Assembly: GCF_001640025.1 (NCBI RefSeq)
Contig: NC_031671.1
Span: 1,984,001 to 2,048,000 of the forward strand
Direction: 5' to 3'
DNA: 64,000 nucleotides
Source of the DNA: Sugiyamaella lignohabitans
Taxonomy: Eukaryota; Ascomycota; Dipodascomycetes; Dipodascales; Trichomonascaceae
A program made the position numbers and the translations under genes. Below the pieces are notes generated by a model. It was not told the origin of the DNA and searched no databases. It worked only from the letters and a program-made list of their open reading frames with translations. Shown here in pieces: positions 1 through 64,000 of this stretch; position 1 is the first letter of the stretch; each line of letters opens with the position of its first letter.

Positions 1-306
1 ACCCACCGGACTTCCCTCTCGTCCGATGACAGACTTTTAGGAACGACATGGAGAAGGACTGGGATTAGTTAACGAAAGTTTGCTAGTAAATAGAATTGTA
101 ATAATTTGAAAGAACCAGAATCCGGCCAAGGTCCTGCTTGACCCTGTCCCCACTGTTTTCCCCGTAGCTACCCCTTTACGCGGATTCCGATTCTTACAAT
201 TGGTAGCGAAACTAATTCACTGGATTCCGATTTGGATGAAATACTCGGCAGAAGAATAACCAACTCTGACACGGAGCCGGACGGGTTTTAAGGCGCGGTT
301 AATACC
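1..306 (+). repeat. Partial LTR end and leader of an LTR retrotransposon
   Basis: This gene-free stretch precedes a gag reading frame. A possible LTR 3' boundary ending in ACA lies near position 198. It is followed after two bases by TGGTAGCG (201-208), the primer-binding sequence complementary to the 3' end of initiator tRNA-Met that Ty1 and Ty3 elements use. I see no second LTR in the window, so the LTR boundary is inferred from the position of the primer-binding site and the upstream LTR limit is unknown. Confidence 0.45.
201..208 (+). promoter_or_regulatory. Primer-binding-site-like sequence (initiator tRNA-Met)
   Basis: TGGTAGCG matches the start of the yeast Ty1/Ty3 primer-binding site. 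It lies 99 bp upstream of the gag ATG, the normal arrangement for an LTR retrotransposon. The match is only 8 bases, so its support comes mainly from this position. Confidence 0.45.
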
Positions 307-996
307 ATGGGTGACAACTCAATTTCCGCCGACAATGAGGCACTTTGGGCGGAGATTAGAAGGCTCAACGCCCTCATCACCGACCAACAAACCGCACTGA
401 ACAATGAGCCCCCGATTACATGGGAAGACAATCAGCTAGCCGTCAAGGACATGTACTACCCAATGGACCACTGGCAAAAGCTCCTCCACCAATTTCACAC
501 CATCCGCCAAACGTCCACTGTAGAAGAGTACGGACAAACCTTTCGTCGCATGGTGCTCCAAATGCGCGACGAATATAGACCCCGGCCGAGACACCTATGG
601 ATGCGCTTCGTTGACGGACTCCAAGCAGAACTCGGTGTCATAGTACGCCTCAGTAACGCGACTACCTGGGAGGAAGCCTTCCTTGTCGCCAATCGGGTCA
701 GCATGAGACCTGATTCGTCCCTCTTTCAACATGCGGCCAACCTCATCTCCACCGCAACCACCCTTGCTTCGACCACTATAAATTGCGTAAGCTCTCTACC
801 CTCGACCAACGCCCCAGGGACTAGGAATCTCGATGGAGACCTCGTCATGGGCAATTCCAGTCGTCTTCACCGTCTGACTGACGCCGAAAGAGAGACATTG
901 CGAAAAAGTGACCGTTGCTTCCGCTGCCGTCGTCCAGGCCACTTCGCCCGAGAGTGTCCCAAGGGCCTTGTCCCGAAAAAAGGCCAGGGTCATTAA
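307..996 (+). CDS. LTR-retrotransposon Gag-like protein, element truncated
   Basis: The frame encodes 229 aa from an ATG. Residues about 45-140 resemble the retrotransposon Gag capsid domain (the region around WQKLLHQF and LWMRFVDGL). Near the C-terminus there is one CCHC zinc knuckle with Cys204, Cys207, His212 and Cys217, spaced C-x2-C-x4-H-x4-C, which in Gag proteins binds the element's RNA. The frame ends with a stop at 994-996. No protease, reverse transcriptase, RNase H or integrase follows; a C25 tract and an amidase gene come next. I therefore read it as a truncated, non-autonomous remnant, more like Ty3/gypsy than Ty1/copia because of the Gag type. A domesticated Gag gene is possible but nothing here shows it. 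Confidence 0.7.
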   Translation: MGDNSISADNEALWAEIRRLNALITDQQTALNNEPPITWEDNQLAVKDMYYPMDHWQKLLHQFHTIRQTSTVEEYGQTFRRMVLQMRDEYRPRPRHLWMRFVDGLQAELGVIVRLSNATTWEEAFLVANRVSMRPDSSLFQHAANLISTATTLASTTINCVSSLPSTNAPGTRNLDGDLVMGNSSRLHRLTDAERETLRKSDRCFRCRRPGHFARECPKGLVPKKGQGH

Positions 997-1014
997 CACG
1001 GGACGCCATAACAA

Positions 1015-1039
1015 CCCCCCCCCCCCCCCCCCCCCCCCC
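1015..1039 (+). repeat. Poly-C homopolymer, 25 bases
   Basis: An uninterrupted run of 25 C lies between the gag remnant and the amidase gene. It marks the 3' limit of the recognisable retroelement sequence. Such tracts are prone to length errors in sequencing, so the exact count is uncertain. Confidence 0.9.
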
Positions 1040-1087
1040 TTGCTTTCTGAGACATACCCCTGAGAACTCCGCATTCGATGTTCATGT

Positions 1088-1093
1088 CACGTG
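1088..1093 (+). promoter_or_regulatory. CACGTG E-box upstream of the amidase gene
   Basis: A CACGTG palindrome lies 119 bp upstream of the amidase ATG. In yeasts this is the core site of bHLH factors such as Cbf1 and Pho4. Function is inferred only from sequence and position. Confidence 0.3.
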
Positions 1094-1211
1094 CAGAGAT
1101 GGCTGTTATCAGGCAATTAAGCGCCATGCGATAACGATAAGCGCCTTCTGGTGTACATATATGGGTCTGTTCCCAATGACATTTGGATATTGAGAAGAGA
1201 CATTCAGCAGA

Positions 1212-2825
1212 ATGAGTGAAGAGAATTGGGAATTAGTTGCTAAACAGAAGCGCCACTCTGTCCGGGCCGAGATCCCCTCGAAATGGATACTGGATAGCAT
1301 TCCAAGTGCCGATGAAGAGCCGAATACTTTGGAGTATTTGGACAAGATAGTTACGAAAAAGACGTTATCAATTACCAGCAAGACAATGAGGGAGTTGATT
1401 AAACAGATTTCTAGTGGAGAGTTGACATCTTTGGAAGTTACCGAGGCATTCTGTGAACGTGCTGCTTACGCCCACCAGATCCTCAGTTGCTGCTCCGAAA
1501 TCTTCTTTGATAGAGCGCTTGAGACTGCAAAGAAACTGGACGCTTATTATAAAGAGACAGGAAAAGTCGTTGGCCCTTTACATGGTATTCCGGTGTCTTT
1601 GAAAGATCAGGTCAATTTAGAGGGAATTGAGACGTCTATTGGATATGTTAGTCATCTTGGAAAGCCAGCTACCAAGGACGATGAGTCGGTTATTGCGCAC
1701 TTACTCAGAGATGCCGGTGCTGTATTTTACGTTAAGACAACAGTTCCAATGGCTATGATGGCTGGTGATACTCATAGCAATATTTGGGGGTACACTTATA
1801 ATTCTATTAACAGACATTTGAGTGCTGGTGGTAGTTCGGGCGGTGAGGGTGCTTTGATAGGCAGTCATGGCAGTTTGATTGGATTGGGTACTGATATTGG
1901 TGGATCGATCCGTATTCCAGCGGCCTTTAATCACCTGTTCGGACTTCGACCCTCTCACGGAAGGATTCCGTATTTGAATGTAACGAACTCGTACTCGGGT
2001 CAATCGGTTATCCCGTCTGTTATTGGTCCTCTTGCAAAGGATCTTGATGACTTGGAGGTATTTACAAAAATTATCGTAGACGCCGAGTCGTGGAATCAGG
2101 ATCCCAAGGTGGTTCCAATTCCTTGGAGACATGTGTCACTTGAGAACAAATTAAGTTTTGGTGTCATGAGATGGGATGGTGTTATACATCCTAATCCTCC
2201 GGTTAACCGAGCTATTGAGATGACCATTACTGCACTAATCAAGGCTGGTCATGAAGTAATTGACTGGGAACCCCAGGGACATGCAGAGATCTTGCAAGTC
2301 ACTGGCAATATTTATAACGCAGATGGATACAAGGAAATCCTCGATACTTGTGAAATCAGTGGTGAGCCTTCTCTGGTTCAAAAAGAGGGACTTGTTGCAA
2401 GAACTCTTAATGAGCACTGGTCTGATGCCGACGACAAGTATAGAATCCAGAAGAGATACATGGACTACTGGAACGAAACGAGCAAGCGTACATTCAATGG
2501 CAAGCCGGTTTCAGCCTGGATCCTGCCCGCTTGGGAATCTGCTTCATTCAAACCTTATACGCCGGATGCTCTCAGCACTTATATGGCAACGATAAATCTG
2601 TTAGATTACTCTGCCGTTACTGTTCCTGTGACATATGTCGACAAGAATGTGGACACACCATATCCAGATTTTGTGCCTGCCAATAAAATTGACAAAGATG
2701 TCCATGAATGGTATGATCCAGTCTCATTTGACGGAGCGCCAGTGGGTGTCCAGGTGGTAACGAGGCGTTTGGAGGAGGAGAAGGCTATTGCCATTGCGCG
2801 GGTTTTGCGTGACTGCTTGGCATAA
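1212..2825 (+). CDS. AMD2: Amidase signature enzyme (fungal acetamidase-type)
   Basis: The 537-aa protein is an amidase-signature hydrolase that would convert carboxamides to the acid plus ammonia. The Ser-cisSer-Lys triad is visible: Lys131 in PVSLKDQ, cis-Ser208 in AGGSSGGE, and nucleophile Ser232 in TDIGGSIRIPAA. The 24-residue spacing of the two serines matches the family. The N-terminus (KQKRHSVRAEIPSKW) and the length fit the fungal AMD2/amdS-type general amidases, which allow use of amides as a nitrogen source. The start is the first in-frame ATG. The exact substrate cannot be read from sequence. The gene stands alone between the gag remnant and a tRNA gene, with no operon-like partners. 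Confidence 0.9.
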   Translation: MSEENWELVAKQKRHSVRAEIPSKWILDSIPSADEEPNTLEYLDKIVTKKTLSITSKTMRELIKQISSGELTSLEVTEAFCERAAYAHQILSCCSEIFFDRALETAKKLDAYYKETGKVVGPLHGIPVSLKDQVNLEGIETSIGYVSHLGKPATKDDESVIAHLLRDAGAVFYVKTTVPMAMMAGDTHSNIWGYTYNSINRHLSAGGSSGGEGALIGSHGSLIGLGTDIGGSIRIPAAFNHLFGLRPSHGRIPYLNVTNSYSGQSVIPSVIGPLAKDLDDLEVFTKIIVDAESWNQDPKVVPIPWRHVSLENKLSFGVMRWDGVIHPNPPVNRAIEMTITALIKAGHEVIDWEPQGHAEILQVTGNIYNADGYKEILDTCEISGEPSLVQKEGLVARTLNEHWSDADDKYRIQKRYMDYWNETSKRTFNGKPVSAWILPAWESASFKPYTPDALSTYMATINLLDYSAVTVPVTYVDKNVDTPYPDFVPANKIDKDVHEWYDPVSFDGAPVGVQVVTRRLEEEKAIAIARVLRDCLA

Positions 2826-2905
2826 CTATTAAAATATAGATAAATAAATAGGGTCCTACCAAGACTGTGTTAATTAATTTAGGACGCGAGGTAATATTAC
2901 CAACG

Positions 2906-2915
2906 AAAAAAAAAA
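2906..2915 (-). terminator. RNA polymerase III terminator of tRNA-Ser
   Basis: A run of ten T on the minus strand begins 4 nt after the 3' end of the tRNA gene. It is long enough to terminate RNA polymerase III. Confidence 0.85.
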
Positions 2916-2918
2916 TGA

Positions 2919-3000
2919 CGACACCAGCAGGACTCGAACCTGCGCGGGAAAATCCCAAAAGATTTCTAATCTTTCGCCTTAACCGCTCGGCCATAGTGCC
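2919..3000 (-). tRNA. tRNA-Ser(AGA)
   Basis: This 82-nt class II tRNA has no intron. The acceptor stem GGCACTA pairs with TGGTGTC (G-U pairs tolerated). The anticodon stem AAAGA/TCTTT encloses the loop TTAGAAA with anticodon AGA, which reads UCU and, through inosine, UCC and UCA. The variable arm GGGA-TTT-TCCC is long, as expected for tRNA-Ser. The T arm is GCAGG-TTCGAGT-CCTGC and the discriminator base is G, also typical of serine tRNA. A T10 terminator follows. Confidence 0.97.
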
Positions 3001-5142
3001 TAATTTTTACTAGAAAATATTGGAGATCCTTCTAAGTTAAAATGGGGCAAAAAGGGACATTCGGCTTGTTTTCGTAGTTTTATTGGCTTAGTCGTAGTAT
3101 TAACTATAATAATAGCATTTACGACAAAAGAACCAAGCAATGAATACCTGTAGTCAAGAAGTGTGTTTTATTCGATCGCATGCATGAGATGCCGTTTGCA
3201 AATCCACCCAGCTCACCGAAAAACCTAAATTCACCACCCATTATCCTTTGTTTTTATGTCTATATAATACCCAGATTTGACTGGTTTTGAAATCATTAGG
3301 TATATGATATTATTGTAGTTACTGGCGATACCCGATGAATTGGTGGACTAGATTTTTGGTAATTTTGTCTCAAGCCGGATCATATATGGCAATTAACCGC
3401 TTTTGATATTTCCAGCTCAGTATCGAGACTATCACATGTAATTCCGGTTCATTTCCGTTCTACGTGAAATATCCATCTTGGATTTGAGCTTCTCCCAATA
3501 CTCAGCTTGGTTCCTATACTCCTATGTTTATAGTATTCAAGTTGTATAAGACACTGACGAGGGTGGCCCTTACCTTACCTCCAACGACCATGCACCCCTT
3601 CATTCCCCAAATAAGGAACTAAAGTTAAAGTTGAAACTGGTTAGCAATATAGACAAGAAAGGAGAAATTAGACCAAACTATCAGCAAACCAGTCCGTCAT
3701 ATGATTGACTTTGACAAGGAGCAAAATACGAAATTGGTGCCAGACAGCAGCAACCACGGTCTAAGGAACTCCTGCGAAGCAGGAGCCACAGGGTCTGGGG
3801 CAGCGCCCCAGCCGCCGGAGGCAGGACCCTTTCTCGCTGCACCCTGGCGTCGTTTAAATCACGGCCAAGTAAACCATTAGATCGCGAGCATCCACCCCGA
3901 CTGGTCTTTTTCGCGCAATCGAGTCGAATATCTCAACAGAAAAGGTGGATGACACACTTGAGCTAACGGCCCAATTACATCCCATCTTAGTCAAACCCCA
4001 GTTTAATCAGCAAACCATTTACGCTGTTTAATGAGAAGTCGGTCAAATCGGCCCCAAATGCCGACGCTTTTTGTAATTTATAAGATAAATGACCCGATGG
4101 ACAGCAATTATTGAGCCCGCAGGTCAATCTAGCCTAAGCGTGCATGACCGTTTAACCCTTGCCGCCAGGGGGTAAAAAAGGAGGTGTCAAAAATATGTAG
4201 AATGTGTGAGCACCATCGCATGCACTGAAATGGATTCAGCAGGTAAAGTCGGGTGAACACACCGAACAGACGTGGTTGGACAGCGGCAACGGCATCAGCG
4301 GGCCGCGAATGCGTTATAACGGTTGTAGCGAGAAAACTCTAAACTAACAAAAAAGTACCTTGTCCAAACGAGCAAATTGCACTTTCCGCTGCACTGACAG
4401 CCAAGTCGCGACAAGAAATTTCGCCAAAATAAGACAAGTTAAAAGGCCATAGTACACGGCACTAATGTACGCCTTGTCATCCGACCAGGTCAACCATTCG
4501 CGAGATTTTGTCTAATAACATGTATTCGCATGAATTGGCATGACTTAGCATGGTTTGGTAAATACTGGATATTAATTTAAACGATCGAGAATTACTATTG
4601 CTAAATGCTGGGAGATCCATTTCCATCGAATCGTGCAACTGCCCATACTTTATAGGTCATTTATATAAGTGAAAAAAAATCGACAGTTAATAATCATTGC
4701 TGATAAAGATACCCGGTACAAATATAGAAATACAATTCCCTAATATAGTCAATCTCCACAAGTCGGTTGTACATTTGACCATGCATTAATCCGCATTAAC
4801 AGGCTAGTATCGAAAATCATTCCATAAATAACAGCAAAAATGTGTCAAAGCGCTAATCCGTGCATATACATGCAGACTCAATCATGGTCCAAGCTCGCTA
4901 AATAGCTAGACATAAATTAGCTATAACTTAAAAAAATTCATAAGATAGACCTTTCCAATTTAGGTCCTGCAAAGTGCCATGTACGTCGAGCACCCCCTTG
5001 ATTCTACAATCGGCAAATCTATTTGCAATCCGCAGATTTCCTACAGCAGGATTATATATAATGCCAGGAGCCTGCACTCCTTGACTCCTGTATTCTGCTA
5101 TCAAGAACACAATAACTGCGAGAAATATAATATACTGTCACA
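3001..5142. other. Gene-free 2.1-kb region
   Basis: I see no supportable gene here. It holds one GC-rich hairpin half-unit (3769-3823). The rest is AT-rich, unstructured sequence with stops in all frames. It separates the tRNA gene from the coiled-coil gene at 5143. Confidence 0.6.
3769..3823 (+). repeat. GC-hairpin element, solo right half-unit (locus 1)
   Basis: It contains the hairpin CTCCTGC-GAA-GCAGGAG, then CTGGGGC-AGC-GCCCCAG, then the terminus CCGCCGGAGGCA. No left half-unit is nearby. See the family description under findings. Confidence 0.9.
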
Positions 5143-5754
5143 ATGTTTGAGAGATTGGTACGGTCACAATCCAAGTCTCAACCAGAGATTGTGAAGCCCG
5201 GTAGGGAGGGTGATAAGAAAAGAACAGAGGCTCTCGAGGAACAGGTCAAAATCCTGTCCAGTACAGCTTCTGAAGCGGTTGATAGAGCCAGTGAGCTTGA
5301 AGAGGAGGTCCGTCATCTCAGACAAATAACCCGTAGTGGATCTTTGCAATCGTCATTATCGAGCTTTTCACATTCTACAGATGGATCCAGATTAAAGAGC
5401 TCGGGGTCTATGAACTCGTTATTTTCCACACTTAGCACCGACACTGCAGCTACTGCAGAGTTCGAAGATGATATCTACAGGAAAAACTCCGTCAGTGGAG
5501 TAACCAGTGATTTAGAAGTAGAACGTCAACGTAGAATCCTGGCCGAGAGGAAGGTAGAGGAGTTGTCAAAATCACTTTCCAAGGAAACCAACTCAAGAAT
5601 CCAGCTTGAAGTTAAATATAAAGCACTTGAAGAGTCTGCTGAGAGACCAGACGAATCACAGGAAAAGCGTTTGCATACTTTAGAAGTCGCACTCAAAGCA
5701 ATTCTCAACGCTCGCAAGGAGTTGAATTCTATAAGACACTACAAGTATGTCTAG
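5143..5754 (+). CDS. Unrecognised coiled-coil protein
   Basis: The frame encodes 203 aa from an ATG. I do not recognise a family. Residues about 25-65 (EALEEQVKILSS to EEEVRHLRQ) and about 125-195 (LEVERQRRILAERKVEELSK onward) have heptad-like, charged coiled-coil composition. They are joined by a Ser-rich linker of about 60 residues. There is no signal peptide or membrane segment. The gene converges on the SUN-domain gene with 210 bp between the stops, the only convergent junction here without a GC-hairpin element. A structural or tethering role is guessed from the coiled coil alone. Confidence 0.55.
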   Translation: MFERLVRSQSKSQPEIVKPGREGDKKRTEALEEQVKILSSTASEAVDRASELEEEVRHLRQITRSGSLQSSLSSFSHSTDGSRLKSSGSMNSLFSTLSTDTAATAEFEDDIYRKNSVSGVTSDLEVERQRRILAERKVEELSKSLSKETNSRIQLEVKYKALEESAERPDESQEKRLHTLEVALKAILNARKELNSIRHYKYV

Positions 5755-5964
5755 TAGGACCAGACTAAAATTCAAGAGCAGTGTCTATAGATATCTACTG
5801 GACACAAGCAAGCAACGACTTTACTGCATATAACGACCGCTACGACCGATTAATTTATTTTCCTCTCATCACTAATATACCTTCTCCATTTCCCTAGCCA
5901 ATAGTCATCTCATCCTTAGCAAATAGTCATTAATTAAAATACACATCAATACATCACATCATTA

Positions 5965-8781
5965 TCAAGCAAGAGCATCATCATCACCAAATCCGGCCTC
6001 GTCGCCAACTTCTTGTTGCTCATACGACGTTTCGAGTGCCTTTGGCTGGGTTCCGGGTGTCTGGTCCTGGCCAATTTCAGCAGAGGCCCTGGACGGGTTA
6101 CCAAATGCCAACAACCGGTAGATACAACTGGCTGCTGGGTGTCCCCAATTTTCCTCAAAGTGGAAGGCCACATTCTTAGCCCTTAATTTTTGGTGTCGAA
6201 CCGCAAGAGGTAGCTCGAATACTTGCAGAGGTTCATCTGCAAAAACATTGTATTCGAACGAAACGACCTCAACATATGATGATGGCAAGCCCACATTTTT
6301 CTGCGGAGAATGTCCAAGGAGCTGCTCGAGCTCTTGTCTCTTAGCAGGATCAGGAATCTCGACCCAAAACGACACCAATCTGGGTGCAGTGCTGGGGTCA
6401 ATAGCCGATTTGTGGAAAATATGTTCTACTCCAACCGAGTCCAATTCAACATCCGTGGGCAGCGAGATTCCCAAGTTAGCTCGTGAGCCTTTAATTGGCC
6501 AACACTTGCCAGGCTCCATGGTGGGCGTGAGAACATTGTCACTGCTGTGAACTATATATTTACCAATTCCAAAGAATCCCAGGAAAATGCGATAGTTTCG
6601 GTAGAAAAAAGGGGCATAGTCCAATGGATTGAAACTTGGCGAGGTGACGAGTTTATTAATTTTGGCGCCAATGTTTCGATCTGCGAAATTCGGTTTGTCA
6701 AATTTACGGGCGGGACGGTTTGCTTGTTTATAATTAGCCAGCCGGTAACTCAGGTCCTGGTCCATTTGCACCTTTTGTTCTCGCAACCGAGAGTCAACTG
6801 ATTGGTACACGTCTCGAACATCTGTTTCAACTTTAGACAGTTGTTCTGTCAACTTATCATGCTGGTTGTTTAAAATTTCTTCGAAATAAGACAACGCTGA
6901 TTTAAACTGATCCAGCGTCGCACTGGAGTCAAAGTCAGCACGCTGCTTTTCTAAAACTTCACTGACAATGCCGTTAATTTTCCCGCTGACTTGATCAATC
7001 TGTCTAGAAAAGTCTTCTTGTAACTGATTAATACCCGTAGCCAGCTTTCTTTCTAATCCATCCCATGAAACAAACTTATCAAGATCAATCTCGTTATTAC
7101 TGTTAGTAATATCCTTGATATTTTCTAACGAAGAAGCGACCTCAGAAATACTCGTTTTCTGTTCATCCAATGCTCTATAGACATTCGTAAAGTCCTCAGC
7201 CTGAGCACTAATTATCTGCTGTAATCTGTATAGTAATTTACGATCCTCTTGCAGAACCTTATCAGCTTTCTGCGACCAGTCATCCTGGTCACTGACTTGC
7301 GAGCCGATTTGGGCCAGAGTCTGCGATATAGATTTGAGCTCCTGATGATACTGGGATTCCAAATCTCCAAAACTGCTCTGCAATTTTTCAAAACCGTCTT
7401 TGAGCCAAGCTTCAAGCGATGAATAATGGCTAGAATCATGCGATAGTTTCGATTCGATAGACATAAGACGACTCGACCACTGTTCCAAATCAATTGGAGG
7501 GCCGACAGGTGCCACAAACGGATCAGACGGAGACTGAGATGGTTGAAACGAGAAACCAGATTTGGATACTACGTAGACCCCGCCATATAGAGCAATAGCC
7601 AGCACAGCAACCGCAAGCACAACCTGTACCAGGCCAGGAGTTATCAAGTCTCTAAGCGAAATCCAAATAGTGTTGAATATTATCACTACCGATCTGTGAA
7701 TAGGCTTCAATACCGACTTGACTGCATAAATAATCGTCTCTGCTGACAGCCCACCCTCGTCATTGTCGTCAATCTCAGTTGAATCACCCTCATCATTAAA
7801 CGATCGATTGCTGATATTAGCAATAAGCTGGTTTGTACGCATGTTACCATTCATAGAGCTATTAATTTTCCTGGAGTTTCCAGGAGATGTCTTTGGTGAC
7901 TTGAATGTTCGTCCTTTTTGGGGAGTTGGTTTGATCAGTTGTTGCTGTTGCGTTTTTTCAGTGTCCACATCACCCCAAAGTTGAGGCTTAGATCTCCGTC
8001 CCCATAGTCCAGTATTCTCTTGCACAGTAGTCAATTCGCCCTCATCCATTTCAGAATGTTTTTGATTGTCAGATTGATCCGAGCCTGATGCCGTGTCCAC
8101 AGACTCCATAACATCCCCCTCCTCACGATACGGCATCTGAATTGTGTTTTGCGGCAGTTTTATAGGAGTCAATCCCCATTGAGCACCAATTGGCGAAGCG
8201 TCAGGAATAGTCTCCAGCGAGTTGAAATTAAATCTTGAACGGCGTTGTCGAGAACCAGGTGGTTGAGGATGTTGATGAGGCTGCTGCGTTGGAGGCTCTT
8301 CATATCCTTCAGACTCCCTCTGAGACAAATAAAACGGTTCTTCCTCACGTTCTTGAGCCTGCTGGTTCTGTTGGTTCTGCTGGTCCTGCTGGTTCTGTCC
8401 AGAAAAATCGTATCTGAACGAAGGAGATACTTCTGACAGTCTACTGGGTGTATCTTCTGCAGTTACCCCATTTCCATTCAAGCCCGACAAAGTTTGAGGC
8501 GGCGGGATCGAGTAAACACTGCCATCAACAATATCTTCATACTCGTCCTCCAACTCTCTAATATCCATTGGATTCAGTCTCTTAACAGGCGACAAAAAAG
8601 AGTCAGCTCCTTCGTTACTCTGAACACGATCAAACTGGCTGTTCCCGTCTACAGCAGCTGCGCTTGGACCATTAAACCCGTCAGTCAGCGGCCGAGCAGG
8701 CTGATTCGCTGGCCTGCCAAACCCGCCACCGCTGGAACTTCCTCCCTTCAACCGGCTGTGTATGGGAGTACTTCCGAACAT
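5965..8781 (-). CDS. SUN-domain nuclear-envelope protein (Mps3/Sad1-like)
   Basis: The 938-aa protein starts at ATG 8781; in-frame sequence upstream has no earlier ATG. A long, low-complexity, Gln/Ser-rich N-terminal region (about 1-375) would face the nucleoplasm. One transmembrane segment (about 380-405, LVQVVLAVAVLAIALYGG) is followed by a luminal coiled coil (about 430-690). A C-terminal SUN domain (about 755-890, with PTMEPGKCWPIKG, VELDSVGVEHI and a terminal W-G-H-P stretch before YRLLAFG) completes it. SUN proteins bind KASH proteins across the perinuclear space and anchor chromatin or the spindle pole body. Orthology to Mps3 or Sad1 is likely but not proven. Two ACGCGT boxes lie just upstream. 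Confidence 0.9.
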   Translation of the reverse strand: MFGSTPIHSRLKGGSSSGGGFGRPANQPARPLTDGFNGPSAAAVDGNSQFDRVQSNEGADSFLSPVKRLNPMDIRELEDEYEDIVDGSVYSIPPPQTLSGLNGNGVTAEDTPSRLSEVSPSFRYDFSGQNQQDQQNQQNQQAQEREEEPFYLSQRESEGYEEPPTQQPHQHPQPPGSRQRRSRFNFNSLETIPDASPIGAQWGLTPIKLPQNTIQMPYREEGDVMESVDTASGSDQSDNQKHSEMDEGELTTVQENTGLWGRRSKPQLWGDVDTEKTQQQQLIKPTPQKGRTFKSPKTSPGNSRKINSSMNGNMRTNQLIANISNRSFNDEGDSTEIDDNDEGGLSAETIIYAVKSVLKPIHRSVVIIFNTIWISLRDLITPGLVQVVLAVAVLAIALYGGVYVVSKSGFSFQPSQSPSDPFVAPVGPPIDLEQWSSRLMSIESKLSHDSSHYSSLEAWLKDGFEKLQSSFGDLESQYHQELKSISQTLAQIGSQVSDQDDWSQKADKVLQEDRKLLYRLQQIISAQAEDFTNVYRALDEQKTSISEVASSLENIKDITNSNNEIDLDKFVSWDGLERKLATGINQLQEDFSRQIDQVSGKINGIVSEVLEKQRADFDSSATLDQFKSALSYFEEILNNQHDKLTEQLSKVETDVRDVYQSVDSRLREQKVQMDQDLSYRLANYKQANRPARKFDKPNFADRNIGAKINKLVTSPSFNPLDYAPFFYRNYRIFLGFFGIGKYIVHSSDNVLTPTMEPGKCWPIKGSRANLGISLPTDVELDSVGVEHIFHKSAIDPSTAPRLVSFWVEIPDPAKRQELEQLLGHSPQKNVGLPSSYVEVVSFEYNVFADEPLQVFELPLAVRHQKLRAKNVAFHFEENWGHPAASCIYRLLAFGNPSRASAEIGQDQTPGTQPKALETSYEQQEVGDEAGFGDDDALA

Positions 8782-8786
8782 TAAAA

Positions 8787-8897
8787 ACGCGTTTGTTAAA
8801 CAACCGTCGGTCAACTATCGAAGAAACACAAAACTCGACGAACCTCAATTTCCAACTAAATCCAGAAGCCGCGCCCCCTTCCGCGCTTGAAACGCGT
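8787..8897 (-). promoter_or_regulatory. Two MCB (ACGCGT) boxes upstream of the SUN gene
   Basis: ACGCGT occurs at 8787-8792 and 8892-8897, that is 6 and 111 bp upstream of the SUN-gene ATG. In yeasts this is the binding core of the G1/S regulator MBF. The proximal copy probably lies in the leader, so the distal one is the better candidate. Cell-cycle control is inferred. Confidence 0.4.
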
Positions 8898-9019
8898 CTA
8901 TCACTTTACCCCTGAGATTACCTGCTTCTGTGCTGCGACCCCGACCGCCGGTCCACCTCATTTTTTTCCTGCAAAATTCATCTGTTCACCGGAGGGAGGT
9001 TGAATTGGGGAAGGGGGTG

Positions 9020-9264
9020 TGCCTCCGGCGGCTGGGGCTGCGCCCCAGACCCCCCGGCTCCTCTCGCTTCGCTCGAGTTGGGCGTCGGCGGGCTTGGAGG
9101 TTCTGCGGCTTTTGGCGGTGCGAAGGGCTCGCTCGACAACTGCAGCTGCTTCAGTTTATACTGGCAGGAAACAGATGGAAGAGGAGCCCTGTTGTAAGGG
9201 GACCCGAAGTTCTCTGCGAAGCAGAGCAATGGGGTCTGGGGCAGCGCCCCAGCCACCGGAGGTA
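9020..9264. repeat. GC-hairpin element, left-right pair (locus 2)
   Basis: The left half starts TGCCTCCGGCGG with hairpin CTGGGGC-TGC-GCCCCAG. The right half ends in a mutated terminus (CCACCGGAGGTA) with loop AGC. The right inner hairpin reads CTCTGC-GAA-GCAGAG, a compensated change from the usual CTCCTGC/GCAGGAG stem. The central spacer is longer than in canonical copies. Confidence 0.85.
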
Positions 9265-9478
9265 TCCCCGCACCCCCGCAGCCAAACCACTAAGAAGAAA
9301 AAGGTTTAACGGACGACGTTTTATGGGCCTGAGGTACAACAGGATCAGCCCGGGTTGCATCATTTTGGCATATGCGTTTAACGTGCAGATCCGCGATACG
9401 GCGTTAAAAACGGCCCTGATAAGTGTCTCAGGGATCACGAAAATTTCAGGACGCTGGGTAGATAGATAAGCGCATCCA

Positions 9479-9485
9479 TGACTCA
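9479..9485 (+). promoter_or_regulatory. TGACTCA, Gcn4-type site
   Basis: A perfect TGACTCA lies 331 bp upstream of the transporter ATG. It is the consensus of the bZIP factor Gcn4 in yeasts. Control is inferred from sequence only. Confidence 0.35.
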
Positions 9486-9815
9486 GACCCGGGTGTTGGT
9501 CTAAAAACGTCTGTTGTGCATCGACTTAGAGTTTTACTAGTGGAATTTAGACGGGTTCCCCGGTTTCGACTTATCTCCCAAGTCTGTTTAATGTCCCGAG
9601 AAAGACCCGTTTCACTCGTTTTGCGCCGTACTGATACTGATAAGAGATAGCAGTGGCCTCTACCCACAAAAATTGAACTGTTTCTGTGGCAGTTGGTAAT
9701 AGTTCCATTTCTACAGGAGATAGAACGAGAGATAGGAAATTAAAAGGAGTTGAATTTGAATGGAAAAGGTACAGTGACTTGATTTCAGATCATCTACATC
9801 AAAGTTTTATGCAGA

Positions 9816-11180
9816 ATGAGCATCTCAGTGGATCTCAAGCAGCATCGTTGGAAGCTGGGACTCTGTTTCCTGACAGTGGTCATTGTGCTATGGGTGGCTT
9901 CCGGGTTCATGGTTAATGCCATGTCCGATGAATATAGCAAACCCTACTTTATCACATACCTCAACACGGCAACATTCACCCTGTATCTGGCACCAACAGC
10001 GAGTCGGTGGGTTCAGAAACAGAATAGAAGAAAAAATAGACATAGACATGCCAGTGGCAGCAGCTATGACCATGGCTCCAGTATACTAGGAGTATCTACT
10101 TTCCAAACCATTCGCAATAAAATTGCAGAATTTGCGACTGGACGAGGAACCAGTCCGTCGTCGAGAGTTAATAGAAGAATGTCTCATCAGGGACTGTTAG
10201 ACGAAACCATTTCATCTCCTGGACCATTGACTAGAGCTGAAGAGGCTCAAGAAGTAGAAATAGAAAGAACGGCTGTTTCTACCGAGAGCGAGGAACTGGA
10301 AGGGTCATATATCACATCGCCTCGAAGCCACGGATCTATCCCTTCATCTCCTCTACCTAAACCATATGATGATGAAATGGAAGACAATGATGACGATGGA
10401 AGCACCAAATATGCATTTACTACTCGAGAAACAGCTATTCTTAGTAGCCAGTTTGCTGTTCTGTGGTTTATCTCGAACCTGCTCAACAACGCGAGTTATG
10501 TATACACCAGCGTTGACAGCGCAACAATTATATCCTGTACTTCGAGTTTTTTCACTCTGATTGTGGGTAGTATATTCGGGGTTGAAAAGTTCAATTACAC
10601 AAAATTAGCTGCTCTGTGTATGAGTATTTTTGGGGTCTGGCTCATCTCGCACTCGGACGAGAACAGTGAAAGCTCACCTCCTACCGCTCTCTATGGCAAC
10701 TGTCTGGCTCTTGGCAGCGCCTTTTTATACGGTGTATATACTACTCTGTTGAAAACAAAGGTTGGAGACGAGTCTCGAATTGATACCCGTTTGTTTTTCG
10801 GGTTTGTTGGGCTGGTCAACATCATCGCGCTCTGGCCACTGCTCATCATCCTTCACTACACAGGCATCGAGACATTCGGGCTTCCTCACTCGGCTCGTGT
10901 CTGGGAACTTCTAATCATCAACAGCATCTCCATTCTCGTCTCAGACTTTTCATGGATCATGGCCATGCTCATGACCTCGCCCCTGCTCGTCACTGTAGGT
11001 CTCAGCGCAACCATTCCACTCGCCATGGTCGGCGAGATGGTTCTCAACGCCCGGTTCGCGACCGTCCCCTACTACATCGGTGCTGGTCTGGTCTGCTGGT
11101 CGTTTTTCGTCATCAACCGACAGGAGCAGGATTCGGCCCTCGAAGAAGAGCGGGCTGATAATCCTATTTTAGAAGCATAG
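9816..11180 (+). CDS. SLC35F/EamA-type membrane transporter (YML018C/THI74-like)
   Basis: The 454-aa multispanning protein starts at an ATG shortly before the first membrane segment (LGLCFLTVVIVLWVASGFMV). A second early segment is followed by a long cytosolic loop rich in Ser, Arg and acidic residues (about 70-205). At least eight further hydrophobic segments follow (for example FAVLWFISNLLNNASYVY, LAALCMSIFGVWLIS, CLALGSAFLYGVYTTLLK, PLAMVGEMVLN). Pattern and order match the SLC35F5/YML018C drug/metabolite-transporter group, which sits in vacuolar or other internal membranes. The substrate is unknown. Its stop lies 46 bp before a GC-hairpin element shared with the convergent OSH3 gene. Confidence 0.82.
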   Translation: MSISVDLKQHRWKLGLCFLTVVIVLWVASGFMVNAMSDEYSKPYFITYLNTATFTLYLAPTASRWVQKQNRRKNRHRHASGSSYDHGSSILGVSTFQTIRNKIAEFATGRGTSPSSRVNRRMSHQGLLDETISSPGPLTRAEEAQEVEIERTAVSTESEELEGSYITSPRSHGSIPSSPLPKPYDDEMEDNDDDGSTKYAFTTRETAILSSQFAVLWFISNLLNNASYVYTSVDSATIISCTSSFFTLIVGSIFGVEKFNYTKLAALCMSIFGVWLISHSDENSESSPPTALYGNCLALGSAFLYGVYTTLLKTKVGDESRIDTRLFFGFVGLVNIIALWPLLIILHYTGIETFGLPHSARVWELLIINSISILVSDFSWIMAMLMTSPLLVTVGLSATIPLAMVGEMVLNARFATVPYYIGAGLVCWSFFVINRQEQDSALEEERADNPILEA

Positions 11181-11225
11181 TTCAATATCATTCGCATTTG
11201 TTTTGTCATTCCGGGAATGGGGGTC

Positions 11226-11360
11226 TGCCTCCGGCGGCTGGGGCTCCGCCCCAGACCCCGCTGCTCCTCTCGCTGCGCTCGAGTCGAGCGTCACAGTCCC
11301 AGCAACTCCTGCGAAGCAGGAGCAACGGGGTCTGGGGCTCCGCCCCAGCCGCCGGAGGCA
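11226..11360. repeat. GC-hairpin element, full pair at a convergent junction (locus 3)
   Basis: This 135-bp pair lies between the transporter stop (11180) and the OSH3 stop (11398). The left loop is TCC. The right half also shows TCC on the top strand where GGA is usual, so this loop is inverted relative to its stem. The central part is in reverse orientation: the CTCCTGC-GAA-GCAGGAG hairpin is on the right. Confidence 0.92.
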
Positions 11361-11397
11361 AAGGCCCGTCACTTCAAGATCTTTTTATTAACGCTAA

Positions 11398-14300
11398 CTA
11401 CCACAGCTTGGTGAGACCCTCCCAGTTGTGGGCTTTGCGGCGAGACCAGTAGCTGGAGTCGCCGGATTTGAGGGTGAAATATTGCGGGTCGGACGAGGCC
11501 GGTTTGTCGAAGAAGGTGGGTTCCCATTCTATACCCTTTTCTTCCATGATTTTGCGACGTTGGCGCTGCTTTTCTTCGAGGTCGAGTTTGAGCGTCTCGG
11601 CTTTATCGATGGCGCCTTCTTCGTAGCATCGTTGGTCGGGACGCAGTCGGCTGTCGGTGGGTGCCGAGTGGCCGTCTTCGATGCTGGTGATTTCGTTGAG
11701 CGACGCTGCAAACTCGGTGAATCCGTACTTCTTTTGTGCCTTGGGGACGAGGTTGCCCACTTTCCAGATGATTTCTTTACCGTTGCCAGTCGACGTGATG
11801 TGGTCAGTCCATTTACCTTCGTAGCTCACTGGCCACAGGTTTCCTGATGCGTCGAAAGCTTTGATAGATACTTCTTCAGAGGTGCCTGAAAACATACCCC
11901 CTGCTTTGTACTCTATAACAGCAGTGCCGCCACGCGATGATTCTACCGTGACTGAGCCTACAGGTTCAACGTACTTGGTACCGGCAATGATGTTTCGAAG
12001 GAAGGTCGATGGTTGTAAGTATTCAAACACATCGCCATTTTTGTGGAATCGAATACGTACTGGACCACTGTCGGTCAGTTCTATACTCTTTCCCCAGTAT
12101 TTTTGATGTGGTTGTGCTGTATATTGCAGGGTCCAGTCGGCAGACTCTACTTGAATGGCCATGATGGGAGGTCGGTGCGAGACTTTCTCGGCGAGTAATC
12201 TGAATCCTTTATCTTCTCGTACGAGTTCAAAGGTTTCTCCGAGTAGAGGGTTGAATGGTTTACGCAAAGCTCGTTCCTTGGATCGCTGACTTGCAACATA
12301 TGACACAGCAAATGTAGCAACCAGCAAGGCACGCTCTTCTTCATTAATAGAAGCAGCTGCTCTGTCGAGGAGTTCAGAGTACTCGACAATTTCCGAAAGT
12401 TTTTGAAGAATGGTCAATGGTTCGTTACAGGAGACTGGCATGGTGATAGTCGACAAATCCTTGCCAACATTCTTTCGCAACAGACCGAGCATGCTAGGTG
12501 GACTTGATTTAGCTTCAATTATATCGCGTCGTCTGGGAACCTTTTCTAGTGGCAGAGGATACAAATCTCGCGACACTTCATCGTCAACTATAGACGATTC
12601 AGCAATCAAGCTTCGGCGATCGCGACGAATGCTGCTGGTGTCGGCTGTGATATTACCTTTTTCCGCCTCTTCTTCAGAATCAGCATCGTCGTAGATCTCA
12701 TCTTCGCCTTCGTAGTCGCTGTCATTGTAATCGACATAGTGAACACCACCGCCAAATGTCTCGGATGCATCAAAGAATTGGTCATCAGCAGAGAAAATAC
12801 TAGTCACATCCATTGATCGTCTTGATGGCGTAGCAGCACCTGAAACAGTTAATGGAGCACTGGTACTTCCAGCACTGGTAGCACTGGCAAGATTGTTTTG
12901 TTTAGCGAGTAGAAGTTGGAATTCGGCTACTAGAGAAGACAATTGGGTCGACAATTCCTGGATTCGCGGGTCTGGCTGCTGGACATTGGGTTGTGGAGCA
13001 AGATCTGGCGATGACGGGTTGGAATTGTTGTTATTGTTGTTCAAGGTGGTTGATAAGTCTTCTGAACTGCTAGTGGCAGCAGTCGAAGCAACTGGAGTAG
13101 ACGAGCTGGGTGTAGTTGATTTGACCGAACTCTTTCGTTTCCAGAACGAGGGTCTACGTTGGAGTTGAGGTATAGCACCTGTTGACGATGGACTGTGAAC
13201 CAAAGCCTGAGCAAGATCACTTGACGACTCGAGTTTTTTCACAAGTGAAGTAATGGTGTTCCAGGTGGTTTCATCAGTAGCTAGATGGGTGGGTACTAAC
13301 CCACCCGACGACATTCCCCCAGTGGATGCCGTGTTGGTGGTTGTATAGGGGCTATCAGAAGATCGACTGATAGCATCAAGTTCAGAAACCCATGCTTTCC
13401 AGTCGTAATTAGACTCGGCTTTCAAACTCCATACTTCCATACCAGAATCAATGACTATTTCACGGGTACTTTCAATAGCGGAAATATCACACAACTTAAT
13501 AGGCATTGATCCTCGCAGAAGAGATGATCGTTCATGGAGATAATAGTTGAGAAGCTGGTATTTACGATCGAGCACAAAGTATCTACGACCATATCCTTGA
13601 AGCTTCTTACGACGCTTCTTAAGAATAGTACCTGACATATATCGGTCAGTACTGACCCAAGTGGGACGAGGATGTGAATTTGAATGGCCAGAAGAACTAG
13701 CTGCAGGGTTCGTAAACCCAGCTAAATCGGATTCAACGCGATGTGACGTTTGTGGAGTTTGTGCCGAGCTGGCTGTATGAGAAGACCGTCGTCTACCATT
13801 ATCATGGCCATTGCCATTGCCATTGGAAATGTTCGATTGACCAATATTAATATTGGAATTCGAGTTGTTTGACAGCTGTTCTAAAGGCAAAGGAGGTGCA
13901 CCAGTGGAAGAATTAGCTATTTTACCATTTACAAACGAACCGTTTGCAGATGGACCCACAGTATGAATAGACTGAGCAGATGAGTCGGTTCCACTGACAG
14001 AACCAGCAGGAGCTGAAGAAGAACCAGATACACTGGCAGAAGCAGAGGCAGCAGCAATAGCAGCAGCGGCAGCACTAGGATTAGCATAGATTGATAATCT
14101 TCTAGACATAACTGTAGATACTGAACCGGATCTACCTTGACCACCACCCACTGGAACAGTACCCATACTCGGGGTTAAAGATCCATTTGAAGGAGTCTGA
14201 GGAGTCTGAGGAGCCGACGAGTTCAATGTGGAACCTGTTACAATGCTTGAAGTCTCTGAGAAGTTGAAGCCCAATTGTTCGATATGTTGACTAAACAGAA

Positions 14301-14667
14301 CTCTCTTGGCAGTAGTTTTGGAGAACATGTTGTCAAACACAAGTGCATACATACCACCAGCATGGTCAGCAACATAATAATTGCCTTCCAATAACTCACC
14401 AGGTTCACATCTACCATGCCAAGCAACTTTATCCAGACCAGAATTCGCCAACTTCTCTTCAAAAGTCACTCCTGAAGCAGACGAAGTAGACCGTCTACTC
14501 CCATCGCCAATCGAGGTCAATGACGTAGTAGAATCTCCTGAATGACGACACAATCCGAAATTGACACTTCGTTTGGTCGGTTTGACCTTCCACGAAATAG
14601 TCGAATTACTAGGAGCATTCACCCATTTGATCAGAAACGATTTTGAATGGATTTCTAACGATTCCAT
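11398..14667 (-). CDS. OSH3: Oxysterol-binding protein homologue, Osh3-type
   Basis: The 1089-aa protein has the Osh3 layout. An N-terminal GOLD-like domain (about 1-115, KSFLIKWVNAPSNSTISWKVKP) is followed by a low-complexity linker. A PH domain (about 345-435, SGTILKKRRKKLQGYGRRYFVLD) follows. An FFAT-like motif (QFFDASE, near 660) would bind VAP proteins of the ER. The C-terminal lipid-transfer ORD (about 740-1085) carries the family signature EKVSHRPPIMA and NPLLGETFE. Such proteins exchange sterol or PI4P at ER-plasma-membrane contacts. The ATG at 14667 gives the GOLD domain its natural start. It converges on the transporter and diverges from TMS1. Confidence 0.95.
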   Translation of the reverse strand: MESLEIHSKSFLIKWVNAPSNSTISWKVKPTKRSVNFGLCRHSGDSTTSLTSIGDGSRRSTSSASGVTFEEKLANSGLDKVAWHGRCEPGELLEGNYYVADHAGGMYALVFDNMFSKTTAKRVLFSQHIEQLGFNFSETSSIVTGSTLNSSAPQTPQTPSNGSLTPSMGTVPVGGGQGRSGSVSTVMSRRLSIYANPSAAAAAIAAASASASVSGSSSAPAGSVSGTDSSAQSIHTVGPSANGSFVNGKIANSSTGAPPLPLEQLSNNSNSNINIGQSNISNGNGNGHDNGRRRSSHTASSAQTPQTSHRVESDLAGFTNPAASSSGHSNSHPRPTWVSTDRYMSGTILKKRRKKLQGYGRRYFVLDRKYQLLNYYLHERSSLLRGSMPIKLCDISAIESTREIVIDSGMEVWSLKAESNYDWKAWVSELDAISRSSDSPYTTTNTASTGGMSSGGLVPTHLATDETTWNTITSLVKKLESSSDLAQALVHSPSSTGAIPQLQRRPSFWKRKSSVKSTTPSSSTPVASTAATSSSEDLSTTLNNNNNNSNPSSPDLAPQPNVQQPDPRIQELSTQLSSLVAEFQLLLAKQNNLASATSAGSTSAPLTVSGAATPSRRSMDVTSIFSADDQFFDASETFGGGVHYVDYNDSDYEGEDEIYDDADSEEEAEKGNITADTSSIRRDRRSLIAESSIVDDEVSRDLYPLPLEKVPRRRDIIEAKSSPPSMLGLLRKNVGKDLSTITMPVSCNEPLTILQKLSEIVEYSELLDRAAASINEEERALLVATFAVSYVASQRSKERALRKPFNPLLGETFELVREDKGFRLLAEKVSHRPPIMAIQVESADWTLQYTAQPHQKYWGKSIELTDSGPVRIRFHKNGDVFEYLQPSTFLRNIIAGTKYVEPVGSVTVESSRGGTAVIEYKAGGMFSGTSEEVSIKAFDASGNLWPVSYEGKWTDHITSTGNGKEIIWKVGNLVPKAQKKYGFTEFAASLNEITSIEDGHSAPTDSRLRPDQRCYEEGAIDKAETLKLDLEEKQRQRRKIMEEKGIEWEPTFFDKPASSDPQYFTLKSGDSSYWSRRKAHNWEGLTKLW

Positions 14668-15366
14668 CTCTCTATCATGTTAGATCGATCCAGGGGGAGC
14701 CAGTAGTTCACGAACCACCACCAGCTCATATCCATTTCACAAACCCCATTTCATTAGCATTTCGAATATCGCAAAAACCTCATTGCACTTACCTTTTTAT
14801 ACCTTTTCACTCGTAGAGACCGAATAACGTTGATGATTCCGTGTGAGATAGAGAGAAACACCACAGATCCCACCGGGTGTATTTATCGCCAATCGCCGAG
14901 TCTCTGGCAATGCACCTGAAGCTGGCATTTGGTTAGGGTCCAGGGTACATGCAAAAACGTGCATATCCTCAACCCCAGAAACGAGCCCGCCCTGATATTT
15001 TACCGAGGCACTCGCTCGCATCTGACCAAAATAGTTTAAATAAAAACCAGCCAATCACCGCAAAGCCGGGTGGGTTTCGGTCCCGCCAAAAACCCATTTC
15101 GTTCCACCGCTCACGCGACCCCACTCCCGTCCACAAACCCTCGGCAGGCTCAAACAACCGCCCTAAAAAACCATCCCACGACATTCACCTTTCCACAAAC
15201 CTCATCTCAGGGTCCAATTGCAGCTGTTCTCTTCCGATGAGACTCTGCCGTTCCGGAGCCGACACACGCCAACCGTCTCGGCACGCCATTAACACCAGGA
15301 ACCGGGTCCACAGTTCCTCGGGAGAAAACCCTTCGACCGGTAGCCGACTACCACGGGTTCTACTAA

Positions 15367-15381
15367 GGGGGGGGGGGGGGG
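15367..15381 (+). repeat. Poly-G tract, 15 bases, at the edge of a GC-hairpin element
   Basis: Fifteen G run directly into TCTGCCTCCGG, the left terminus of the next repeat. G-rich outer flanks are common to the family; this is the longest. Confidence 0.9.
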
Positions 15382-15383
15382 TC

Positions 15384-15528
15384 TGCCTCCGGCGGCTGGG
15401 GCTGCGCCCCAGACCCCACTGCTCCTCTCGCTGCGCTCGAGTCGGGCTTCGGGGCGTCCAGTTCTCCTGCGAAGCAGTGCGAAGCAGGAGCCACGGGGTC
15501 TGGGGCAGCGCCCCAGCCGCCGGAGGCA
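15384..15528. repeat. GC-hairpin element, full pair (locus 4)
   Basis: This 145-bp pair has loops TGC (left) and AGC (right), with the central part in reverse orientation. Part of the right inner hairpin is duplicated (gcgaagcagtgcgaagcagg). Confidence 0.92.
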
Positions 15529-16080
15529 TGTCCCCGAAGCAGAATTTGGTGGGACCCGGGTAGACCGTTGGCTGTGCCTGCGCATCGGTAATTAACGTTG
15601 CATGCGCTAGCAGGCACGTGTAGATCCCGACTTATCTAGCGCCGGTTCCTTGGCGGGGGTCGGCGTGCCCGGGGCCAGTGTCAGGGCCGTTGTTGACAGT
15701 AGTAAACATGGGCTGCCAGGGTCATTTTGGGAAAGTTTGTTCTCGGTGAGGAGAGAGTCTGCGGATAGGTTCAGGTCTCCCGGAACTGACACAGACTGCT
15801 GCTTCTACAGCTGCCAGGAGCCAGGGTCTCGTTTCGCCAAAGGGCAGGAATAAACCAGTTTAAATCTCTGGTGAGAAGCTCTTGGGACCTGGGATTACAC
15901 TCCGCCTGCTCAATTTAGCCCTTTGCTTTAATCATACAGCTCGAAAATACAGACACCGGCAACCGAAGGCCGCACCCGTACAGCCCACAGTACCCAAACT
16001 CAGCACCAAAGACGCACGCCAGCCAGAAACAAGACCAGCCCGAGGAGAACCCCCCAGCGGAGCCCAACCCCCTAACAAAC

Positions 16081-16130
16081 GAACGAAGCGAGCCACGGGG
16101 TCTGGGGCAGAGCCCCAGCCGCCGGAGGCA
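16081..16130 (+). repeat. GC-hairpin element, solo right half-unit (locus 5)
   Basis: It begins CGAAGCGAGCC, has hairpin CTGGGGC-AGA-GCCCCAG and ends CCGCCGGAGGCA. It lies 121 bp upstream of the TMS1 ATG, the copy closest to a start codon on the upstream side apart from locus 9. Confidence 0.9.
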
Positions 16131-16251
16131 GACCCACGCCGCACACTGCGGCTGTAATTAACGTTATCGGGTACAGCTGCGGCATGATAGACGAGTAATC
16201 TCAGGAGAGAGCAGGTGACGAAGTTAGTTGTCTATTTCTACATCGAATATA

Positions 16252-17685
16252 ATGGGAGCTTTATTATCGGTACCGTTGATGGCGACGCCTGCGGTGAGCA
16301 TGGTGGGCACGTGGATAGCCAGTTGTTGTGGAGCAGCAGCGTTTTCGGCGCTGTGCTCGGTGTGTGGAAAGTGCTCGTCCAGTATCGCCACTAGAATCGG
16401 GTATGCGGTTTTGTTTCTGGTCAACTCGATTCTGTCTTGGATCATGTTAACGGACTGGGCTGTCAAGAAACTGGAACATTTAACCCTGGATTATATGAAA
16501 ATCACCTGTTTGGGCGGTGAATGCTATGGGTTTGTAGCAGTTCACCGAATCAACTTTGCACTGGCTCTGTTTCATGTGATCCTGGCAGGATTATTAGTCG
16601 GGGTCCATTCGTCTCGAAATCCTCGTGCCGGTATTCAGAATGGATATTGGGGAGTCAAGATATTCGGGTGGTTAGCCCTGATTGTTGTGACATTTTTAAT
16701 CCCCGACTCGTTTTTCGTGTTCTGGGGTAATCATATTGCCATGATCTTCTCGTTCATCTTCATTCTTATCGGACTGGTTCTTCTCGTCGACTTTGCCCAT
16801 TCGTGGGCTGAGACGTGTCTTTTACATGTCGAAGAGAACGATTCTAACGTGTGGAGATTCATTCTCGTCGGATCAACTCTCGGCATGTACGTAGGAAGTC
16901 TGGTGTTGACGATTTTGATGTACGTTTTCTTTGCGTCGTCAGGATGTTCAATGAACCAGGCAGCTATCACCATCAATCTTGTCTTCACAATAATTGTATC
17001 TGTCCTCTCAATCAATCCTACCGTTCAGGAGTATAATCCTCAAGCCGGTCTGGCCCAATCGGCCATGGTATCTATCTACTGTGCGTATCTGACGATGTCA
17101 GCAGTAGCCGCCGAGCCTGATGATAAGTTTTGTAATCCACTTATCAGATCGCGAGGTACTCGTACCGCCAGTATCGTTCTAGGAGCCATTTTCACGTTCC
17201 TAGCCATCGCATACACCACGACCCGAGCTGCTACTCAATCGTCGACCATCAAGCAATCCAACAGCTACGAACCACTTGAATCCGAACATTCGCTCGTCAC
17301 TCAAGAACCCTCACGCTCGACAATGAGAGCCGAAGCACTTCGATCTGCTGTTGAGTCTGGAGCTCTACCGGCATCAGCACTCAATGAAACCAACTGGGAA
17401 TACAGCGACAGCGAGGACGAAGACGATGCTTTCGGCAGTCATGGTGACGACGAGAAAGGCACTACAAAGTATAATTACGTGCTATTCCACCTCGTCTTCT
17501 TCCTTGCGACCCAATGGACTGCCACACTACTCACTATGAACGTAGAAGAAGACGCCGAGGGCGCCTTTGTCCCTGTCGGCCGAACATACTTCTCGTCCTG
17601 GACCAAAATCGTCAGCGCCTGGATCTGTTTCGCGCTCTACGCATGGACTCTGGTGGCGCCAGTGCTGTTCCCCGACCGGTTCTAA
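16252..17685 (+). CDS. TMS1: Serinc-family membrane protein Tms1
   Basis: The 477-aa protein starts at the first ATG (16252, MGALLSVPLMAT); in-frame codons before it include no ATG, and Tms1/serinc proteins begin in just this way. About ten hydrophobic segments are spread over the length. Conserved serinc features include the Cys-rich segment after the first helix (SALCSVCGKCSSS), GIQNGYWGVKI, DFAHSWAE, and a late acidic loop (YSDSEDEDD) before the last helix pair. In eukaryotes serincs are endomembrane proteins linked to serine-lipid synthesis and lipid scrambling; the exact activity in yeast is unsettled. A GC-hairpin element lies 61 bp after the stop. Confidence 0.95.
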   Translation: MGALLSVPLMATPAVSMVGTWIASCCGAAAFSALCSVCGKCSSSIATRIGYAVLFLVNSILSWIMLTDWAVKKLEHLTLDYMKITCLGGECYGFVAVHRINFALALFHVILAGLLVGVHSSRNPRAGIQNGYWGVKIFGWLALIVVTFLIPDSFFVFWGNHIAMIFSFIFILIGLVLLVDFAHSWAETCLLHVEENDSNVWRFILVGSTLGMYVGSLVLTILMYVFFASSGCSMNQAAITINLVFTIIVSVLSINPTVQEYNPQAGLAQSAMVSIYCAYLTMSAVAAEPDDKFCNPLIRSRGTRTASIVLGAIFTFLAIAYTTTRAATQSSTIKQSNSYEPLESEHSLVTQEPSRSTMRAEALRSAVESGALPASALNETNWEYSDSEDEDDAFGSHGDDEKGTTKYNYVLFHLVFFLATQWTATLLTMNVEEDAEGAFVPVGRTYFSSWTKIVSAWICFALYAWTLVAPVLFPDRF

Positions 17686-17745
17686 CCCTCTTTCTTTATA
17701 TATTATCATTTATTTCACGAGTTACTTTACTTTGGGTCGAGTGCC

Positions 17746-17885
17746 TGCCTCCGGCGGCTGGGGCTCCGCCCCAGACCCTGGTTGCTCCTGCTTCGCAGGA
17801 GTTGGCTGGGACCGTCGACGTAACGACTCGAGCGCAGCGAGAGGAGCCACCAGGGTCTGGGGCGGAGCCCCAGCCGCCGGAGGCA
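17746..17885. repeat. GC-hairpin element, full pair (locus 6)
   Basis: This 140-bp copy is close to the family consensus: left loop TCC, right loop GGA, left inner hairpin CTCCTGC-TTC-GCAGGAG, and central GGGACCGTCGACG. Flanking GTGCC and GGCAC extend the terminal symmetry. Confidence 0.93.
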
Positions 17886-17892
17886 GGCACAC

Positions 17893-18012
17893 CACCCCCT
17901 GAACATGGGTCGCACCCCCTGAGCAGGGGTCCGACCCCGGTATGCCAATACGACGGCCGGTATCGCTGGAGGGGCGGTGCTTCCTGTGACCTAACCCCCG
18001 CAGCATGGGTCC
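17893..18012 (+). repeat. 20-bp C-rich direct repeats
   Basis: Two adjacent 20-bp units, CACCCCCTGAACATGGGTCG at 17893 and CACCCCCTGAGCAGGGGTCC at 17913, are followed by a diverged third (about 17993-18012). They begin 8 bp after locus 6 and resemble the C-rich outer arm seen beside other copies. Confidence 0.7.
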
Positions 18013-18493
18013 CTGTAAGCGGCGGTGCCGGTGGTCTCCACATATGTTTGGAGACTCCGTCCCACGTCAGTCGTGTGTGTGTATTCAAAGTTTAAACTTC
18101 AACATCCGCCGAGTGTTAGAAATCGGTTTTGATTTATTTGTTGGGTCTGCCTCAGGTTTATCTCCGTGCGAATTGGTCGGTCCGGCTGCAATTGCTATTG
18201 TCTATCGACAGAAAACCTCGCCGCAATCTATCTCCGCATTTATTATTGGTCCGCTGTTAGGTCTCGCCCGTGTTTGCGACCAGCTTCGATATCGCTTGAA
18301 ACGCTTGTTATCAGGGTATCAGGATATCTTTGGTATCAATTGAGTCTGTTTCAGGGTCGTTTGTGCCTGGAATCGACTATTTCATTGCTCTGACAACGCT
18401 ATTTAACAGCATAAGATCTAAACTTGCTGGCGATCCGGCTCCATAGTCCCGAGTTGCGGCCTCTTCACCACTGTTAGTATCGTATCGGGAATT

Positions 18494-21400
18494 ATGTCTT
18501 CGGTTCCTGCACCTCCATTTGTGGTCACGGCACTGTATCCGTACCAGTCGGACCATCCCGATGATTTGTCTTTTGAAACTGGCGAGAAGATTGAGGTCCA
18601 ATCTGTAGAGGATGACGACTGGTTCAGTGGAAACAGTGTCGACGATCCTACGAGAAAGGGTATGTTTCCCAGAAATTTTGTAGAAGTCAGTCAGGAACCG
18701 TCGTCGGCTGCCTCGGTCACGGAACAGGCTGCTCCTTCTACTGTTCCGGCTCCTGTATCAGCTGCTATTGCATCTACCGGGTCATCCTCAGTACCAGCCT
18801 CTGCATCTGTCACCCAGTCTAGTAAGAATGTTGCTGGCGACGATGATGGTGATGACGGCTGGTCGGAAGAAGAAGACAACGACCAAGAAGAATCCAAATC
18901 CATTCATATCGGACCTCCTCCGACGGCAGTTGCAGCTGCTTCCAGTGGTAAACCAGCAGCAGCACCAGCTTCATCATCAGCTCCAGTAGCTAGTAGTCCA
19001 TCATCAGCTCCTATTGAATCGGTAACTAACAAGTTGTCCAATATCGATATCAAAGACTCTTCAGACGATCGAGCTCCTTCATCAGCTCCTGTTTCTCATT
19101 CTCATAACCCAGATGCTGCTGAAGAGGACACTAGCAATATTGACCATAAACCCACTGCTGCCACCAGAAATGCATTCAAGGATAGAATTGCCGCATTTAA
19201 TGTCCAATCTGAAGCTGCTCCTATAGTTCCTGGTCAACAGAAATTCTCGTCGTTTGTCAAGAAGCCATACGTACCACCTCCTAGTTCGTATGTTCCTAGC
19301 ATTCCCAAGTCACAACCATCTGTTTCACGAACCAATACATTTGAAGCAGTTTCTCCGTCGAATACTGGCAGTCCAGTTATTTCCAATAGCAGTTCAGCTT
19401 TTGAGCGTCAAGCTTCACCTCCACCAGCTGCCGTTGACCATAGTCACGACCAGCAGGATGAAGAAGAAGCAGTTCCCAAGATGAGTTTGAAAGAACGTAT
19501 TAAGCTATTACAGCAACAACAGCAAGAAGAGCAAGAACGGGTTGAAGCGGCTGCCTTGCGTAAAAAGCAGAAAGCCAAAGCCAAGAAAGCATCTGCTGCA
19601 GAAGCTGTTCATGATGACGGAACTGCAGTTGAAGAAGGAGATCATGTTGCACCCGCAGCACCAGCTCCTCTTGAAAGAACCTTGTCCTCCAGTTCTCGGA
19701 AAGAACTCCATAGAGTAGCAACTGGAGGATCCATTGCATCTGTTGCATCGAGCATTGCTGCTGAAGAACAACCTCTGTCACCAGCTAGCACTGGACCTCG
19801 TAGATCTGGAAGTTTCAGTGATAGAAAGCAGTCGATAGACAGACCTCGTAATCTAGACGATAGTCTTGTTCTCGAAGGTGACGAAACACAGCCTGCTGCT
19901 AGACCGGCTATTCCAACTCGTGCACCACTTTCACACGATGACGAGGTAGCTGAACAGGAAGAACCAGAAGAAGAACCAGAAGAACGAGGAGAAGAAGCTG
20001 AAGAAGAGGAAGAAGATGATGACGAAGACTATGAGGACGATGAAGAGGACGAAGAAGAAGCAAAACGAATTGCATTGAGAGAGAGAATGGCCAAAATCTC
20101 GGGTGGTATGGGCATGAACCTTGGAATGCTCATGACCGGTGGGTTCCCTCAACCGTCAGCGGCCAAATCAAAGCCTAAAACCAAGAAAGCGTCTAAACCT
20201 CAGCCAGAAGAGGAACAAGTCCAAACTCACCAAGCGCCAGTTCCCATGTTTCCGTTTGCTGACCCTAAAGCTCTAGCTGCTCTTCAGAAACGAACAACTG
20301 AGCCAGCAGAAGAAGAAGAAGAACAAGACGAGGAACCTGAACAAACTGAAAGGGTACCCGAAGAAGACACTGTTCAAGAGACTGATGAAATCAATCAAGA
20401 AGAATCAGCAGTACCTGCTGTTCCAGAGCCAGAACAGCGTCGGTCTCACTTACCCCCACCACCGCTTCCACCCTTGTCAGTTCCTGAACCGACCGGCCAT
20501 GCTCCACCCGTTCCCCAAACAATTCCCTCACCCGAGACACCCTCACGACCCGCCGCCCACCCCGTCTCATCCCCACCAATCGCGTCAGCACCCCCCATAC
20601 CATCCGTAGCCCGTTCACCAAGCACTTCAGGAGCACCTCCACCACCACCACCCCAAATCCCAGACCGCTCCATCCCCACTGGTAAGTCACAAACCCTCCA
20701 ATTCCTCTGACCAACGAACCACTAACGACACCCGTAGAACAGGACCCGGTCTACAAACCGCCCCGCCGGTCGTCGACCGAGCCGGTCAAGTCCCAGGTGG
20801 ACGAGGTCATTGAAGGTACGTACCCGGGGCCCGGACTGCCTCCGGCGGCTGGGGCTCCGCCCCAGACCCTGGTTGCTCCTGCTTCGCAGGAGAATTTAAA
20901 GAGGGGATTCCCCACGCCCGACTCGAGCGAAGCGAGAGGAGCCACCAGGGTCTGGGGCGGAGCCCCAGCCGCCGGAGGCACACCCCCCACCCGTCAGCCA
21001 CTAACCGCAGCAGACGAGCTCGGAGACGACGAACGGACCGAGTCCGAGGAAGGGTTCCGGGGACTGTCGAAGAGACATTCGTATATTGGCGGAAGTGGAG
21101 CGATTCCGCCGGTGCCGATATCGCCGAGCAGCACGGGCCGGTCGCCAATTGGGGCGGTGCCGAGGAAGTCGCGGACGGTGGACGATTTTTCGGATACTGT
21201 TCCTCACAGCCGGCCGCCTCCTCCACCGCTTCCTGTGGCGGGTTTGCCTCCTCAGGTGCCGGAACAGGACAATTTTTCCGATGAAACGACCGGATATGAA
21301 GCAGATGAGGACACGGATATTTATAATTCGAAAGATGAGGCGTCGGGGTCGCCTCGAGCAGGGTTTCATGGTCGGCAGCTGTCAACAGGGTCGTCCAGCG

Positions 21401-22794
21401 GGGTCGACTCCTCGCACCACCAGCATCAGCATCACCGGAATCAGCCAGTTTTGCCAGGACGACCTCATACAACAACCGGACCTCCTCCTCCAATTCCAGG
21501 CGGAATAGCTCCAACTTCGCCTCCAGTGCCACCTCCAGGAGTCCGAGCACCTCCACCCCCACCTCCAGTAGCAGCACCACCTCCTCTTGGTTTGCCTCCA
21601 CGACCGCCAGTGGACTTTTCTGAAGAAACGTCGTCTGATTTACAGGGGTCAGATGAGTCGGATACCACGGAACAGTACGAACAGGACCACTCGTCTGGAT
21701 TCGAGGACGATTCAGTGACTCCAGTCGAGCCAGTTCGAAGTGCTCCTCGTGGCCCACCTCCTCCAGCTCCGATTGTAACACCAATGGCCCCAGTTCACAA
21801 TGTCCCACCTCCAATTCCACCAGTAGCACCACCAGTGGCACCACCAGGAGCACCTCCAGTTGCACCACCAGCGGCAGGTTCAACAGGTGCACGAGGATCG
21901 AGTTCAGTGAGTCCTAGCACGACTCAAGGCCACTTTTCACGACGGTCTATTGATCAAAGAACAGGAACTGCTAGTCAGGGTCGAACTAGTTTGGACAGTG
22001 GTAACTCGTTTGTCGCACACGATATTGATCCTGACGTGTCGTCGCAATGGTGGACAGTACCTAATGGAGTTCCATCAGCCATTAGTCGTAATCTGGGTAA
22101 TCTCATCTACGAGATTGATGACAGTCAGTCGACAAAACGAGGAGGACGAGTTGTTGTTTCTCGAGATGTTTATGTTCTATATCACGACTATTCACAGTCA
22201 GTTATCACTGCGAGATACGACCAGCAGGATCCAGTTGGGTCAGTGGTGTTTGAACAAACACACACAGCCCCTCCATCGTGGCGTCAAGACCAGCTGGAAG
22301 ACGCATATAAAGTGTACGGACGAAAAGTGTTAGAAGAAGCACAGAAATTATCATCCAGCGGATCCAGTTCTAGTGCTAATCTGGTTGCCGATATTGTAGC
22401 AGCACAACCGCGAGCACTTCCAGCCATTGGACGTCGAGCCTATGGAGCACTTGTATATGACAATCTTGCGAATGCCAGTGTGAAGCAGTTTGACGAGATC
22501 CGACCTGGTGATATTGTCGCATTCCGAAACGCGCATTTTCAAGGTCATAAGGGCAGTCTTCACACGAAATACAGTGTCGATGTTGGCAAAGACGACAGTA
22601 TCAGTTCGGGAGTCATCTACGAATGGGACGGCACCAAGAAAAAAATCCGTGTCTACATCCAGCCCGAGTCATCATCCTCATCCAAGACCAGCAGCGGCAA
22701 ACTCAAGCAAGAAAGTTACCGACTCAGCGACCTCAAATCCGGCGAAGTCCGCGTCTACCGCGTGGTCGGCCGCAACTACGTCGACTGGGAGTAA
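18494..22794 (+). CDS. BBC1: SH3-domain endocytic patch protein Bbc1/Mti1
   Basis: Three exons join to give 1349 aa: 18494-20681, 20738-20815 and 21011-22794. Intron 1 (56 nt) is GTAAGT...CTAAC...TAG. Intron 2 (195 nt) is GTACGT...CTAAC-cgCAG and holds a GC-hairpin element. Both junctions keep frame. An N-terminal SH3 domain (about 8-63, ALYPYQSDHPDDLSFETGE) is followed by long acidic, Ser-rich and proline-rich regions. The conserved Bbc1 C-terminal domain (about 1090-1349, from WWTVPNGVPSAI through DIVAFRNAHFQGHKG) ends the protein. Bbc1 binds type I myosin tails and Las17 and restrains actin assembly at endocytic patches. Intron 2 has no in-frame stop, so retention would add 65 residues. 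Confidence 0.9.
20837..20980. repeat. GC-hairpin element inside BBC1 intron 2 (locus 7)
   Basis: This 144-bp full pair starts 21 nt after the 5' splice site and ends 30 nt before the intron end. Without it the intron would be 51 nt, close to the 56-nt intron 1 of the same gene. Loops are TCC and GGA. Confidence 0.92.
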
Positions 22795-22854
22795 CTTCCC
22801 CCCTCGCTACCTCTTTCCTATGTACTAAAACCAATTTTCTACCGATAGAGGACC

Positions 22855-22993
22855 TGCCTCCGGCGGCTGGGGCTCCGCCCCAGACCCCGTAGCTCCTGCT
22901 TCGCAGGAGATTCCAGCGACCGTCGAAGAAACCGACTCGAGCGAAGCGAGAGGAGCCACGGGGTCTGGGGCGGAGCCCCAGCCGCCGGAGGCA
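22855..22993. repeat. GC-hairpin element, full pair (locus 8, first part)
   Basis: This 139-bp copy lies 61 bp after the BBC1 stop and is close to consensus (loops TCC and GGA). It is followed 20 bp later by an extra right half-unit, giving a left-right-right array. Confidence 0.92.
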
Positions 22994-23012
22994 GAGCCCA
23001 TCCCCCCATCCC

Positions 23013-23073
23013 CGACTCGAGCGGAGCGAGAGGAGCCACGGGGTCTGGGGCAGAGCCCCAGCCGCCGGAGGCA
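23013..23073 (+). repeat. Extra right half-unit in tandem (locus 8, second part)
   Basis: It runs from CGACTCGAGCGGAGCGAGAG to CCGCCGGAGGCA with loop AGA. The different loop shows it is not a simple fresh duplication of the neighbouring half-unit, which has GGA. Confidence 0.9.
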
Positions 23074-23147
23074 GACCCCCTCCCCTGACGAGCCACGAGC
23101 CAACTGTCACGCAATTGGACCCTGCGTCGCGGGACCCGGGTGGGACG

Positions 23148-23153
23148 CACGTG
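23148..23153 (+). promoter_or_regulatory. CACGTG (Cbf1-type) box of SAM2
   Basis: CACGTG followed by A (TCACGTG on the minus strand) lies about 400 bp upstream of SAM2. In yeasts Cbf1 with Met4/Met28 acts through this site on methionine and AdoMet genes, which fits the target. Function is inferred. Confidence 0.5.
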
Positions 23154-23164
23154 ATATGGCGTTA

Positions 23165-23188
23165 GGGGTTGGGGGTTGGGGGGCCGGG
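23165..23188 (+). promoter_or_regulatory. G-quadruplex-type motif in the SAM2 promoter
   Basis: Four G runs (4, 5, 6 and 3) are separated by two bases each on the coding strand. This satisfies the standard G-quadruplex pattern with very short loops. It lies between the CACGTG box and the TATA box. Confidence 0.6.
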
Positions 23189-23352
23189 TGGCATGTGGGC
23201 AACGGCTGGCAGTTGACAGGGGACCAGAGTGACAGGCAAATTTTCACATGCTACTTTAGGCTTGGGTAGCAGCAGCATGTGCTTGCATCGGGGCAGAGGG
23301 CTGAGGGTCTGAAAAAAAAATCACTGGTACCCGGTTTCGTGATAGTTTAGTG

Positions 23353-23360
23353 TATATAAA
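23353..23360 (+). promoter_or_regulatory. TATA box of SAM2
   Basis: TATATAAA lies 195 bp upstream of the ATG and is followed by a T-rich, then A-rich leader. This arrangement is typical of strongly expressed yeast genes. Confidence 0.6.
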
Positions 23361-23554
23361 AGGAGGTGTCGCACCAGTCGGTTTTCTGGTTCTTTTTTTT
23401 TTTTTTTTCTTCTTCTTCTTTAGCAAAAAAAAAAAACACAGTATCAAAATAACAACGAGTTGTTGACGTTCAGCGAGGGACTTTGATAATTCATTTTTAT
23501 TTTATTTCGTAATTTTTTTGTTTCCATTTTATTATTATTCTTATTTAGCCAGCA

Positions 23555-24709
23555 ATGACTGCTCCAGAGACCTTTTTTTTCACTTCCGAGTCTGTCGGTG
23601 AGGGACATCCCGATAAGATCTGTGATCAAGTTTCCGATGCTATTCTCGACGCCTGTTTGAAGGTTGATCCTCTTTCCAAGGTTGCTTGTGAAACTGCTGC
23701 TAAGACCGGTATGATTATGGTTTTTGGTGAGATTACCACCAAGGCTCAACTTGATTTCCAAAAGATTGTTCGTGATACCATCAAGCAAATTGGTTATGAC
23801 GATTCTGCCAAGGGTTTTGATTACAAGACTTGTAACGTTTTGGTTGCTATTGAACAACAATCTCCTGATATTGCTCAAGGTTTGCACTATGAGAAGGCTC
23901 TTGAGGATCTTGGTGCTGGTGACCAAGGTATCATGTTTGGTTATGCCACTGATGAGACCGAGGAGCTTTTGCCCTTGACTGTTATTTTGTCTCACCAACT
24001 TAACAAGGCTCTTGCTACTGCCCGTCGTGACGGTACTTTGCCTTGGTTGAGACCCGATACCAAGACCCAAGTTACTGTTGAGTACGAGTCTGATAACGGA
24101 GCCACTATCCCTAAGAGAGTCGACACTGTTGTCATTTCCACCCAACACGCTGATGAGATCTCGACTGAGGACTTGAGAACCGAGATTCTCGAGAAGATCA
24201 TTAAGAAGGTCATTCCTGCCAAGTACCTTGATGACAAGACTGTCTACCACATTCAACCCTCAGGACGTTTCGTTATTGGAGGTCCTCAAGGAGACGCCGG
24301 TTTGACTGGTCGTAAGATCATTGTCGATACCTATGGTGGATGGGGTGCTCACGGTGGTGGTGCTTTCTCTGGTAAGGACTACTCTAAGGTCGACAGATCA
24401 GCTGCTTATGCTGCCCGTTGGGTCGCCAAGTCGCTTGTTGCTGCCGGACTTGCCCGTCGTGCTCTTGTTCAATTCTCGTACGCCATTGGTGTTGCCGAGC
24501 CCCTGTCGATTTTCGTCGACACCTATGGCACCTCGAAGTACTCATCTGGTGAACTTGTCAAGATCGTTAGAGACAACTTCGACTTGAGACCCGGTGTGTT
24601 GGTGAAGGACCTCGATTTGGCCCGTCCCATCTACCAAAAGACTGCTTCTTACGGCCACTTCACCAACCAAGAGAACACTTGGGAGGTTCCCCGTAAGCTC
24701 AAGCTCTAA
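23555..24709 (+). CDS. SAM2: S-adenosylmethionine synthetase
   Basis: The 384-aa enzyme makes AdoMet from methionine and ATP, with phosphate and diphosphate as by-products. Family signatures are complete: [11 protein letters not shown] (about 14-24), [12 protein letters not shown] (near 117-128) and the glycine-rich GGGAFSGKD (about 267-275). Length matches yeast Sam1/Sam2 (382-384 aa). Codon use is strongly biased (TTG, GGT, AAG, ATT/ATC), as expected for a highly expressed gene. The bias also leaves a long meaningless antisense frame. The CACGTG box upstream suggests Cbf1/Met4 control. A single copy is seen here; whether the genome has a second cannot be told. Confidence 0.98.
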
Positions 24710-25258
24710 ATTTGAACCAAATTTTTAAACCTCGCTGACCCTTTTTTTCACTTTATTCTCTCTCGCTGCTGGCATTCGACGCTCAACTCGTTGAAAAGGT
24801 ACTAAAAACCACCACTTTTGCCCCATCCCCTCCCCTGTTTAATGAACCCCCCCTTCCTGTTTTTGCTTTTGTTCTTACCTTTTTGGGATACGACTTTGTT
24901 ATGACACTCTTGCGAGTATTATATTTATATTTATGTTGTATTATTTTGCCAGCTCCGAGTCCTGTTGTTTGGTTCGGTGTTTGCAGGTCTTCAACAATGA
25001 CCATGTGCATAGATTTACGTTTAATTTAATATAATTGTACAGACTACTTCTCCTAGGGGTCTGCCTCCGGCGGCTGGGGCTCCGCCCCAGACCCTGGTTG
25101 CTCCTGCTTCGCAGGAGTTTCGCGGGGATTGGACACGGAACCGACTCGAGCGGAGCGAGAGGAGCCACGGGGTCTGGGGTGGAGCCCCAGCCGCCGGGGG
25201 CCGACTTCGCGATCGCTCATGCACGAAACTTTTCACTTTACCCCTGAAATCACCCGCA
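24710..25258. other. SAM2-PUS9 spacer
   Basis: It contains the SAM2 3' region (T-rich), one GC-hairpin pair, and a TTACCCCTGA motif (25238-25247) only 11 bp before the PUS9-like ATG. I see no gene. Confidence 0.6.
25063..25202. repeat. GC-hairpin element, full pair with decayed right end (locus 9)
   Basis: The left half is standard (loop TCC, inner hairpin CTCCTGC-TTC-GCAGGAG). The right half has CTGGGGT in the stem, leaving a G-T pair, and a degraded terminus (CCGCCGGGGGCC). Confidence 0.9.
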
Positions 25259-26586
25259 ATGAACGCAGTGACCGAGTCCGGAGTCAGACGGATCCGTCCA
25301 TACTATTACACCAACCGGATCCACTCTAAAGAGAGGTGGTTCAGACGAACGGTGCGAGACGTGGTGGCTACTGAGTTCCGGGCTAATCTGGCTCTGGTTG
25401 ACGTGAGTAGTGGTGCTGCCTCCGGCGGCTGGGGCTCCGCCCCAGACCCTGGTTGCTCCTCTCGCTGCGCTCGAGTCGGGCGTGGGGTGTACTTTGCTCG
25501 TTGGGGAATTTCACGAGTGACCCCCCGACGCTCGACTCGAGCGCAGCGAGAGGAGCAACCAGGGCCTGGGGCGGAGCCCCAGCCGCCGGAGGCTGTAGAC
25601 ACCCCCCAGCATGTTTCTAACCCCAACAGGAGAACGTCGCGATACAGAAAGCCAAGTCGGGTGTGGTTTATAGGAGAGAAGAGGCGCTGAGTGCTGTTAT
25701 TGAGAACGGGGATGTGCTGGAATACAGGGTGCATTTCCACGAGCCGGCGGTGGTGGATTTCGGGCGGGAGATCGAGGTTGTGCACGAGGATGAGGAGATG
25801 GTGGTCGTGAATAAACCGGCTGGGTTACCTACTCATCCGTCAGGGAAGTACAGATTGAACAGTTTGACTGAGGTGCTGGTAGGACAGTTGGGGTATACGG
25901 TGCATCCTACTCACCGGCTGGACAGAATGACGTCGGGGATCGTTGTGCTGGGGAAAACTGCTCAGGCCACTTCCCGGTTTAGAACCGATTTGACGAATAG
26001 CAACAATGTCCACAAAGAATATTATGCTAAGGTGGTGGGAAGATTTCCTTTAGAAGATACGACTTTTGATTTCCCGCTGTTTGATATCGACGCCAATCGG
26101 GACCGGGCCTCGTTCATGAAAGCGTTTGCCAACCGTAAACCAGCCCAGACCAAGTTCAAGTTGGTCAGATACGATTTGAAAGACGACTCGAGTTTAGTCA
26201 AATGCGTGCCTGTTACGGGTCGAACCCATCAGATTCGCAAACACCTGGCTCTTATGGGCCATCCAATTGCCAACGATTCATTGTACAAGCGACCGGTGTT
26301 CAGAGAAATCAGTCTGCTGCTTGAGAAAAAGAACATCGAATCTGAAAAAGAGCACGAATCAGCAGTCTCAGAAGCATTCACACGACTCCAACTGGCAGCC
26401 AAACAAAGCAGACTGGACAAACTGGAAACTGGCAACGAAACCTGTCCCGAATGCCAAGTCCAACTGTTCAAAGACTCCACCCCCGACGAAATGTTTATAT
26501 ACCTCCATGCCAGACAGTACACCTGCCAGGAAAACGGCGTCACCAAATGGGACTACCAGGCCCCCCTGCCGCCATGGGCGCGGTGA
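25259..26586 (+). CDS. PUS9: RluA-family tRNA pseudouridine synthase (PUS9-like)
   Basis: Two exons, 25259-25402 and 25630-26586, join in frame to give 366 aa. The 227-nt intron is GTGAGT...CTAAC-cccaaCAG and carries a GC-hairpin pair. Exon 1 supplies the N-terminal segment YYYTNRIHSKERWFRRTVRDV. The catalytic motif HRLDRMTSG contains the family aspartate (near residue 136). Later come GRTHQIRKHLALMGHPI and a C-terminal stretch ending in WDYQAPLPPWAR. This order matches yeast Pus9 and the pseudouridine-synthase half of Rib2/Pus8, which form pseudouridine 32 in mitochondrial and cytosolic tRNAs. The deaminase domain of Rib2 is absent, which favours Pus9. Cytosolic or mitochondrial location cannot be decided. 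Confidence 0.88.
25417..25594. repeat. GC-hairpin element inside the PUS9-like intron (locus 10)
   Basis: This 178-bp pair starts 14 nt after the 5' splice site and ends 35 nt before the 3' splice site. The remaining intron would be about 50 nt. Both inner arms are of the CTCGAGCGMAGCGAGAG type. Confidence 0.9.
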
Positions 26587-26620
26587 TTTATTTATTTTAT
26601 ATTTATTTTTTACGGACTGG

Positions 26621-26758
26621 TGCCTCCGGCGGCTGGGGCGCTGCCCCAGACCCCGTTGCTCCTGCTTCGCAGGAGACTCCCGGGACCGTCGACGCAACGA
26701 CTCGAGCACAGCGAGAGGAGCCACGGGGTCTGGGGCGGAGCCCCAGCCGCCGGAGGCA
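26621..26758. repeat. GC-hairpin element between convergent genes (locus 11)
   Basis: This 138-bp pair fills the gap between the PUS9-like stop (26586) and the stop of the minus-strand gene (26760), ending one base from the latter. The left loop is GCT and the right loop GGA, so the two halves differ. Confidence 0.92.
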
Positions 26759-26759
26759 G

Positions 26760-27749
26760 TCAGAGAGTGCGTTTGACGGGCCGCCGGACGGGCGGTAGGA
26801 ACTTCATTTTGAGCGTCTGGTTGAACTGGTTGTAGTCGATTTTGGCGTTGGCGTCGTCGACCCATGCGGTGGTTTTGTCGCTGAGGAGCATGGTTTGCGC
26901 TTTGGTCACGAGTCGGTTCATGTGCTCGTGGAGGAGAGATTTGTCGGTGATTATTTTGCTGGTTCGTATTAGGAATACTCCGTCTGGTAGGATGTCTGGT
27001 GATGGCTGGAGTTGACTGTATACTCCAGCGAGGGCCTCTTTGTATGATTTGTTGACGTAGTTGCGCCAGACTGCGTAGTGAATGGGATTTTTCGACCGTC
27101 GGACAATATTGGGAGACAATCTGCTCTTGGGATATACTTCTCCATTATACTCTTCTCCTTTTAGAAAGAGGCAGACTAATGAGGGTCGGGATTTGCTGCC
27201 ACTGGCTAGAAAGTGCCATGACGGGAAGTAGTATGCCGTGAAATACGGACACGTGTATGCTTTTGGTGTTTTGTGTATTAGTCTTCGTGAAAAGAGGTAT
27301 TCTACGAAGCTGGAGTATACCCCTCTAATCTGCTGTTTGTGCGTCGCCAGTGGTGTGGTGGATGTTGCATATGGGATATCAAGGCCCTCATAGTCTCGAT
27401 CTTGGTCAGGGTTTCCAAACAGTTCATCTAGTATTTTTGTGTTACTGCTACGAGGTGGTTGTGACTCAATTTTATCTTTAGAGTTTGAACTTCGGACTCT
27501 TCTTGATCTATTGGATCCAATTGATTCTGTGGATCTAGGGTCTAAACCATCTTGCAGTTCCGTGTCAATAATTGGCTTTGATCTGGGTTGACTCACAATT
27601 CCGCTTGCTGGAAATGTATTAGATTCTTTGATTTTTGTCCCCTGACTACCAGCTGGTCGCCGTTTCTTCGACACATAGGCTATAGATCTCTTGAGCCATA
27701 ATTGCAGCGTCAACGCATTTCTATAATTCATTCGGTGCTCCATGACCAT
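26760..27749 (-). CDS. Unrecognised protein, possibly mitochondrial
   Basis: The frame encodes 329 aa from ATG 27749; a second start (MNYRNALTLQ) lies six codons on. The N-terminus is basic with hydrophobic residues and no acids after the second Met (NYRNALTLQLWLKRSIAYVSKKRR), which could be a mitochondrial presequence. After a Ser/Arg-rich linker the C-terminal part (about 130-320) looks folded. It has aromatic-rich stretches such as AYTCPYFTAYYFPSWHFL and PIHYAVWRNYVNKSY, and ends in a basic tail. I do not recognise a family. The stop codon abuts a GC-hairpin element. It diverges from KAP123 across 286 bp. Confidence 0.65.
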   Translation of the reverse strand: MVMEHRMNYRNALTLQLWLKRSIAYVSKKRRPAGSQGTKIKESNTFPASGIVSQPRSKPIIDTELQDGLDPRSTESIGSNRSRRVRSSNSKDKIESQPPRSSNTKILDELFGNPDQDRDYEGLDIPYATSTTPLATHKQQIRGVYSSFVEYLFSRRLIHKTPKAYTCPYFTAYYFPSWHFLASGSKSRPSLVCLFLKGEEYNGEVYPKSRLSPNIVRRSKNPIHYAVWRNYVNKSYKEALAGVYSQLQPSPDILPDGVFLIRTSKIITDKSLLHEHMNRLVTKAQTMLLSDKTTAWVDDANAKIDYNQFNQTLKMKFLPPVRRPVKRTL

Positions 27750-28035
27750 TGCTCAAATCCAATCCAGCAAAACCAAATGCTGCTATAATCCACAGTTCAT
27801 ACTAGTTACAATGTAGAAAATTCGAATAGCCAAAATCAAAGCCAAAACCAAACCAAAACAAATAATCGTCAATAATAAATACCAGTAATCTGATCTTTTC
27901 AGTAATTATTGACGGGTTAGGGCTGAGATTATCAGGGGTAAAGCGATAAAAAAAATTGTGACGATCACAAAAAAGTTTTACATATCAATACGTACGTAGG
28001 GTGTTTCTTTTAGTTTAAACTACCGTACACAAAAT
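27750..28035. promoter_or_regulatory. Divergent promoter of KAP123 and the 26760 gene
   Basis: This 286-bp AT-rich spacer contains one inverted copy of the TTACCCCTGR motif (27932-27941), 94 bp before the KAP123 ATG. It has no GC-hairpin element, one of few gaps without one. Confidence 0.5.
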
Positions 28036-31000
28036 ATGGATCCTCAATTCTTAGCAAGTTTAGAGGAAACTCTGAAACATGTTACTGCTCCTAGTACTGA
28101 GGCTATTAAGTTAGCTTCTGCCAAGTTGCAAAATGACTTTTATACCAACCCTAAGGTCATTCCTGCTTTAGTCCACCTTCTCCAGTCTCACCCTGATGCT
28201 CAAATTCGTCAGCTGGCTGGTGTCGAGGCTCGTAAACTTGTTGGTGAGTTCTGGACTCCTGAGAAATTGCCCGAACAAGAAATGACTTCTATCAAAACCT
28301 CGATTCTTCAATCCACTTTACAAGAACAAACCCCCTTAGTTAGACATACTTCTTCCAGAGTCATTTCTGCTATTGCAAAGATTGATGTTGACGAGGGAAA
28401 ATGGAACGAATTGTTGCCATTCCTTTATCAAACCTGTAAATCATCTTCTGCTGCTGAGAGAGAGGTGGCTGTATACATTTTGTATACTCTTCTTGAAGCT
28501 GATGCTGATGTTCTGATTGATGGCTCCGTCGAGTTGTTGCATTTGTTTTCCCACACAATTAATGACCCTGAGTCTCTTCAAGTTCGTGTGTCTACTGTTC
28601 TTGGTCTTGGTAAGGTTTCTGAGAATATAGACACTACTGCAGTCGATTCCAAGGCTCCTCAAGATCAGAACCCTGTTGAGTTGTTCCGAGCTTTGTTGCC
28701 CTCAGCTGTCGAAGTTCTTAACCAAGTTATTAGCTCTGACGATGAGAAGTCGGCTTTACAAGTGTTTGATGTATTCAGTGGCTTATTGGTTTGTGACTAC
28801 GCCCTTATTTCCAAGCACATGAAAGATCTCGTTAACTTCATGTTGACTAATATTGCTGGTCAAAAACAACTCAGCGATGAAATAAGACTTGCTGCTTTGC
28901 AATTCTTGCTAGCTGCTATAAGGTTTAAGAAGAACAAGATTCAATCTTTGAAGCTTGGACCTGTCTTGACCAATGCTGCCTTGGAAATTTCTGCCGAACC
29001 TTTTGATGAGGAAGATGATGAGACCAATAATGAGGATGACGAAGATACCCCTGCCAAGCGTGCTTTGTTGATGATTGATGCCCTATCATCCAGTTTGCCT
29101 CCTACTCAAGTCATGGCTCCTCTTCTGGCTGCTCTGCCTCATTGTGCCAGTTCTCAAGATATCTTCCAGAGACGTGCTGGTTTCTTGGCCTTATCGCAAG
29201 CTGTTGAGGGTGCTCCTGACTTTGTTGCCAACCAAATCAGCGCTGTTCTTCCTTTGGTTGTTCAAGGTTTGCAAGATGCCAACCAGATGGTCAAGGTCAG
29301 TGCTTTGATGGCACTTGCTCAACTTGCCGGTGAGTTGCACGATGTCATTGGTGAGCACCACGAGGCTTTGTTGCCTCTTGTCTTTAGCATCATGGACGGT
29401 GCTTCTAGCTTGAAGGTCGGTAAGAGTGCTTGTCTTGCTCTTGATGCTATCTTGGAGACTCTCGAGGCCGATATCATCACTCAAAAGTATCTTCCTGAGC
29501 TTATTCCCAAGCTACTTCACTTGCTCAACCACACTAGCGATTTGACTCTCAAGGGATCGATCGTTGCTGCCATTGCATCTGCTGCTTTCGCTGCTGGAAA
29601 GTCTTTTGAGCCTTTCTTCGTTCATACTATTTCTGCCTTGGAGCCATTTATCCGTGTCAGTGTTACCTCTGAAACTGTAAGCGAGGAAGAGCTTACTTTG
29701 TGCGGTATCACCCTTGATGCTCTCAGTGCTTTGGCTGGTGCTGTTGGAAAGGAGACTTTCCGTCCTTATGTCCAACCTTTGATTGAAGCTGCTTACAAAT
29801 GTCTTCAATCGACTCAAAGTCGTCTCAAGGAGTGTGGTTTTATTTTCTTGGGTACTTTGGCTAGAATCTACGAGACCGAGTTTGCTCCTTTCTTGGGCAT
29901 GGTTGTCCCTGCTATTTTTGCTTCTTTTGACCAAGACGAGTTTGCTGGTATGGGAGAAGAAGATGACGAGGCCGAGGATGTCAATATTGGTCAAGATGGT
30001 GATGAGGAGGATTTGCTCAACAAGTTCTCTGTCAACAGTGCTTTGGCTATTGAAAAGGAGATTGCTACAGATACTCTGGGAGAGATCATTGTTGGCACCA
30101 AGGAGCACTTCAACACTTATTTGGAGCAAGCTATTGAGCACTTGAAACTGCTGACTGATCATTTCTATGAGGGTATCCGTAAGTCTGCATTGATCGTTTT
30201 GTGGAGAGCTTACGTCACATTTTACAAGCAGACTCCTGTCAGTAAGCAAGCTTGGGTTCCAGGCTTTCCCTCTTCTGTTGTGTTGGCTGAACCTGCTGCT
30301 ACTTTGCTCGAAGTAGCTCGTACCACTACCTTGAACTTGTTCTCGACCGAAGATGACCGCTCTGTTGCTACTATCATCTGTGATCACTTTGTTGAGGCTA
30401 TTCGTACCAGTGGACCTGTCGTTCTTGGAAGCCAAGATGATCTTGAGAAATTGTGCTCTGAAGTCATTCTCATTCTCAGCAAGAGTCACCACTGTCAAGT
30501 CCAAGACGAGGACGACATTTACGATGGTGTCAAGCCCGAAGAGGAAGAAGGTGATGGAGAGAATGCTGAATACGACGAGGTTCTTACTGATAGTGCCAGT
30601 GATGTTGTTGTTCAACTTGCCGCTGCTTTGGGACCCCAATTCCTTCCTCTTTTCCCTACATTTTTCGGGCTTGTCTCCAAGTATGCCACCAGTAAGAGTT
30701 CTCAAGAGAGAGCCTCTGGTATCGGTGCTTTGTCGGAGATTATTAATGGTTTGAGAAGCAACGTCACTCAGTGGACTAAGGAGCTCATGCAGCTTCTTCT
30801 CCACGCTCTTGGAGACGCTGACTTGGAAGTGAGAAGCAATGCTGCTTATGGTGTTGGTCTTCTTATCTTGTACAGTGACGACGTCGAGACCTGTAAGAGT
30901 CACTACACCACCGTCTTGCAAAAGCTTCAAAGACTTCTCAAGAAGGTTGACAAGAAGAAGCGCAAGTCTTTCGGTACTGAGGAAGAAGACAACAGTGCCA

Positions 31001-31407
31001 GAAGTTTGGCCAATGCCTGTGGATGTGTTGCCCGTATGAGCAGCAAGTACCCCGAACTCGTCCCCTTGGCCGAGGTTGTGCCAGTGCTTGTGAGCAGACT
31101 GCCTCTTCAAGACGGCTTTGAGGAGAACACGCCCATCTTTGAGTTCATTCTTAAGTTATTCGAGCAACGTGAGCCATCTATTGTTCAACTCCGAGCCGAA
31201 ATTGTCCAAATCTTCAACGAAGTGTTCCAAAAGCAAGCCGAGCTTGAGAAAGAAGAGGACAACAAGAACATTGGACCTGGATCCATTGTTAAGCCATTTG
31301 AGAACGACGAGATCCGTGCCAAGGTTGTTGCTTTACTCAAGTTCCTTGAGCAAGAACAACCTGGTCTGGTCTCATCGCACCCCATTCTGGCCCCAGTTAT
31401 TGCATAA
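28036..31407 (+). CDS. KAP123: Karyopherin beta, importin Kap123
   Basis: The 1123-aa protein is built of HEAT repeats throughout and matches importin-4/Kap123 in length (yeast 1113 aa) and sequence, from MDPQFLASLEETLKHVTAPST onward. An importin-N-type segment (about 25-100, with HPDAQIRQLAGVEARKLV) would bind Ran-GTP. Acidic loops at about 319-335 and 640-660 are typical of the family. Kap123 imports ribosomal proteins and histones H3/H4 before assembly. Biased codons suggest high expression, and this produces a long antisense frame that should be ignored. There is no intron. The start is the first ATG and is followed by a plausible N-terminal helix. Confidence 0.95.
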   Translation: MDPQFLASLEETLKHVTAPSTEAIKLASAKLQNDFYTNPKVIPALVHLLQSHPDAQIRQLAGVEARKLVGEFWTPEKLPEQEMTSIKTSILQSTLQEQTPLVRHTSSRVISAIAKIDVDEGKWNELLPFLYQTCKSSSAAEREVAVYILYTLLEADADVLIDGSVELLHLFSHTINDPESLQVRVSTVLGLGKVSENIDTTAVDSKAPQDQNPVELFRALLPSAVEVLNQVISSDDEKSALQVFDVFSGLLVCDYALISKHMKDLVNFMLTNIAGQKQLSDEIRLAALQFLLAAIRFKKNKIQSLKLGPVLTNAALEISAEPFDEEDDETNNEDDEDTPAKRALLMIDALSSSLPPTQVMAPLLAALPHCASSQDIFQRRAGFLALSQAVEGAPDFVANQISAVLPLVVQGLQDANQMVKVSALMALAQLAGELHDVIGEHHEALLPLVFSIMDGASSLKVGKSACLALDAILETLEADIITQKYLPELIPKLLHLLNHTSDLTLKGSIVAAIASAAFAAGKSFEPFFVHTISALEPFIRVSVTSETVSEEELTLCGITLDALSALAGAVGKETFRPYVQPLIEAAYKCLQSTQSRLKECGFIFLGTLARIYETEFAPFLGMVVPAIFASFDQDEFAGMGEEDDEAEDVNIGQDGDEEDLLNKFSVNSALAIEKEIATDTLGEIIVGTKEHFNTYLEQAIEHLKLLTDHFYEGIRKSALIVLWRAYVTFYKQTPVSKQAWVPGFPSSVVLAEPAATLLEVARTTTLNLFSTEDDRSVATIICDHFVEAIRTSGPVVLGSQDDLEKLCSEVILILSKSHHCQVQDEDDIYDGVKPEEEEGDGENAEYDEVLTDSASDVVVQLAAALGPQFLPLFPTFFGLVSKYATSKSSQERASGIGALSEIINGLRSNVTQWTKELMQLLLHALGDADLEVRSNAAYGVGLLILYSDDVETCKSHYTTVLQKLQRLLKKVDKKKRKSFGTEEEDNSARSLANACGCVARMSSKYPELVPLAEVVPVLVSRLPLQDGFEENTPIFEFILKLFEQREPSIVQLRAEIVQIFNEVFQKQAELEKEEDNKNIGPGSIVKPFENDEIRAKVVALLKFLEQEQPGLVSSHPILAPVIA

Positions 31408-31549
31408 ACTCATTGATTTCATGTTCACGCTTGTATTTTATTTTATTCGTTCTTATTCATTAATATATATATAGATTTTAAGAATTTTGACAACTTCCCG
31501 AAACACCACCCATAAATCAAGTCCAAGAGATTCTGTACCGTAGACGTAA

Positions 31550-31609
31550 CGACTCGAGCGAAGCGAGAGGAGCAGCGGGGTCTGGGGCGGAGCCCCAGCC
31601 GCCGGAGGC
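31550..31609 (+). repeat. GC-hairpin element, solo right half-unit (locus 12)
   Basis: It runs from CGACTCGAGCGAAGCGAGAG to CCGCCGGAGGC with loop GGA. The inner flank ACCGTAGACGTAACGACTCG shows part of the central module is kept although the left half is absent. Confidence 0.9.
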
Positions 31610-31831
31610 TCAGTCGTCCCCCAGTCGTATTCGTATTCCGACCCCGAAGACGAATATACCCTGTCCGATTATGGTGAAGCAGACCGTTTTTTCGAGCGTT
31701 TATGGGCACTGGAGATAAAGCGCCTCGATATCCAGGAGGAGTCGTATTTTGACGGCTGTGCAGGTGCGATAATGACGTACATGACCTCTTTCGGAGATTA
31801 TGCACGACGGCTCGTATTTCTCAGGCAGTGA
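31610..31831 (+). pseudogene. Possible gene remnant without a start codon
   Basis: Seventy-four codons stay open from the end of the repeat to a TGA at 31829-31831. The first ATG comes only near codon 53. The translation has balanced, protein-like composition, with acidic and aromatic residues (DEYTLSDYGEADRFFERLW, then LEIKRLDIQEESYFDG). I do not recognise it. No upstream exon with a proper splice site is visible. It could be a fragment left by rearrangement at the repeat, or chance. Confidence 0.3.
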
Positions 31832-32495
31832 ATATATGGGCAGTTTCGAGGTCTTAAAACCGATAATTCGCTACCGAGAAGTCCGATTAATTACATCAGC
31901 AGAATAAATGAAAGGTATTAGCGTAGCAATTGATAATTACAATGTATCGGCGGCGGATAAATGAGTGACATGAAAATTTGACAGTGATATTGATCGAGTA
32001 AAGATGAACAGCGAGGTTTGTTTTTTTGGGTTTATCACCGCCCTCCCCTGACGGTACCGAAACAAGTCGCTAGTATTGGGGAACTTACGTAAAAATATAC
32101 AGTAATCTTTGCATGTACATTTGTTTTTGGAGAGTTAGCGAGTCAGAAGATCATCTTCCTGCCATGCGTGCTAAGCCAAATATGCAATACGGGAACATCA
32201 CATACTGGCGGGGAACAAAAAGCAAGGTGCAAAGATAAGCAGGTAAAATGCAGATGCATGTAGAGATAGCTGCAGATTTCTATAGCCAAGCGAATGAGCC
32301 CGATGTCGCCCAAGTCTCGGAAAAAAAATCAAATAGTATCTGGGGGTGATCCTTTTCGGTTAATTTGAAGGTTTAGATTCCAATCCAAAAACATGAATAT
32401 AAATATGCACTTCAGCCTCCTTTTCCGACAAATCAGTTAGTTTCGTATCATTGTCGAGTTCGTATCGTCTTAACTTGTATTGGTCAAACTAAATT

Positions 32496-34064
32496 ATGGG
32501 TTCAGATATAAAAAGTGCGTATGTTCTAACAGCAGCGGCTGATGATAACTCGCCTATGGTCACTGCTAATATGTTATCTTCTAGATTTCTTGCCCCGTCT
32601 CCTGTGACAAGCGACTATTGTTCCCGTCCTTCTTACGACAGCTTATTTCCTAATAGCATGTCGGGTCATGACATTCCAAGCATAGAGGTCTCACCTGGAG
32701 AGGAATATGATGAACTACCTAGTTATTCCACAGGAGTTTCTGTACAGAGACAGAAAACCAAACACGCTCCACTATTGAGTCTGGAAATCGACAAGTCTTC
32801 CAGAGAAGGGTATTTCTATCAAACTGGAGGCGTGATATCCGGTTCTGTTAGTGTAAATGCTTATACAGATTTGCCAATAGAATGCGTATTTATTGATTTA
32901 CAGATGATTGAGACTGTAAAGAGATACGCCGGTCACCACCCAGCTACCCGGTTTATTAACAAAACCATTGTGGCTCATTTCACACCACCATTCACTGCAT
33001 ACCCTCCAAACATGACCCTTGAAAAAGATATGTCTTACAAGTTTGATTTCTCACTTCAAATCCCTGAAACTCGACCGCTACCGGCTTGTAAATCCGGTTT
33101 ACACGAGCAACTTCCTTCGTCATTAGGCTCGCTGCCAGAATTTGGCGGATATCATCCGGCTTTCGGTAAGAAGGTGGATGTATCAGACTCGGCTGCTACA
33201 GTTCGGTATCTCGTTAGAGCTAGACTCTTGCAAACACCAACTAGGGTAATGTCTCAACAGATTTCTCATGTCTGGATCATGCCATATAACTCACAATCGG
33301 TTGGATTTGATCCTCGCCGACAGTCAGTCTCATCGTTTGGGTCTATAGCACCCTCTCTGTCAAGCAATTCCAGTGCTAGCAGTATCAATGAAGACAACGT
33401 AGTTCAAGCATCCAAGACCATTGTAAGCGGTTTCCTTCGGAAAGTGGCTATTGGAACTTGTACAATTGAAGTGGAGAAGCCAAATGCATTTGATATATTT
33501 TCTAATTCGCCAACCATGTTGACAACAAAACTCTTCTTCAAATCCGAACCCACTGTCAAACCACCTCATATCAAATCCATCACTGTCAAAGCACTACTAT
33601 TCACCAAAGTATTTTCTCCTAGCAGTGACGGAGTCGGCGCTTCTGAAGATAGAGAGGCCGTACACACTACCACAGACACGGTAATCCTGAAGAAACTGGA
33701 GGTCTCGTCACAATCCTCTTGGCAGATATTAGAAAAGGATAGCTATTTCTCGTCTGTCCAAGTTCCAGTGAGTATCCCCGAGCGTGACTTCCGATTCGTG
33801 CCCTCGTTCAAGTCGTGTTTGGTGGAACGAAGCTATGCCTTATCAGTATCAGCTAGTTTCGACTCTGGCTCTACTGTTGAAGTCTGTACTCCAGTAGAGC
33901 TAGGATGCAAGAGACGCCGAGGAAACAGAGGACTATACAAAATCACATCCAAGGGATACAACAGACGATATTCTACATCGCTGCTAGAAGGCGGAGATGG
34001 CAATGTCGTAGATAATGATATGTTCGACGAGTTTGGTGAAGTTCCCATGTACTCGTTACATTAG
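32496..34064 (+). CDS. Arrestin-like protein (Bul1/ART-type ubiquitin-ligase adaptor)
   Basis: The 522-aa protein starts at the first ATG. After a disordered N-terminus it has two beta-rich regions with arrestin-like pattern. The first (about 95-265) includes GVISGSVSVNAYTDLPIECVFIDL and VRYLVRARLLQ. The second (about 310-500) includes IGTCTIEVEKPNAFDIF and TTKLFFKSEPTVKPPHIKSITVKALLF. The N-terminal ELPSY resembles a degenerate PY motif that could contact Rsp5-type ligases. Fungal proteins of this kind sort nutrient permeases for ubiquitination. The Bul1-like assignment rests on general pattern, so the subfamily is uncertain. A solo GC-hairpin half-unit lies 91 bp after the stop. Confidence 0.72.
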   Translation: MGSDIKSAYVLTAAADDNSPMVTANMLSSRFLAPSPVTSDYCSRPSYDSLFPNSMSGHDIPSIEVSPGEEYDELPSYSTGVSVQRQKTKHAPLLSLEIDKSSREGYFYQTGGVISGSVSVNAYTDLPIECVFIDLQMIETVKRYAGHHPATRFINKTIVAHFTPPFTAYPPNMTLEKDMSYKFDFSLQIPETRPLPACKSGLHEQLPSSLGSLPEFGGYHPAFGKKVDVSDSAATVRYLVRARLLQTPTRVMSQQISHVWIMPYNSQSVGFDPRRQSVSSFGSIAPSLSSNSSASSINEDNVVQASKTIVSGFLRKVAIGTCTIEVEKPNAFDIFSNSPTMLTTKLFFKSEPTVKPPHIKSITVKALLFTKVFSPSSDGVGASEDREAVHTTTDTVILKKLEVSSQSSWQILEKDSYFSSVQVPVSIPERDFRFVPSFKSCLVERSYALSVSASFDSGSTVEVCTPVELGCKRRRGNRGLYKITSKGYNRRYSTSLLEGGDGNVVDNDMFDEFGEVPMYSLH

Positions 34065-34154
34065 TTTTAGACAACTATATTTATTTTCTTGCTATTTAGA
34101 AATTTATGATTACACTTTGCAATACTTCGCTGACCACTCCAAGGGACGGGGGAC

Positions 34155-34210
34155 TGCCTCCGGCGGCTGGGGCTCCGCCCCAGACCCTGGCTACTCCTGC
34201 TTCGCAGGAG
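34155..34210 (+). repeat. GC-hairpin element, solo left half-unit (locus 13)
   Basis: It runs from TGCCTCCGGCGG through CTGGGGC-TCC-GCCCCAG to the inner hairpin CTCCTGC-TTC-GCAGGAG. Confidence 0.9.
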
Positions 34211-34392
34211 ATGGCTGAGCTGTCGAGTTACTGGAGTTATTTGACATGGAAGTTGGGTTCTATGGCTGCTACTGCGAGCTCGGCGCCTTTATGTCATACA
34301 TACATATCAATTTATCCATAATCTTTCGTTTTACCCGAAATTCCTGTCAGATCAAGCAGATTTACATGATCTTGACATGTTTTCTTTTCGCA

Positions 34393-34635
34393 AACCCTTA
34401 TCTCTACTATTAGAGTTTTATATTCGAAGATCTTTGAACCCTTATCTCTACTAATAAAGTTAGTTTGTGCTGATCACTGAACCCTTTTCTCTACTAATTG
34501 AGTTAGCACCTGCCGATCCCAAACCCTTATCTCAACTAATGAAGTTAACGGCGGTCGATCACGAACCCTTATCTCCACTAAATGAGTTAGTACTCATGGC
34601 CAACACTTTTCTATACTATTAAAGTTAGTTCACGT
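34393..34635 (+). repeat. Tandem repeat of about 42 bp, six copies
   Basis: The core AACCCTTATCTCTACTAAT, then AAGTTAG, recurs at 34393, 34437, 34480, 34522, 34564 and 34602 (spacings 44, 43, 42, 42 and 38). The sequence between cores is not conserved. Four copies contain CTTATC, which is GATAAG on the other strand, the core of fungal GATA-factor sites; copies 3 and 6 differ by one base. Confidence 0.8.
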
Positions 34636-35229
34636 CGAAATAGATTGTGAAGATATGAGAAAATACTCGATCAGATGACTAATAATTGTGTGTTCAGAAC
34701 GAGAATGTCTTATCCCTGACAAAAGAAACCAAACAGTGCCTTGTCGGAGTTAATAATTGGTGCTAAATGACGTGTCAGATAAGAAGTTCTATAGATCGCG
34801 ATAGAGCTGAAAAAGATTGTAACATTGGTTAAAGACGGAGTTGAATGCTGTTACCCCTCTTTTTTCTAATATCACCTCAGAATCGCAAAACCTCTTAACT
34901 TGTTGTAGTGTGTGGCGTGTGTAACGATCACCTTTCCCCTCTCAATATCGCCTGCATTCCAGTACCTTTGTTCTTGTTAACAAATTGAATTAGTGTGGTT
35001 TCACAATTCTTGCTACCAAACCATTTTTCAATTCGGGAGATTACTAACTGTATCAGAATGAACTGAATGAAAAGGGAATCTCATTGCCGCATATTACGAG
35101 GCTGAAGCCGCACAACTATATTGTGAATTTTTCAGTGATCAGTCTATGCATGAAGTGAAGAAAATCAACTCGAGAGACCAATCTCAAGCCAGGATACGGG
35201 TGGATTGAGCCAAACGAAAAGAATATAAA

Positions 35230-36396
35230 ATGGCTTCAAGATTAAGGCAGCTTATCCGACCAGTCTTTGCTGTCAACTCAGCTTTATCAGTATCCAATGC
35301 AGTTCGTAGTCCAGTACTGACTTTTGTTCGTACTGCTACCAAAAGAGCAGCTGGTTCTAGAACCAGTATGAAAGACTCTGCTGGTAGACGTTTGGGAATG
35401 AAAAAGAGTGATGGAGAACCTGTTAAAGCCGGCCAGATTATTTATAGACAACGTGGTACCAGATTTTATCCCGGAGAAAATGCCGACATTGGTAAAGATC
35501 ACACTATCTGGGCCAAGGAACCAGGTTTTGTTAGATACTACTATGATCCATTCCATCCCAAAAGAAGACTCATTGGAGTTGCTCTATCGGCCAAAGATCA
35601 ATTACCCACACCACATTTTGAACCTCGCAAGAGAAGATTGGGTTATGTCCCTCTAACTAATGAGAAGAAGGTTCAAGAGGAGAAAGAATGGCTATCTAGA
35701 AAACAAACTTTAGCATTGCCAACTATCTTGGCTGAAGTTGAGAAGAGAAAAGCAGCTCGTGCCGAACGGGCCAACAAGTATGCCAGTGAGTTGACCTCGT
35801 TAGTTGAAGGACTTACTGAAGAAGAGGTTTCCAAGTCAGCATCCAGACTTGTGACCATTGCTAACTACCTTGCTGGTGGACGTACATTAGCAGAGGCCAG
35901 ATCATTCACCGACTCGGAATTCGTACAAGACACTCGATTGGCTGGTGAGCTGAACAAATTAGCACAAGACGTGACTGCCAATACCATTGAAAGTTATCAA
36001 TCGTTGGCTGCCAAGATTGATGCTAAGGTTTCATTTGATGCCAACAGAAATATTGTCAGAGCCTACAGCAAGACCGAGTTGTCAGAAATGAAGACCGAGA
36101 CTCTTCAAAAACTGGCAGAATTGTCTGCCGAAAAGCCATTATCTGCAAATACCAAAGAAGAGATTCTGGCACTGCTCGCAAAGCCATGTTTCAGCCTGTC
36201 TGAACAAGTCGCATACCGAAGAAAATACACCAAACCAGAGCCACCTACTCTCATCAAGGACAAGGAGGCTCTGTCACAATATCAAAAGCTTGAAAAGGAT
36301 GGTAAGGGCAAAATTGTCCAGAGCTGGAACTACGCCAAGAGAAAGGTTGACCGCTTTTTCCTTCCATCGGGCACCTCTATGTTTGCCATCCACTAA
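35230..36396 (+). CDS. MRP7: Mitochondrial ribosomal protein bL27m
   Basis: The 388-aa protein is the large-subunit mitochondrial ribosomal protein of the bL27 family (yeast Mrp7, 371 aa). A basic presequence (about 1-35, MASRLRQLIRPVF) precedes the bL27 core (about 36-118). The core shows ATKRAAGSRTSMKDSAGRRLGMKK, then IIYRQRGTRFYPGENADIGKDHTIWA. The long alpha-helical C-terminal extension (about 120-388) is typical of yeast mitochondrial bL27. The N-terminal part of L27 reaches toward the peptidyl-transferase centre. Its start is the first ATG. It converges on the FCY2-like gene with a GC-hairpin half-unit between. Confidence 0.93.
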   Translation: MASRLRQLIRPVFAVNSALSVSNAVRSPVLTFVRTATKRAAGSRTSMKDSAGRRLGMKKSDGEPVKAGQIIYRQRGTRFYPGENADIGKDHTIWAKEPGFVRYYYDPFHPKRRLIGVALSAKDQLPTPHFEPRKRRLGYVPLTNEKKVQEEKEWLSRKQTLALPTILAEVEKRKAARAERANKYASELTSLVEGLTEEEVSKSASRLVTIANYLAGGRTLAEARSFTDSEFVQDTRLAGELNKLAQDVTANTIESYQSLAAKIDAKVSFDANRNIVRAYSKTELSEMKTETLQKLAELSAEKPLSANTKEEILALLAKPCFSLSEQVAYRRKYTKPEPPTLIKDKEALSQYQKLEKDGKGKIVQSWNYAKRKVDRFFLPSGTSMFAIH

Positions 36397-36514
36397 CCAG
36401 CATGTCACGCTTCAACTCTGTAAATAGTATCTGATAATATTACAATAAAATACAAACTACAATAAACAATAATAAACAAAAATCTGAAGTCTACATGGCT
36501 TCAGCGAGTCGAAA

Positions 36515-36570
36515 ACTCCTGCGAAGCTGGAGCCATGGGGTCAGGGGCAACGCCCCAGCCGCCGGAGGCA
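36515..36570 (+). repeat. GC-hairpin element, decayed solo right half-unit (locus 14)
   Basis: It lies between the convergent stops of MRP7 (36396) and the permease gene (36594). Both hairpin stems carry mismatches (GCTGGAG for GCAGGAG; CAGGGGC for CTGGGGC), so this is one of the most degraded copies. The loop is AAC. Confidence 0.88.
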
Positions 36571-36593
36571 TCGACCCTTTTATGTACAAGAGG

Positions 36594-38162
36594 CTACCAG
36601 GAAGTTCTCGCTTTCAGAAAACGCACCTTGGGAGCGTACCGCAGCTCAATGTACCGCAGAACAGGGTACGATACCATGGTGAATCCAAATGCAATGAAGA
36701 GTCCGATGTCAGCACCCATATCGCCGACTTTGCGAGCAAATACTCCGACATAGTAACCCTGGTTCATGCCCAAAACAGCCCCGACTACACCAATCACAAA
36801 CGACAAACAGGCAGCTATACAGTCAGGGAGTTTTTCTTTCTCGTTCCAGATAGTCCAGTCGTATGCGTCGTTTAATCCGGGAATATTGTGACGACGGAAC
36901 AAGAAATTCTCCTCCAGAAGGATGGCAACATAGATAACACACCAGTACGAAATCATTGGCAAGAATGTCGACAAAATATTCGACAGCTTGTTTCTACCAG
37001 CCATGGCCAGTACAAAGAAAATCATGGCACTGACGACAACGAGAATGTATCGAGGAATTTTAGTGACCATTCTTCCCCATACTTGCATTGACAAGGCCAG
37101 CGAGTAACTGTTGAGAATGTTATTTGTTACCAAAGAAATGTATAACACCACAACGAGGAACTTTCCACCAGCATGCCATGGTGAGAATGCTTCAGTCAGC
37201 AGACCACCAGCACCGAGATTGTCCCAAGCAGCTTGCCAAGCAGGCAGCTGATATGCTCCAGAAGCTACACCAATAGCAAGAATGCCGACAAACATAGTAG
37301 GCAAAAAGATGGCGCTAAAAGTGATGAGGAAAGTCTTCATTCTAGGGGTCGATTCGGGGAACTCGACATAGTAGTCCGAGGTAATGGCAATCCAAGTACC
37401 AGTGATACCCACCACAGAAGAGAAATTACTCAACCAGTTGCCAATAATAGTCTGAGAATCACCGGCAGATGGAGTAGTCAGATCAAAATGCTTTCCAGAA
37501 ACAATATACAACAACAAAAATGTGAAAATAATAGGAATGGCTGCAAACCCTTCAGCATACTGGATATATCTGATACCAACAATTGCTACTGAAAATGCAA
37601 TTACTGTGATAATAGTAATACCCACTTCAATAGGTACAGCATTGTTAGAAACAGCAGAAAGAATCTGGCCACCAAACACACAGTTGACAACCGACCATCC
37701 TAATAGAGTAACTATATTCAACAGAGCAATGAATTTAGCAGGCCACCAACCAAACTGGTATCTAACACCCACCATCTGACGAAGTCCAGATCTCGGACCC
37801 ATAGTAGCTCCATAGGCTGCAATGGCACATCCTACAACAGTACCTGCGACTCCTGAACTAATACAATCTTTGAAACTAAGCTGAAATAGTAATGGTCCTA
37901 ATAAATATCCCGATACTGAAGATAAACCACCACAACCGCTCATCCAGAGCAGATACATATTAATGACTTCTCTCAAATTACCAGACCTTCTTTCGTCGGG
38001 TTCAACTCGATGAATACCTCTTAACTCTACACCCAGAGCATCGAGCTTTTCACTGAACCTCACAAATCGGTCGGAAAACCCATTTGTAGCTGGCTGACGT
38101 TGATAAACAGTCTGTTTAGCGCCATCCTTCTCGAACCGCTCGTCATATTCGTCGGTCGACAT
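36594..38162 (-). CDS. FCY2: Purine-cytosine permease (NCS1 family, Fcy2-like)
   Basis: The 522-aa protein has about twelve membrane segments and the NCS1 layout: hydrophilic N-terminus (about 1-90), then tightly packed helices. Fcy2-type sequences include GLRQMVGVRYQFGWWPAKFIALLN, TLLGWSVVNCVFGGQILSAVS and ITSDYYVEFPESTPR. Yeast Fcy2 imports adenine, guanine, hypoxanthine and cytosine with protons at the plasma membrane. Residues near the substrate site (the Asn/Gly-rich WSVVNCVFGG) are kept. Substrate range cannot be fixed from sequence. The start is ATG 38162 and the 3' end lies 24 bp from a GC-hairpin half-unit. Confidence 0.9.
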   Translation of the reverse strand: MSTDEYDERFEKDGAKQTVYQRQPATNGFSDRFVRFSEKLDALGVELRGIHRVEPDERRSGNLREVINMYLLWMSGCGGLSSVSGYLLGPLLFQLSFKDCISSGVAGTVVGCAIAAYGATMGPRSGLRQMVGVRYQFGWWPAKFIALLNIVTLLGWSVVNCVFGGQILSAVSNNAVPIEVGITIITVIAFSVAIVGIRYIQYAEGFAAIPIIFTFLLLYIVSGKHFDLTTPSAGDSQTIIGNWLSNFSSVVGITGTWIAITSDYYVEFPESTPRMKTFLITFSAIFLPTMFVGILAIGVASGAYQLPAWQAAWDNLGAGGLLTEAFSPWHAGGKFLVVVLYISLVTNNILNSYSLALSMQVWGRMVTKIPRYILVVVSAMIFFVLAMAGRNKLSNILSTFLPMISYWCVIYVAILLEENFLFRRHNIPGLNDAYDWTIWNEKEKLPDCIAACLSFVIGVVGAVLGMNQGYYVGVFARKVGDMGADIGLFIAFGFTMVSYPVLRYIELRYAPKVRFLKARTSW

Positions 38163-38495
38163 TTTGAATCACCCAAGATCAAATCTCTATTCCTCAAACT
38201 CTAACAAAATCCACGAATCCACCTGATTCCCCAGTACTCTTATCCTGAATTTTCTATCACCCTTTTCTTAACTGGTCAGTATTTATTGCCGCGATGATTT
38301 ATATTTTTCACTTTTTCACTCACTTTTCCGTTTTCGTCGACCTTATATGTACCTTTCCTCAGTTGACTAATTTAAAAAATAGATCGCTCACAGATACCGC
38401 TTATCAGCGACCCAGCTGCATACCCGAGTAAGGGCTAGGAACACGCTAACCTGGAGAAAGCCGCCGATACCCGGGTCCGCGTCTAACTGGGGTGT

Positions 38496-38551
38496 TGCCT
38501 CCGGCGGCTGGGGCGCTGCCCCAGACCCCGTTGTGCTCCGCTTCGCGGAGC
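38496..38551 (+). repeat. GC-hairpin element, left half-unit (locus 15, left part)
   Basis: The loop is GCT. The inner hairpin reads GCTCCGC-TTC-GCGGAGC, which keeps full pairing although its bases differ from the usual CTCCTGC/GCAGGAG. Confidence 0.9.
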
Positions 38552-38573
38552 GAGGGGGGTCCCTCTCAAAAAA

Positions 38574-38615
38574 TCAAGTGCCCACTTTTTTTGGGATTTC
38601 ACTCGGGGCACTTGA
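38574..38615. repeat. Inverted repeat beside the left half-unit
   Basis: TCAAGTGCCC and GGGCACTTGA form a perfect 10-bp inverted repeat with a 22-nt loop. Confidence 0.7.
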
Positions 38616-38900
38616 CCCTAGCCCTTATTTTATATGGCATACTTAATTGCAACTTTTCGTCTCAAAATCACCCCCAAGATACAAAATAGATCCTGTGCCG
38701 TCATTAAAAAAAGTCAGCAGTCTCAACAAACCTGTTTTTAGTTAATTTGGAACAGATTTCGCCCGAACTCGCAAGACAGTTTGACTGAGGTTCGAGGATC
38801 GTTAGTAGAATAAATCGCTCAATATTTTCTATTCGGGAACCCCCTGAATCCTGATTTTAATTTATTTAAAGTGAACGAAATCCCACTGGGGACCCCAAAG

Positions 38901-38963
38901 CCCGACTCGAGCGTAGCGAGAGGAGCCACGGGGTCTGGGGCAGAGCCCCAGCCGCCGGAGGCA
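38901..38963 (+). repeat. GC-hairpin element, right half-unit (locus 15, right part)
   Basis: It has loop AGA and ends 27 bp before the stop codon of the AlkB-like gene. With the left half at 38496 it makes a widely spaced pair. Confidence 0.9.
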
Positions 38964-38989
38964 GTACCCCATCCCGGCACGGACTGAGT

Positions 38990-40594
38990 CTAGGGTTCCC
39001 AGTCGAGGTACACTATCTTTCCACAGCCCTTGTTCGTGGCGTACTCAGCGGCACACTGCCAGACGTATTTGTAGGTGGGCATTTTGGCGCCAGGGGCCCA
39101 TTCTGTTTTAGCGGTGCGGAGAATCATGGGCTTTTCGCAGGTGCAGAGAGGAAGCTTCTCGGTGACATATTCTGGACGGTACATCCTGTAGGTGAGATTG
39201 ATTCGCTTGAGACCTGCTATGGGATGTGGGCTTAACGGTTTTTTGCTTGGCATCACACAATGTTTATAAGCTTCTTGACATCCAGCGTGCATAATTACCA
39301 TGCTGTTATGGCTGACATGGATCGAGTATTTACAGTCGTCGTACTCTACTTTGTTCGAACTGGCAGACTGTTTCTGCTCACGTTTGGCAGCAGGAGACCA
39401 TCGTTTTGCTAACCGGAATTCTCTTGAGACTCCTAAGGAGATACTAGCAATAACACATGCTGGTCCCAGATGAGTCAATTGATCAGAATGATATCCTACC
39501 GACTCATTACCGCCATCGTAGCAGTTGGTGACTACGACATCGCTCGTCCATTTGCCTTTGTATTGTAATGCAGTATGACCCCTTCGTTCGATTTGTTCGT
39601 TGACAATTGAAATAACTCTCTCACCTACTTCAGTCAAAAGATTGTTGAATGGTTTTATACTTTTGACAACTCTGCCTTGATATGTCGAATTTTTCTTCTC
39701 CAGCAGACTCTTATTGCACGAGTACATCGACGATGAATGTGGCGATTCCACGAGCCTGTCAAATAAATAGAATTTCCCCCGACCCCAATTCTTGCTTTCT
39801 TCCACCAAATATGCTAGTAAGTCGTTAGCAAGTTTCTTGGGCAGAACGTTGAGATGAAATGTACAAGGTAGCAGTTTCTCTACCATTTCTGGATCGTAGA
39901 GATGCAGCACTCCAGAAGCTGGTGGCACAAATTTGACCTCCGCAACCGGCAACCCACGGACTGTGGATATAGGTTCACTTGATTCTGACCGTTTCAGGCC
40001 ATCTGGCTCGGTGGCAGATCCATTCGACTCAAACTCCGACTCCACGTCCGATTCTTCCCAGTCATTACCCGCCAAAGCCACCTGCTGGGCTTTAGCCTGT
40101 CTTTTGCGTTCTCGCTCTGTCTCATCTGGTGAGAAGAACCTTTTAAGAGTACTCTGATACCCCGTTGATGACATGCCCACGCTCGAAGCACCAAGATACC
40201 GAATTAGACTATCACTCTTAGCATCTCCTTCAGAAACGATATCCACAGTATCAGCACCAATGCTATAATCTACAAAATCCGAGCCACTATTTATGCTGTT
40301 GCTTTCACAGCTTTCAGTTTCCAAGTCAGTTTTCAGTTCAGGTGAGGAAGCGTGAGGTTCAGTCGCAGTAACAGCTGCTGGGGTAGCATTCTGTGGCGAG
40401 TTGGTTTCACTCGTCGAATCTTCAACCCCCAAAAGTTGTAGCACCTGTTTGACATCAGCACCACATGAAACAAGCAGCTCGAGGATAATTTGTCGAGAAG
40501 CACCGGGCACTTTGCTCGAGATCTCGTCAATCATGGCATCTGTGCCTCCATCCGGCGTCGACGACAGTTGGTCCTGTCCATCTTTCGTATCCAT
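38990..40594 (-). CDS. AlkB-family 2-oxoglutarate/Fe(II) dioxygenase with CUE-like and GRF-like domains
   Basis: The 534-aa protein has three parts. A CUE/UBA-like helical segment (about 20-57, AMIDEISSKVPGASRQIILELL) could bind ubiquitin. An AlkB-type oxygenase core (about 230-470) carries the HxD pair in GYHSDQL (near 372-374), a distal His in KHCVMP (near 445) and the 2-oxoglutarate arginine in RINLTYR. A C-terminal Cys-rich module (about 480-530, LCTCEKPM to KGCGKIVYLDW) resembles a GRF zinc finger that binds single-stranded nucleic acid. The layout suggests repair of alkylated bases (ALKBH2/3-like), perhaps recruited by ubiquitin. The substrate is inferred. Confidence 0.88.
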   Translation of the reverse strand: MDTKDGQDQLSSTPDGGTDAMIDEISSKVPGASRQIILELLVSCGADVKQVLQLLGVEDSTSETNSPQNATPAAVTATEPHASSPELKTDLETESCESNSINSGSDFVDYSIGADTVDIVSEGDAKSDSLIRYLGASSVGMSSTGYQSTLKRFFSPDETERERKRQAKAQQVALAGNDWEESDVESEFESNGSATEPDGLKRSESSEPISTVRGLPVAEVKFVPPASGVLHLYDPEMVEKLLPCTFHLNVLPKKLANDLLAYLVEESKNWGRGKFYLFDRLVESPHSSSMYSCNKSLLEKKNSTYQGRVVKSIKPFNNLLTEVGERVISIVNEQIERRGHTALQYKGKWTSDVVVTNCYDGGNESVGYHSDQLTHLGPACVIASISLGVSREFRLAKRWSPAAKREQKQSASSNKVEYDDCKYSIHVSHNSMVIMHAGCQEAYKHCVMPSKKPLSPHPIAGLKRINLTYRMYRPEYVTEKLPLCTCEKPMILRTAKTEWAPGAKMPTYKYVWQCAAEYATNKGCGKIVYLDWEP

Positions 40595-40997
40595 TTGTCT
40601 TCAGTTCACATTTGCAGTCAAGAACAAACCAAACCCACTGAACACAAAAACCAACAAACAGCTCAATTTAACTCCCGCTGGACCCAGTGTCAATTTGAAA
40701 TCAACATTTGTCATCCCGTCACGAAAGAAACACGCCCCGCTAGCCGCGCGCTTAATGCATTACCCCTGGAAAAGCAATATTGAGCAACGATATGCAGGGT
40801 CCGGGTGTGCCTCCGGCGGCTGGGGCTCTGCCCCAGACCCCGTGGCTCGCTTCGCTCGTACGTCAAGCGGGTCATAATATTATGTTGTGGTCACACAACG
40901 ATCCTAGCAACGAGCGAAGCGAGCCACGGGGTCTGGGGCAGAGCCCCAGCCGCCGGAGGCACACCCCCACCCCAGAAGAATCAGTTAATTAGGTAAA
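40595..40997. other. Spacer between the AlkB-like gene and GAL10
   Basis: This 403-bp gap contains a TTACCCCTGG motif (40760-40769) and a GC-hairpin pair whose right end lies 37 bp beyond the GAL10 stop. Confidence 0.6.
40808..40961. repeat. GC-hairpin element, full pair (locus 16)
   Basis: This 154-bp pair has loops TCT (left) and AGA (right), which are reverse complements, so the halves match. The inner arms are of the CGAGCGAAGCGAGCC type on both sides. Confidence 0.92.
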
Positions 40998-42560
<1,563 letters not shown>

Positions 42561-43235
42561 ATTCAATACTTGCAGAGAAACAATCGAAGTGAAAATCGCG
42601 AATCTGATCACGAAACTTCTAAAAATATGTCCACCGAAAATGCACTAGTCAACACGGATAAATTAAGCACATGTTGCATGCTCTAAACTCCCACTGAGCC
42701 TTACATCTGACAGGATCGCCGATCGCATCTGGCTTCTCAGGGGATGAATTTACCCTCTGCTAAATAATAAGAAAATAAGCATTATAAATATTCACAAAGC
42801 CCTGAAAAATACCCTACTGTTAATTAATACCAAATAACACTCTTAATTCCTTTTATTGGACAGTGTTGTGTCGATATTTGAGTGTTCGTCATCATTCCTG
42901 TGCAGAAGCGTACAACGGCCATGTGAGGTTATCTAAAAGTGTGATGCAGGGTCCGAGCGGAAAATCTAACAGTTTCATCTTTATCGAAAAGAATTATTTA
43001 AACTCTAGACGGAGACTCAGAGAAGAAAAAAGCAACCATAAATGGTATGTGGAATCTCGTTCGAATTATTATTTAGTGATAGTTCAATGGACTGGTTCGC
43101 AAGAGCCACCGTAAACCTCTCTTAAACAGGTGAAAAACAGGTGATAAGTTTGCTTGGAAAACAGGGGTTTATGCAACTGAATCTGAGCTTCGCCAAGAAT
43201 AAGCTGAACTTGAGTAGACCCAGTACTAGAAGTGG

Positions 43236-43264
43236 TTTATTTATTTATTTATTTATTTATTTTA
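43236..43264 (+). repeat. (ATTT)n microsatellite
   Basis: About seven perfect ATTT units are followed by further AT-rich sequence. No link to the nearby genes is evident. Confidence 0.85.
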
Positions 43265-43411
43265 TTAAATATTTATATTTTTATTTTACAGAGAAAAAAT
43301 GAAGTCACCCAGATACTTTTATTCAAATCTCAGGGGGACCTATATTCCTAGCAGGGTACCCCCATAGAAAGTCTTGAACTTCAGAAAAACACACTCCGGG
43401 ACCGTAGACGC

Positions 43412-43473
43412 CCGACTCGAGCGAAGCGAGAGGAGCCACGGGGTCTGGGGCGGAGCCCCAGCCGCCGGAGGCA
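43412..43473 (+). repeat. GC-hairpin element, solo right half-unit (locus 18)
   Basis: It has loop GGA and keeps the central module GGGACCGTAGACG on its inner side, so the left boundary may be a deletion point within a former full pair. Confidence 0.9.
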
Positions 43474-44561
43474 CAACCCGTCTCCCGTCCCTGACACCCC
43501 TAAAGTCACGTGCACCGAGGAAAAAAATTTAGGATGCGATAAGATAAAGAAACGAGGTAGCCAGCCCTAGCCCTGGAAAATAATCAGCGCTTATCCAGAT
43601 CAGTTTAGCGATAAAGGGGTGAAAATTTGCATGTGGATTAAAGGGGGCGAGGGCAGGGTTTTGAAAGGTAATTTGCGGTGCATTTGGTGATGGCAATGGA
43701 GATAGTTTAATGAGGATAAAAAGTGGTTTATGTATTAAAAATTTGCGGTGCAGTGACTGGATGAAAGTAGTGAGCACCTCTCCACCAACCACCATTGGCC
43801 ACCGGGCCGACATAACGCATATACTTACATATACATTCCACTTACTCCGGAGCCTTCTATGCTTACCGGATTATGTATGTCGTGTGAAAGCTGCATATAT
43901 CGCAGTGAGGCTCATCGTTAGCAGGATATATTTTTTTTACATATTTCGATTGAACGGTTGGCTGATGATCTCACCTAGTAGACACTTCAATTTGCTGATT
44001 TGCTCTTATTTTAACCGACTTTTTACATTGTGCTGAAGGATCCGAGTGGGTATATTTGGTATTATACCGTGCTCATAGTCCGTTTTTTTCAATTTTTCAT
44101 TTTTATTTCACATCCAATAATTTACAAGATATATATCCCAGTTTGCAGTACAGAGCGTAAAGATGTCGGCTGTGGTTGCTTGAAAGTATTAATACTTTCA
44201 TTTGGTTTGGTAGATTGTTTAGTTTTTGAAAGCGAACAGACAATTTTTCAAAGGTTATCGATAGAATAGAGAGCACAGCATAGGAAACGGATAAAAACAG
44301 GACTTGGTTAGACAGTGCCCCCAGTGAAATAGGAGGTTCAACTCAGAACACAAGAGGAGTATTACTGGTTGTAATTAACAGCAACAAGAGTAAATCAAGT
44401 GATAAAACAAGTGATAATTCACCGAGTTAGTGTTATCAACAGGGTTAATTGAAAAGTAGAAGCCAAGTGCAGCCTGTGAGACACTACTTAGAGTGGTTCA
44501 AGTTATCAAGCAAATTAAAAGCGAGATATTAAGATATCGACTAGACGAACAAACAAATACC

Positions 44562-46778
44562 ATGGCTAGAGGAAAATCAGTGGGAAATTACTCTCCTGCT
44601 GTTGCAGGAAAGAGTCTGGCTCATTATAAGGCAGCGAAGAACGTGCGATATGAACGAGAGCCATATAATAGTATAGGAGACAACGACTCGGACTCATCAC
44701 CTTTATCGTCATTAGATAGTGATGATGCTGGTAATAATGATGATGACGATGATAGTGAAGGTGGAGACGCTGATGAACCAGACGACGAGGATAATAATGA
44801 TAACGACGAGGATGACGACGAGGATGTTGATATTGGTGATTCAGATATAACAGTGGATTCAGCGCCAGAACTCATTATCGAGAATTTAAAAGACATGTCT
44901 TCAGATGAAGAGTCTGAGGATGATGAAGAGGAAGACGATGATAATGAAGATTCTGATTCCGATTCAGATGCTGGTTTAGTTCCGTCGAAATTTCTCACTC
45001 CTCTCAAAAAGAAAAATCCTGCTAAAGCAGCTTCTGCTAATAGAAAGTCACGAGAATCAACCCCGCTTCCTGTACCAAAACGACTTGATCTGTCAGAGTT
45101 GCGTGCTAAACAGTTGGAAGAAGAAAAGCGAAAAGCAGAGCTTCAGAAACCAACGTTTATCGACAATGAGGATGATGAAGAGGACGAGGACGAAGAAGAA
45201 GACGATGATGATGATGAGGAGGATGACGAAGGATCTCCAGAACAAGTGACCCCATTGCAAAATAAACGACGGAGGCGAGCTTCGATAGTCGACCATTCAT
45301 ACGACGAGAAATTGACATTCCCCAGATCAGACTCATTACCACCACCTCTGACAGACGTTGAAGAGGCTATTATTAATGATGATGAAGACGAGGAGGAGGC
45401 TGATGACGACGAAGATGATTATGACGGAATTGCAGGTGGTGCTAGTGGTGTAGAAGACGATTCTAGCGGTGATGAGTTTGACCAAGATTCGTTGCTTGCA
45501 TATCTCGAACAAGAAGAAAGCTCACCAGAAGTAGCTGACGAGTATGACGAAGAAGACGATGGCCACATTGAAGAACAAGAAGAAAGAGAGATTATGAACG
45601 ACATGAAGAATGGGGATGATCTGTTTTCCAACCCTTCGTCGCCCTATGCCACAACACCAGTAGTTGAGTCTGAACCGGTCGTCAGTTTACCAGAAGACGA
45701 GGATGAAGATGATAACGACGAGGACGAGATTTCGTTTGACGATGACTTTTTCGAGCCTCGTGGTACCAGTTCGCATGTTTTAGTGTCTACATCCAACGGA
45801 CGTAACACATCACCATCAGACGACGACGACTCATATTTATGGTCATACTTCTTCACGTCGGATGAAGAGTCGGGTGAGGATGGTAGCATGATCAGTAATA
45901 TAATTCCTTCCAGCGGCAACACAAGCGGGACTATGTCTGCCAATGGCGGTGCTAATCGCACCGACCCTGGCTATTATTCTGAAGATGAGACCGACGACGA
46001 CCTAACCATCCCGCCACCGAGTCTTAGAAAACCAGGCACCCGGGCCACCGAAATCCTGTCCTCGTCGGCAGTTGCATCGCGTCCTCCTGTATTAGGATCA
46101 TGGGATCTCAACAGTGAAAGACCCTTTGGAATTATTGACGGTCTCACCACAAGAACATTGAGTCCACCACCTTCGCCATATTCCGTCGTCAAGACCACTA
46201 GCATCAGCAATGAAGAGCTCGAAAGTATACTCAATGGAGCCAATGGCGTGAGTATTGAGGATATTTTCATTGACACGGATCTTGTTGACAGTCTAGCCAA
46301 TGGCACGAGTCCCAGCAACGGACGCAGTCGCAAGCGTGGCCGGTCGCAGAATGGGTTTCAAAGCGACAGCGAGCTCAGTGAGCTGGCTCTTGACGAGTTT
46401 ATTTACACCGACGAGCTTGACGATGTAGGAGAAGACGATGCTGTTACCGACTCAACACCGCTGTGGGCCAACAGATTCAACAGCGATGTACCCATGTTCG
46501 CATTCCGTAACCGAGGACTTCAGCCTGTATACAGTCAACCGACAGCACGACGACTTTCAATGAGCACCCGAGGACGCGACGGACGACGAACGTCGCCCAA
46601 AGAAGCGGTCATCACTCCCGTGAAAGCGGTGAAAAAGCGGATGAAGAAGAAACTACGGCGTCGCAAGAGTATCCAGGACGATACTCAAGACACCTCCGGT
46701 ATCGGTAACACCACCGACCTGATAGACGAGCTGGTCGAGTCCGGCGCCCTGTCGCCGCTATTCAGCGGCATCTCATAA
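44562..46778 (+). CDS. Highly acidic nuclear protein, IFH1-like
   Basis: The 738-aa protein starts at ATG 44562; the frame is open upstream but has no ATG there. Long Asp/Glu/Ser runs occupy about 30-330, as in yeast Ifh1. A segment near 430-455 (SYLWSYFFTSDEESGEDG) resembles the forkhead-binding region of Ifh1/Crf1. A later segment (about 515-550, RPPVLGSWDLNSERPFG, then IIDGLTTRTL) resembles another conserved Ifh1/Crf1 block. The C-terminal part is basic. Ifh1 is the coactivator that binds Fhl1 at ribosomal-protein promoters. The match is from memory of motifs in a low-complexity protein, so orthology is only moderately supported. It converges on eIF3f. Confidence 0.55.
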   Translation: MARGKSVGNYSPAVAGKSLAHYKAAKNVRYEREPYNSIGDNDSDSSPLSSLDSDDAGNNDDDDDSEGGDADEPDDEDNNDNDEDDDEDVDIGDSDITVDSAPELIIENLKDMSSDEESEDDEEEDDDNEDSDSDSDAGLVPSKFLTPLKKKNPAKAASANRKSRESTPLPVPKRLDLSELRAKQLEEEKRKAELQKPTFIDNEDDEEDEDEEEDDDDDEEDDEGSPEQVTPLQNKRRRRASIVDHSYDEKLTFPRSDSLPPPLTDVEEAIINDDEDEEEADDDEDDYDGIAGGASGVEDDSSGDEFDQDSLLAYLEQEESSPEVADEYDEEDDGHIEEQEEREIMNDMKNGDDLFSNPSSPYATTPVVESEPVVSLPEDEDEDDNDEDEISFDDDFFEPRGTSSHVLVSTSNGRNTSPSDDDDSYLWSYFFTSDEESGEDGSMISNIIPSSGNTSGTMSANGGANRTDPGYYSEDETDDDLTIPPPSLRKPGTRATEILSSSAVASRPPVLGSWDLNSERPFGIIDGLTTRTLSPPPSPYSVVKTTSISNEELESILNGANGVSIEDIFIDTDLVDSLANGTSPSNGRSRKRGRSQNGFQSDSELSELALDEFIYTDELDDVGEDDAVTDSTPLWANRFNSDVPMFAFRNRGLQPVYSQPTARRLSMSTRGRDGRRTSPKEAVITPVKAVKKRMKKKLRRRKSIQDDTQDTSGIGNTTDLIDELVESGALSPLFSGIS

Positions 46779-46856
46779 TTTGGTAGCAGACGTTATTTGG
46801 TATTTATTACATGCATTTATAATTTATAAAAAAACAATTTACAAACCGAGCCCTCA

Positions 46857-47041
46857 TGCCTCCGGCGGCTGGGGCGCTGCCCCAGACCCCGTTGTGCTCC
46901 GCTTCGCGGAGCTCCTGGGACTGTCGACCCCCTAAACAGTTTAAAAACCGGGCCCTGGAGCTCCTGGGACCGTAGACACCCGACTCGAGCGAAGCGAGAG
47001 GAGCCACCGGGTCTGGGGCAACGCCCCAGCCGCCGGAGGCA
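46857..47041. repeat. GC-hairpin element between convergent genes (locus 19)
   Basis: This 185-bp pair lies between the stops of the IFH1-like gene (46778) and eIF3f (47101). The left inner hairpin is the compensated form GCTCCGC-TTC-GCGGAGC. Loops are GCT and AAC. The centre contains a partial duplication beginning gctcctggga. Confidence 0.92.
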
Positions 47042-47100
47042 CGACAGGCCCCACAGTGGAGTGACAGGTACTTTTATTGGGTTCGTTACATCATCAAAAA

Positions 47101-48018
47101 TTACACGAGAGGAGTAAGTCTGCTGGACAATTGGAGCTGGGTCTTGACAGTGTTGGCAAGGTAGACCACCATGAGAACGTCCTGGAGATGCGAGTTGAAC
47201 AGTTTCTCGAGGGTCTCGGCAGACAGCGATGGCACCAACGAGAGGCTCTTAAGCAGATACTTGCCGATGGCCACGTTGGCAGGAGTATTGCCGGTAATGA
47301 TGCCGTTGACGTATGCGCTGACTCTTTGCAACATGTCAATGACCTCGACAATCGAGTCCTCGAGAGCCTTCATATCGCTGACAAGTGGGGCGCTTCTGTT
47401 CTCGTCGTCCTTGGCTTGGGATAAAACGCTAAGAGCGCTCTTCTCAACTTCCGAGTATCGCACCTCATTTGGCACTGGCACAAAAATACAGTTGCCAGAC
47501 GAAGTCTTGTCTTCTCCAATTACACCCACGGGCGAGGAAATATATGTTCTGATGTCGATGTCGCTCGAGGCTGATCCGGTCTCAACTGTGAGATGGACTG
47601 CGGGATATGGATAAGTGCCGCTGGATTGTTGCGAGTAAAAGTCTTGTACAAGTCCTGATAAGTTATTTAATTCGTTGGAAGTAGCGTACCAACCGAGAAT
47701 GACGTCCTTGGGGTTGGCTTTGCGATGTAGCTGGTACATGGTTCGGTTGTGGTCCATAGCGACAATAACTTGATCCTCAGTCTCGTCGTGAGGAACTCCG
47801 TAAGCGCTCTTGATTTCGACCTCGAGTCCATCCTCGGAACGGACTCCTAAAAGAGTACCAATGACTCGTTGTTGGCCAGCGTTTCTACGCAATGAATGGT
47901 CGAGGATCTGGAACAGAGCCTGGGCATGAACAACCACATTCGAGGGCGAGGAAATGGTGGGAGCACCGGGAACGGCAGAAGTTCCTTGTCTAGCAAGGTG
48001 CAAAATCGAATCAGACAT
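47101..48018 (-). CDS. Translation initiation factor eIF3 subunit f
   Basis: The 305-aa protein has an MPN domain (about 27-165: VVVHAQALFQILDHSLRR, VIGTLLGVRSEDGLEVEI) and the eIF3f segment PKDVILGWYATSNELNNLSGLVQDFY. The C-terminal helices (about 200-300) match the MPN-partner region. The metalloprotease JAMM motif (HxHx10D) is not kept: the expected His-x-His region reads YATS. It is therefore an inactive MPN subunit, as usual for eIF3f. It forms part of the eIF3 octamer that binds the 40S subunit. Saccharomyces cerevisiae lacks this subunit, so its presence helps place the organism. Confidence 0.94.
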   Translation of the reverse strand: MSDSILHLARQGTSAVPGAPTISSPSNVVVHAQALFQILDHSLRRNAGQQRVIGTLLGVRSEDGLEVEIKSAYGVPHDETEDQVIVAMDHNRTMYQLHRKANPKDVILGWYATSNELNNLSGLVQDFYSQQSSGTYPYPAVHLTVETGSASSDIDIRTYISSPVGVIGEDKTSSGNCIFVPVPNEVRYSEVEKSALSVLSQAKDDENRSAPLVSDMKALEDSIVEVIDMLQRVSAYVNGIITGNTPANVAIGKYLLKSLSLVPSLSAETLEKLFNSHLQDVLMVVYLANTVKTQLQLSSRLTPLV

Positions 48019-48428
48019 CTTCTGTGGATCTATCTCTTCAGTTTTCGGCTTCTAAACTGGACCAGTGTCTGATGTGGACCTGTGAAATTTACGTGATGCG
48101 TCTCTTTGACCACTGCGACTTTGAAATTTTCACTGCATTAACCCCAACCCACTTATAAATATAGCGCCGTGTAATCCTGATCCAGGGGGAATGGATTCCT
48201 GAAGAGGTTCTACGGTTCGTGAAATAGCAAAATTCGGTGGGGAAAAAGTCGGATTTTAAGGGGTGGTGGTGGGGGTGGTGTTGGCCTCCGGCAGCTGGGG
48301 CTCCGCCCCAGACCCCGTGGCTCCTCTCGCTTCGCTCGAGTCGGGCGTCGGGATTTCCAGTTGCTACTAAAATAATGCATGCAATTAATTAAATAATGAC
48401 TATATATGATGATGATGATGATGGGCTG
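48019..48428. other. Spacer between eIF3f and GCN2
   Basis: This 410-bp gap combines the eIF3f promoter with the GCN2 3' region. It contains a solo GC-hairpin half-unit (48282-48349) and a short (ATG)n run just before the GCN2 stop. I see no gene. Confidence 0.6.
48282..48349 (+). repeat. GC-hairpin element, solo left half-unit (locus 20)
   Basis: It has terminus GCCTCCGGCAGCTGGGGC, loop TCC and inner arm CTCTCGCTTCGCTCGAG. It is preceded by a G-rich stretch and lies 80 bp beyond the GCN2 stop. Confidence 0.88.
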
Positions 48429-51400
48429 TTAGCGTAAATTATATACACGAACTGTATCGCTCTTTGTTGAGTAGAGTATTACTCGTTCTGTTCCTCGGCT
48501 CTTCTCTTTTGCAAGGACTCCTTGGCAGTTGAGCAGGTACGCTTTTTGCGACGGACTGATTCCTACGACTTTGCGGCGCCATTCGTCTGGCTGGTCTGGG
48601 GACGTGGCACAAATTGCTTCTAGAACTTCTTCTTTAACGTCTAGTGAGTAGACTGGTGCTGATGCGAGGTTTTTCAGGTACCTGTTAAGTCCCGTTCGAC
48701 AGTTCTCTTCAAGAAGCCATCTGTTTTTCTTACCACCTTTGAGCTTGCCTGATTCATTAAGGACTGTGATCTTGCTCGTGGATGTCGAAATCGGCGAGTA
48801 CTCGGCTGATGAATGTCCTCCAATAAGAGGTGACGACGGTGGCATATTCGAATCCATTGCGAGACTCTGGCCTGTACCTGACGATTCAATATCATCCGAC
48901 ATGGAACTGCCTCCACCACTCAAACTGCTGTTCATTCCGGCTCCCAAACTGATACCATTGGCTCCAATACTACTCACAATATTCGGTGCTGGCAGTAAGA
49001 ACGATCCGGTACTGTGTTTACCGCCAGTATTGTTACCACTGTCGTTATATCGATCAGCCATTTCCATCATCAGATGTGGGATAAGATCCTCGATAGCAAC
49101 ATCCACATCTTGCTTCAAGTGGATATTCTTGACTCTCAACGGTTTATAATTGCTTGATGCAGTGTAACTGTTTATCTGCTTTACAACAACAACCCAATTG
49201 ATATTATCTTTCTTTGCAAGACTTACCAATGCCTCTGAGGAATAACATTCTCGAACCAGGTCTGCAGAGATTCCATGTGCCCATAAATCTCTTAAGATAT
49301 CTACACAAAGTCCCTTGATATTGGCTGTGTTGAACGACGAGACAAGCACATCACAACGAGGCTTTAACCAGCCTGTAAGCAGTTCGTCGCTGCTACTGTT
49401 ATTCGAACGGTCTTTGAAATACCCCTTCTTGGCAATCTTTTTGGTCATAGAGTCGCGGTATGCGGCCATGGTATCAACCAGCTTATCCAGAGCAAGGTTG
49501 AATCCCACTGCGTGTGCAGCTGCTCCATAGTCTAGCGATGGGTTTCGATATTGGTTGATTAGCCGGTCATATCGACCACCTGCTGCGAGAATACTACGAG
49601 TCTGCTTCTCTTCAATAACCACCTGGAACATTACTCCATTCTGATAGAATGATTCATTGTGATTACTCAAGGGAGCAAAGTACACCCGCTTTGTTACACC
49701 TAGTCTCTGCAAGAAATTGACTATCATTCTAAGGTTCAACAAAGCGTCCTTAAAACCCTTGCTGATATCAGCGCCGTTAAGCAGAGTCATGAGCTTTCTC
49801 TCAGCTTTATCAATTTCATCTCGGAATCCAAATAATTCTAAAGTGTTCAAAGCTGTTACTGATAGTGTCGACTTGGATAGCAGTTCATTTCTGACTTGTG
49901 GTCTTGCAGGACCCTGTCCAATCTGTCCCAAAAGCTTTAAAGCGGATGCTTTCTGAGGAGATGTAAAACCACAGAATTCCAAAATCGAGTTCAATACGTC
50001 CCAGTGGTTGATATATATACAAACAGAATTCGGCTTGAAACATGGGAACAAATCTGTTATCTCGTCCAATACCTTGATAGTCTCTGCCTCGCCATAGATA
50101 GAGTCGACAACATCAGTTGTAACAAAATCAAAATCCACCTCACCACATACAATGGGGTGTGTACCTCTGTTACGTTCGTCTGATCTATACACGTTTCCAA
50201 TAGTGTAAGATTTTTGAAACGAAGGAATGGCTTCGGCTAATCGACGTGCAAAAGGTAGCGTCAAATCATAAGGCAATTGCAATATATTACCTGTTGGATC
50301 CATGACTTCCATGACGTTTCCTGAACTGTAAAGAATAGATTTAGGAAAGATGGCAGACCGGTCATTATTCTCGACTGCGCCATGGCGTTCGAAAACGGTC
50401 TTGATAGTATTAATAACTGCGGTACGGAGAAGTTTGTTATCAGCTTCAACGATTCTCGACCTCGATTTCTCCTGTCCATTTCCATTGCCAACACTACTCA
50501 TCATAAAAGACGTCGATCTATCATAGAGAACTCTCTGAGCCGATGGGAGAGGCCTTGAGAAGAGCGCGTTACATACCTGATAGAGCCATGGCGAATTGGG
50601 ACTTGGATCAACCAGACTTCGCAATGCCTCCTTGACAGTCTCATCTTTCTGAGGAATGGGGATATACCCAGACTGCAATAACTCTGTTGCACTTGGTCTT
50701 TGAGCTGGTGAGTGGTTTAGAAGTGCCTTTACAATTCTATTTTCCAACTCATACCTATTCACATTGTTGAAAGCGTGAGGAACAATGACTTCCTCTTTCC
50801 GTAATTCTTTCAATATAGTAACCCGTTCCATTGCAGTATGCATTGGGTACACCATTTCGAAAAAGATGATTCCAAGTGAATACATATCAACCTTTTCATT
50901 ATATGAAGTCGAAATTGGACCCTGACCCTTTGCACCGTTCGATTTGCCTAGCACCTCGACTGCAACGTATAGAGTAGTACCCACGTCAGTAGTGAGGTCA
51001 TCCCCTTGATCAGCTGATGCTATTGTAGTACCACTACTTCCTGTTTGACCAATGCTCTTAGCTAGACCAAAGTCACCGACTTTTACGTTACCCGCTTGGT
51101 CAATGAAAATATTCATTGGCTTTAAATCACGATGAATAACTCCTTCGTTGTGAATATGACATAAAGCCTCGACGATCTGTCGGAGAAGCCTCCAGTACTC
51201 ATCTGGTCGAGTGTAAAGATTATCCTTGATCAAATCAGCAAGTGTGTGCTTTTCACAATACTCCATTTGGATGTATAGAGTGCTTCTTGGTTGCGGTCGT
51301 ACAAAGTTGACTTTGCGAAGAGTACTTCTTCTAGGTCTTGATTCAAGAGGTTCTTGCTCTGAACTGGAAATAGCTGAAGACTCTGTTACACTTCCAGTCA

Positions 51401-53960
51401 CGGCATCATCTTCATCATCGTCGGAATCAGATCCAAATTGGATTTCTGGTCCTTCAACCATTGAATTAGACATGAAATCTAGAGATGCATTGACCGATAG
51501 CTCGTTGAAATTAAGATTGCTCAATGATGAGCTAAGTGATGTTATGGGTCTTTCATCATCAGATGACTCTTCAGAGCTGTCTTCAAACACAACGGCATTG
51601 TCATCGTCTGACTCCTCGCTCTCCTGTTGGCCAAGTGAGAAATCATCTTCAAGCCACGCCGTAAAATACCGAACCACATATTGGTGGTTTAGACGAGATA
51701 GTAGCCATACTTCTTGTAGAATATGAGTTAACTTATCAGCAGTAGCCTGGATCTTTTTTATCGCATATGCTCTTCCGTCTACTTTGTTACGCGCTTTGAC
51801 AACCTCACCATATCCACCTCTTCCTAAAACTACACCTTCGTCAAAATCATTGGCATACCGAGAATAAGCAGGACCCGAGTTTCTAGAAGTAGCTGTGCTA
51901 AGTGGGGAGTTAACAGCGCGAAGATTGACGATATTATCACGTTCCATGTTGAAACTACGTCTTGGACCGCGGTTGGAAGACCTGCGACCAAGTAAATGGT
52001 ATGTGGGTCTTGATCCCGAATTTGTGCGTTCAATAGTGGCGGATGATGAAAGAGTGTCAGAAGGAGTGGTGCTTGTGCTCTTGACCACGGAGTTGGCTGC
52101 TGCGAACGTGGCGGGATCGGATCGAAGAAACTGCGAAAGCAGCAAATCAAACGCACTTGGTCTCTTCTTAGGTGATTCTTTAAATATGCGAGCCAAGAAA
52201 TCAGTAAGTAGATGAGAACTATCATCATATGAATTGATATAGTCAAATGGATTATCAAACTCGTTGATGATAGACTTTCCTGTGATAAGCTGGACAAACA
52301 CCACGCCAAACGACCAAATATCGGACTTTTTGGTTGGCTTGATACCGCCATTCTCATCAGAATACTCAGGAGGACACCATTTCTTTGAAACAGAAGACAT
52401 GTTGTTAGGAAGCAAGTTGTTCTTTGAAGAGAACAGATGAGCTTTGTTGAGCTCATTTAATCTAAACGAATAGGATACGGAATCTAACTTGATGATTGTC
52501 TCACCTAGGTCTTTGTTACGAAATAGTGCAATATTTTCCAATGTAAGGTCTTTGTGAACAATGCCTACTTTATGAAGAGCCTCGAGAGCTTCTAAAATTT
52601 GAATCGACCAGGTTCTGGCAACTTTTGGACTGACTGCTTCTACTGCATCTAATAACCCGTTCAGGTTACCCATGGGGGAATACTGAGTCAATAGGTATAT
52701 TTTCCAGCCGCCAGAAGAGTTTCGACTAATTTTTGCCTCATATAAAGGAACGACATTTTCATGCCTGAACTCCTTGAGTGAGTCCAACTCCGATTCGAGA
52801 AGGTGGATTTGTCGTCTACCGTCAATACTGTCCCAAAACGGTTCGTTCAGATCAATTTCCGACAGCATGAATAGAACGTCGTCGACAGCCTCGCTAGAGT
52901 CACCATTGTTAGCCGGTATAAATGGTTTCACAATATAGTTATTTCCAAAGAAGTTTGATGTAGTAGGGATCTTGCCCACAACCTGTTTAAACCGTAATAC
53001 AGAACCATTCTGGCGCTTGACGGTCACCACTCGGTCGAAAACCACCGAATCGTTTGATTCGATGTTCCCCAAACCTACCGAATTTCCACCAGAAATAGCA
53101 AACAGATTGGCGCTGCTTCCATTCCGACTATTACTGCTGGCGCTTACATTACCACCACCACTTCCAGTAACAGCGCCTTTAAGATTCACACTACTTTCAG
53201 TAGGAGTGACAATTCCAAGTCCATCATTCAATGCCTCGGCTTCTTCCTCCTCTCTTGACAAGAAATCGTCCTTCATCTTCTGTTTCTGACGTCTATTCAA
53301 CTCTTCTCGGACCATTTCGTCCAAAACACGTTGCTCCTCCCTGGATTCCGCCTCCTTCATACGTCTGCGATTCTCTTCATCCTGACGTTGTTTCTCCTCA
53401 GCCTCTTTTATCCTATTCAATCTCTCCTCTTCTAAACTAGGGGCTTCAGCTCCTAACCTCTCATACTCGTTCAACTGATCCTGCAAAACCGAGGTCACTT
53501 CGAAAATCATTTCCTGACCGACGAGCTCTTTAATCGTTTTCTCGGTCAATTGTCTGAGCACGTCCACCTGCCGAGGATGTAAATTGTTATGCGAATCGAT
53601 CACTATCAACGGCTTTGTTTTGGGATATGTACTGGTCATCGTGACCTTAATTCCCAAGGTCATTGCCCCGGATCCACTGTCATTCTCATCAACGGATCCT
53701 GATTTCAGGCGGATTTTAAAACTCGGACTTGGCTTTTTCTATCAACAAGTTAGTTCTCCACTCACCAACACGTCCTAATTCTCCTGCGAAGCAGGAGCCA
53801 CGGGGTCTGGGGCGAAGCCCCAGCCGCCGGAGGCAAAGAAACTTACATTCCAAGCAGCGCTCTGAACAGTACAATCTTCGAAATCATCCATGTAAATGGC
53901 CTTCAGGGCCTCTACTTCGTTGGTCTGCACCTCGCGAAGTTCATCTTCAGGTAGAGTCAT
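48429..53960 (-). CDS. GCN2: eIF2-alpha kinase Gcn2
   Basis: Two exons, 53960-53847 and 53738-48429, join in phase 0 to give 1807 aa. The 108-nt intron (GTAAGT...CTAAC-ttgttgaTAG) splits the RWD domain, whose halves read EVQTNEVEALKAIYMDDF and KKPSPSFKIRL. After a charged helix (about 165-220) comes a pseudokinase (about 290-560; HKDLTLENIAL, no DFG). The protein kinase follows (from about 670): VLGRGGYGEVVKA, a long acidic insert, HRDLKPMNIFI near 904 and DFGLAK. A HisRS-like domain (from about 1150) and a C-terminal ribosome/tRNA-binding region follow. Gcn2 senses uncharged tRNA and phosphorylates eIF2-alpha. The intron holds a solo GC-hairpin half-unit. Confidence 0.97.
53781..53835 (+). 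repeat. GC-hairpin element in the GCN2 intron, solo half-unit (locus 21)
   Basis: Read in the GCN2 sense direction it starts 11 nt after the 5' splice site with TGCCTCCGGCGG and ends at the CTCCTGC-TTC-GCAGGAG hairpin. On the top strand the loop is GAA. The intron without it would be 53 nt. Confidence 0.92.
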
Positions 53961-54011
53961 GGCGAACTGCTACAATGCTTGTGTCGTGTCGTTGCAGTGG
54001 CGTCTTCGGAT

Positions 54012-54071
54012 CTGTATCGCTCGTTAGTCAGTCATTCCTTCACCAGCTCCCGGAACAGCAATTGCACTCAC
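54012..54071 (-). other. Probable 60-nt intron upstream of the GCN2 start
   Basis: On the minus strand the segment begins GTGAGT, has CTAAC 11 nt before the end and finishes ATACAG. Its length and signals match the element-free coding introns of this window (56 and 57 nt). It ends 51 nt upstream of the GCN2 ATG, so it is either a leader intron of GCN2 or the last intron of an overlapping small gene. Confidence 0.5.
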
Positions 54072-54411
54072 CACTAAATCCGCTTAAGCCCACATCTCCG
54101 AGCGTGGCACCAGCACTTAGAACTTTAAATCTGAAAAAAATAAAAAAATAGATATCAACGAAAATACAAAATCGACACCTGATCGAAAATATTTGGTCAC
54201 TCTCGCCCGTGCCCACAGATAAAGAGTCCCAAGTGCAATGTATATATCTAGCGATAAGCGTCTTGCATCCGCCAAACTTTGTGTCTCACCGTCTATCATC
54301 ATCACCTGCACGGCTGAACATACCCACCGTATCTCTCACCCGCAATCCCAGTCTCTCCGGTCACACGACTAACTACACTTCCTCTAAACCGTTCTCTGGG
54401 GGAGGGGGTCA

Positions 54412-54478
54412 TGCCTCCGGCGGCTGGGGCTCCGCCCCAGACCCTGGTAGCTCCTCTCGCTGCGCTCGAGTCGGGCGT
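54412..54478 (+). repeat. GC-hairpin element, solo left half-unit (locus 22)
   Basis: It has a G-rich outer arm, terminus TGCCTCCGGCGG, loop TCC and inner arm CTCTCGCTGCGCTCGAG. It ends in TCGGGCGT, as in other left halves of this subtype. Confidence 0.9.
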
Positions 54479-54960
54479 TGGGGTCCCAGTTTGTCTACCA
54501 AGCAACTCTCACAGCTCTCAACCACTCGACCCGTTGAACAGGATTAACAGCCTTTCGCTACGGCCTGATCTGGCAGCTCCACCTCCCACAGCCGCCAGAC
54601 TGCCAGACCACCCCACCAGCAGCACACCTATCCCACTCACTTCTCAACCAGAACACAAACCGAGCCACCAGCATGGCCTCTAATAACCATTGACACCATA
54701 TCTACACACCCACCACCTCACATACTCTCTCAACTCCCGACATTATCCCCCTGAGCCACCAGCTCCGCCTCCGCTCATCACAGCCACAGCCGCGACGGCG
54801 GCAAACCAGAAAACTCAGGGGTGCAGGATGGTCCATTCTGTCGATTTCAGGGGAGAGCCGCAGCGACTCGATCGACGCCTGACCTGCACCACCGAGCTCC
54901 CAGAACCCCCCATCCAAACCGCAAAATTCTCGATTCCGATCCTCGAGCGCACCCAGGGCG

Positions 54961-55095
54961 TGCCTCCGGCGGCTGGGGCTCCGCCCCAGACCCTGGTTGT
55001 GCTCCGCTTCGCGGAGCGGCGGGGACCGTGACGCCCGACTCGAGCGAAGCGAGAGGAGCAGCGGGGTCTGGGGCGGAGCCCCAGCCGCCGGAGGC
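54961..55095. repeat. GC-hairpin element, full pair (locus 23)
   Basis: This 135-bp pair has the compensated left inner hairpin GCTCCGC-TTC-GCGGAGC, central GGGACCGTGACG, and loops TCC and GGA. Confidence 0.92.
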
Positions 55096-56882
55096 TCGCC
55101 CCGGCCCCCCTGACGCAGGCCGGTGACAGGCGGACGGTGTCTGGGGTTCGTACAGGGCAGATCGCAGGTAAAACCTGGTCGCAGTTCCTGAAACCGCCGC
55201 GACGGAATCTGGCACAGGTGCAGTTGAGACGGTCCGGACCGGGTGGGATTGAAAATTGGTTGTCTGATAGCGGTTATTGTGGCAGGGTGGTTCAGATTCA
55301 GGGTTCAAGGACAGGCGTGTGATTGTATGTGCGGCCCTCGTTCCTTCTCGTTTGGGAGATGCCGCCCCCTGAAAATTCGCCATTCGGCTTACCCCTGGAA
55401 GGTGGTGCAGCAGCCCTTGCCCAGCCTGGCCGGGCTGGGGGTCATGACTGCACCACCTGATACAGGCTCAACTGGGTCTTTTTTCACCTTTTTTCGGTTT
55501 ATTAGGTGTTTTCTGGTTGAAAGAACTGAGTTGGTGAAAGAGTCATGGTTTAATGGTGGGGAAAAGATGGTTTTAGAGGGTCCGGAGGGCCGGAAGTCAG
55601 AAATAATAGCTCCGGAGGTTACGCCATCAACCCGTCTGGGTATGCATATAACCTACCACCTGCCCGACAGGATTATGTGCTTACAAAGGGAAAATAACCC
55701 TCGCTGCTGCAGTTAGCACCGACTGGGGGCTGACCGGCCTAGCCCTAACATCTAAATACCCCTGTGAAAAAAGGAACTACCATCCCTTCTTATTTAGTCT
55801 CTCCTTGACCCGACCGACCTGCCTGGCCAAGTGCTTTTATCGTTATCTTTATCCCACACCCCCTAGATTTTCGTGGGGTTTCTCCTTCTCAACTGTTTTT
55901 GGTTAATCCGATATTAAATCAAAATCTGGTTTGACCCCGAAAACAATTTAATTTGTCTGCTAACAGCTCATTCGAATCGACTCAAAATATAGGTCTGGCT
56001 GATTCTGGTGTCACTAGCGTCATAATCTCTACCCCCTCCCCCTGTGGTGTTTCGGTGTTTGATATCGACTATTTCTTTCCAGTTTACTATTTCCAAAACA
56101 CTCGAAAAATCTTTTTCTATTACTGTCACGATAATAAACTCTCTGGTTTGGTTTTTGTGGACCCCGTGATTGCATTTTGTTTACCTAAATACACCCGCCG
56201 CCCCCTGTAACTTGCTGTGTGTAACAGTGCATTTTGTGTGCTCAGGGTCGGCTGTAAAACGCAAACTATCCGTCCATCGAATTTGTAAACTGACTATATC
56301 GAGTGGCTATTTTCCAGAGATCCTGTTTTTACCACCGGTTTTGGGATTTTTCTGTGGATTGTTGCTCTGTTTATACCTGGTATCGCCGTCCGGTTGTCGC
56401 TCACCACCATACATATCAACACATAACAAGGCATTCCAGGGGTAAACCTCGTCCTACACACAAACGCCTCTATTCCCACTGTTTCTGGTCCACAACACTG
56501 TTTCTATTGTATCCATCCGACATCAGCACTTGGATATTATCATCGCGTGATATCTTTGACGGCCTTCTCATTGCCGCTGCTGCTCTCTGACCATCTGCTA
56601 CCGCTGCTGTTGTTGATACGATCGCAGTTGTCAAAATCCTGGTTTCGACAAGATTATATCATTTCTGCACTTTATCACTTAACGGTGCAGTTAGAGCTCA
56701 TTTCTATTCTGGCAGTACCAAACCTTCAGGTTCTGACCACCCTTATTTATTTCATATTATTCACAGCTACCAGGGGTCGTAGAATTCCTGGAGTCCACAC
56801 GATCCACACGCCATCCAGATCCTGGACGATTCTCAGCGCTTGATCCTACCAGTGCTAGAGCCACAACCGCATACCCCGTGCC

Positions 56883-57647
56883 ATGTCCGAAGTGAACGCA
56901 GCCGCGATGGTGCTACTGAGCCTCCGTCAAGAAAACGAAGACACCAAACCCCCCAAAACACGGTCGCCCCGCAAACGGCGCCGGACCCCGTCCTACGGCT
57001 CGTCGTCCTCATCCTCGTCCTCCCAGGACTACGAAACAGAATTCTACCCACAAAAACGGTCACTGGCCACATTCAAAGTCGGCAGTCCGCCGTCTCCACC
57101 CTCACAGTCGGAACAAGATCGGGAAGGTGAGTTCGCGGTGGCCTGTGTGCCTCCGGCGGCTGGGGCTCCGCCCCAGACCCCACTGCTCCTCTCGCTGCGC
57201 TTGAGTCGAGTGTCTCGGACCCCCCAAGAACGACTCGAGCGAAGCGAGAGGAGCAACCAGGGTCTGGGGCGGAGCCCCAGCCGCCGGAGGCAGACCCCTC
57301 TCCCCCTAGAAAGACACTAACAAAACCCAGATTTCCACCACTATTTTCCAGGTAGAGATGTGATTAAACTGAACTCGCGGGCAGCCAACCGGCCCGGGAG
57401 CACGCCGAGTATGGCGATTAAAAAGACGTTTGGCTGTGATAACTGTGGAAGGGCGTTTGCCAGGCGGGAGCATCTGTTCCGCCATATAGAGACAATGCAC
57501 CATGGGCAGAAGGATTTCAAGTGCGAGCTGTGTGCACGAGTGTTTTCGCGGAAAGATAATATGATGCAACATGTCCGGAATAAACACGGAGCCAAGGTGA
57601 AGGGCGATACGTCGGACGAAGCCGACGCCGATGCCGTGGACGAGTAG
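56883..57647 (+). CDS. C2H2 zinc-finger protein
   Basis: Two exons (56883-57126 and 57331-57647) give 186 aa. The 204-nt intron is GTGAGT...CTAAC-aaaacCCAG and contains a GC-hairpin pair. A later AG at 57351 would also keep frame and remove seven residues; the CTAAC position favours 57330. Exon 1 encodes a basic, Ser-rich region (RSPRKRRRTPSYGSSSSSS) likely to act in nuclear import. Exon 2 carries two adjacent C2H2 fingers: CDNCGRAFARREHLFRHIETMH and CELCARVFSRKDNMMQHVRNKH by position 57430-57590. A short acidic tail ends the protein. It is probably a DNA-binding regulator of the Msn2-like two-finger class; the target is unknown. Confidence 0.85.
57148..57292. repeat. GC-hairpin element inside the zinc-finger-gene intron (locus 24)
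   Basis: This 145-bp pair begins 21 nt after the 5' splice site and ends 38 nt before the chosen 3' splice site, leaving about 59 nt of other intron sequence. Both inner arms are of the CTCGAG type. Confidence 0.92.
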
Positions 57648-58025
57648 GCATCCCTTGATTTTTATTATTATGATTGTTATTATTTTTTCGTTCTCACACA
57701 CATCGCATCACTTCACACATATTCATCCGTCACTTTTGGTTCGAGTTTTTCTCTTTCTGCTGTTTTTTCTTTTGTTCGTTGTGGCTGTCTTGTTAGCAGC
57801 CTGTATTTAATATTTATCGTCCCATGACAAGACACCTGGACCGCCAGCTCCTGCATCTTATTTTGTCTCTGGACTGCTGTTCCGTTTCATCCTTTCTCAT
57901 TAATTATATATACACACAAATATATAAAACAAATGCGTCCCCATAGCCCGACTCGAGCGTAGCGAGAGGAGCAGCGGGGTCTGGGGCGGAGCCCCAGCCG
58001 CCGGAGGCAAGACCCCCCAGCCCGG
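57648..58025. other. Convergent spacer, zinc-finger gene / glutaredoxin-like gene
   Basis: T-rich 3' flank of the zinc-finger gene is followed by a solo GC-hairpin half-unit ending 17 bp from the stop of the minus-strand gene. I see nothing else. Confidence 0.6.
57948..58009 (+). repeat. GC-hairpin element, solo right half-unit (locus 25)
   Basis: It runs from CGACTCGAGCGTAGCGAGAG to CCGCCGGAGGCA with loop GGA, and sits between convergent genes. Confidence 0.9.
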
Positions 58026-58373
58026 TTACTTCGCACCTTCGAGTTTGCTGAGTTCCGACACCAGCTGGTCTACTTTAAACCGGTGCATCAATTTAGTGTA
58101 CTCTCCTTTACTCAGATCAGTTTCAGCACTCTGACTCCCGGTGCTAGCAGTTGGTTGATTGTGGTAGAGATGAATCACGGGCACATCAAAGGCATACAGA
58201 TCATGCCACTTTTTGTTCACTGGCTCGTCGATATTGATCTCGGTCACCGCGAACTTGACGGGACTCACGAGCTCGGTCTGCCGTAGCACCTCCTTCGCAT
58301 TATCGCACAACCCACACCCGGGCCGCGAAAACAGGGCCACAAACCTATTCCTTAACAGATAACTTGGTCGCAT
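58026..58373 (-). CDS. Glutaredoxin-like protein (DUF836, YDR286C-type)
   Basis: The 115-aa protein has a short thioredoxin-fold pattern. The strand VALFSRPGCGLCDNAKEVL carries a CxxC active-site motif (Cys20, Cys23). VTEINIDEP follows, then cis-proline in FDVPVIHLYHN. This is the arrangement of the small DUF836 glutaredoxin-like family, of which yeast YDR286C is a member. The basic N-terminus (MRPSYLLRNRF) is compatible with mitochondrial import but is short. The function of the family is not established. Its start is ATG 58373. Confidence 0.85.
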   Translation of the reverse strand: MRPSYLLRNRFVALFSRPGCGLCDNAKEVLRQTELVSPVKFAVTEINIDEPVNKKWHDLYAFDVPVIHLYHNQPTASTGSQSAETDLSKGEYTKLMHRFKVDQLVSELSKLEGAK

Positions 58374-58460
58374 CGTTGACTGGTATCAACCCAGAACCCC
58401 TCGGGCAGATCACGAACTGCATCTGTGGTTACCCTGCGGCATTCTCAGGGGGTGGTGGTC

Positions 58461-58784
58461 TGCCTCCGGCGGCTGGGGCTCCGCCCCAGACCCTGGTTGC
58501 TCCTCTCGCTTCGCTCAAGTCGGGCACCTCAGTCCCGCTGACCGCTGGGGGTACAGCTGACCTGTGCTCGTTTCAGTTTTCAATTTTTTGGATTTATAAA
58601 CGGGAGCTGATTGCCGGTTTTTGGTGCATGGTTCAGCATCAGATCGATTTTATTGGGTTTGCACTCACAAACCCAGGATTGAAAAGAGCCCTAATTTTCC
58701 AGCCCCACTGGCCCGTCGACGCCCGACTCGAGCGAAGCGAGAGGAGCAGCGGGGTCTGGGGCGGAGCCCCAGCCGCCGGAGGCA
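58461..58784. repeat. GC-hairpin element, widely spaced pair (locus 26)
   Basis: The left half (58461-58527, loop TCC) and right half (about 58719-58784, loop GGA) are separated by about 190 bp of unrelated sequence. The outer flanks mirror each other: TCAGGGGGTGG before the left half and CCACCCCCTGA after the right half. Confidence 0.9.
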
Positions 58785-58934
58785 CGACCCCACCACCCCC
58801 TGAAACTGCCCGAAAGGGGGTGGCCCGAGGCAGGCCGCGGGGAGATAGTGGGGAGTTTCCAAGTGGGGTTAGTGTGTAGCGTGCCGATCTTTCAGGGAGC
58901 GGTGCAGGGTGCGCTTATCTGCGATTGACGGAGG

Positions 58935-58941
58935 TATATAA
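58935..58941 (+). promoter_or_regulatory. TATA box of the phosphatase-like gene
   Basis: TATATAA lies 228 bp upstream of the ATG at 59163 in otherwise GC-balanced sequence. Confidence 0.5.
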
Positions 58942-59055
58942 GGGCCGCTTTGTGTCAGCAGGTTCATCGGATTCGCAGGTGTGGAGAACAGTCGTTGAGT
59001 TGGTTTTTTTTCGGTTTTTGAAATTCGTTTTTCTTGTGATTTTGTTGTAGTGCTA

Positions 59056-59097
59056 GTCACAGGGGAAAACTGGTTTGTCACAGGGGAAAACTGGTTT
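59056..59097 (+). repeat. Perfect 21-bp tandem duplication in a leader
   Basis: Two identical adjacent 21-bp units (59056-59076 and 59077-59097), each starting GTCACAGGGGAAAACTGG, lie 66-107 bp upstream of the phosphatase-like ATG. Each contains AGGGG, the core of the yeast stress-response element. Confidence 0.9.
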
Positions 59098-59162
59098 GCA
59101 GAGTGAGAACTTTTCATCTGCAATTGTTTGATAGTGAAAAATAGGTTTTTGCGGTTGGAGAA

Positions 59163-60626
59163 ATGAGAACTGGTGCTGTTGTTGCTGCTGGTCTCACTGG
59201 TTTGGCGCTGTCGCCGGTTTTGGCGGCTGACGAGTCGGTCGTGGGTGTGTTTATTTTCGGTCGTCATGCCGACAGATTGACGAAAGTGTCAAAGGACTCA
59301 CATGAAGGTACCAAGATCCTCACTCCTGAGGGGTCTTGGGAAGCGTTTGAATCGGGCCAGTTTTACCAGAATCGGTACATGTCTAATGACAGTGGGTTCC
59401 GTATTCAAGGTTTGAACCAGACTTATCAACCTAATCAGTTCAATGCTTTTGCTTCTGATAGTGATGTTCTGGAAAAGACTGCTCAGGGCTTCTTACAAGG
59501 TCTGTATCCTCCTTTGACTAGTATTGATGGTCAAGCTGATACTGTTCAAGGAAGTTCTCTTGCTAATGGCTCGTTTATTGAGACACCTCTTGGTGGGTAC
59601 CAGTACGTTTATTTCACTGGTATGGACGGATCTACTCCAGATGGTATCTGGCTTCAGGGCGATGCTAACTGCCCTGTTTATACCAATGCTTCAAATGCGT
59701 ATATGGACTCGCCAGAATTCCATCAACTCAACACGTCTACTTTCAACTTCTATCAGAGTTTGTTTCCTCTTGTCGAAGGCCAATTGACTAAAGCTCAATT
59801 GAACTACGGCAATGCCTATGGAGTGTTTGACTACTTCATGGTGAACTCCGTTCATAACGAGACATTTGCCAATCTGATTGCTAATAAGACCGACGAGTTC
59901 CACCAGGTCCGTACTTTACAAGATATCTACAGCAAGGCTCTCAATTACAATTCGTCGAACCTCGACACCACTATTGGCGGCCAGACCATGGCAGGATTTA
60001 TTCTCCAGCAGCTCAATCTGACCGAGACCACTGGAGATGCTCCATACATGACCTATGCTGTTGGTGCCTATGACATTTTCTACCAGCTTTTTGGAGTCCT
60101 CGACCTCTACAACGTCAACCAGACCGTCGACACCACCTTCACCGGTATCATCAACTATGCAGCCAGTGCAGTCTTTGAACTTGTCGAGTCTGACAACGAC
60201 AAAATGATTCGATTCGGGTTCCGCAACGGTACAGACGAGTCCGACACCGTCCTTTACTACCCGATTCTTGGCTCCAACTCTACCGAGATGCCCTACACCA
60301 CCTTTGTCAGTGAACTGACCAAGAAATCCATCACCGACCTCAAAACCTGGTGCAACACCTGTTCTGCCTGGTCGCAAGACTTCTGCAAAGTCTACAGCCC
60401 CGACTACCTCAACGCCGCTGCCCACAACTTCAAATTCTCCACCTCCAACCTCTCTCTGGCCGGAGCTGGAGGCATTGGAGCCGGTGTCACACTCTTTGTC
60501 GTAGCCCTCGTTCTCGCTCTAGCGTATCTCTTCTTCCGCAAGAGCCGCTCCACCTCGTCCTCCATCCACTCTTCTCCCCACACCGAAGTCGGCAGTGTCT
60601 CGTCCGCCCCTAAACAGGAGGTGTAA
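59163..60626 (+). CDS. Membrane-anchored histidine-acid-phosphatase homologue, altered active site
   Basis: The 487-aa protein has a signal peptide (about 1-21), a large luminal or extracellular domain with many N-glycosylation sites (NxS/T), one C-terminal transmembrane segment (about 435-458, GVTLFVVALVLALAYLFF) and a short Ser-rich cytosolic tail. The fold matches branch-2 histidine phosphatases. The N-terminal motif reads GRHADRLTK (34-41) where active enzymes have RHGxRxP, and I cannot find the usual catalytic HD pair (AVGAYDIF near 300 may stand in that place). It may therefore be a degenerate or pseudo-phosphatase. Cell-surface or vacuolar location is inferred from the anchor. Confidence 0.78.
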   Translation: MRTGAVVAAGLTGLALSPVLAADESVVGVFIFGRHADRLTKVSKDSHEGTKILTPEGSWEAFESGQFYQNRYMSNDSGFRIQGLNQTYQPNQFNAFASDSDVLEKTAQGFLQGLYPPLTSIDGQADTVQGSSLANGSFIETPLGGYQYVYFTGMDGSTPDGIWLQGDANCPVYTNASNAYMDSPEFHQLNTSTFNFYQSLFPLVEGQLTKAQLNYGNAYGVFDYFMVNSVHNETFANLIANKTDEFHQVRTLQDIYSKALNYNSSNLDTTIGGQTMAGFILQQLNLTETTGDAPYMTYAVGAYDIFYQLFGVLDLYNVNQTVDTTFTGIINYAASAVFELVESDNDKMIRFGFRNGTDESDTVLYYPILGSNSTEMPYTTFVSELTKKSITDLKTWCNTCSAWSQDFCKVYSPDYLNAAAHNFKFSTSNLSLAGAGGIGAGVTLFVVALVLALAYLFFRKSRSTSSSIHSSPHTEVGSVSSAPKQEV

Positions 60627-60979
60627 TTTATATTGAATCGTGTATTATGCCCACGCTGCCCACGCTGCCTCCGGCGGCTGGGGCTCCGCCCCAGACCCCG
60701 TAGCTCCTGCTTCGCAGGAGATTGCTCCGGGATTGCCCCACGCAACGACTCGAGCGCAGCGAGAGGAGCCACCGGGGTCTGGGGCGGAGCCCCAGCCGCC
60801 GGAGGCGCACCCCCTGAGCACCCCCCTGACGCGGCTGGCGGTCCCTGCAGAAAGAAAATTTCCAGCCGTGTACCGTTTTATGCAGTGTGCAGAGGTGAAA
60901 AAATAAAAATATTTCAGATCAGAGCTCGAGAGTCTTTTTAGTGTTTAGGACCGGTTCGTGATTTTGGAAATAATTTAGA
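60627..60979. other. Spacer between phosphatase-like gene and ARX1
   Basis: This 353-bp gap holds a full GC-hairpin pair 40 bp after the stop and the ARX1 promoter. Nothing else is seen. Confidence 0.6.
60666..60806. repeat. GC-hairpin element, full pair (locus 27)
   Basis: This 141-bp copy is close to consensus: loops TCC and GGA, left inner hairpin CTCCTGC-TTC-GCAGGAG, right arm CTCGAGCGCAGCGAGAG. Confidence 0.92.
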
Positions 60980-62533
60980 ATGGAATTGGAACTGACGTCT
61001 CGTCAGAGACAGCTCGTGGACGAGCGTAATGAGCTTGTGGACTCGACTTTGCAGAAGTACCGTTTGGCCGGCCAGATTGCCCAGACAGGCCTGGCATACG
61101 TGCTGGCGCTGCTGAAATCGCCTAAACATGCTGATAAGACGGTGGGTGAGATTTGTCGTTTGGGAGACTTGTTTCTTCATCGCGCCACTGCTAGTGCTTT
61201 CAAGAAAAATGTCGAGGAAAAGGGTATTGCGCTGCCGGTTCAGATTGAGAAGGGAACCTTCGCATCGGGAGTCGCTCCCGAGGAGAATGACAGCTTTCAA
61301 GCTGGTACTATTTATGACGAGGATTTGGTCAAAATCACTCTTGGTGTTCATATTGACGGTTATACAGCCCAGGTATCTCGTACTATTACAGTAGTACGAC
61401 CTGACGAAAGAGAAGCTGCTGGTAAAGCTCAGGAACCTCTCGAGGGCCCTGAGGCCGATGCTCTGATTGCAGCTTATTTGGCTACTGAGGCTGTATTGGC
61501 TCTGTTGAGTCTGTCGTTGAATACAAATAACCATCCATTAATTGCTGAGACTGGTCCTGTTACAGGTACTAGAATCAGAAAGCTGGTAGAGACGGTTGCA
61601 TCTGAGTTCCGAACACAGGTGGCTCCTGGCAGTAGAGTCAGAAGAGTTCGAAGGTTCTTGGCAGGCCAAAGTGATGCTGTTAGAGAATCGGATTTAAAGG
61701 GAGTTATTTGGGACGAAGAACTGGAAGAGGACAGATTATTAGACGAGGTTAAAGCTGCATACAACCGGGCCACTAAACCCGAGCAAAGTCAGGATCAGGC
61801 TGAAGATTGGGAAGAAGTGCGACCTGGAGATGATTTCGAGGTTGTTCCTGGTGAAGTTTGGCTGGTAGATATTCGCATGGCTGCTACTGGTGGAGAAAAA
61901 GGTGTTCTTAAATACAGAACCGTTCTTGATTCCACCACTGCTACTGCATACAAGCCATCTATTTATGCCCGAGACTATACAGTGTCGTATGGTTTGAAGC
62001 TGAAAGCATCCAAGAACCTGCTGAGCAAAGCCGATAACTTTACGTCTGTATATCCCTTCAAACTGTCATATCTAGCGGACGACGACAATGAGCTGAAATC
62101 GCACCGACTGGGACTCAACGAGGTCGTCCAGCACCATCTGTTTGTTCCCCAGCCAATTGAAGCCATTGACTTCATCCCCATCGATGCTTATCAACACGGG
62201 TCTGTATCTGCCAAGAAAGCTGCCTCTAGAAGCGGACAACCAGTTGTTGTTGCCAGAGAAATGACCACTGTCGTTCTCATCCCTGCCTCGCAATCGCAGT
62301 CCGGATTCGGCGAATCCATCCGACTCACCGGTGGTAACAAAGTGGCTCCTCCTTCCTGGTTACACAGTAAATACGAGGTGCACAACGACGAGGTGCTCGC
62401 ACTCCTCAAAGTGCCTAAAGAGCCCAAGATCTCGACCGGCATCAGCTTCCAGGTCGTCCAGGCCTCGAAACTCACCGACGACATTCTCTCATTCGGCGAG
62501 ACTGCTCCTGCTGGCGGCATGGAAATCGACTAA
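60980..62533 (+). CDS. ARX1: 60S export factor Arx1 (M24-fold protein)
   Basis: The 517-aa protein has the methionine-aminopeptidase-like pita-bread fold of the Ebp1/Arx1 group. Early segments include STLQKYRLAGQIAQTGLAYVLALL and EEKGIALPVQIEKG. The core LVKITLGVHIDGYTAQVSRTITV is followed by a charged insert (about 210-270) and by EVVPGEVWLVDIRMA. The five metal ligands of active M24 peptidases do not all appear, as in yeast Arx1, which is not an active peptidase. Arx1 binds pre-60S ribosomes near the tunnel exit and helps nuclear export. The start is the first ATG. Yeast Arx1 is longer (593 aa), mainly through inserts. Confidence 0.9.
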   Translation: MELELTSRQRQLVDERNELVDSTLQKYRLAGQIAQTGLAYVLALLKSPKHADKTVGEICRLGDLFLHRATASAFKKNVEEKGIALPVQIEKGTFASGVAPEENDSFQAGTIYDEDLVKITLGVHIDGYTAQVSRTITVVRPDEREAAGKAQEPLEGPEADALIAAYLATEAVLALLSLSLNTNNHPLIAETGPVTGTRIRKLVETVASEFRTQVAPGSRVRRVRRFLAGQSDAVRESDLKGVIWDEELEEDRLLDEVKAAYNRATKPEQSQDQAEDWEEVRPGDDFEVVPGEVWLVDIRMAATGGEKGVLKYRTVLDSTTATAYKPSIYARDYTVSYGLKLKASKNLLSKADNFTSVYPFKLSYLADDDNELKSHRLGLNEVVQHHLFVPQPIEAIDFIPIDAYQHGSVSAKKAASRSGQPVVVAREMTTVVLIPASQSQSGFGESIRLTGGNKVAPPSWLHSKYEVHNDEVLALLKVPKEPKISTGISFQVVQASKLTDDILSFGETAPAGGMEID

Positions 62534-62558
62534 GCTCGTTTCTGGGGGTGCCCTCCTG

Positions 62559-62610
62559 TGCCTCCGGCGGCTGGGGCTCCGCCCCAGACCCCGTGGCTCG
62601 CTTCGCTCGG
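62559..62610 (+). repeat. GC-hairpin element, solo left half-unit (locus 28)
   Basis: It has loop TCC and inner arm GGCTCGCTTCGCTCG. It lies 26 bp after the ARX1 stop and before the convergent INH1 stop (62744), and is followed by a GGACCGTGGCG remnant of the central module. Confidence 0.9.
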
Positions 62611-62743
62611 TTGCTAGGACCGTGGCGGGCGGGCGTATTTGTATTTTTGCTATTTAATTTGATTGACTGACATTGTTGTTTTCCACAATTATTAACTAAC
62701 TGACTACTGAATAGAACGCAACGAACGATAGACGACAGACCGG

Positions 62744-63197
62744 TTATTTATTGTTCTTGGCCTTGATGTCGGCAATCTCCTTCTCCTTAGCAGCGCTACA
62801 CCGTTAGCCATTCACTCAATTGACACTCCCACGTAACTACGACACTACTTACATCTCGGCCTTCAAAGCCTTGATCTTCTCAGCTTCGTGCTGACGGACA
62901 TAATAGTCCTCATTAGCCTTCTCTCTCTTCTACAACCCCCCGTTAGTACTCTCTCCAGGACCCGTCACCCCTCCTCGAGCTTCGCTCGAGGAGCAACCAG
63001 GGTCTGGGGCGGAGCCCCAGCCGCCGGAGGCACACCCCCTTCCCCAAAAAACATACATTGAAAGCATCACCGCCCTGTTCGCCACGAGGAGCTCCGGTAG
63101 CACCCTCGGTGTAGTTGCGAGCAGCGACGAAAGCAGGGCTCGACAAAGCGGATCTGGCCAGTCGGAGACCGTTGGTACGCAGGACGATAGAAGACAT
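62744..63197 (-). CDS. INH1: Mitochondrial F1F0-ATPase inhibitor (IF1/Inh1)
   Basis: Three exons (63197-63057, 62929-62853 and 62795-62744) give 89 aa. Intron 1 (127 nt) is GTATGT...CTAAC-ggggggttgTAG and holds a solo GC-hairpin half-unit. Intron 2 (57 nt) is GTAAGT...CTAAC-ggtgTAG. The N-terminus is a mitochondrial presequence (LRTNGLRLARSALSS). The IF1 core reads GAPRGEQGGDAFN at the end of exon 1, then KREKANEDYYVRQHEAEK in exon 2. The Ala/Lys/Glu-rich tail forms the dimerising coiled coil. IF1 blocks ATP hydrolysis by F1 when the membrane potential collapses. Because it is spliced from short exons it is not visible as one frame. Length fits yeast Inh1 (85 aa). Confidence 0.93.
62970..63032 (+). 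repeat. GC-hairpin element in INH1 intron 1, solo half-unit (locus 29)
   Basis: The top strand reads CTCCTCGAGC-TTC-GCTCGAGGAG, a perfect 10-bp hairpin, then loop GGA and terminus CCGCCGGAGGCA. In the INH1 sense direction it starts 24 nt after the 5' splice site. The intron without it would be about 64 nt. Confidence 0.92.
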
Positions 63198-64000
63198 AGT
63201 TAGACTGGTGTGTTTTTGGCGAAGTTGTAGGATCAATTGACTTTTGGTGAAGTTAGCAATCGCTCGGGTGATAATCTGATCTGACAAGATCGCTCGCTGT
63301 CTTTCTGTCTCTCCTTCTTAACCACCTACGATTGGCCCGGTGCTGTGGCGTGGGGCTGACGCCAGGGCCCGGGTTGCTTGCGTCGTTCTTTGCAGAACCC
63401 TGTCTCACCCCGGTCACCTGCCGGGGGTCTCTGCAGCAGGGACCCACTTCGCTAACTGGGGTACATCTGGTGCTGGGGGGTGGGGGTTGCGCCTCCGGCG
63501 GCTGGGGCTCCGCCCCAGACCCCGTGGCTCCTCGAGCAAAGCTCGAGGAGGGCGTGGGGGGGTATCCAGGAGCTGATGGGCTCGGAGGGGTGGGTTCAGT
63601 TGACTCGGGGAAATGGGTGTAGATAGGGTAAGGGTGGTTGGTGTGGAAACAAGGTCGCGTAATAATGGCACGGCTGTGCTTCGAGAGAGTTTGGAGAGCG
63701 AGCGAGCGAGCAAGCGGGAGAGAGTGAGTAAGTGAGAGATTAGCGATAGGTTTGAGTTGGATGTTCCGTAAGTGACACTAATAGGAGCGGACACCGAAGA
63801 CGCGTGAATCAACCACGCAACACGGATTTTGTGCACCGACCGTTTGAGTAGCACTGGAAACGAGCCTTTTTTCTGCTCCCGCTTCTGTAAACTCCTAAAA
63901 ACCGGCAGATAAAAATCGAGTTCGCGGTTGTTGGAAACTGGCTTTCTCAACATCTGGATCAATCTCTATATATCAGTCACTTCAGGCACTAAAAGTGTTA
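63198..64000. other. INH1 upstream region to the window end
   Basis: It contains one solo GC-hairpin half-unit (63490-63550) and a purine-rich simple repeat (gagcgagcgagcgagc, then gagagagtgagtaagtgaga) at about 63690-63740. No gene is seen; the region is cut by the window end. Confidence 0.6.
63490..63550 (+). repeat. GC-hairpin element, solo left half-unit (locus 30)
   Basis: It has a G-rich outer arm, CGCCTCCGGCGG terminus, loop TCC and a perfect inner hairpin CTCCTCGAGC-AAA-GCTCGAGGAG. It shares the 10-bp inner stem type with locus 29, 460 bp away, but the loops differ (AAA against TTC). Confidence 0.9.

Follow-up and report, generated by a model that had tools for sequence, protein, structure and literature searches.

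Densely repeated inverted hairpin doublets in the nucleus of the yeast Sugiyamaella lignohabitans: a probable REPIN-like member of a bacterial sequence family

A 64,000-nucleotide stretch of S. lignohabitans (contig NC_031671.1, positions 1,984,001 to 2,048,000; hereafter the window) is strewn with a short GC-rich repeat, which raises the question of what kind of element this is and how it came to fill a yeast nucleus. A sequence-only reading had counted 47 half-units, and a core scan allowing at most three substitutions gave the same number (22 left and 25 right). Pairs with an inner gap below 150 bp comprised 13 left-right, no right-left, no left-left and one right-right, in agreement with the left-then-right order described earlier; the sole right-right pair contains the extra right half that had been placed at 23013 (core 23045-23061). 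The features of the window are given below with coordinates, strand (a dot where none applies) and description, from the core scan unless another source is named.

11226..11360,., doublet C-A between convergent genes (core scan and gene map)
15384..15528,., doublet, left arm of type C
17746..17885,., doublet A-C of 140 bp, the folded example (core scan, alignment, folding)
17746..17757, +, example doublet: left terminus TGCCTCCGGCGG (sequence)
17758..17774, +, example doublet: left arm hairpin 1, CTGGGGC-TCC-GCCCCAG (sequence)
17785..17801, +, example doublet: left arm hairpin 2, type A, CTCCTGC-TTC-GCAGGAG (sequence)
17802..17823,., example doublet: variable centre with GGGACCGTCGACG (alignment, sequence)
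17824..17847, -, example doublet: right arm hairpin 2 region, type C (CTCGAG arm) (sequence)
17857..17873, -, example doublet: right arm hairpin 1 (sequence)
17874..17885, -, example doublet: right terminus CCGCCGGAGGCA (sequence)
20837..20980,., doublet A-C of 144 bp between SH3 and AIM3/BBC1 C-terminal domain parts
22855..22993,., doublet A-C, 60 bases 3' of the stop codon ending at 22794
23038..23073, -, extra single right arm
25062..25202,., doublet A-C
25417..25594,., doublet C-C with long centre
26621..26758,., doublet A-C
40808..40961,., doublet with other second hairpins
46857..47041,., doublet between convergent genes (core scan and gene map)
54961..55096,., doublet
57148..57292,., doublet
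60666..60807,., doublet A-C, 39 bases 3' of the stop codon ending at 60626
3788..3823, -, single right arm
9020..9055, +, left arm, 173 bases ahead of the right arm at 9229
9229..9264, -, right arm
16095..16130, -, single right arm
31575..31610, -, single right arm
34155..34190, +, single left arm, 90 bases 3' of the stop codon ending at 34064
36535..36570, -, single right arm between convergent genes (core scan and gene map)
38496..38531, +, left arm
38928..38963, -, right arm
42131..42166, +, left arm
43438..43473, -, right arm
48283..48318, +, left arm
53800..53835, -, right arm
54412..54447, +, left arm
57974..58009, -, right arm
58461..58496, +, left arm
58749..58784, -, right arm
62559..62594, +, left arm, 25 bases 3' of the stop codon ending at 62533
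62997..63032, -, right arm
63490..63525, +, left arm

The repeat unit is an inverted doublet, usually of 137-143 bp. Each arm consists of TGCCTCCGGCGG, a nearly fixed hairpin, ACCC and a second, covarying hairpin, and the parts named before (terminus, hairpin CTGGGGC-NNN-GCCCCAG, inner hairpin or CTCGAG arm, inverted copy) are all present. A doublet usually joins one type A arm to one type C arm, as in 41 of the 47 doublets with both arms typed (p = 8e-8), and both orientations occur. Alignment of the copies in a 264 kb contig showed terminal inverted repeats, little variation in the stems, and much in the loops and the centre. The proposed central module GGACCGTMGACG is intact in three copies in the window; beyond these it holds only as a loose consensus, the centre being the most variable stretch. 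Hairpin 1 has a paired variant (CC..GG in 162 copies, CC..AG in 18). Hairpin 2 covaries through GCTCGC/GCGAGC, GCTTGC/GCAAGC and CCCTCTGC/GCAGAGGG, with a TNC loop in 179 of the 186 arms assignable to one of four stems; another 44 arms match none of these. The single doublet folded (17746..17885) formed one hairpin as a single strand, 13-15 standard deviations better than its shuffles (z -13 to -15). Immediately outside the arm, the tract is purine-rich relative to its surroundings, and G-rich (190 arms).

Single arms make up 100 of the 230 cores in the 264 kb contig. Doublet arms are no better conserved than single arms, with exact cores in 108/130 and 82/100, respectively; since cores were called at up to three substitutions, arm conservation is in part a matter of ascertainment. 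A search with the terminus only found 21 further sites in the same contig, about 13 of which were altered arms by eye. Rfam, applied to the window and three loci, returned tRNA and riboswitch hits only and no family for the repeat, and an ORF spanning the hairpins gave no match as a protein query.

The family had been called genome-filling, and a genome-wide count bore this out. Four contigs totalling 15.93 Mb (C1 5.93, C3 2.77, C2 at least 3.6 and C4 at least 2.1 Mb; none of mitochondrial size) contain 5,415 exact 27-base cores (2,698 + 2,717), compared with 0 + 0 for the reversed control, and 1,355 exact left-right doublets, compared with 49. Arms are thus about as numerous as genes, the proteins of S. 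lignohabitans numbering 5,132. When the bases of the 264 kb contig were shuffled once, no core appeared on the strand scanned. Of neighbouring cores lying 60-150 bases apart in the contig itself, 66 were left-right, none right-left, seven left-left and four right-right; at less than 60 bases, two were right-left and one right-right. The observation of a dense, non-coding nuclear repeat built of two-hairpin inverted doublets is confirmed, and its earlier interpretation is partly supported.

Traces of mobility were sought at the boundaries. Neither the TGCC...GGCA boundary nor the 27 bases beyond it showed a consistent target-site duplication of 2 to 9 bases, as the initial inspection had suggested; the largest cell among the thousands tested was a 3-base match at unequal offsets, in 5 of 65 compared with 0.9. 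The match of the first 13 outer bases to the other side (5.35) exceeded that in all 64 shifted pairings (mean 4.79, maximum 5.08), a weak hint of palindromic extension into the flanks. The Y1 transposase profile (PF01797) had no match in the yeast genome; as a control it matched 5 of 14 genomes. The Helitron Rep protein profile (PF14214) had no match in the yeast but none in any control genome either, which leaves that search uninformative. Of the 10 repeats listed in a masked self-comparison of the 264 kb, none was taken for a filled/empty pair, judging by the counts of neighbouring cores. Within this one yeast genome no insertion polymorphism was seen; presence/absence differences appeared only among the bacterial phage-like contigs described below. 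Movement within the yeast, together with a horizontal origin, is what we infer.

The horizontal component concerns bacteria. The yeast arm has the frame GCCTCCGGCGG, hairpin, then GACCC, and it matches repeats in bacteria whose frame is GCCTCCGGCGG-hairpin-GACCCC. Solidesulfovibrio aerotolerans has 181 frame matches (control 0) and an Acetobacteraceae metagenome-assembled genome, G003, has 324; the richest bacterial genomes counted have 71 to 416 copies. In G003, 273 arms carry the yeast stem letters (control 0), and there are 52 exact left-right doublets (control 0), with differing centres among those listed. Its outer tract is purine-rich relative to the surroundings, and A-rich (36 arms); the tract is less clear in 13 phage-like and four Solidesulfovibrio arms. 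Another bacterium, G047, has two-hairpin arms too. The yeast stem occurs in only two of the 299 genomes of G003's family, which points to no particular donor. The Y1 profile found nothing in G003; three Desulfovibrionaceae gave two matches each, and none of the six fetched loci had a GCCTCCGGCGG arm.

Six related phage- or gene-transfer-agent-like contigs, compared at one junction, carried a doublet in two cases and lacked it in four. The 17-mer GCCTCCGGCGGCTGGGG occurred in 34 stretches, of which 14 showed a hairpin by eye and seven were used. The exact 27-base core was absent from viral contigs. Matches of a 66-base arm consensus to plasmids and phages (19 and three records) were judged to be chance stem matches: in 20 of the 22 best places the match starts no earlier than query base 12, the last base of the terminus, while the remaining two span most of the terminus at 85% and 79%. 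A literature search, not exhaustive, had nothing on the yeast repeat or the bacterial GCCTCCGGCGG frame among the matches listed; sequence strings occurred in one paper, on Streptomyces editing, and papers with other matching terms were unrelated by title. Near-identical arm letters are unexpected over the evolutionary distance between yeast and bacteria, and the letters and layout common to both may reflect common descent.

The position of the copies raises the alternative that the doublet is a host 3'-end element (a terminator, 3' processing or insulating signal) kept by function and not by mobility. In the 264 kb, the 150 bp behind stop codons hold 52 of the 156 units, compared with 14.0 +- 3.5 at random (2,000 placements, maximum 26); a core lies within 200 bases downstream of 63 of the 90 stop codons and upstream of 22 of the 90 starts, and convergent intergenic DNA is the densest in copies (2.96 per kb). 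This 3' bias would likewise fit a host function, as would the small stem variation and the pyrimidine-rich tract outward of the G003 arm, which resembles that of intrinsic terminators. Against it, 27 of the 90 stops have no core within 200 bases, copies occur in 21 of the 24 divergent regions, the arm nearer the stop codon (within 150 bases) is of type A in 10 cases and C in six, with no clear orientation, and the yeast outer tract is G-rich instead of T/A-rich. The doublet at 20837..20980 lies, either in an intron or in frame, between SH3 and AIM3/BBC1 C-terminal domain parts that look like one BBC1-like gene. As 76 of 230 cores are in divergent regions (79 under a smaller gene set), a doublet lies inside this gene, and start codons show neither a shortage nor an excess of nearby units (19, with 17.0 by chance), a pure gene-terminator reading was rejected as the sole explanation; retention by host function in general is considered unlikely. 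Independent arrival at the same arm in bacteria and yeast, through folding or conserved binding, is judged quite improbable. Among the places listed, the bacterial stem varies while the frame stays, as expected if the frame were needed, and the yeast stem is common to only a few genomes. Nevertheless, the sharing extends beyond the hairpin 1 stem to 11 letters before it and 4-5 after it, and to the doublet layout, the outer purine tract, the two-hairpin arms and the alternative paired stem; we know of no factor common to the yeast and bacterial hosts.

The remaining explanations carry little weight. Inverted termini, many copies and the lack of coding capacity would suit a classical MITE, mobilised through its terminal inverted repeats by a DDE transposase. 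This MITE-like reading, put forward earlier, is weakened because target-site duplication is absent, and the sub-hairpins and bacterial relatives do not fit it; it is now very unlikely. That GC clusters or double-hairpin elements of mitochondrial origin invaded the nucleus appears most improbable: the likeness is one of form only, in GC-rich palindromes with stems and loops as described in passages of PMC4478555, and the sequences found to be related belong to bacteria or phage-like contigs, in a search that did not include mitochondrial DNA, so that the suggested link lacks support and is not refuted. An assembly or adaptor artefact, for which no point was found, deserves practically no credence given thousands of copies, which in the 264 kb have differing loops, centres and flanks and sit at gene-related places.

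The explanation we favor, with moderate confidence, is that the yeast repeat is a REPIN-like inverted doublet that belongs to a bacterial sequence family and has multiplied to thousands of copies in the nucleus. More tentatively, a bacterial REP/REPIN-type element may have entered the yeast nucleus, multiplied to about the gene number without a recognisable Y1 enzyme, and settled behind most genes in the part examined. The mobile unit would be the doublet, as a single strand folded into one long hairpin with sub-hairpins, which would insert where DNA is exposed near the 3' ends of transcripts and create no duplication. Arms would be retained because only well-folding copies spread, and the centre would drift. 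The enzyme could be either a protein other than those searched for or the host's own hairpin handling in replication and repair; the element would most likely have been transferred from a bacterium and then amplified. To our knowledge, there is no earlier eukaryotic REPIN-like population. If the proposal is true, such doublets can spread by a mechanism able to operate in both domains, the element type is separable from the Y1 enzyme, and one short DNA sequence lives in both domains. It also allows a test of why hairpin doublets accumulate behind genes, through selfish spread or through a gene-end function.

Among known systems, the GC42 clusters of yeast mitochondria resemble the repeat in being short and GC-rich, in their palindromic form and mobility, and in containing no genes, although passages of PMC4478555 describe them as mitochondrial, 42 nt long and discuss them with an AG target site. 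REPs and REPINs have been described in prokaryotes (PMC3116915, PMC3733652). As set out in parts of PMC3116915, REPINs consist of two hairpin arms in inverted orientation, whose ends are conserved and whose spacer (REPs 71 or 110 bp apart in SBW25) is less so; they are extragenic, form one long hairpin and contain no gene, all as in the yeast repeat. They are, however, tied to a RAYT gene, whereas the yeast genome has no Y1 match, and their doublets are more conserved than singlets, which does not hold for the yeast; the arm sequence is also different and the host is a eukaryote. The GTAG and CGTC REPs covered in portions of PMC3733652 share palindromic arms, opposite-orientation dimers that are often heterodimers, and a location mostly behind coding regions. 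GTAG REPs are described as dependent on RAYT transposases; CGTC REPs have no dedicated transposase according to the same source, in which they resemble the yeast repeat with its lack of a Y1 match. The yeast stem has no adjacent GTAG or CGTC (or TGTC, CCTC) head of the kind described there: it is preceded by TGCCTCCGGCGG, in which CCTC occurs six bases off the stem. CGTC repeats are, in addition, reported absent from the Acetobacteraceae (PMC3733652), where the GCCTCCGGCGG frame occurs. Bacterial repeats with this frame differ from the yeast repeat in their other second hairpins, their lower copy number and, in G003, an A-rich instead of a G-rich outer tract. They have the letters of the terminus and tail in common with it, and in those of G003 the stem letters agree as well, with one additional pair, and the variable loops, the doublets and an outer purine tract are likewise present.

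A scan of the window with the 27-base arm core (CTCCGGCGGCTGGGGC-NNN-GCCCCAGACCC, up to three substitutions) returned 47 matches, 22 left and 25 right, the same number as the half-units counted in the sequence-only reading. The assembly scanned comprised 15,932,016 bases in four contigs, with the window at C3:1984001-2048000. The exact core was found 2,698 + 2,717 times genome-wide, compared with 0 + 0 for the reversed control, and the exact left-right doublet pattern with 63-93 bases inside was found 1,355 times in the whole assembly, compared with 49 for the control. Among the matches listed for contig C1, 13 exact plus-strand cores lay in C1:1-200000 and 31 in C1:200001-260000. Copy counts are genome-wide; placement and anatomy refer to 264 kb of the 15.9 Mb, namely the window joined with 100 kb on either side. 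This region holds 230 cores, 190 of them exact; after its bases were shuffled once, no core was left.

The genes of the window are yeast-nuclear and include an amidase, a SUN-domain protein, an oxysterol-binding protein, SAM synthetase, an importin, a purine permease and a Gcn2-like kinase. For Sugiyamaella lignohabitans, the excerpted text of PMC12232646 gives 5,132 proteins and four chromosomes; S. novakii likewise has an assembly of four chromosomes (PMC12232646). An ORF at window 307-993 carries retrotransposon gag and CCHC zinc knuckle domains, with a Ty3 capsid match below cut-off. Apart from the hairpin elements, which were masked, a dispersed yeast repeat roughly 136 bases long has three copies that are 96-98% alike (L032:2315-2450, L036:9591-9727 and L044:3403-3548).

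Adjacent cores 60-150 bases apart were left-right in 66 cases, right-left in 0, left-left in 7 and right-right in 4; at less than 60 bases there were two right-left pairs and one right-right pair. With an inner gap below 130 bases, the region resolves into 65 doublets and 100 single arms. Two main kinds of hairpin 2 were recognized, A (CTCCTGC-TTC-GCAGGAG) and C (CTCCTCTCGC-TNC-GCTCGAG), and A was paired with C in 41 of the 47 doublets with both arms typed (p 8e-8; 42/49 with looser typing). Both orientations occur (A-C 24, C-A 14), and the element therefore has a polarity that is masked by its near-palindromic form. Aligned from A to C, the doublets read TGCCTCCGGCGG, hairpin 1 (CTGGGGC-NNN-GCCCCAG), ACCC, hairpin 2 and a variable centre, followed by the same parts inverted. 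The 38 clean A-to-C doublets are 132-163 bases long, 32 of them 137-143.

In the called cores the stems were nearly invariant and the loops and centre variable; because calling at up to three substitutions biases toward stem constancy, a second search was run by terminus alone (CCTCCGGCGG, up to one substitution, 264 kb). It gave 21 additional sites, about 13 of which were judged by eye to be altered arms, several with a shorter yet paired stem. The hairpin 1 loop took 14 forms over the 230 arms (TCC 120, TCT 38, GCT 25, TGC 20, TTC 9 and others). Hairpin 2 matched one of four stems in 186 arms, with a TNC loop in 179 of these; type C loops were TTC (56), TGC (31), TCC (14) and TAC (10). In the other 44 arms some hairpin-2 stems were broken and some were altered yet paired (GCTCGC/GCGAGC, GCTTGC/GCAAGC, CTCTTGC/GCAAGAG and CCCTCTGC/GCAGAGGG). 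Among hairpin 1 variants genome-wide, the paired CC..GG form had 162 copies compared with 18 for the unpaired CC..AG. On the opposite strand the TNC loop is GNA, closed by a GC pair. A GNA loop closed by GC pairs is the rule for unusually stable DNA mini-hairpins, and the loop rule hints at selection on DNA folding. One doublet that was folded (window 17733-17898) formed a single long hairpin, with DNA z-scores of -13.1 and -15.1 on either strand and an RNA z-score of -13.6. Just outside the arm, positions -13 to -3 were 40-66% G compared with 24% contig-wide, with a sharp outer edge. Flank matches at the TGCC...GGCA boundary, to 27 bases out, were no better than many-cell testing yields; no consistent target-site duplication emerged.

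Placement was scored against 92 ORF-based, uncurated gene models with introns ignored (264 kb). Density per kb of intergenic DNA was 2.96 between convergent, 1.86 between tandem and 1.19 between divergent genes. In the scored intergenic DNA, 52 of 156 units had a stop codon at most 150 bases away, compared with 14.0 ± 3.5 at random (maximum 26 in 2,000 placements), while start codons had 19 units by the same measure, compared with 17.0 ± 3.9. A core was present within 200 bases of 63/90 stop codons and 22/90 start codons. Since units are enriched at stops and at chance level at starts, the bias means that units are either drawn to 3' ends or kept there, and is not mere promoter avoidance. For one doublet of the window the setting is:

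Window 20837-20980, 144 bases: doublet between an SH3-domain ORF and an open frame toward an AIM3/BBC1 C-terminal domain

In this BBC1-like region (window 18494-22794) the SH3 ORF spans 18494-20710, and a second frame is open from 20797, across the doublet, into the AIM3/BBC1 C-terminal domain. With these two parts on either side, the doublet probably sits within a single BBC1-like gene. The gene seems split, and an intron, a frameshift and an in-frame read-through insert are the candidates.

In bacterial and archaeal species genomes the exact core was found in four places: Solidesulfovibrio aerotolerans DSM 16695, a Desulfovibrionaceae MAG, a Desulfovibrio MAG and one Acetobacteraceae MAG (G003). 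Their GCCTCCGGCGGC counts were 318, 135, 132 and 416, with reversed controls of 1, 7, 8 and 19. G003 has 273 arms sharing the yeast stem letters (control 0) and 52 exact doublets (control 0), in which the arms are exact by pattern definition; among the matches listed, the doublet centres differ, some being close variants of one another. Its stem is one pair longer (GGGGCC-N-GGCCCC), and the alternative stem CCGGGG...CCCCGG is likewise present. Within its family the yeast stem letters occurred in 2 of 299 genomes, the second with a single arm.

A wider frame, GCCTCCGGCGGC-N12-42-GACCCC, was also scanned for. In the class of Solidesulfovibrio, 52 of the 120 genomes matched it, a count that includes some single chance matches without a hairpin, with up to 181 matches and controls of 0 or 1 each; at multi-copy places among the matches listed, stems mostly differ between genomes yet pair. 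Fifteen of 100 genomes of G003's family matched: G003 324 times (control 0), a second genome, G047, 71 times (control 1), and the remaining 13 once or twice each, the listed sequences having no comparable hairpin. The arms of G047 often carry two consecutive hairpins, like those of yeast. Seven Solidesulfovibrio stretches, chosen for plus-then-minus spacing, form doublets roughly 144 to 276 bases long, and in 6/7 the stems of the two arms are clearly different, a parallel to the yeast A/C heterodimers. Purine content at -12 to -3 outside the arm was 89% in G003 (36 arms, compared with 57-61% further out), 68% in yeast (190 arms; 46-47%), 65% in phage-like contigs (13 arms; 41-46%) and 88% in Solidesulfovibrio (four arms only; 70-75%). 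The bacterial copies, in genomes of this class and of G003's family and at loci L051 and L109-L123, make up a REP-like family whose frame is fixed and whose stems vary but pair. No name for it was found in the literature searched. A c-di-GMP-I riboswitch lies at L051:5536-5620.

Seven IMG/VR contigs (L062, L068, L074, L075, L077, L080 and L084), possibly from phages or gene transfer agents, have a common syntenic region; in L077, three of six proteins searched were terminase, portal and head protease. Doublets sit between the head-cluster genes. At one junction, aligned in six contigs, the doublet is present in L077 and L080 and absent from L062, L068, L074 and L075. At another, doublets occur in L074 and L077, single arms in L068 and L075, and other sequence in L062, L084 and L080. 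The contigs are 65-83% alike, apart from the near-identical pair L062/L084, making a base-by-base reading of the junctions impossible. The presence and absence of the doublet is a sign of movement in bacteria.

As to a mover, the Y1 transposase family PF01797 gave no match in the yeast genome, the control matching in 5/14 genomes, and none in G003, a MAG that may be incomplete. A search for the Helitron Rep protein (PF14214) gave no match in the yeast, nor did any control genome match. Three Desulfovibrionaceae gave two Y1 matches each, those of one genome (G004) overlapping; GCCTCCGGCGG (up to one substitution) was absent from these Y1 loci of 1.9-3.3 kb.

Convergence on similar hairpins is one candidate explanation for the likeness between yeast and bacteria. 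Common descent by transfer would be the more likely origin, because the letters outside the stem, the layout, the outer tract and the alternative stem are common to both. GC-rich hairpins of a similar kind may occur in other yeasts; if so, the novelty for yeast falls and the bacterial link is unaffected.

In layout, location and absence of genes the yeast element is like the REPIN and the REP dimer, as described in the excerpted texts of PMC3116915 and PMC3733652, respectively. It differs in that no Y1 match was found and the stem has no adjacent GTAG or CGTC head. Nor were doublets more conserved than singlets, unlike REPINs: cores were exact in 108/130 doublet arms and 82/100 single arms (264 kb). 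Filing as REPIN/REP was rejected on these three points. Judged by its letters, the yeast element belongs with the bacterial GCCTCCGGCGGC-hairpin-GACCCC frame family.
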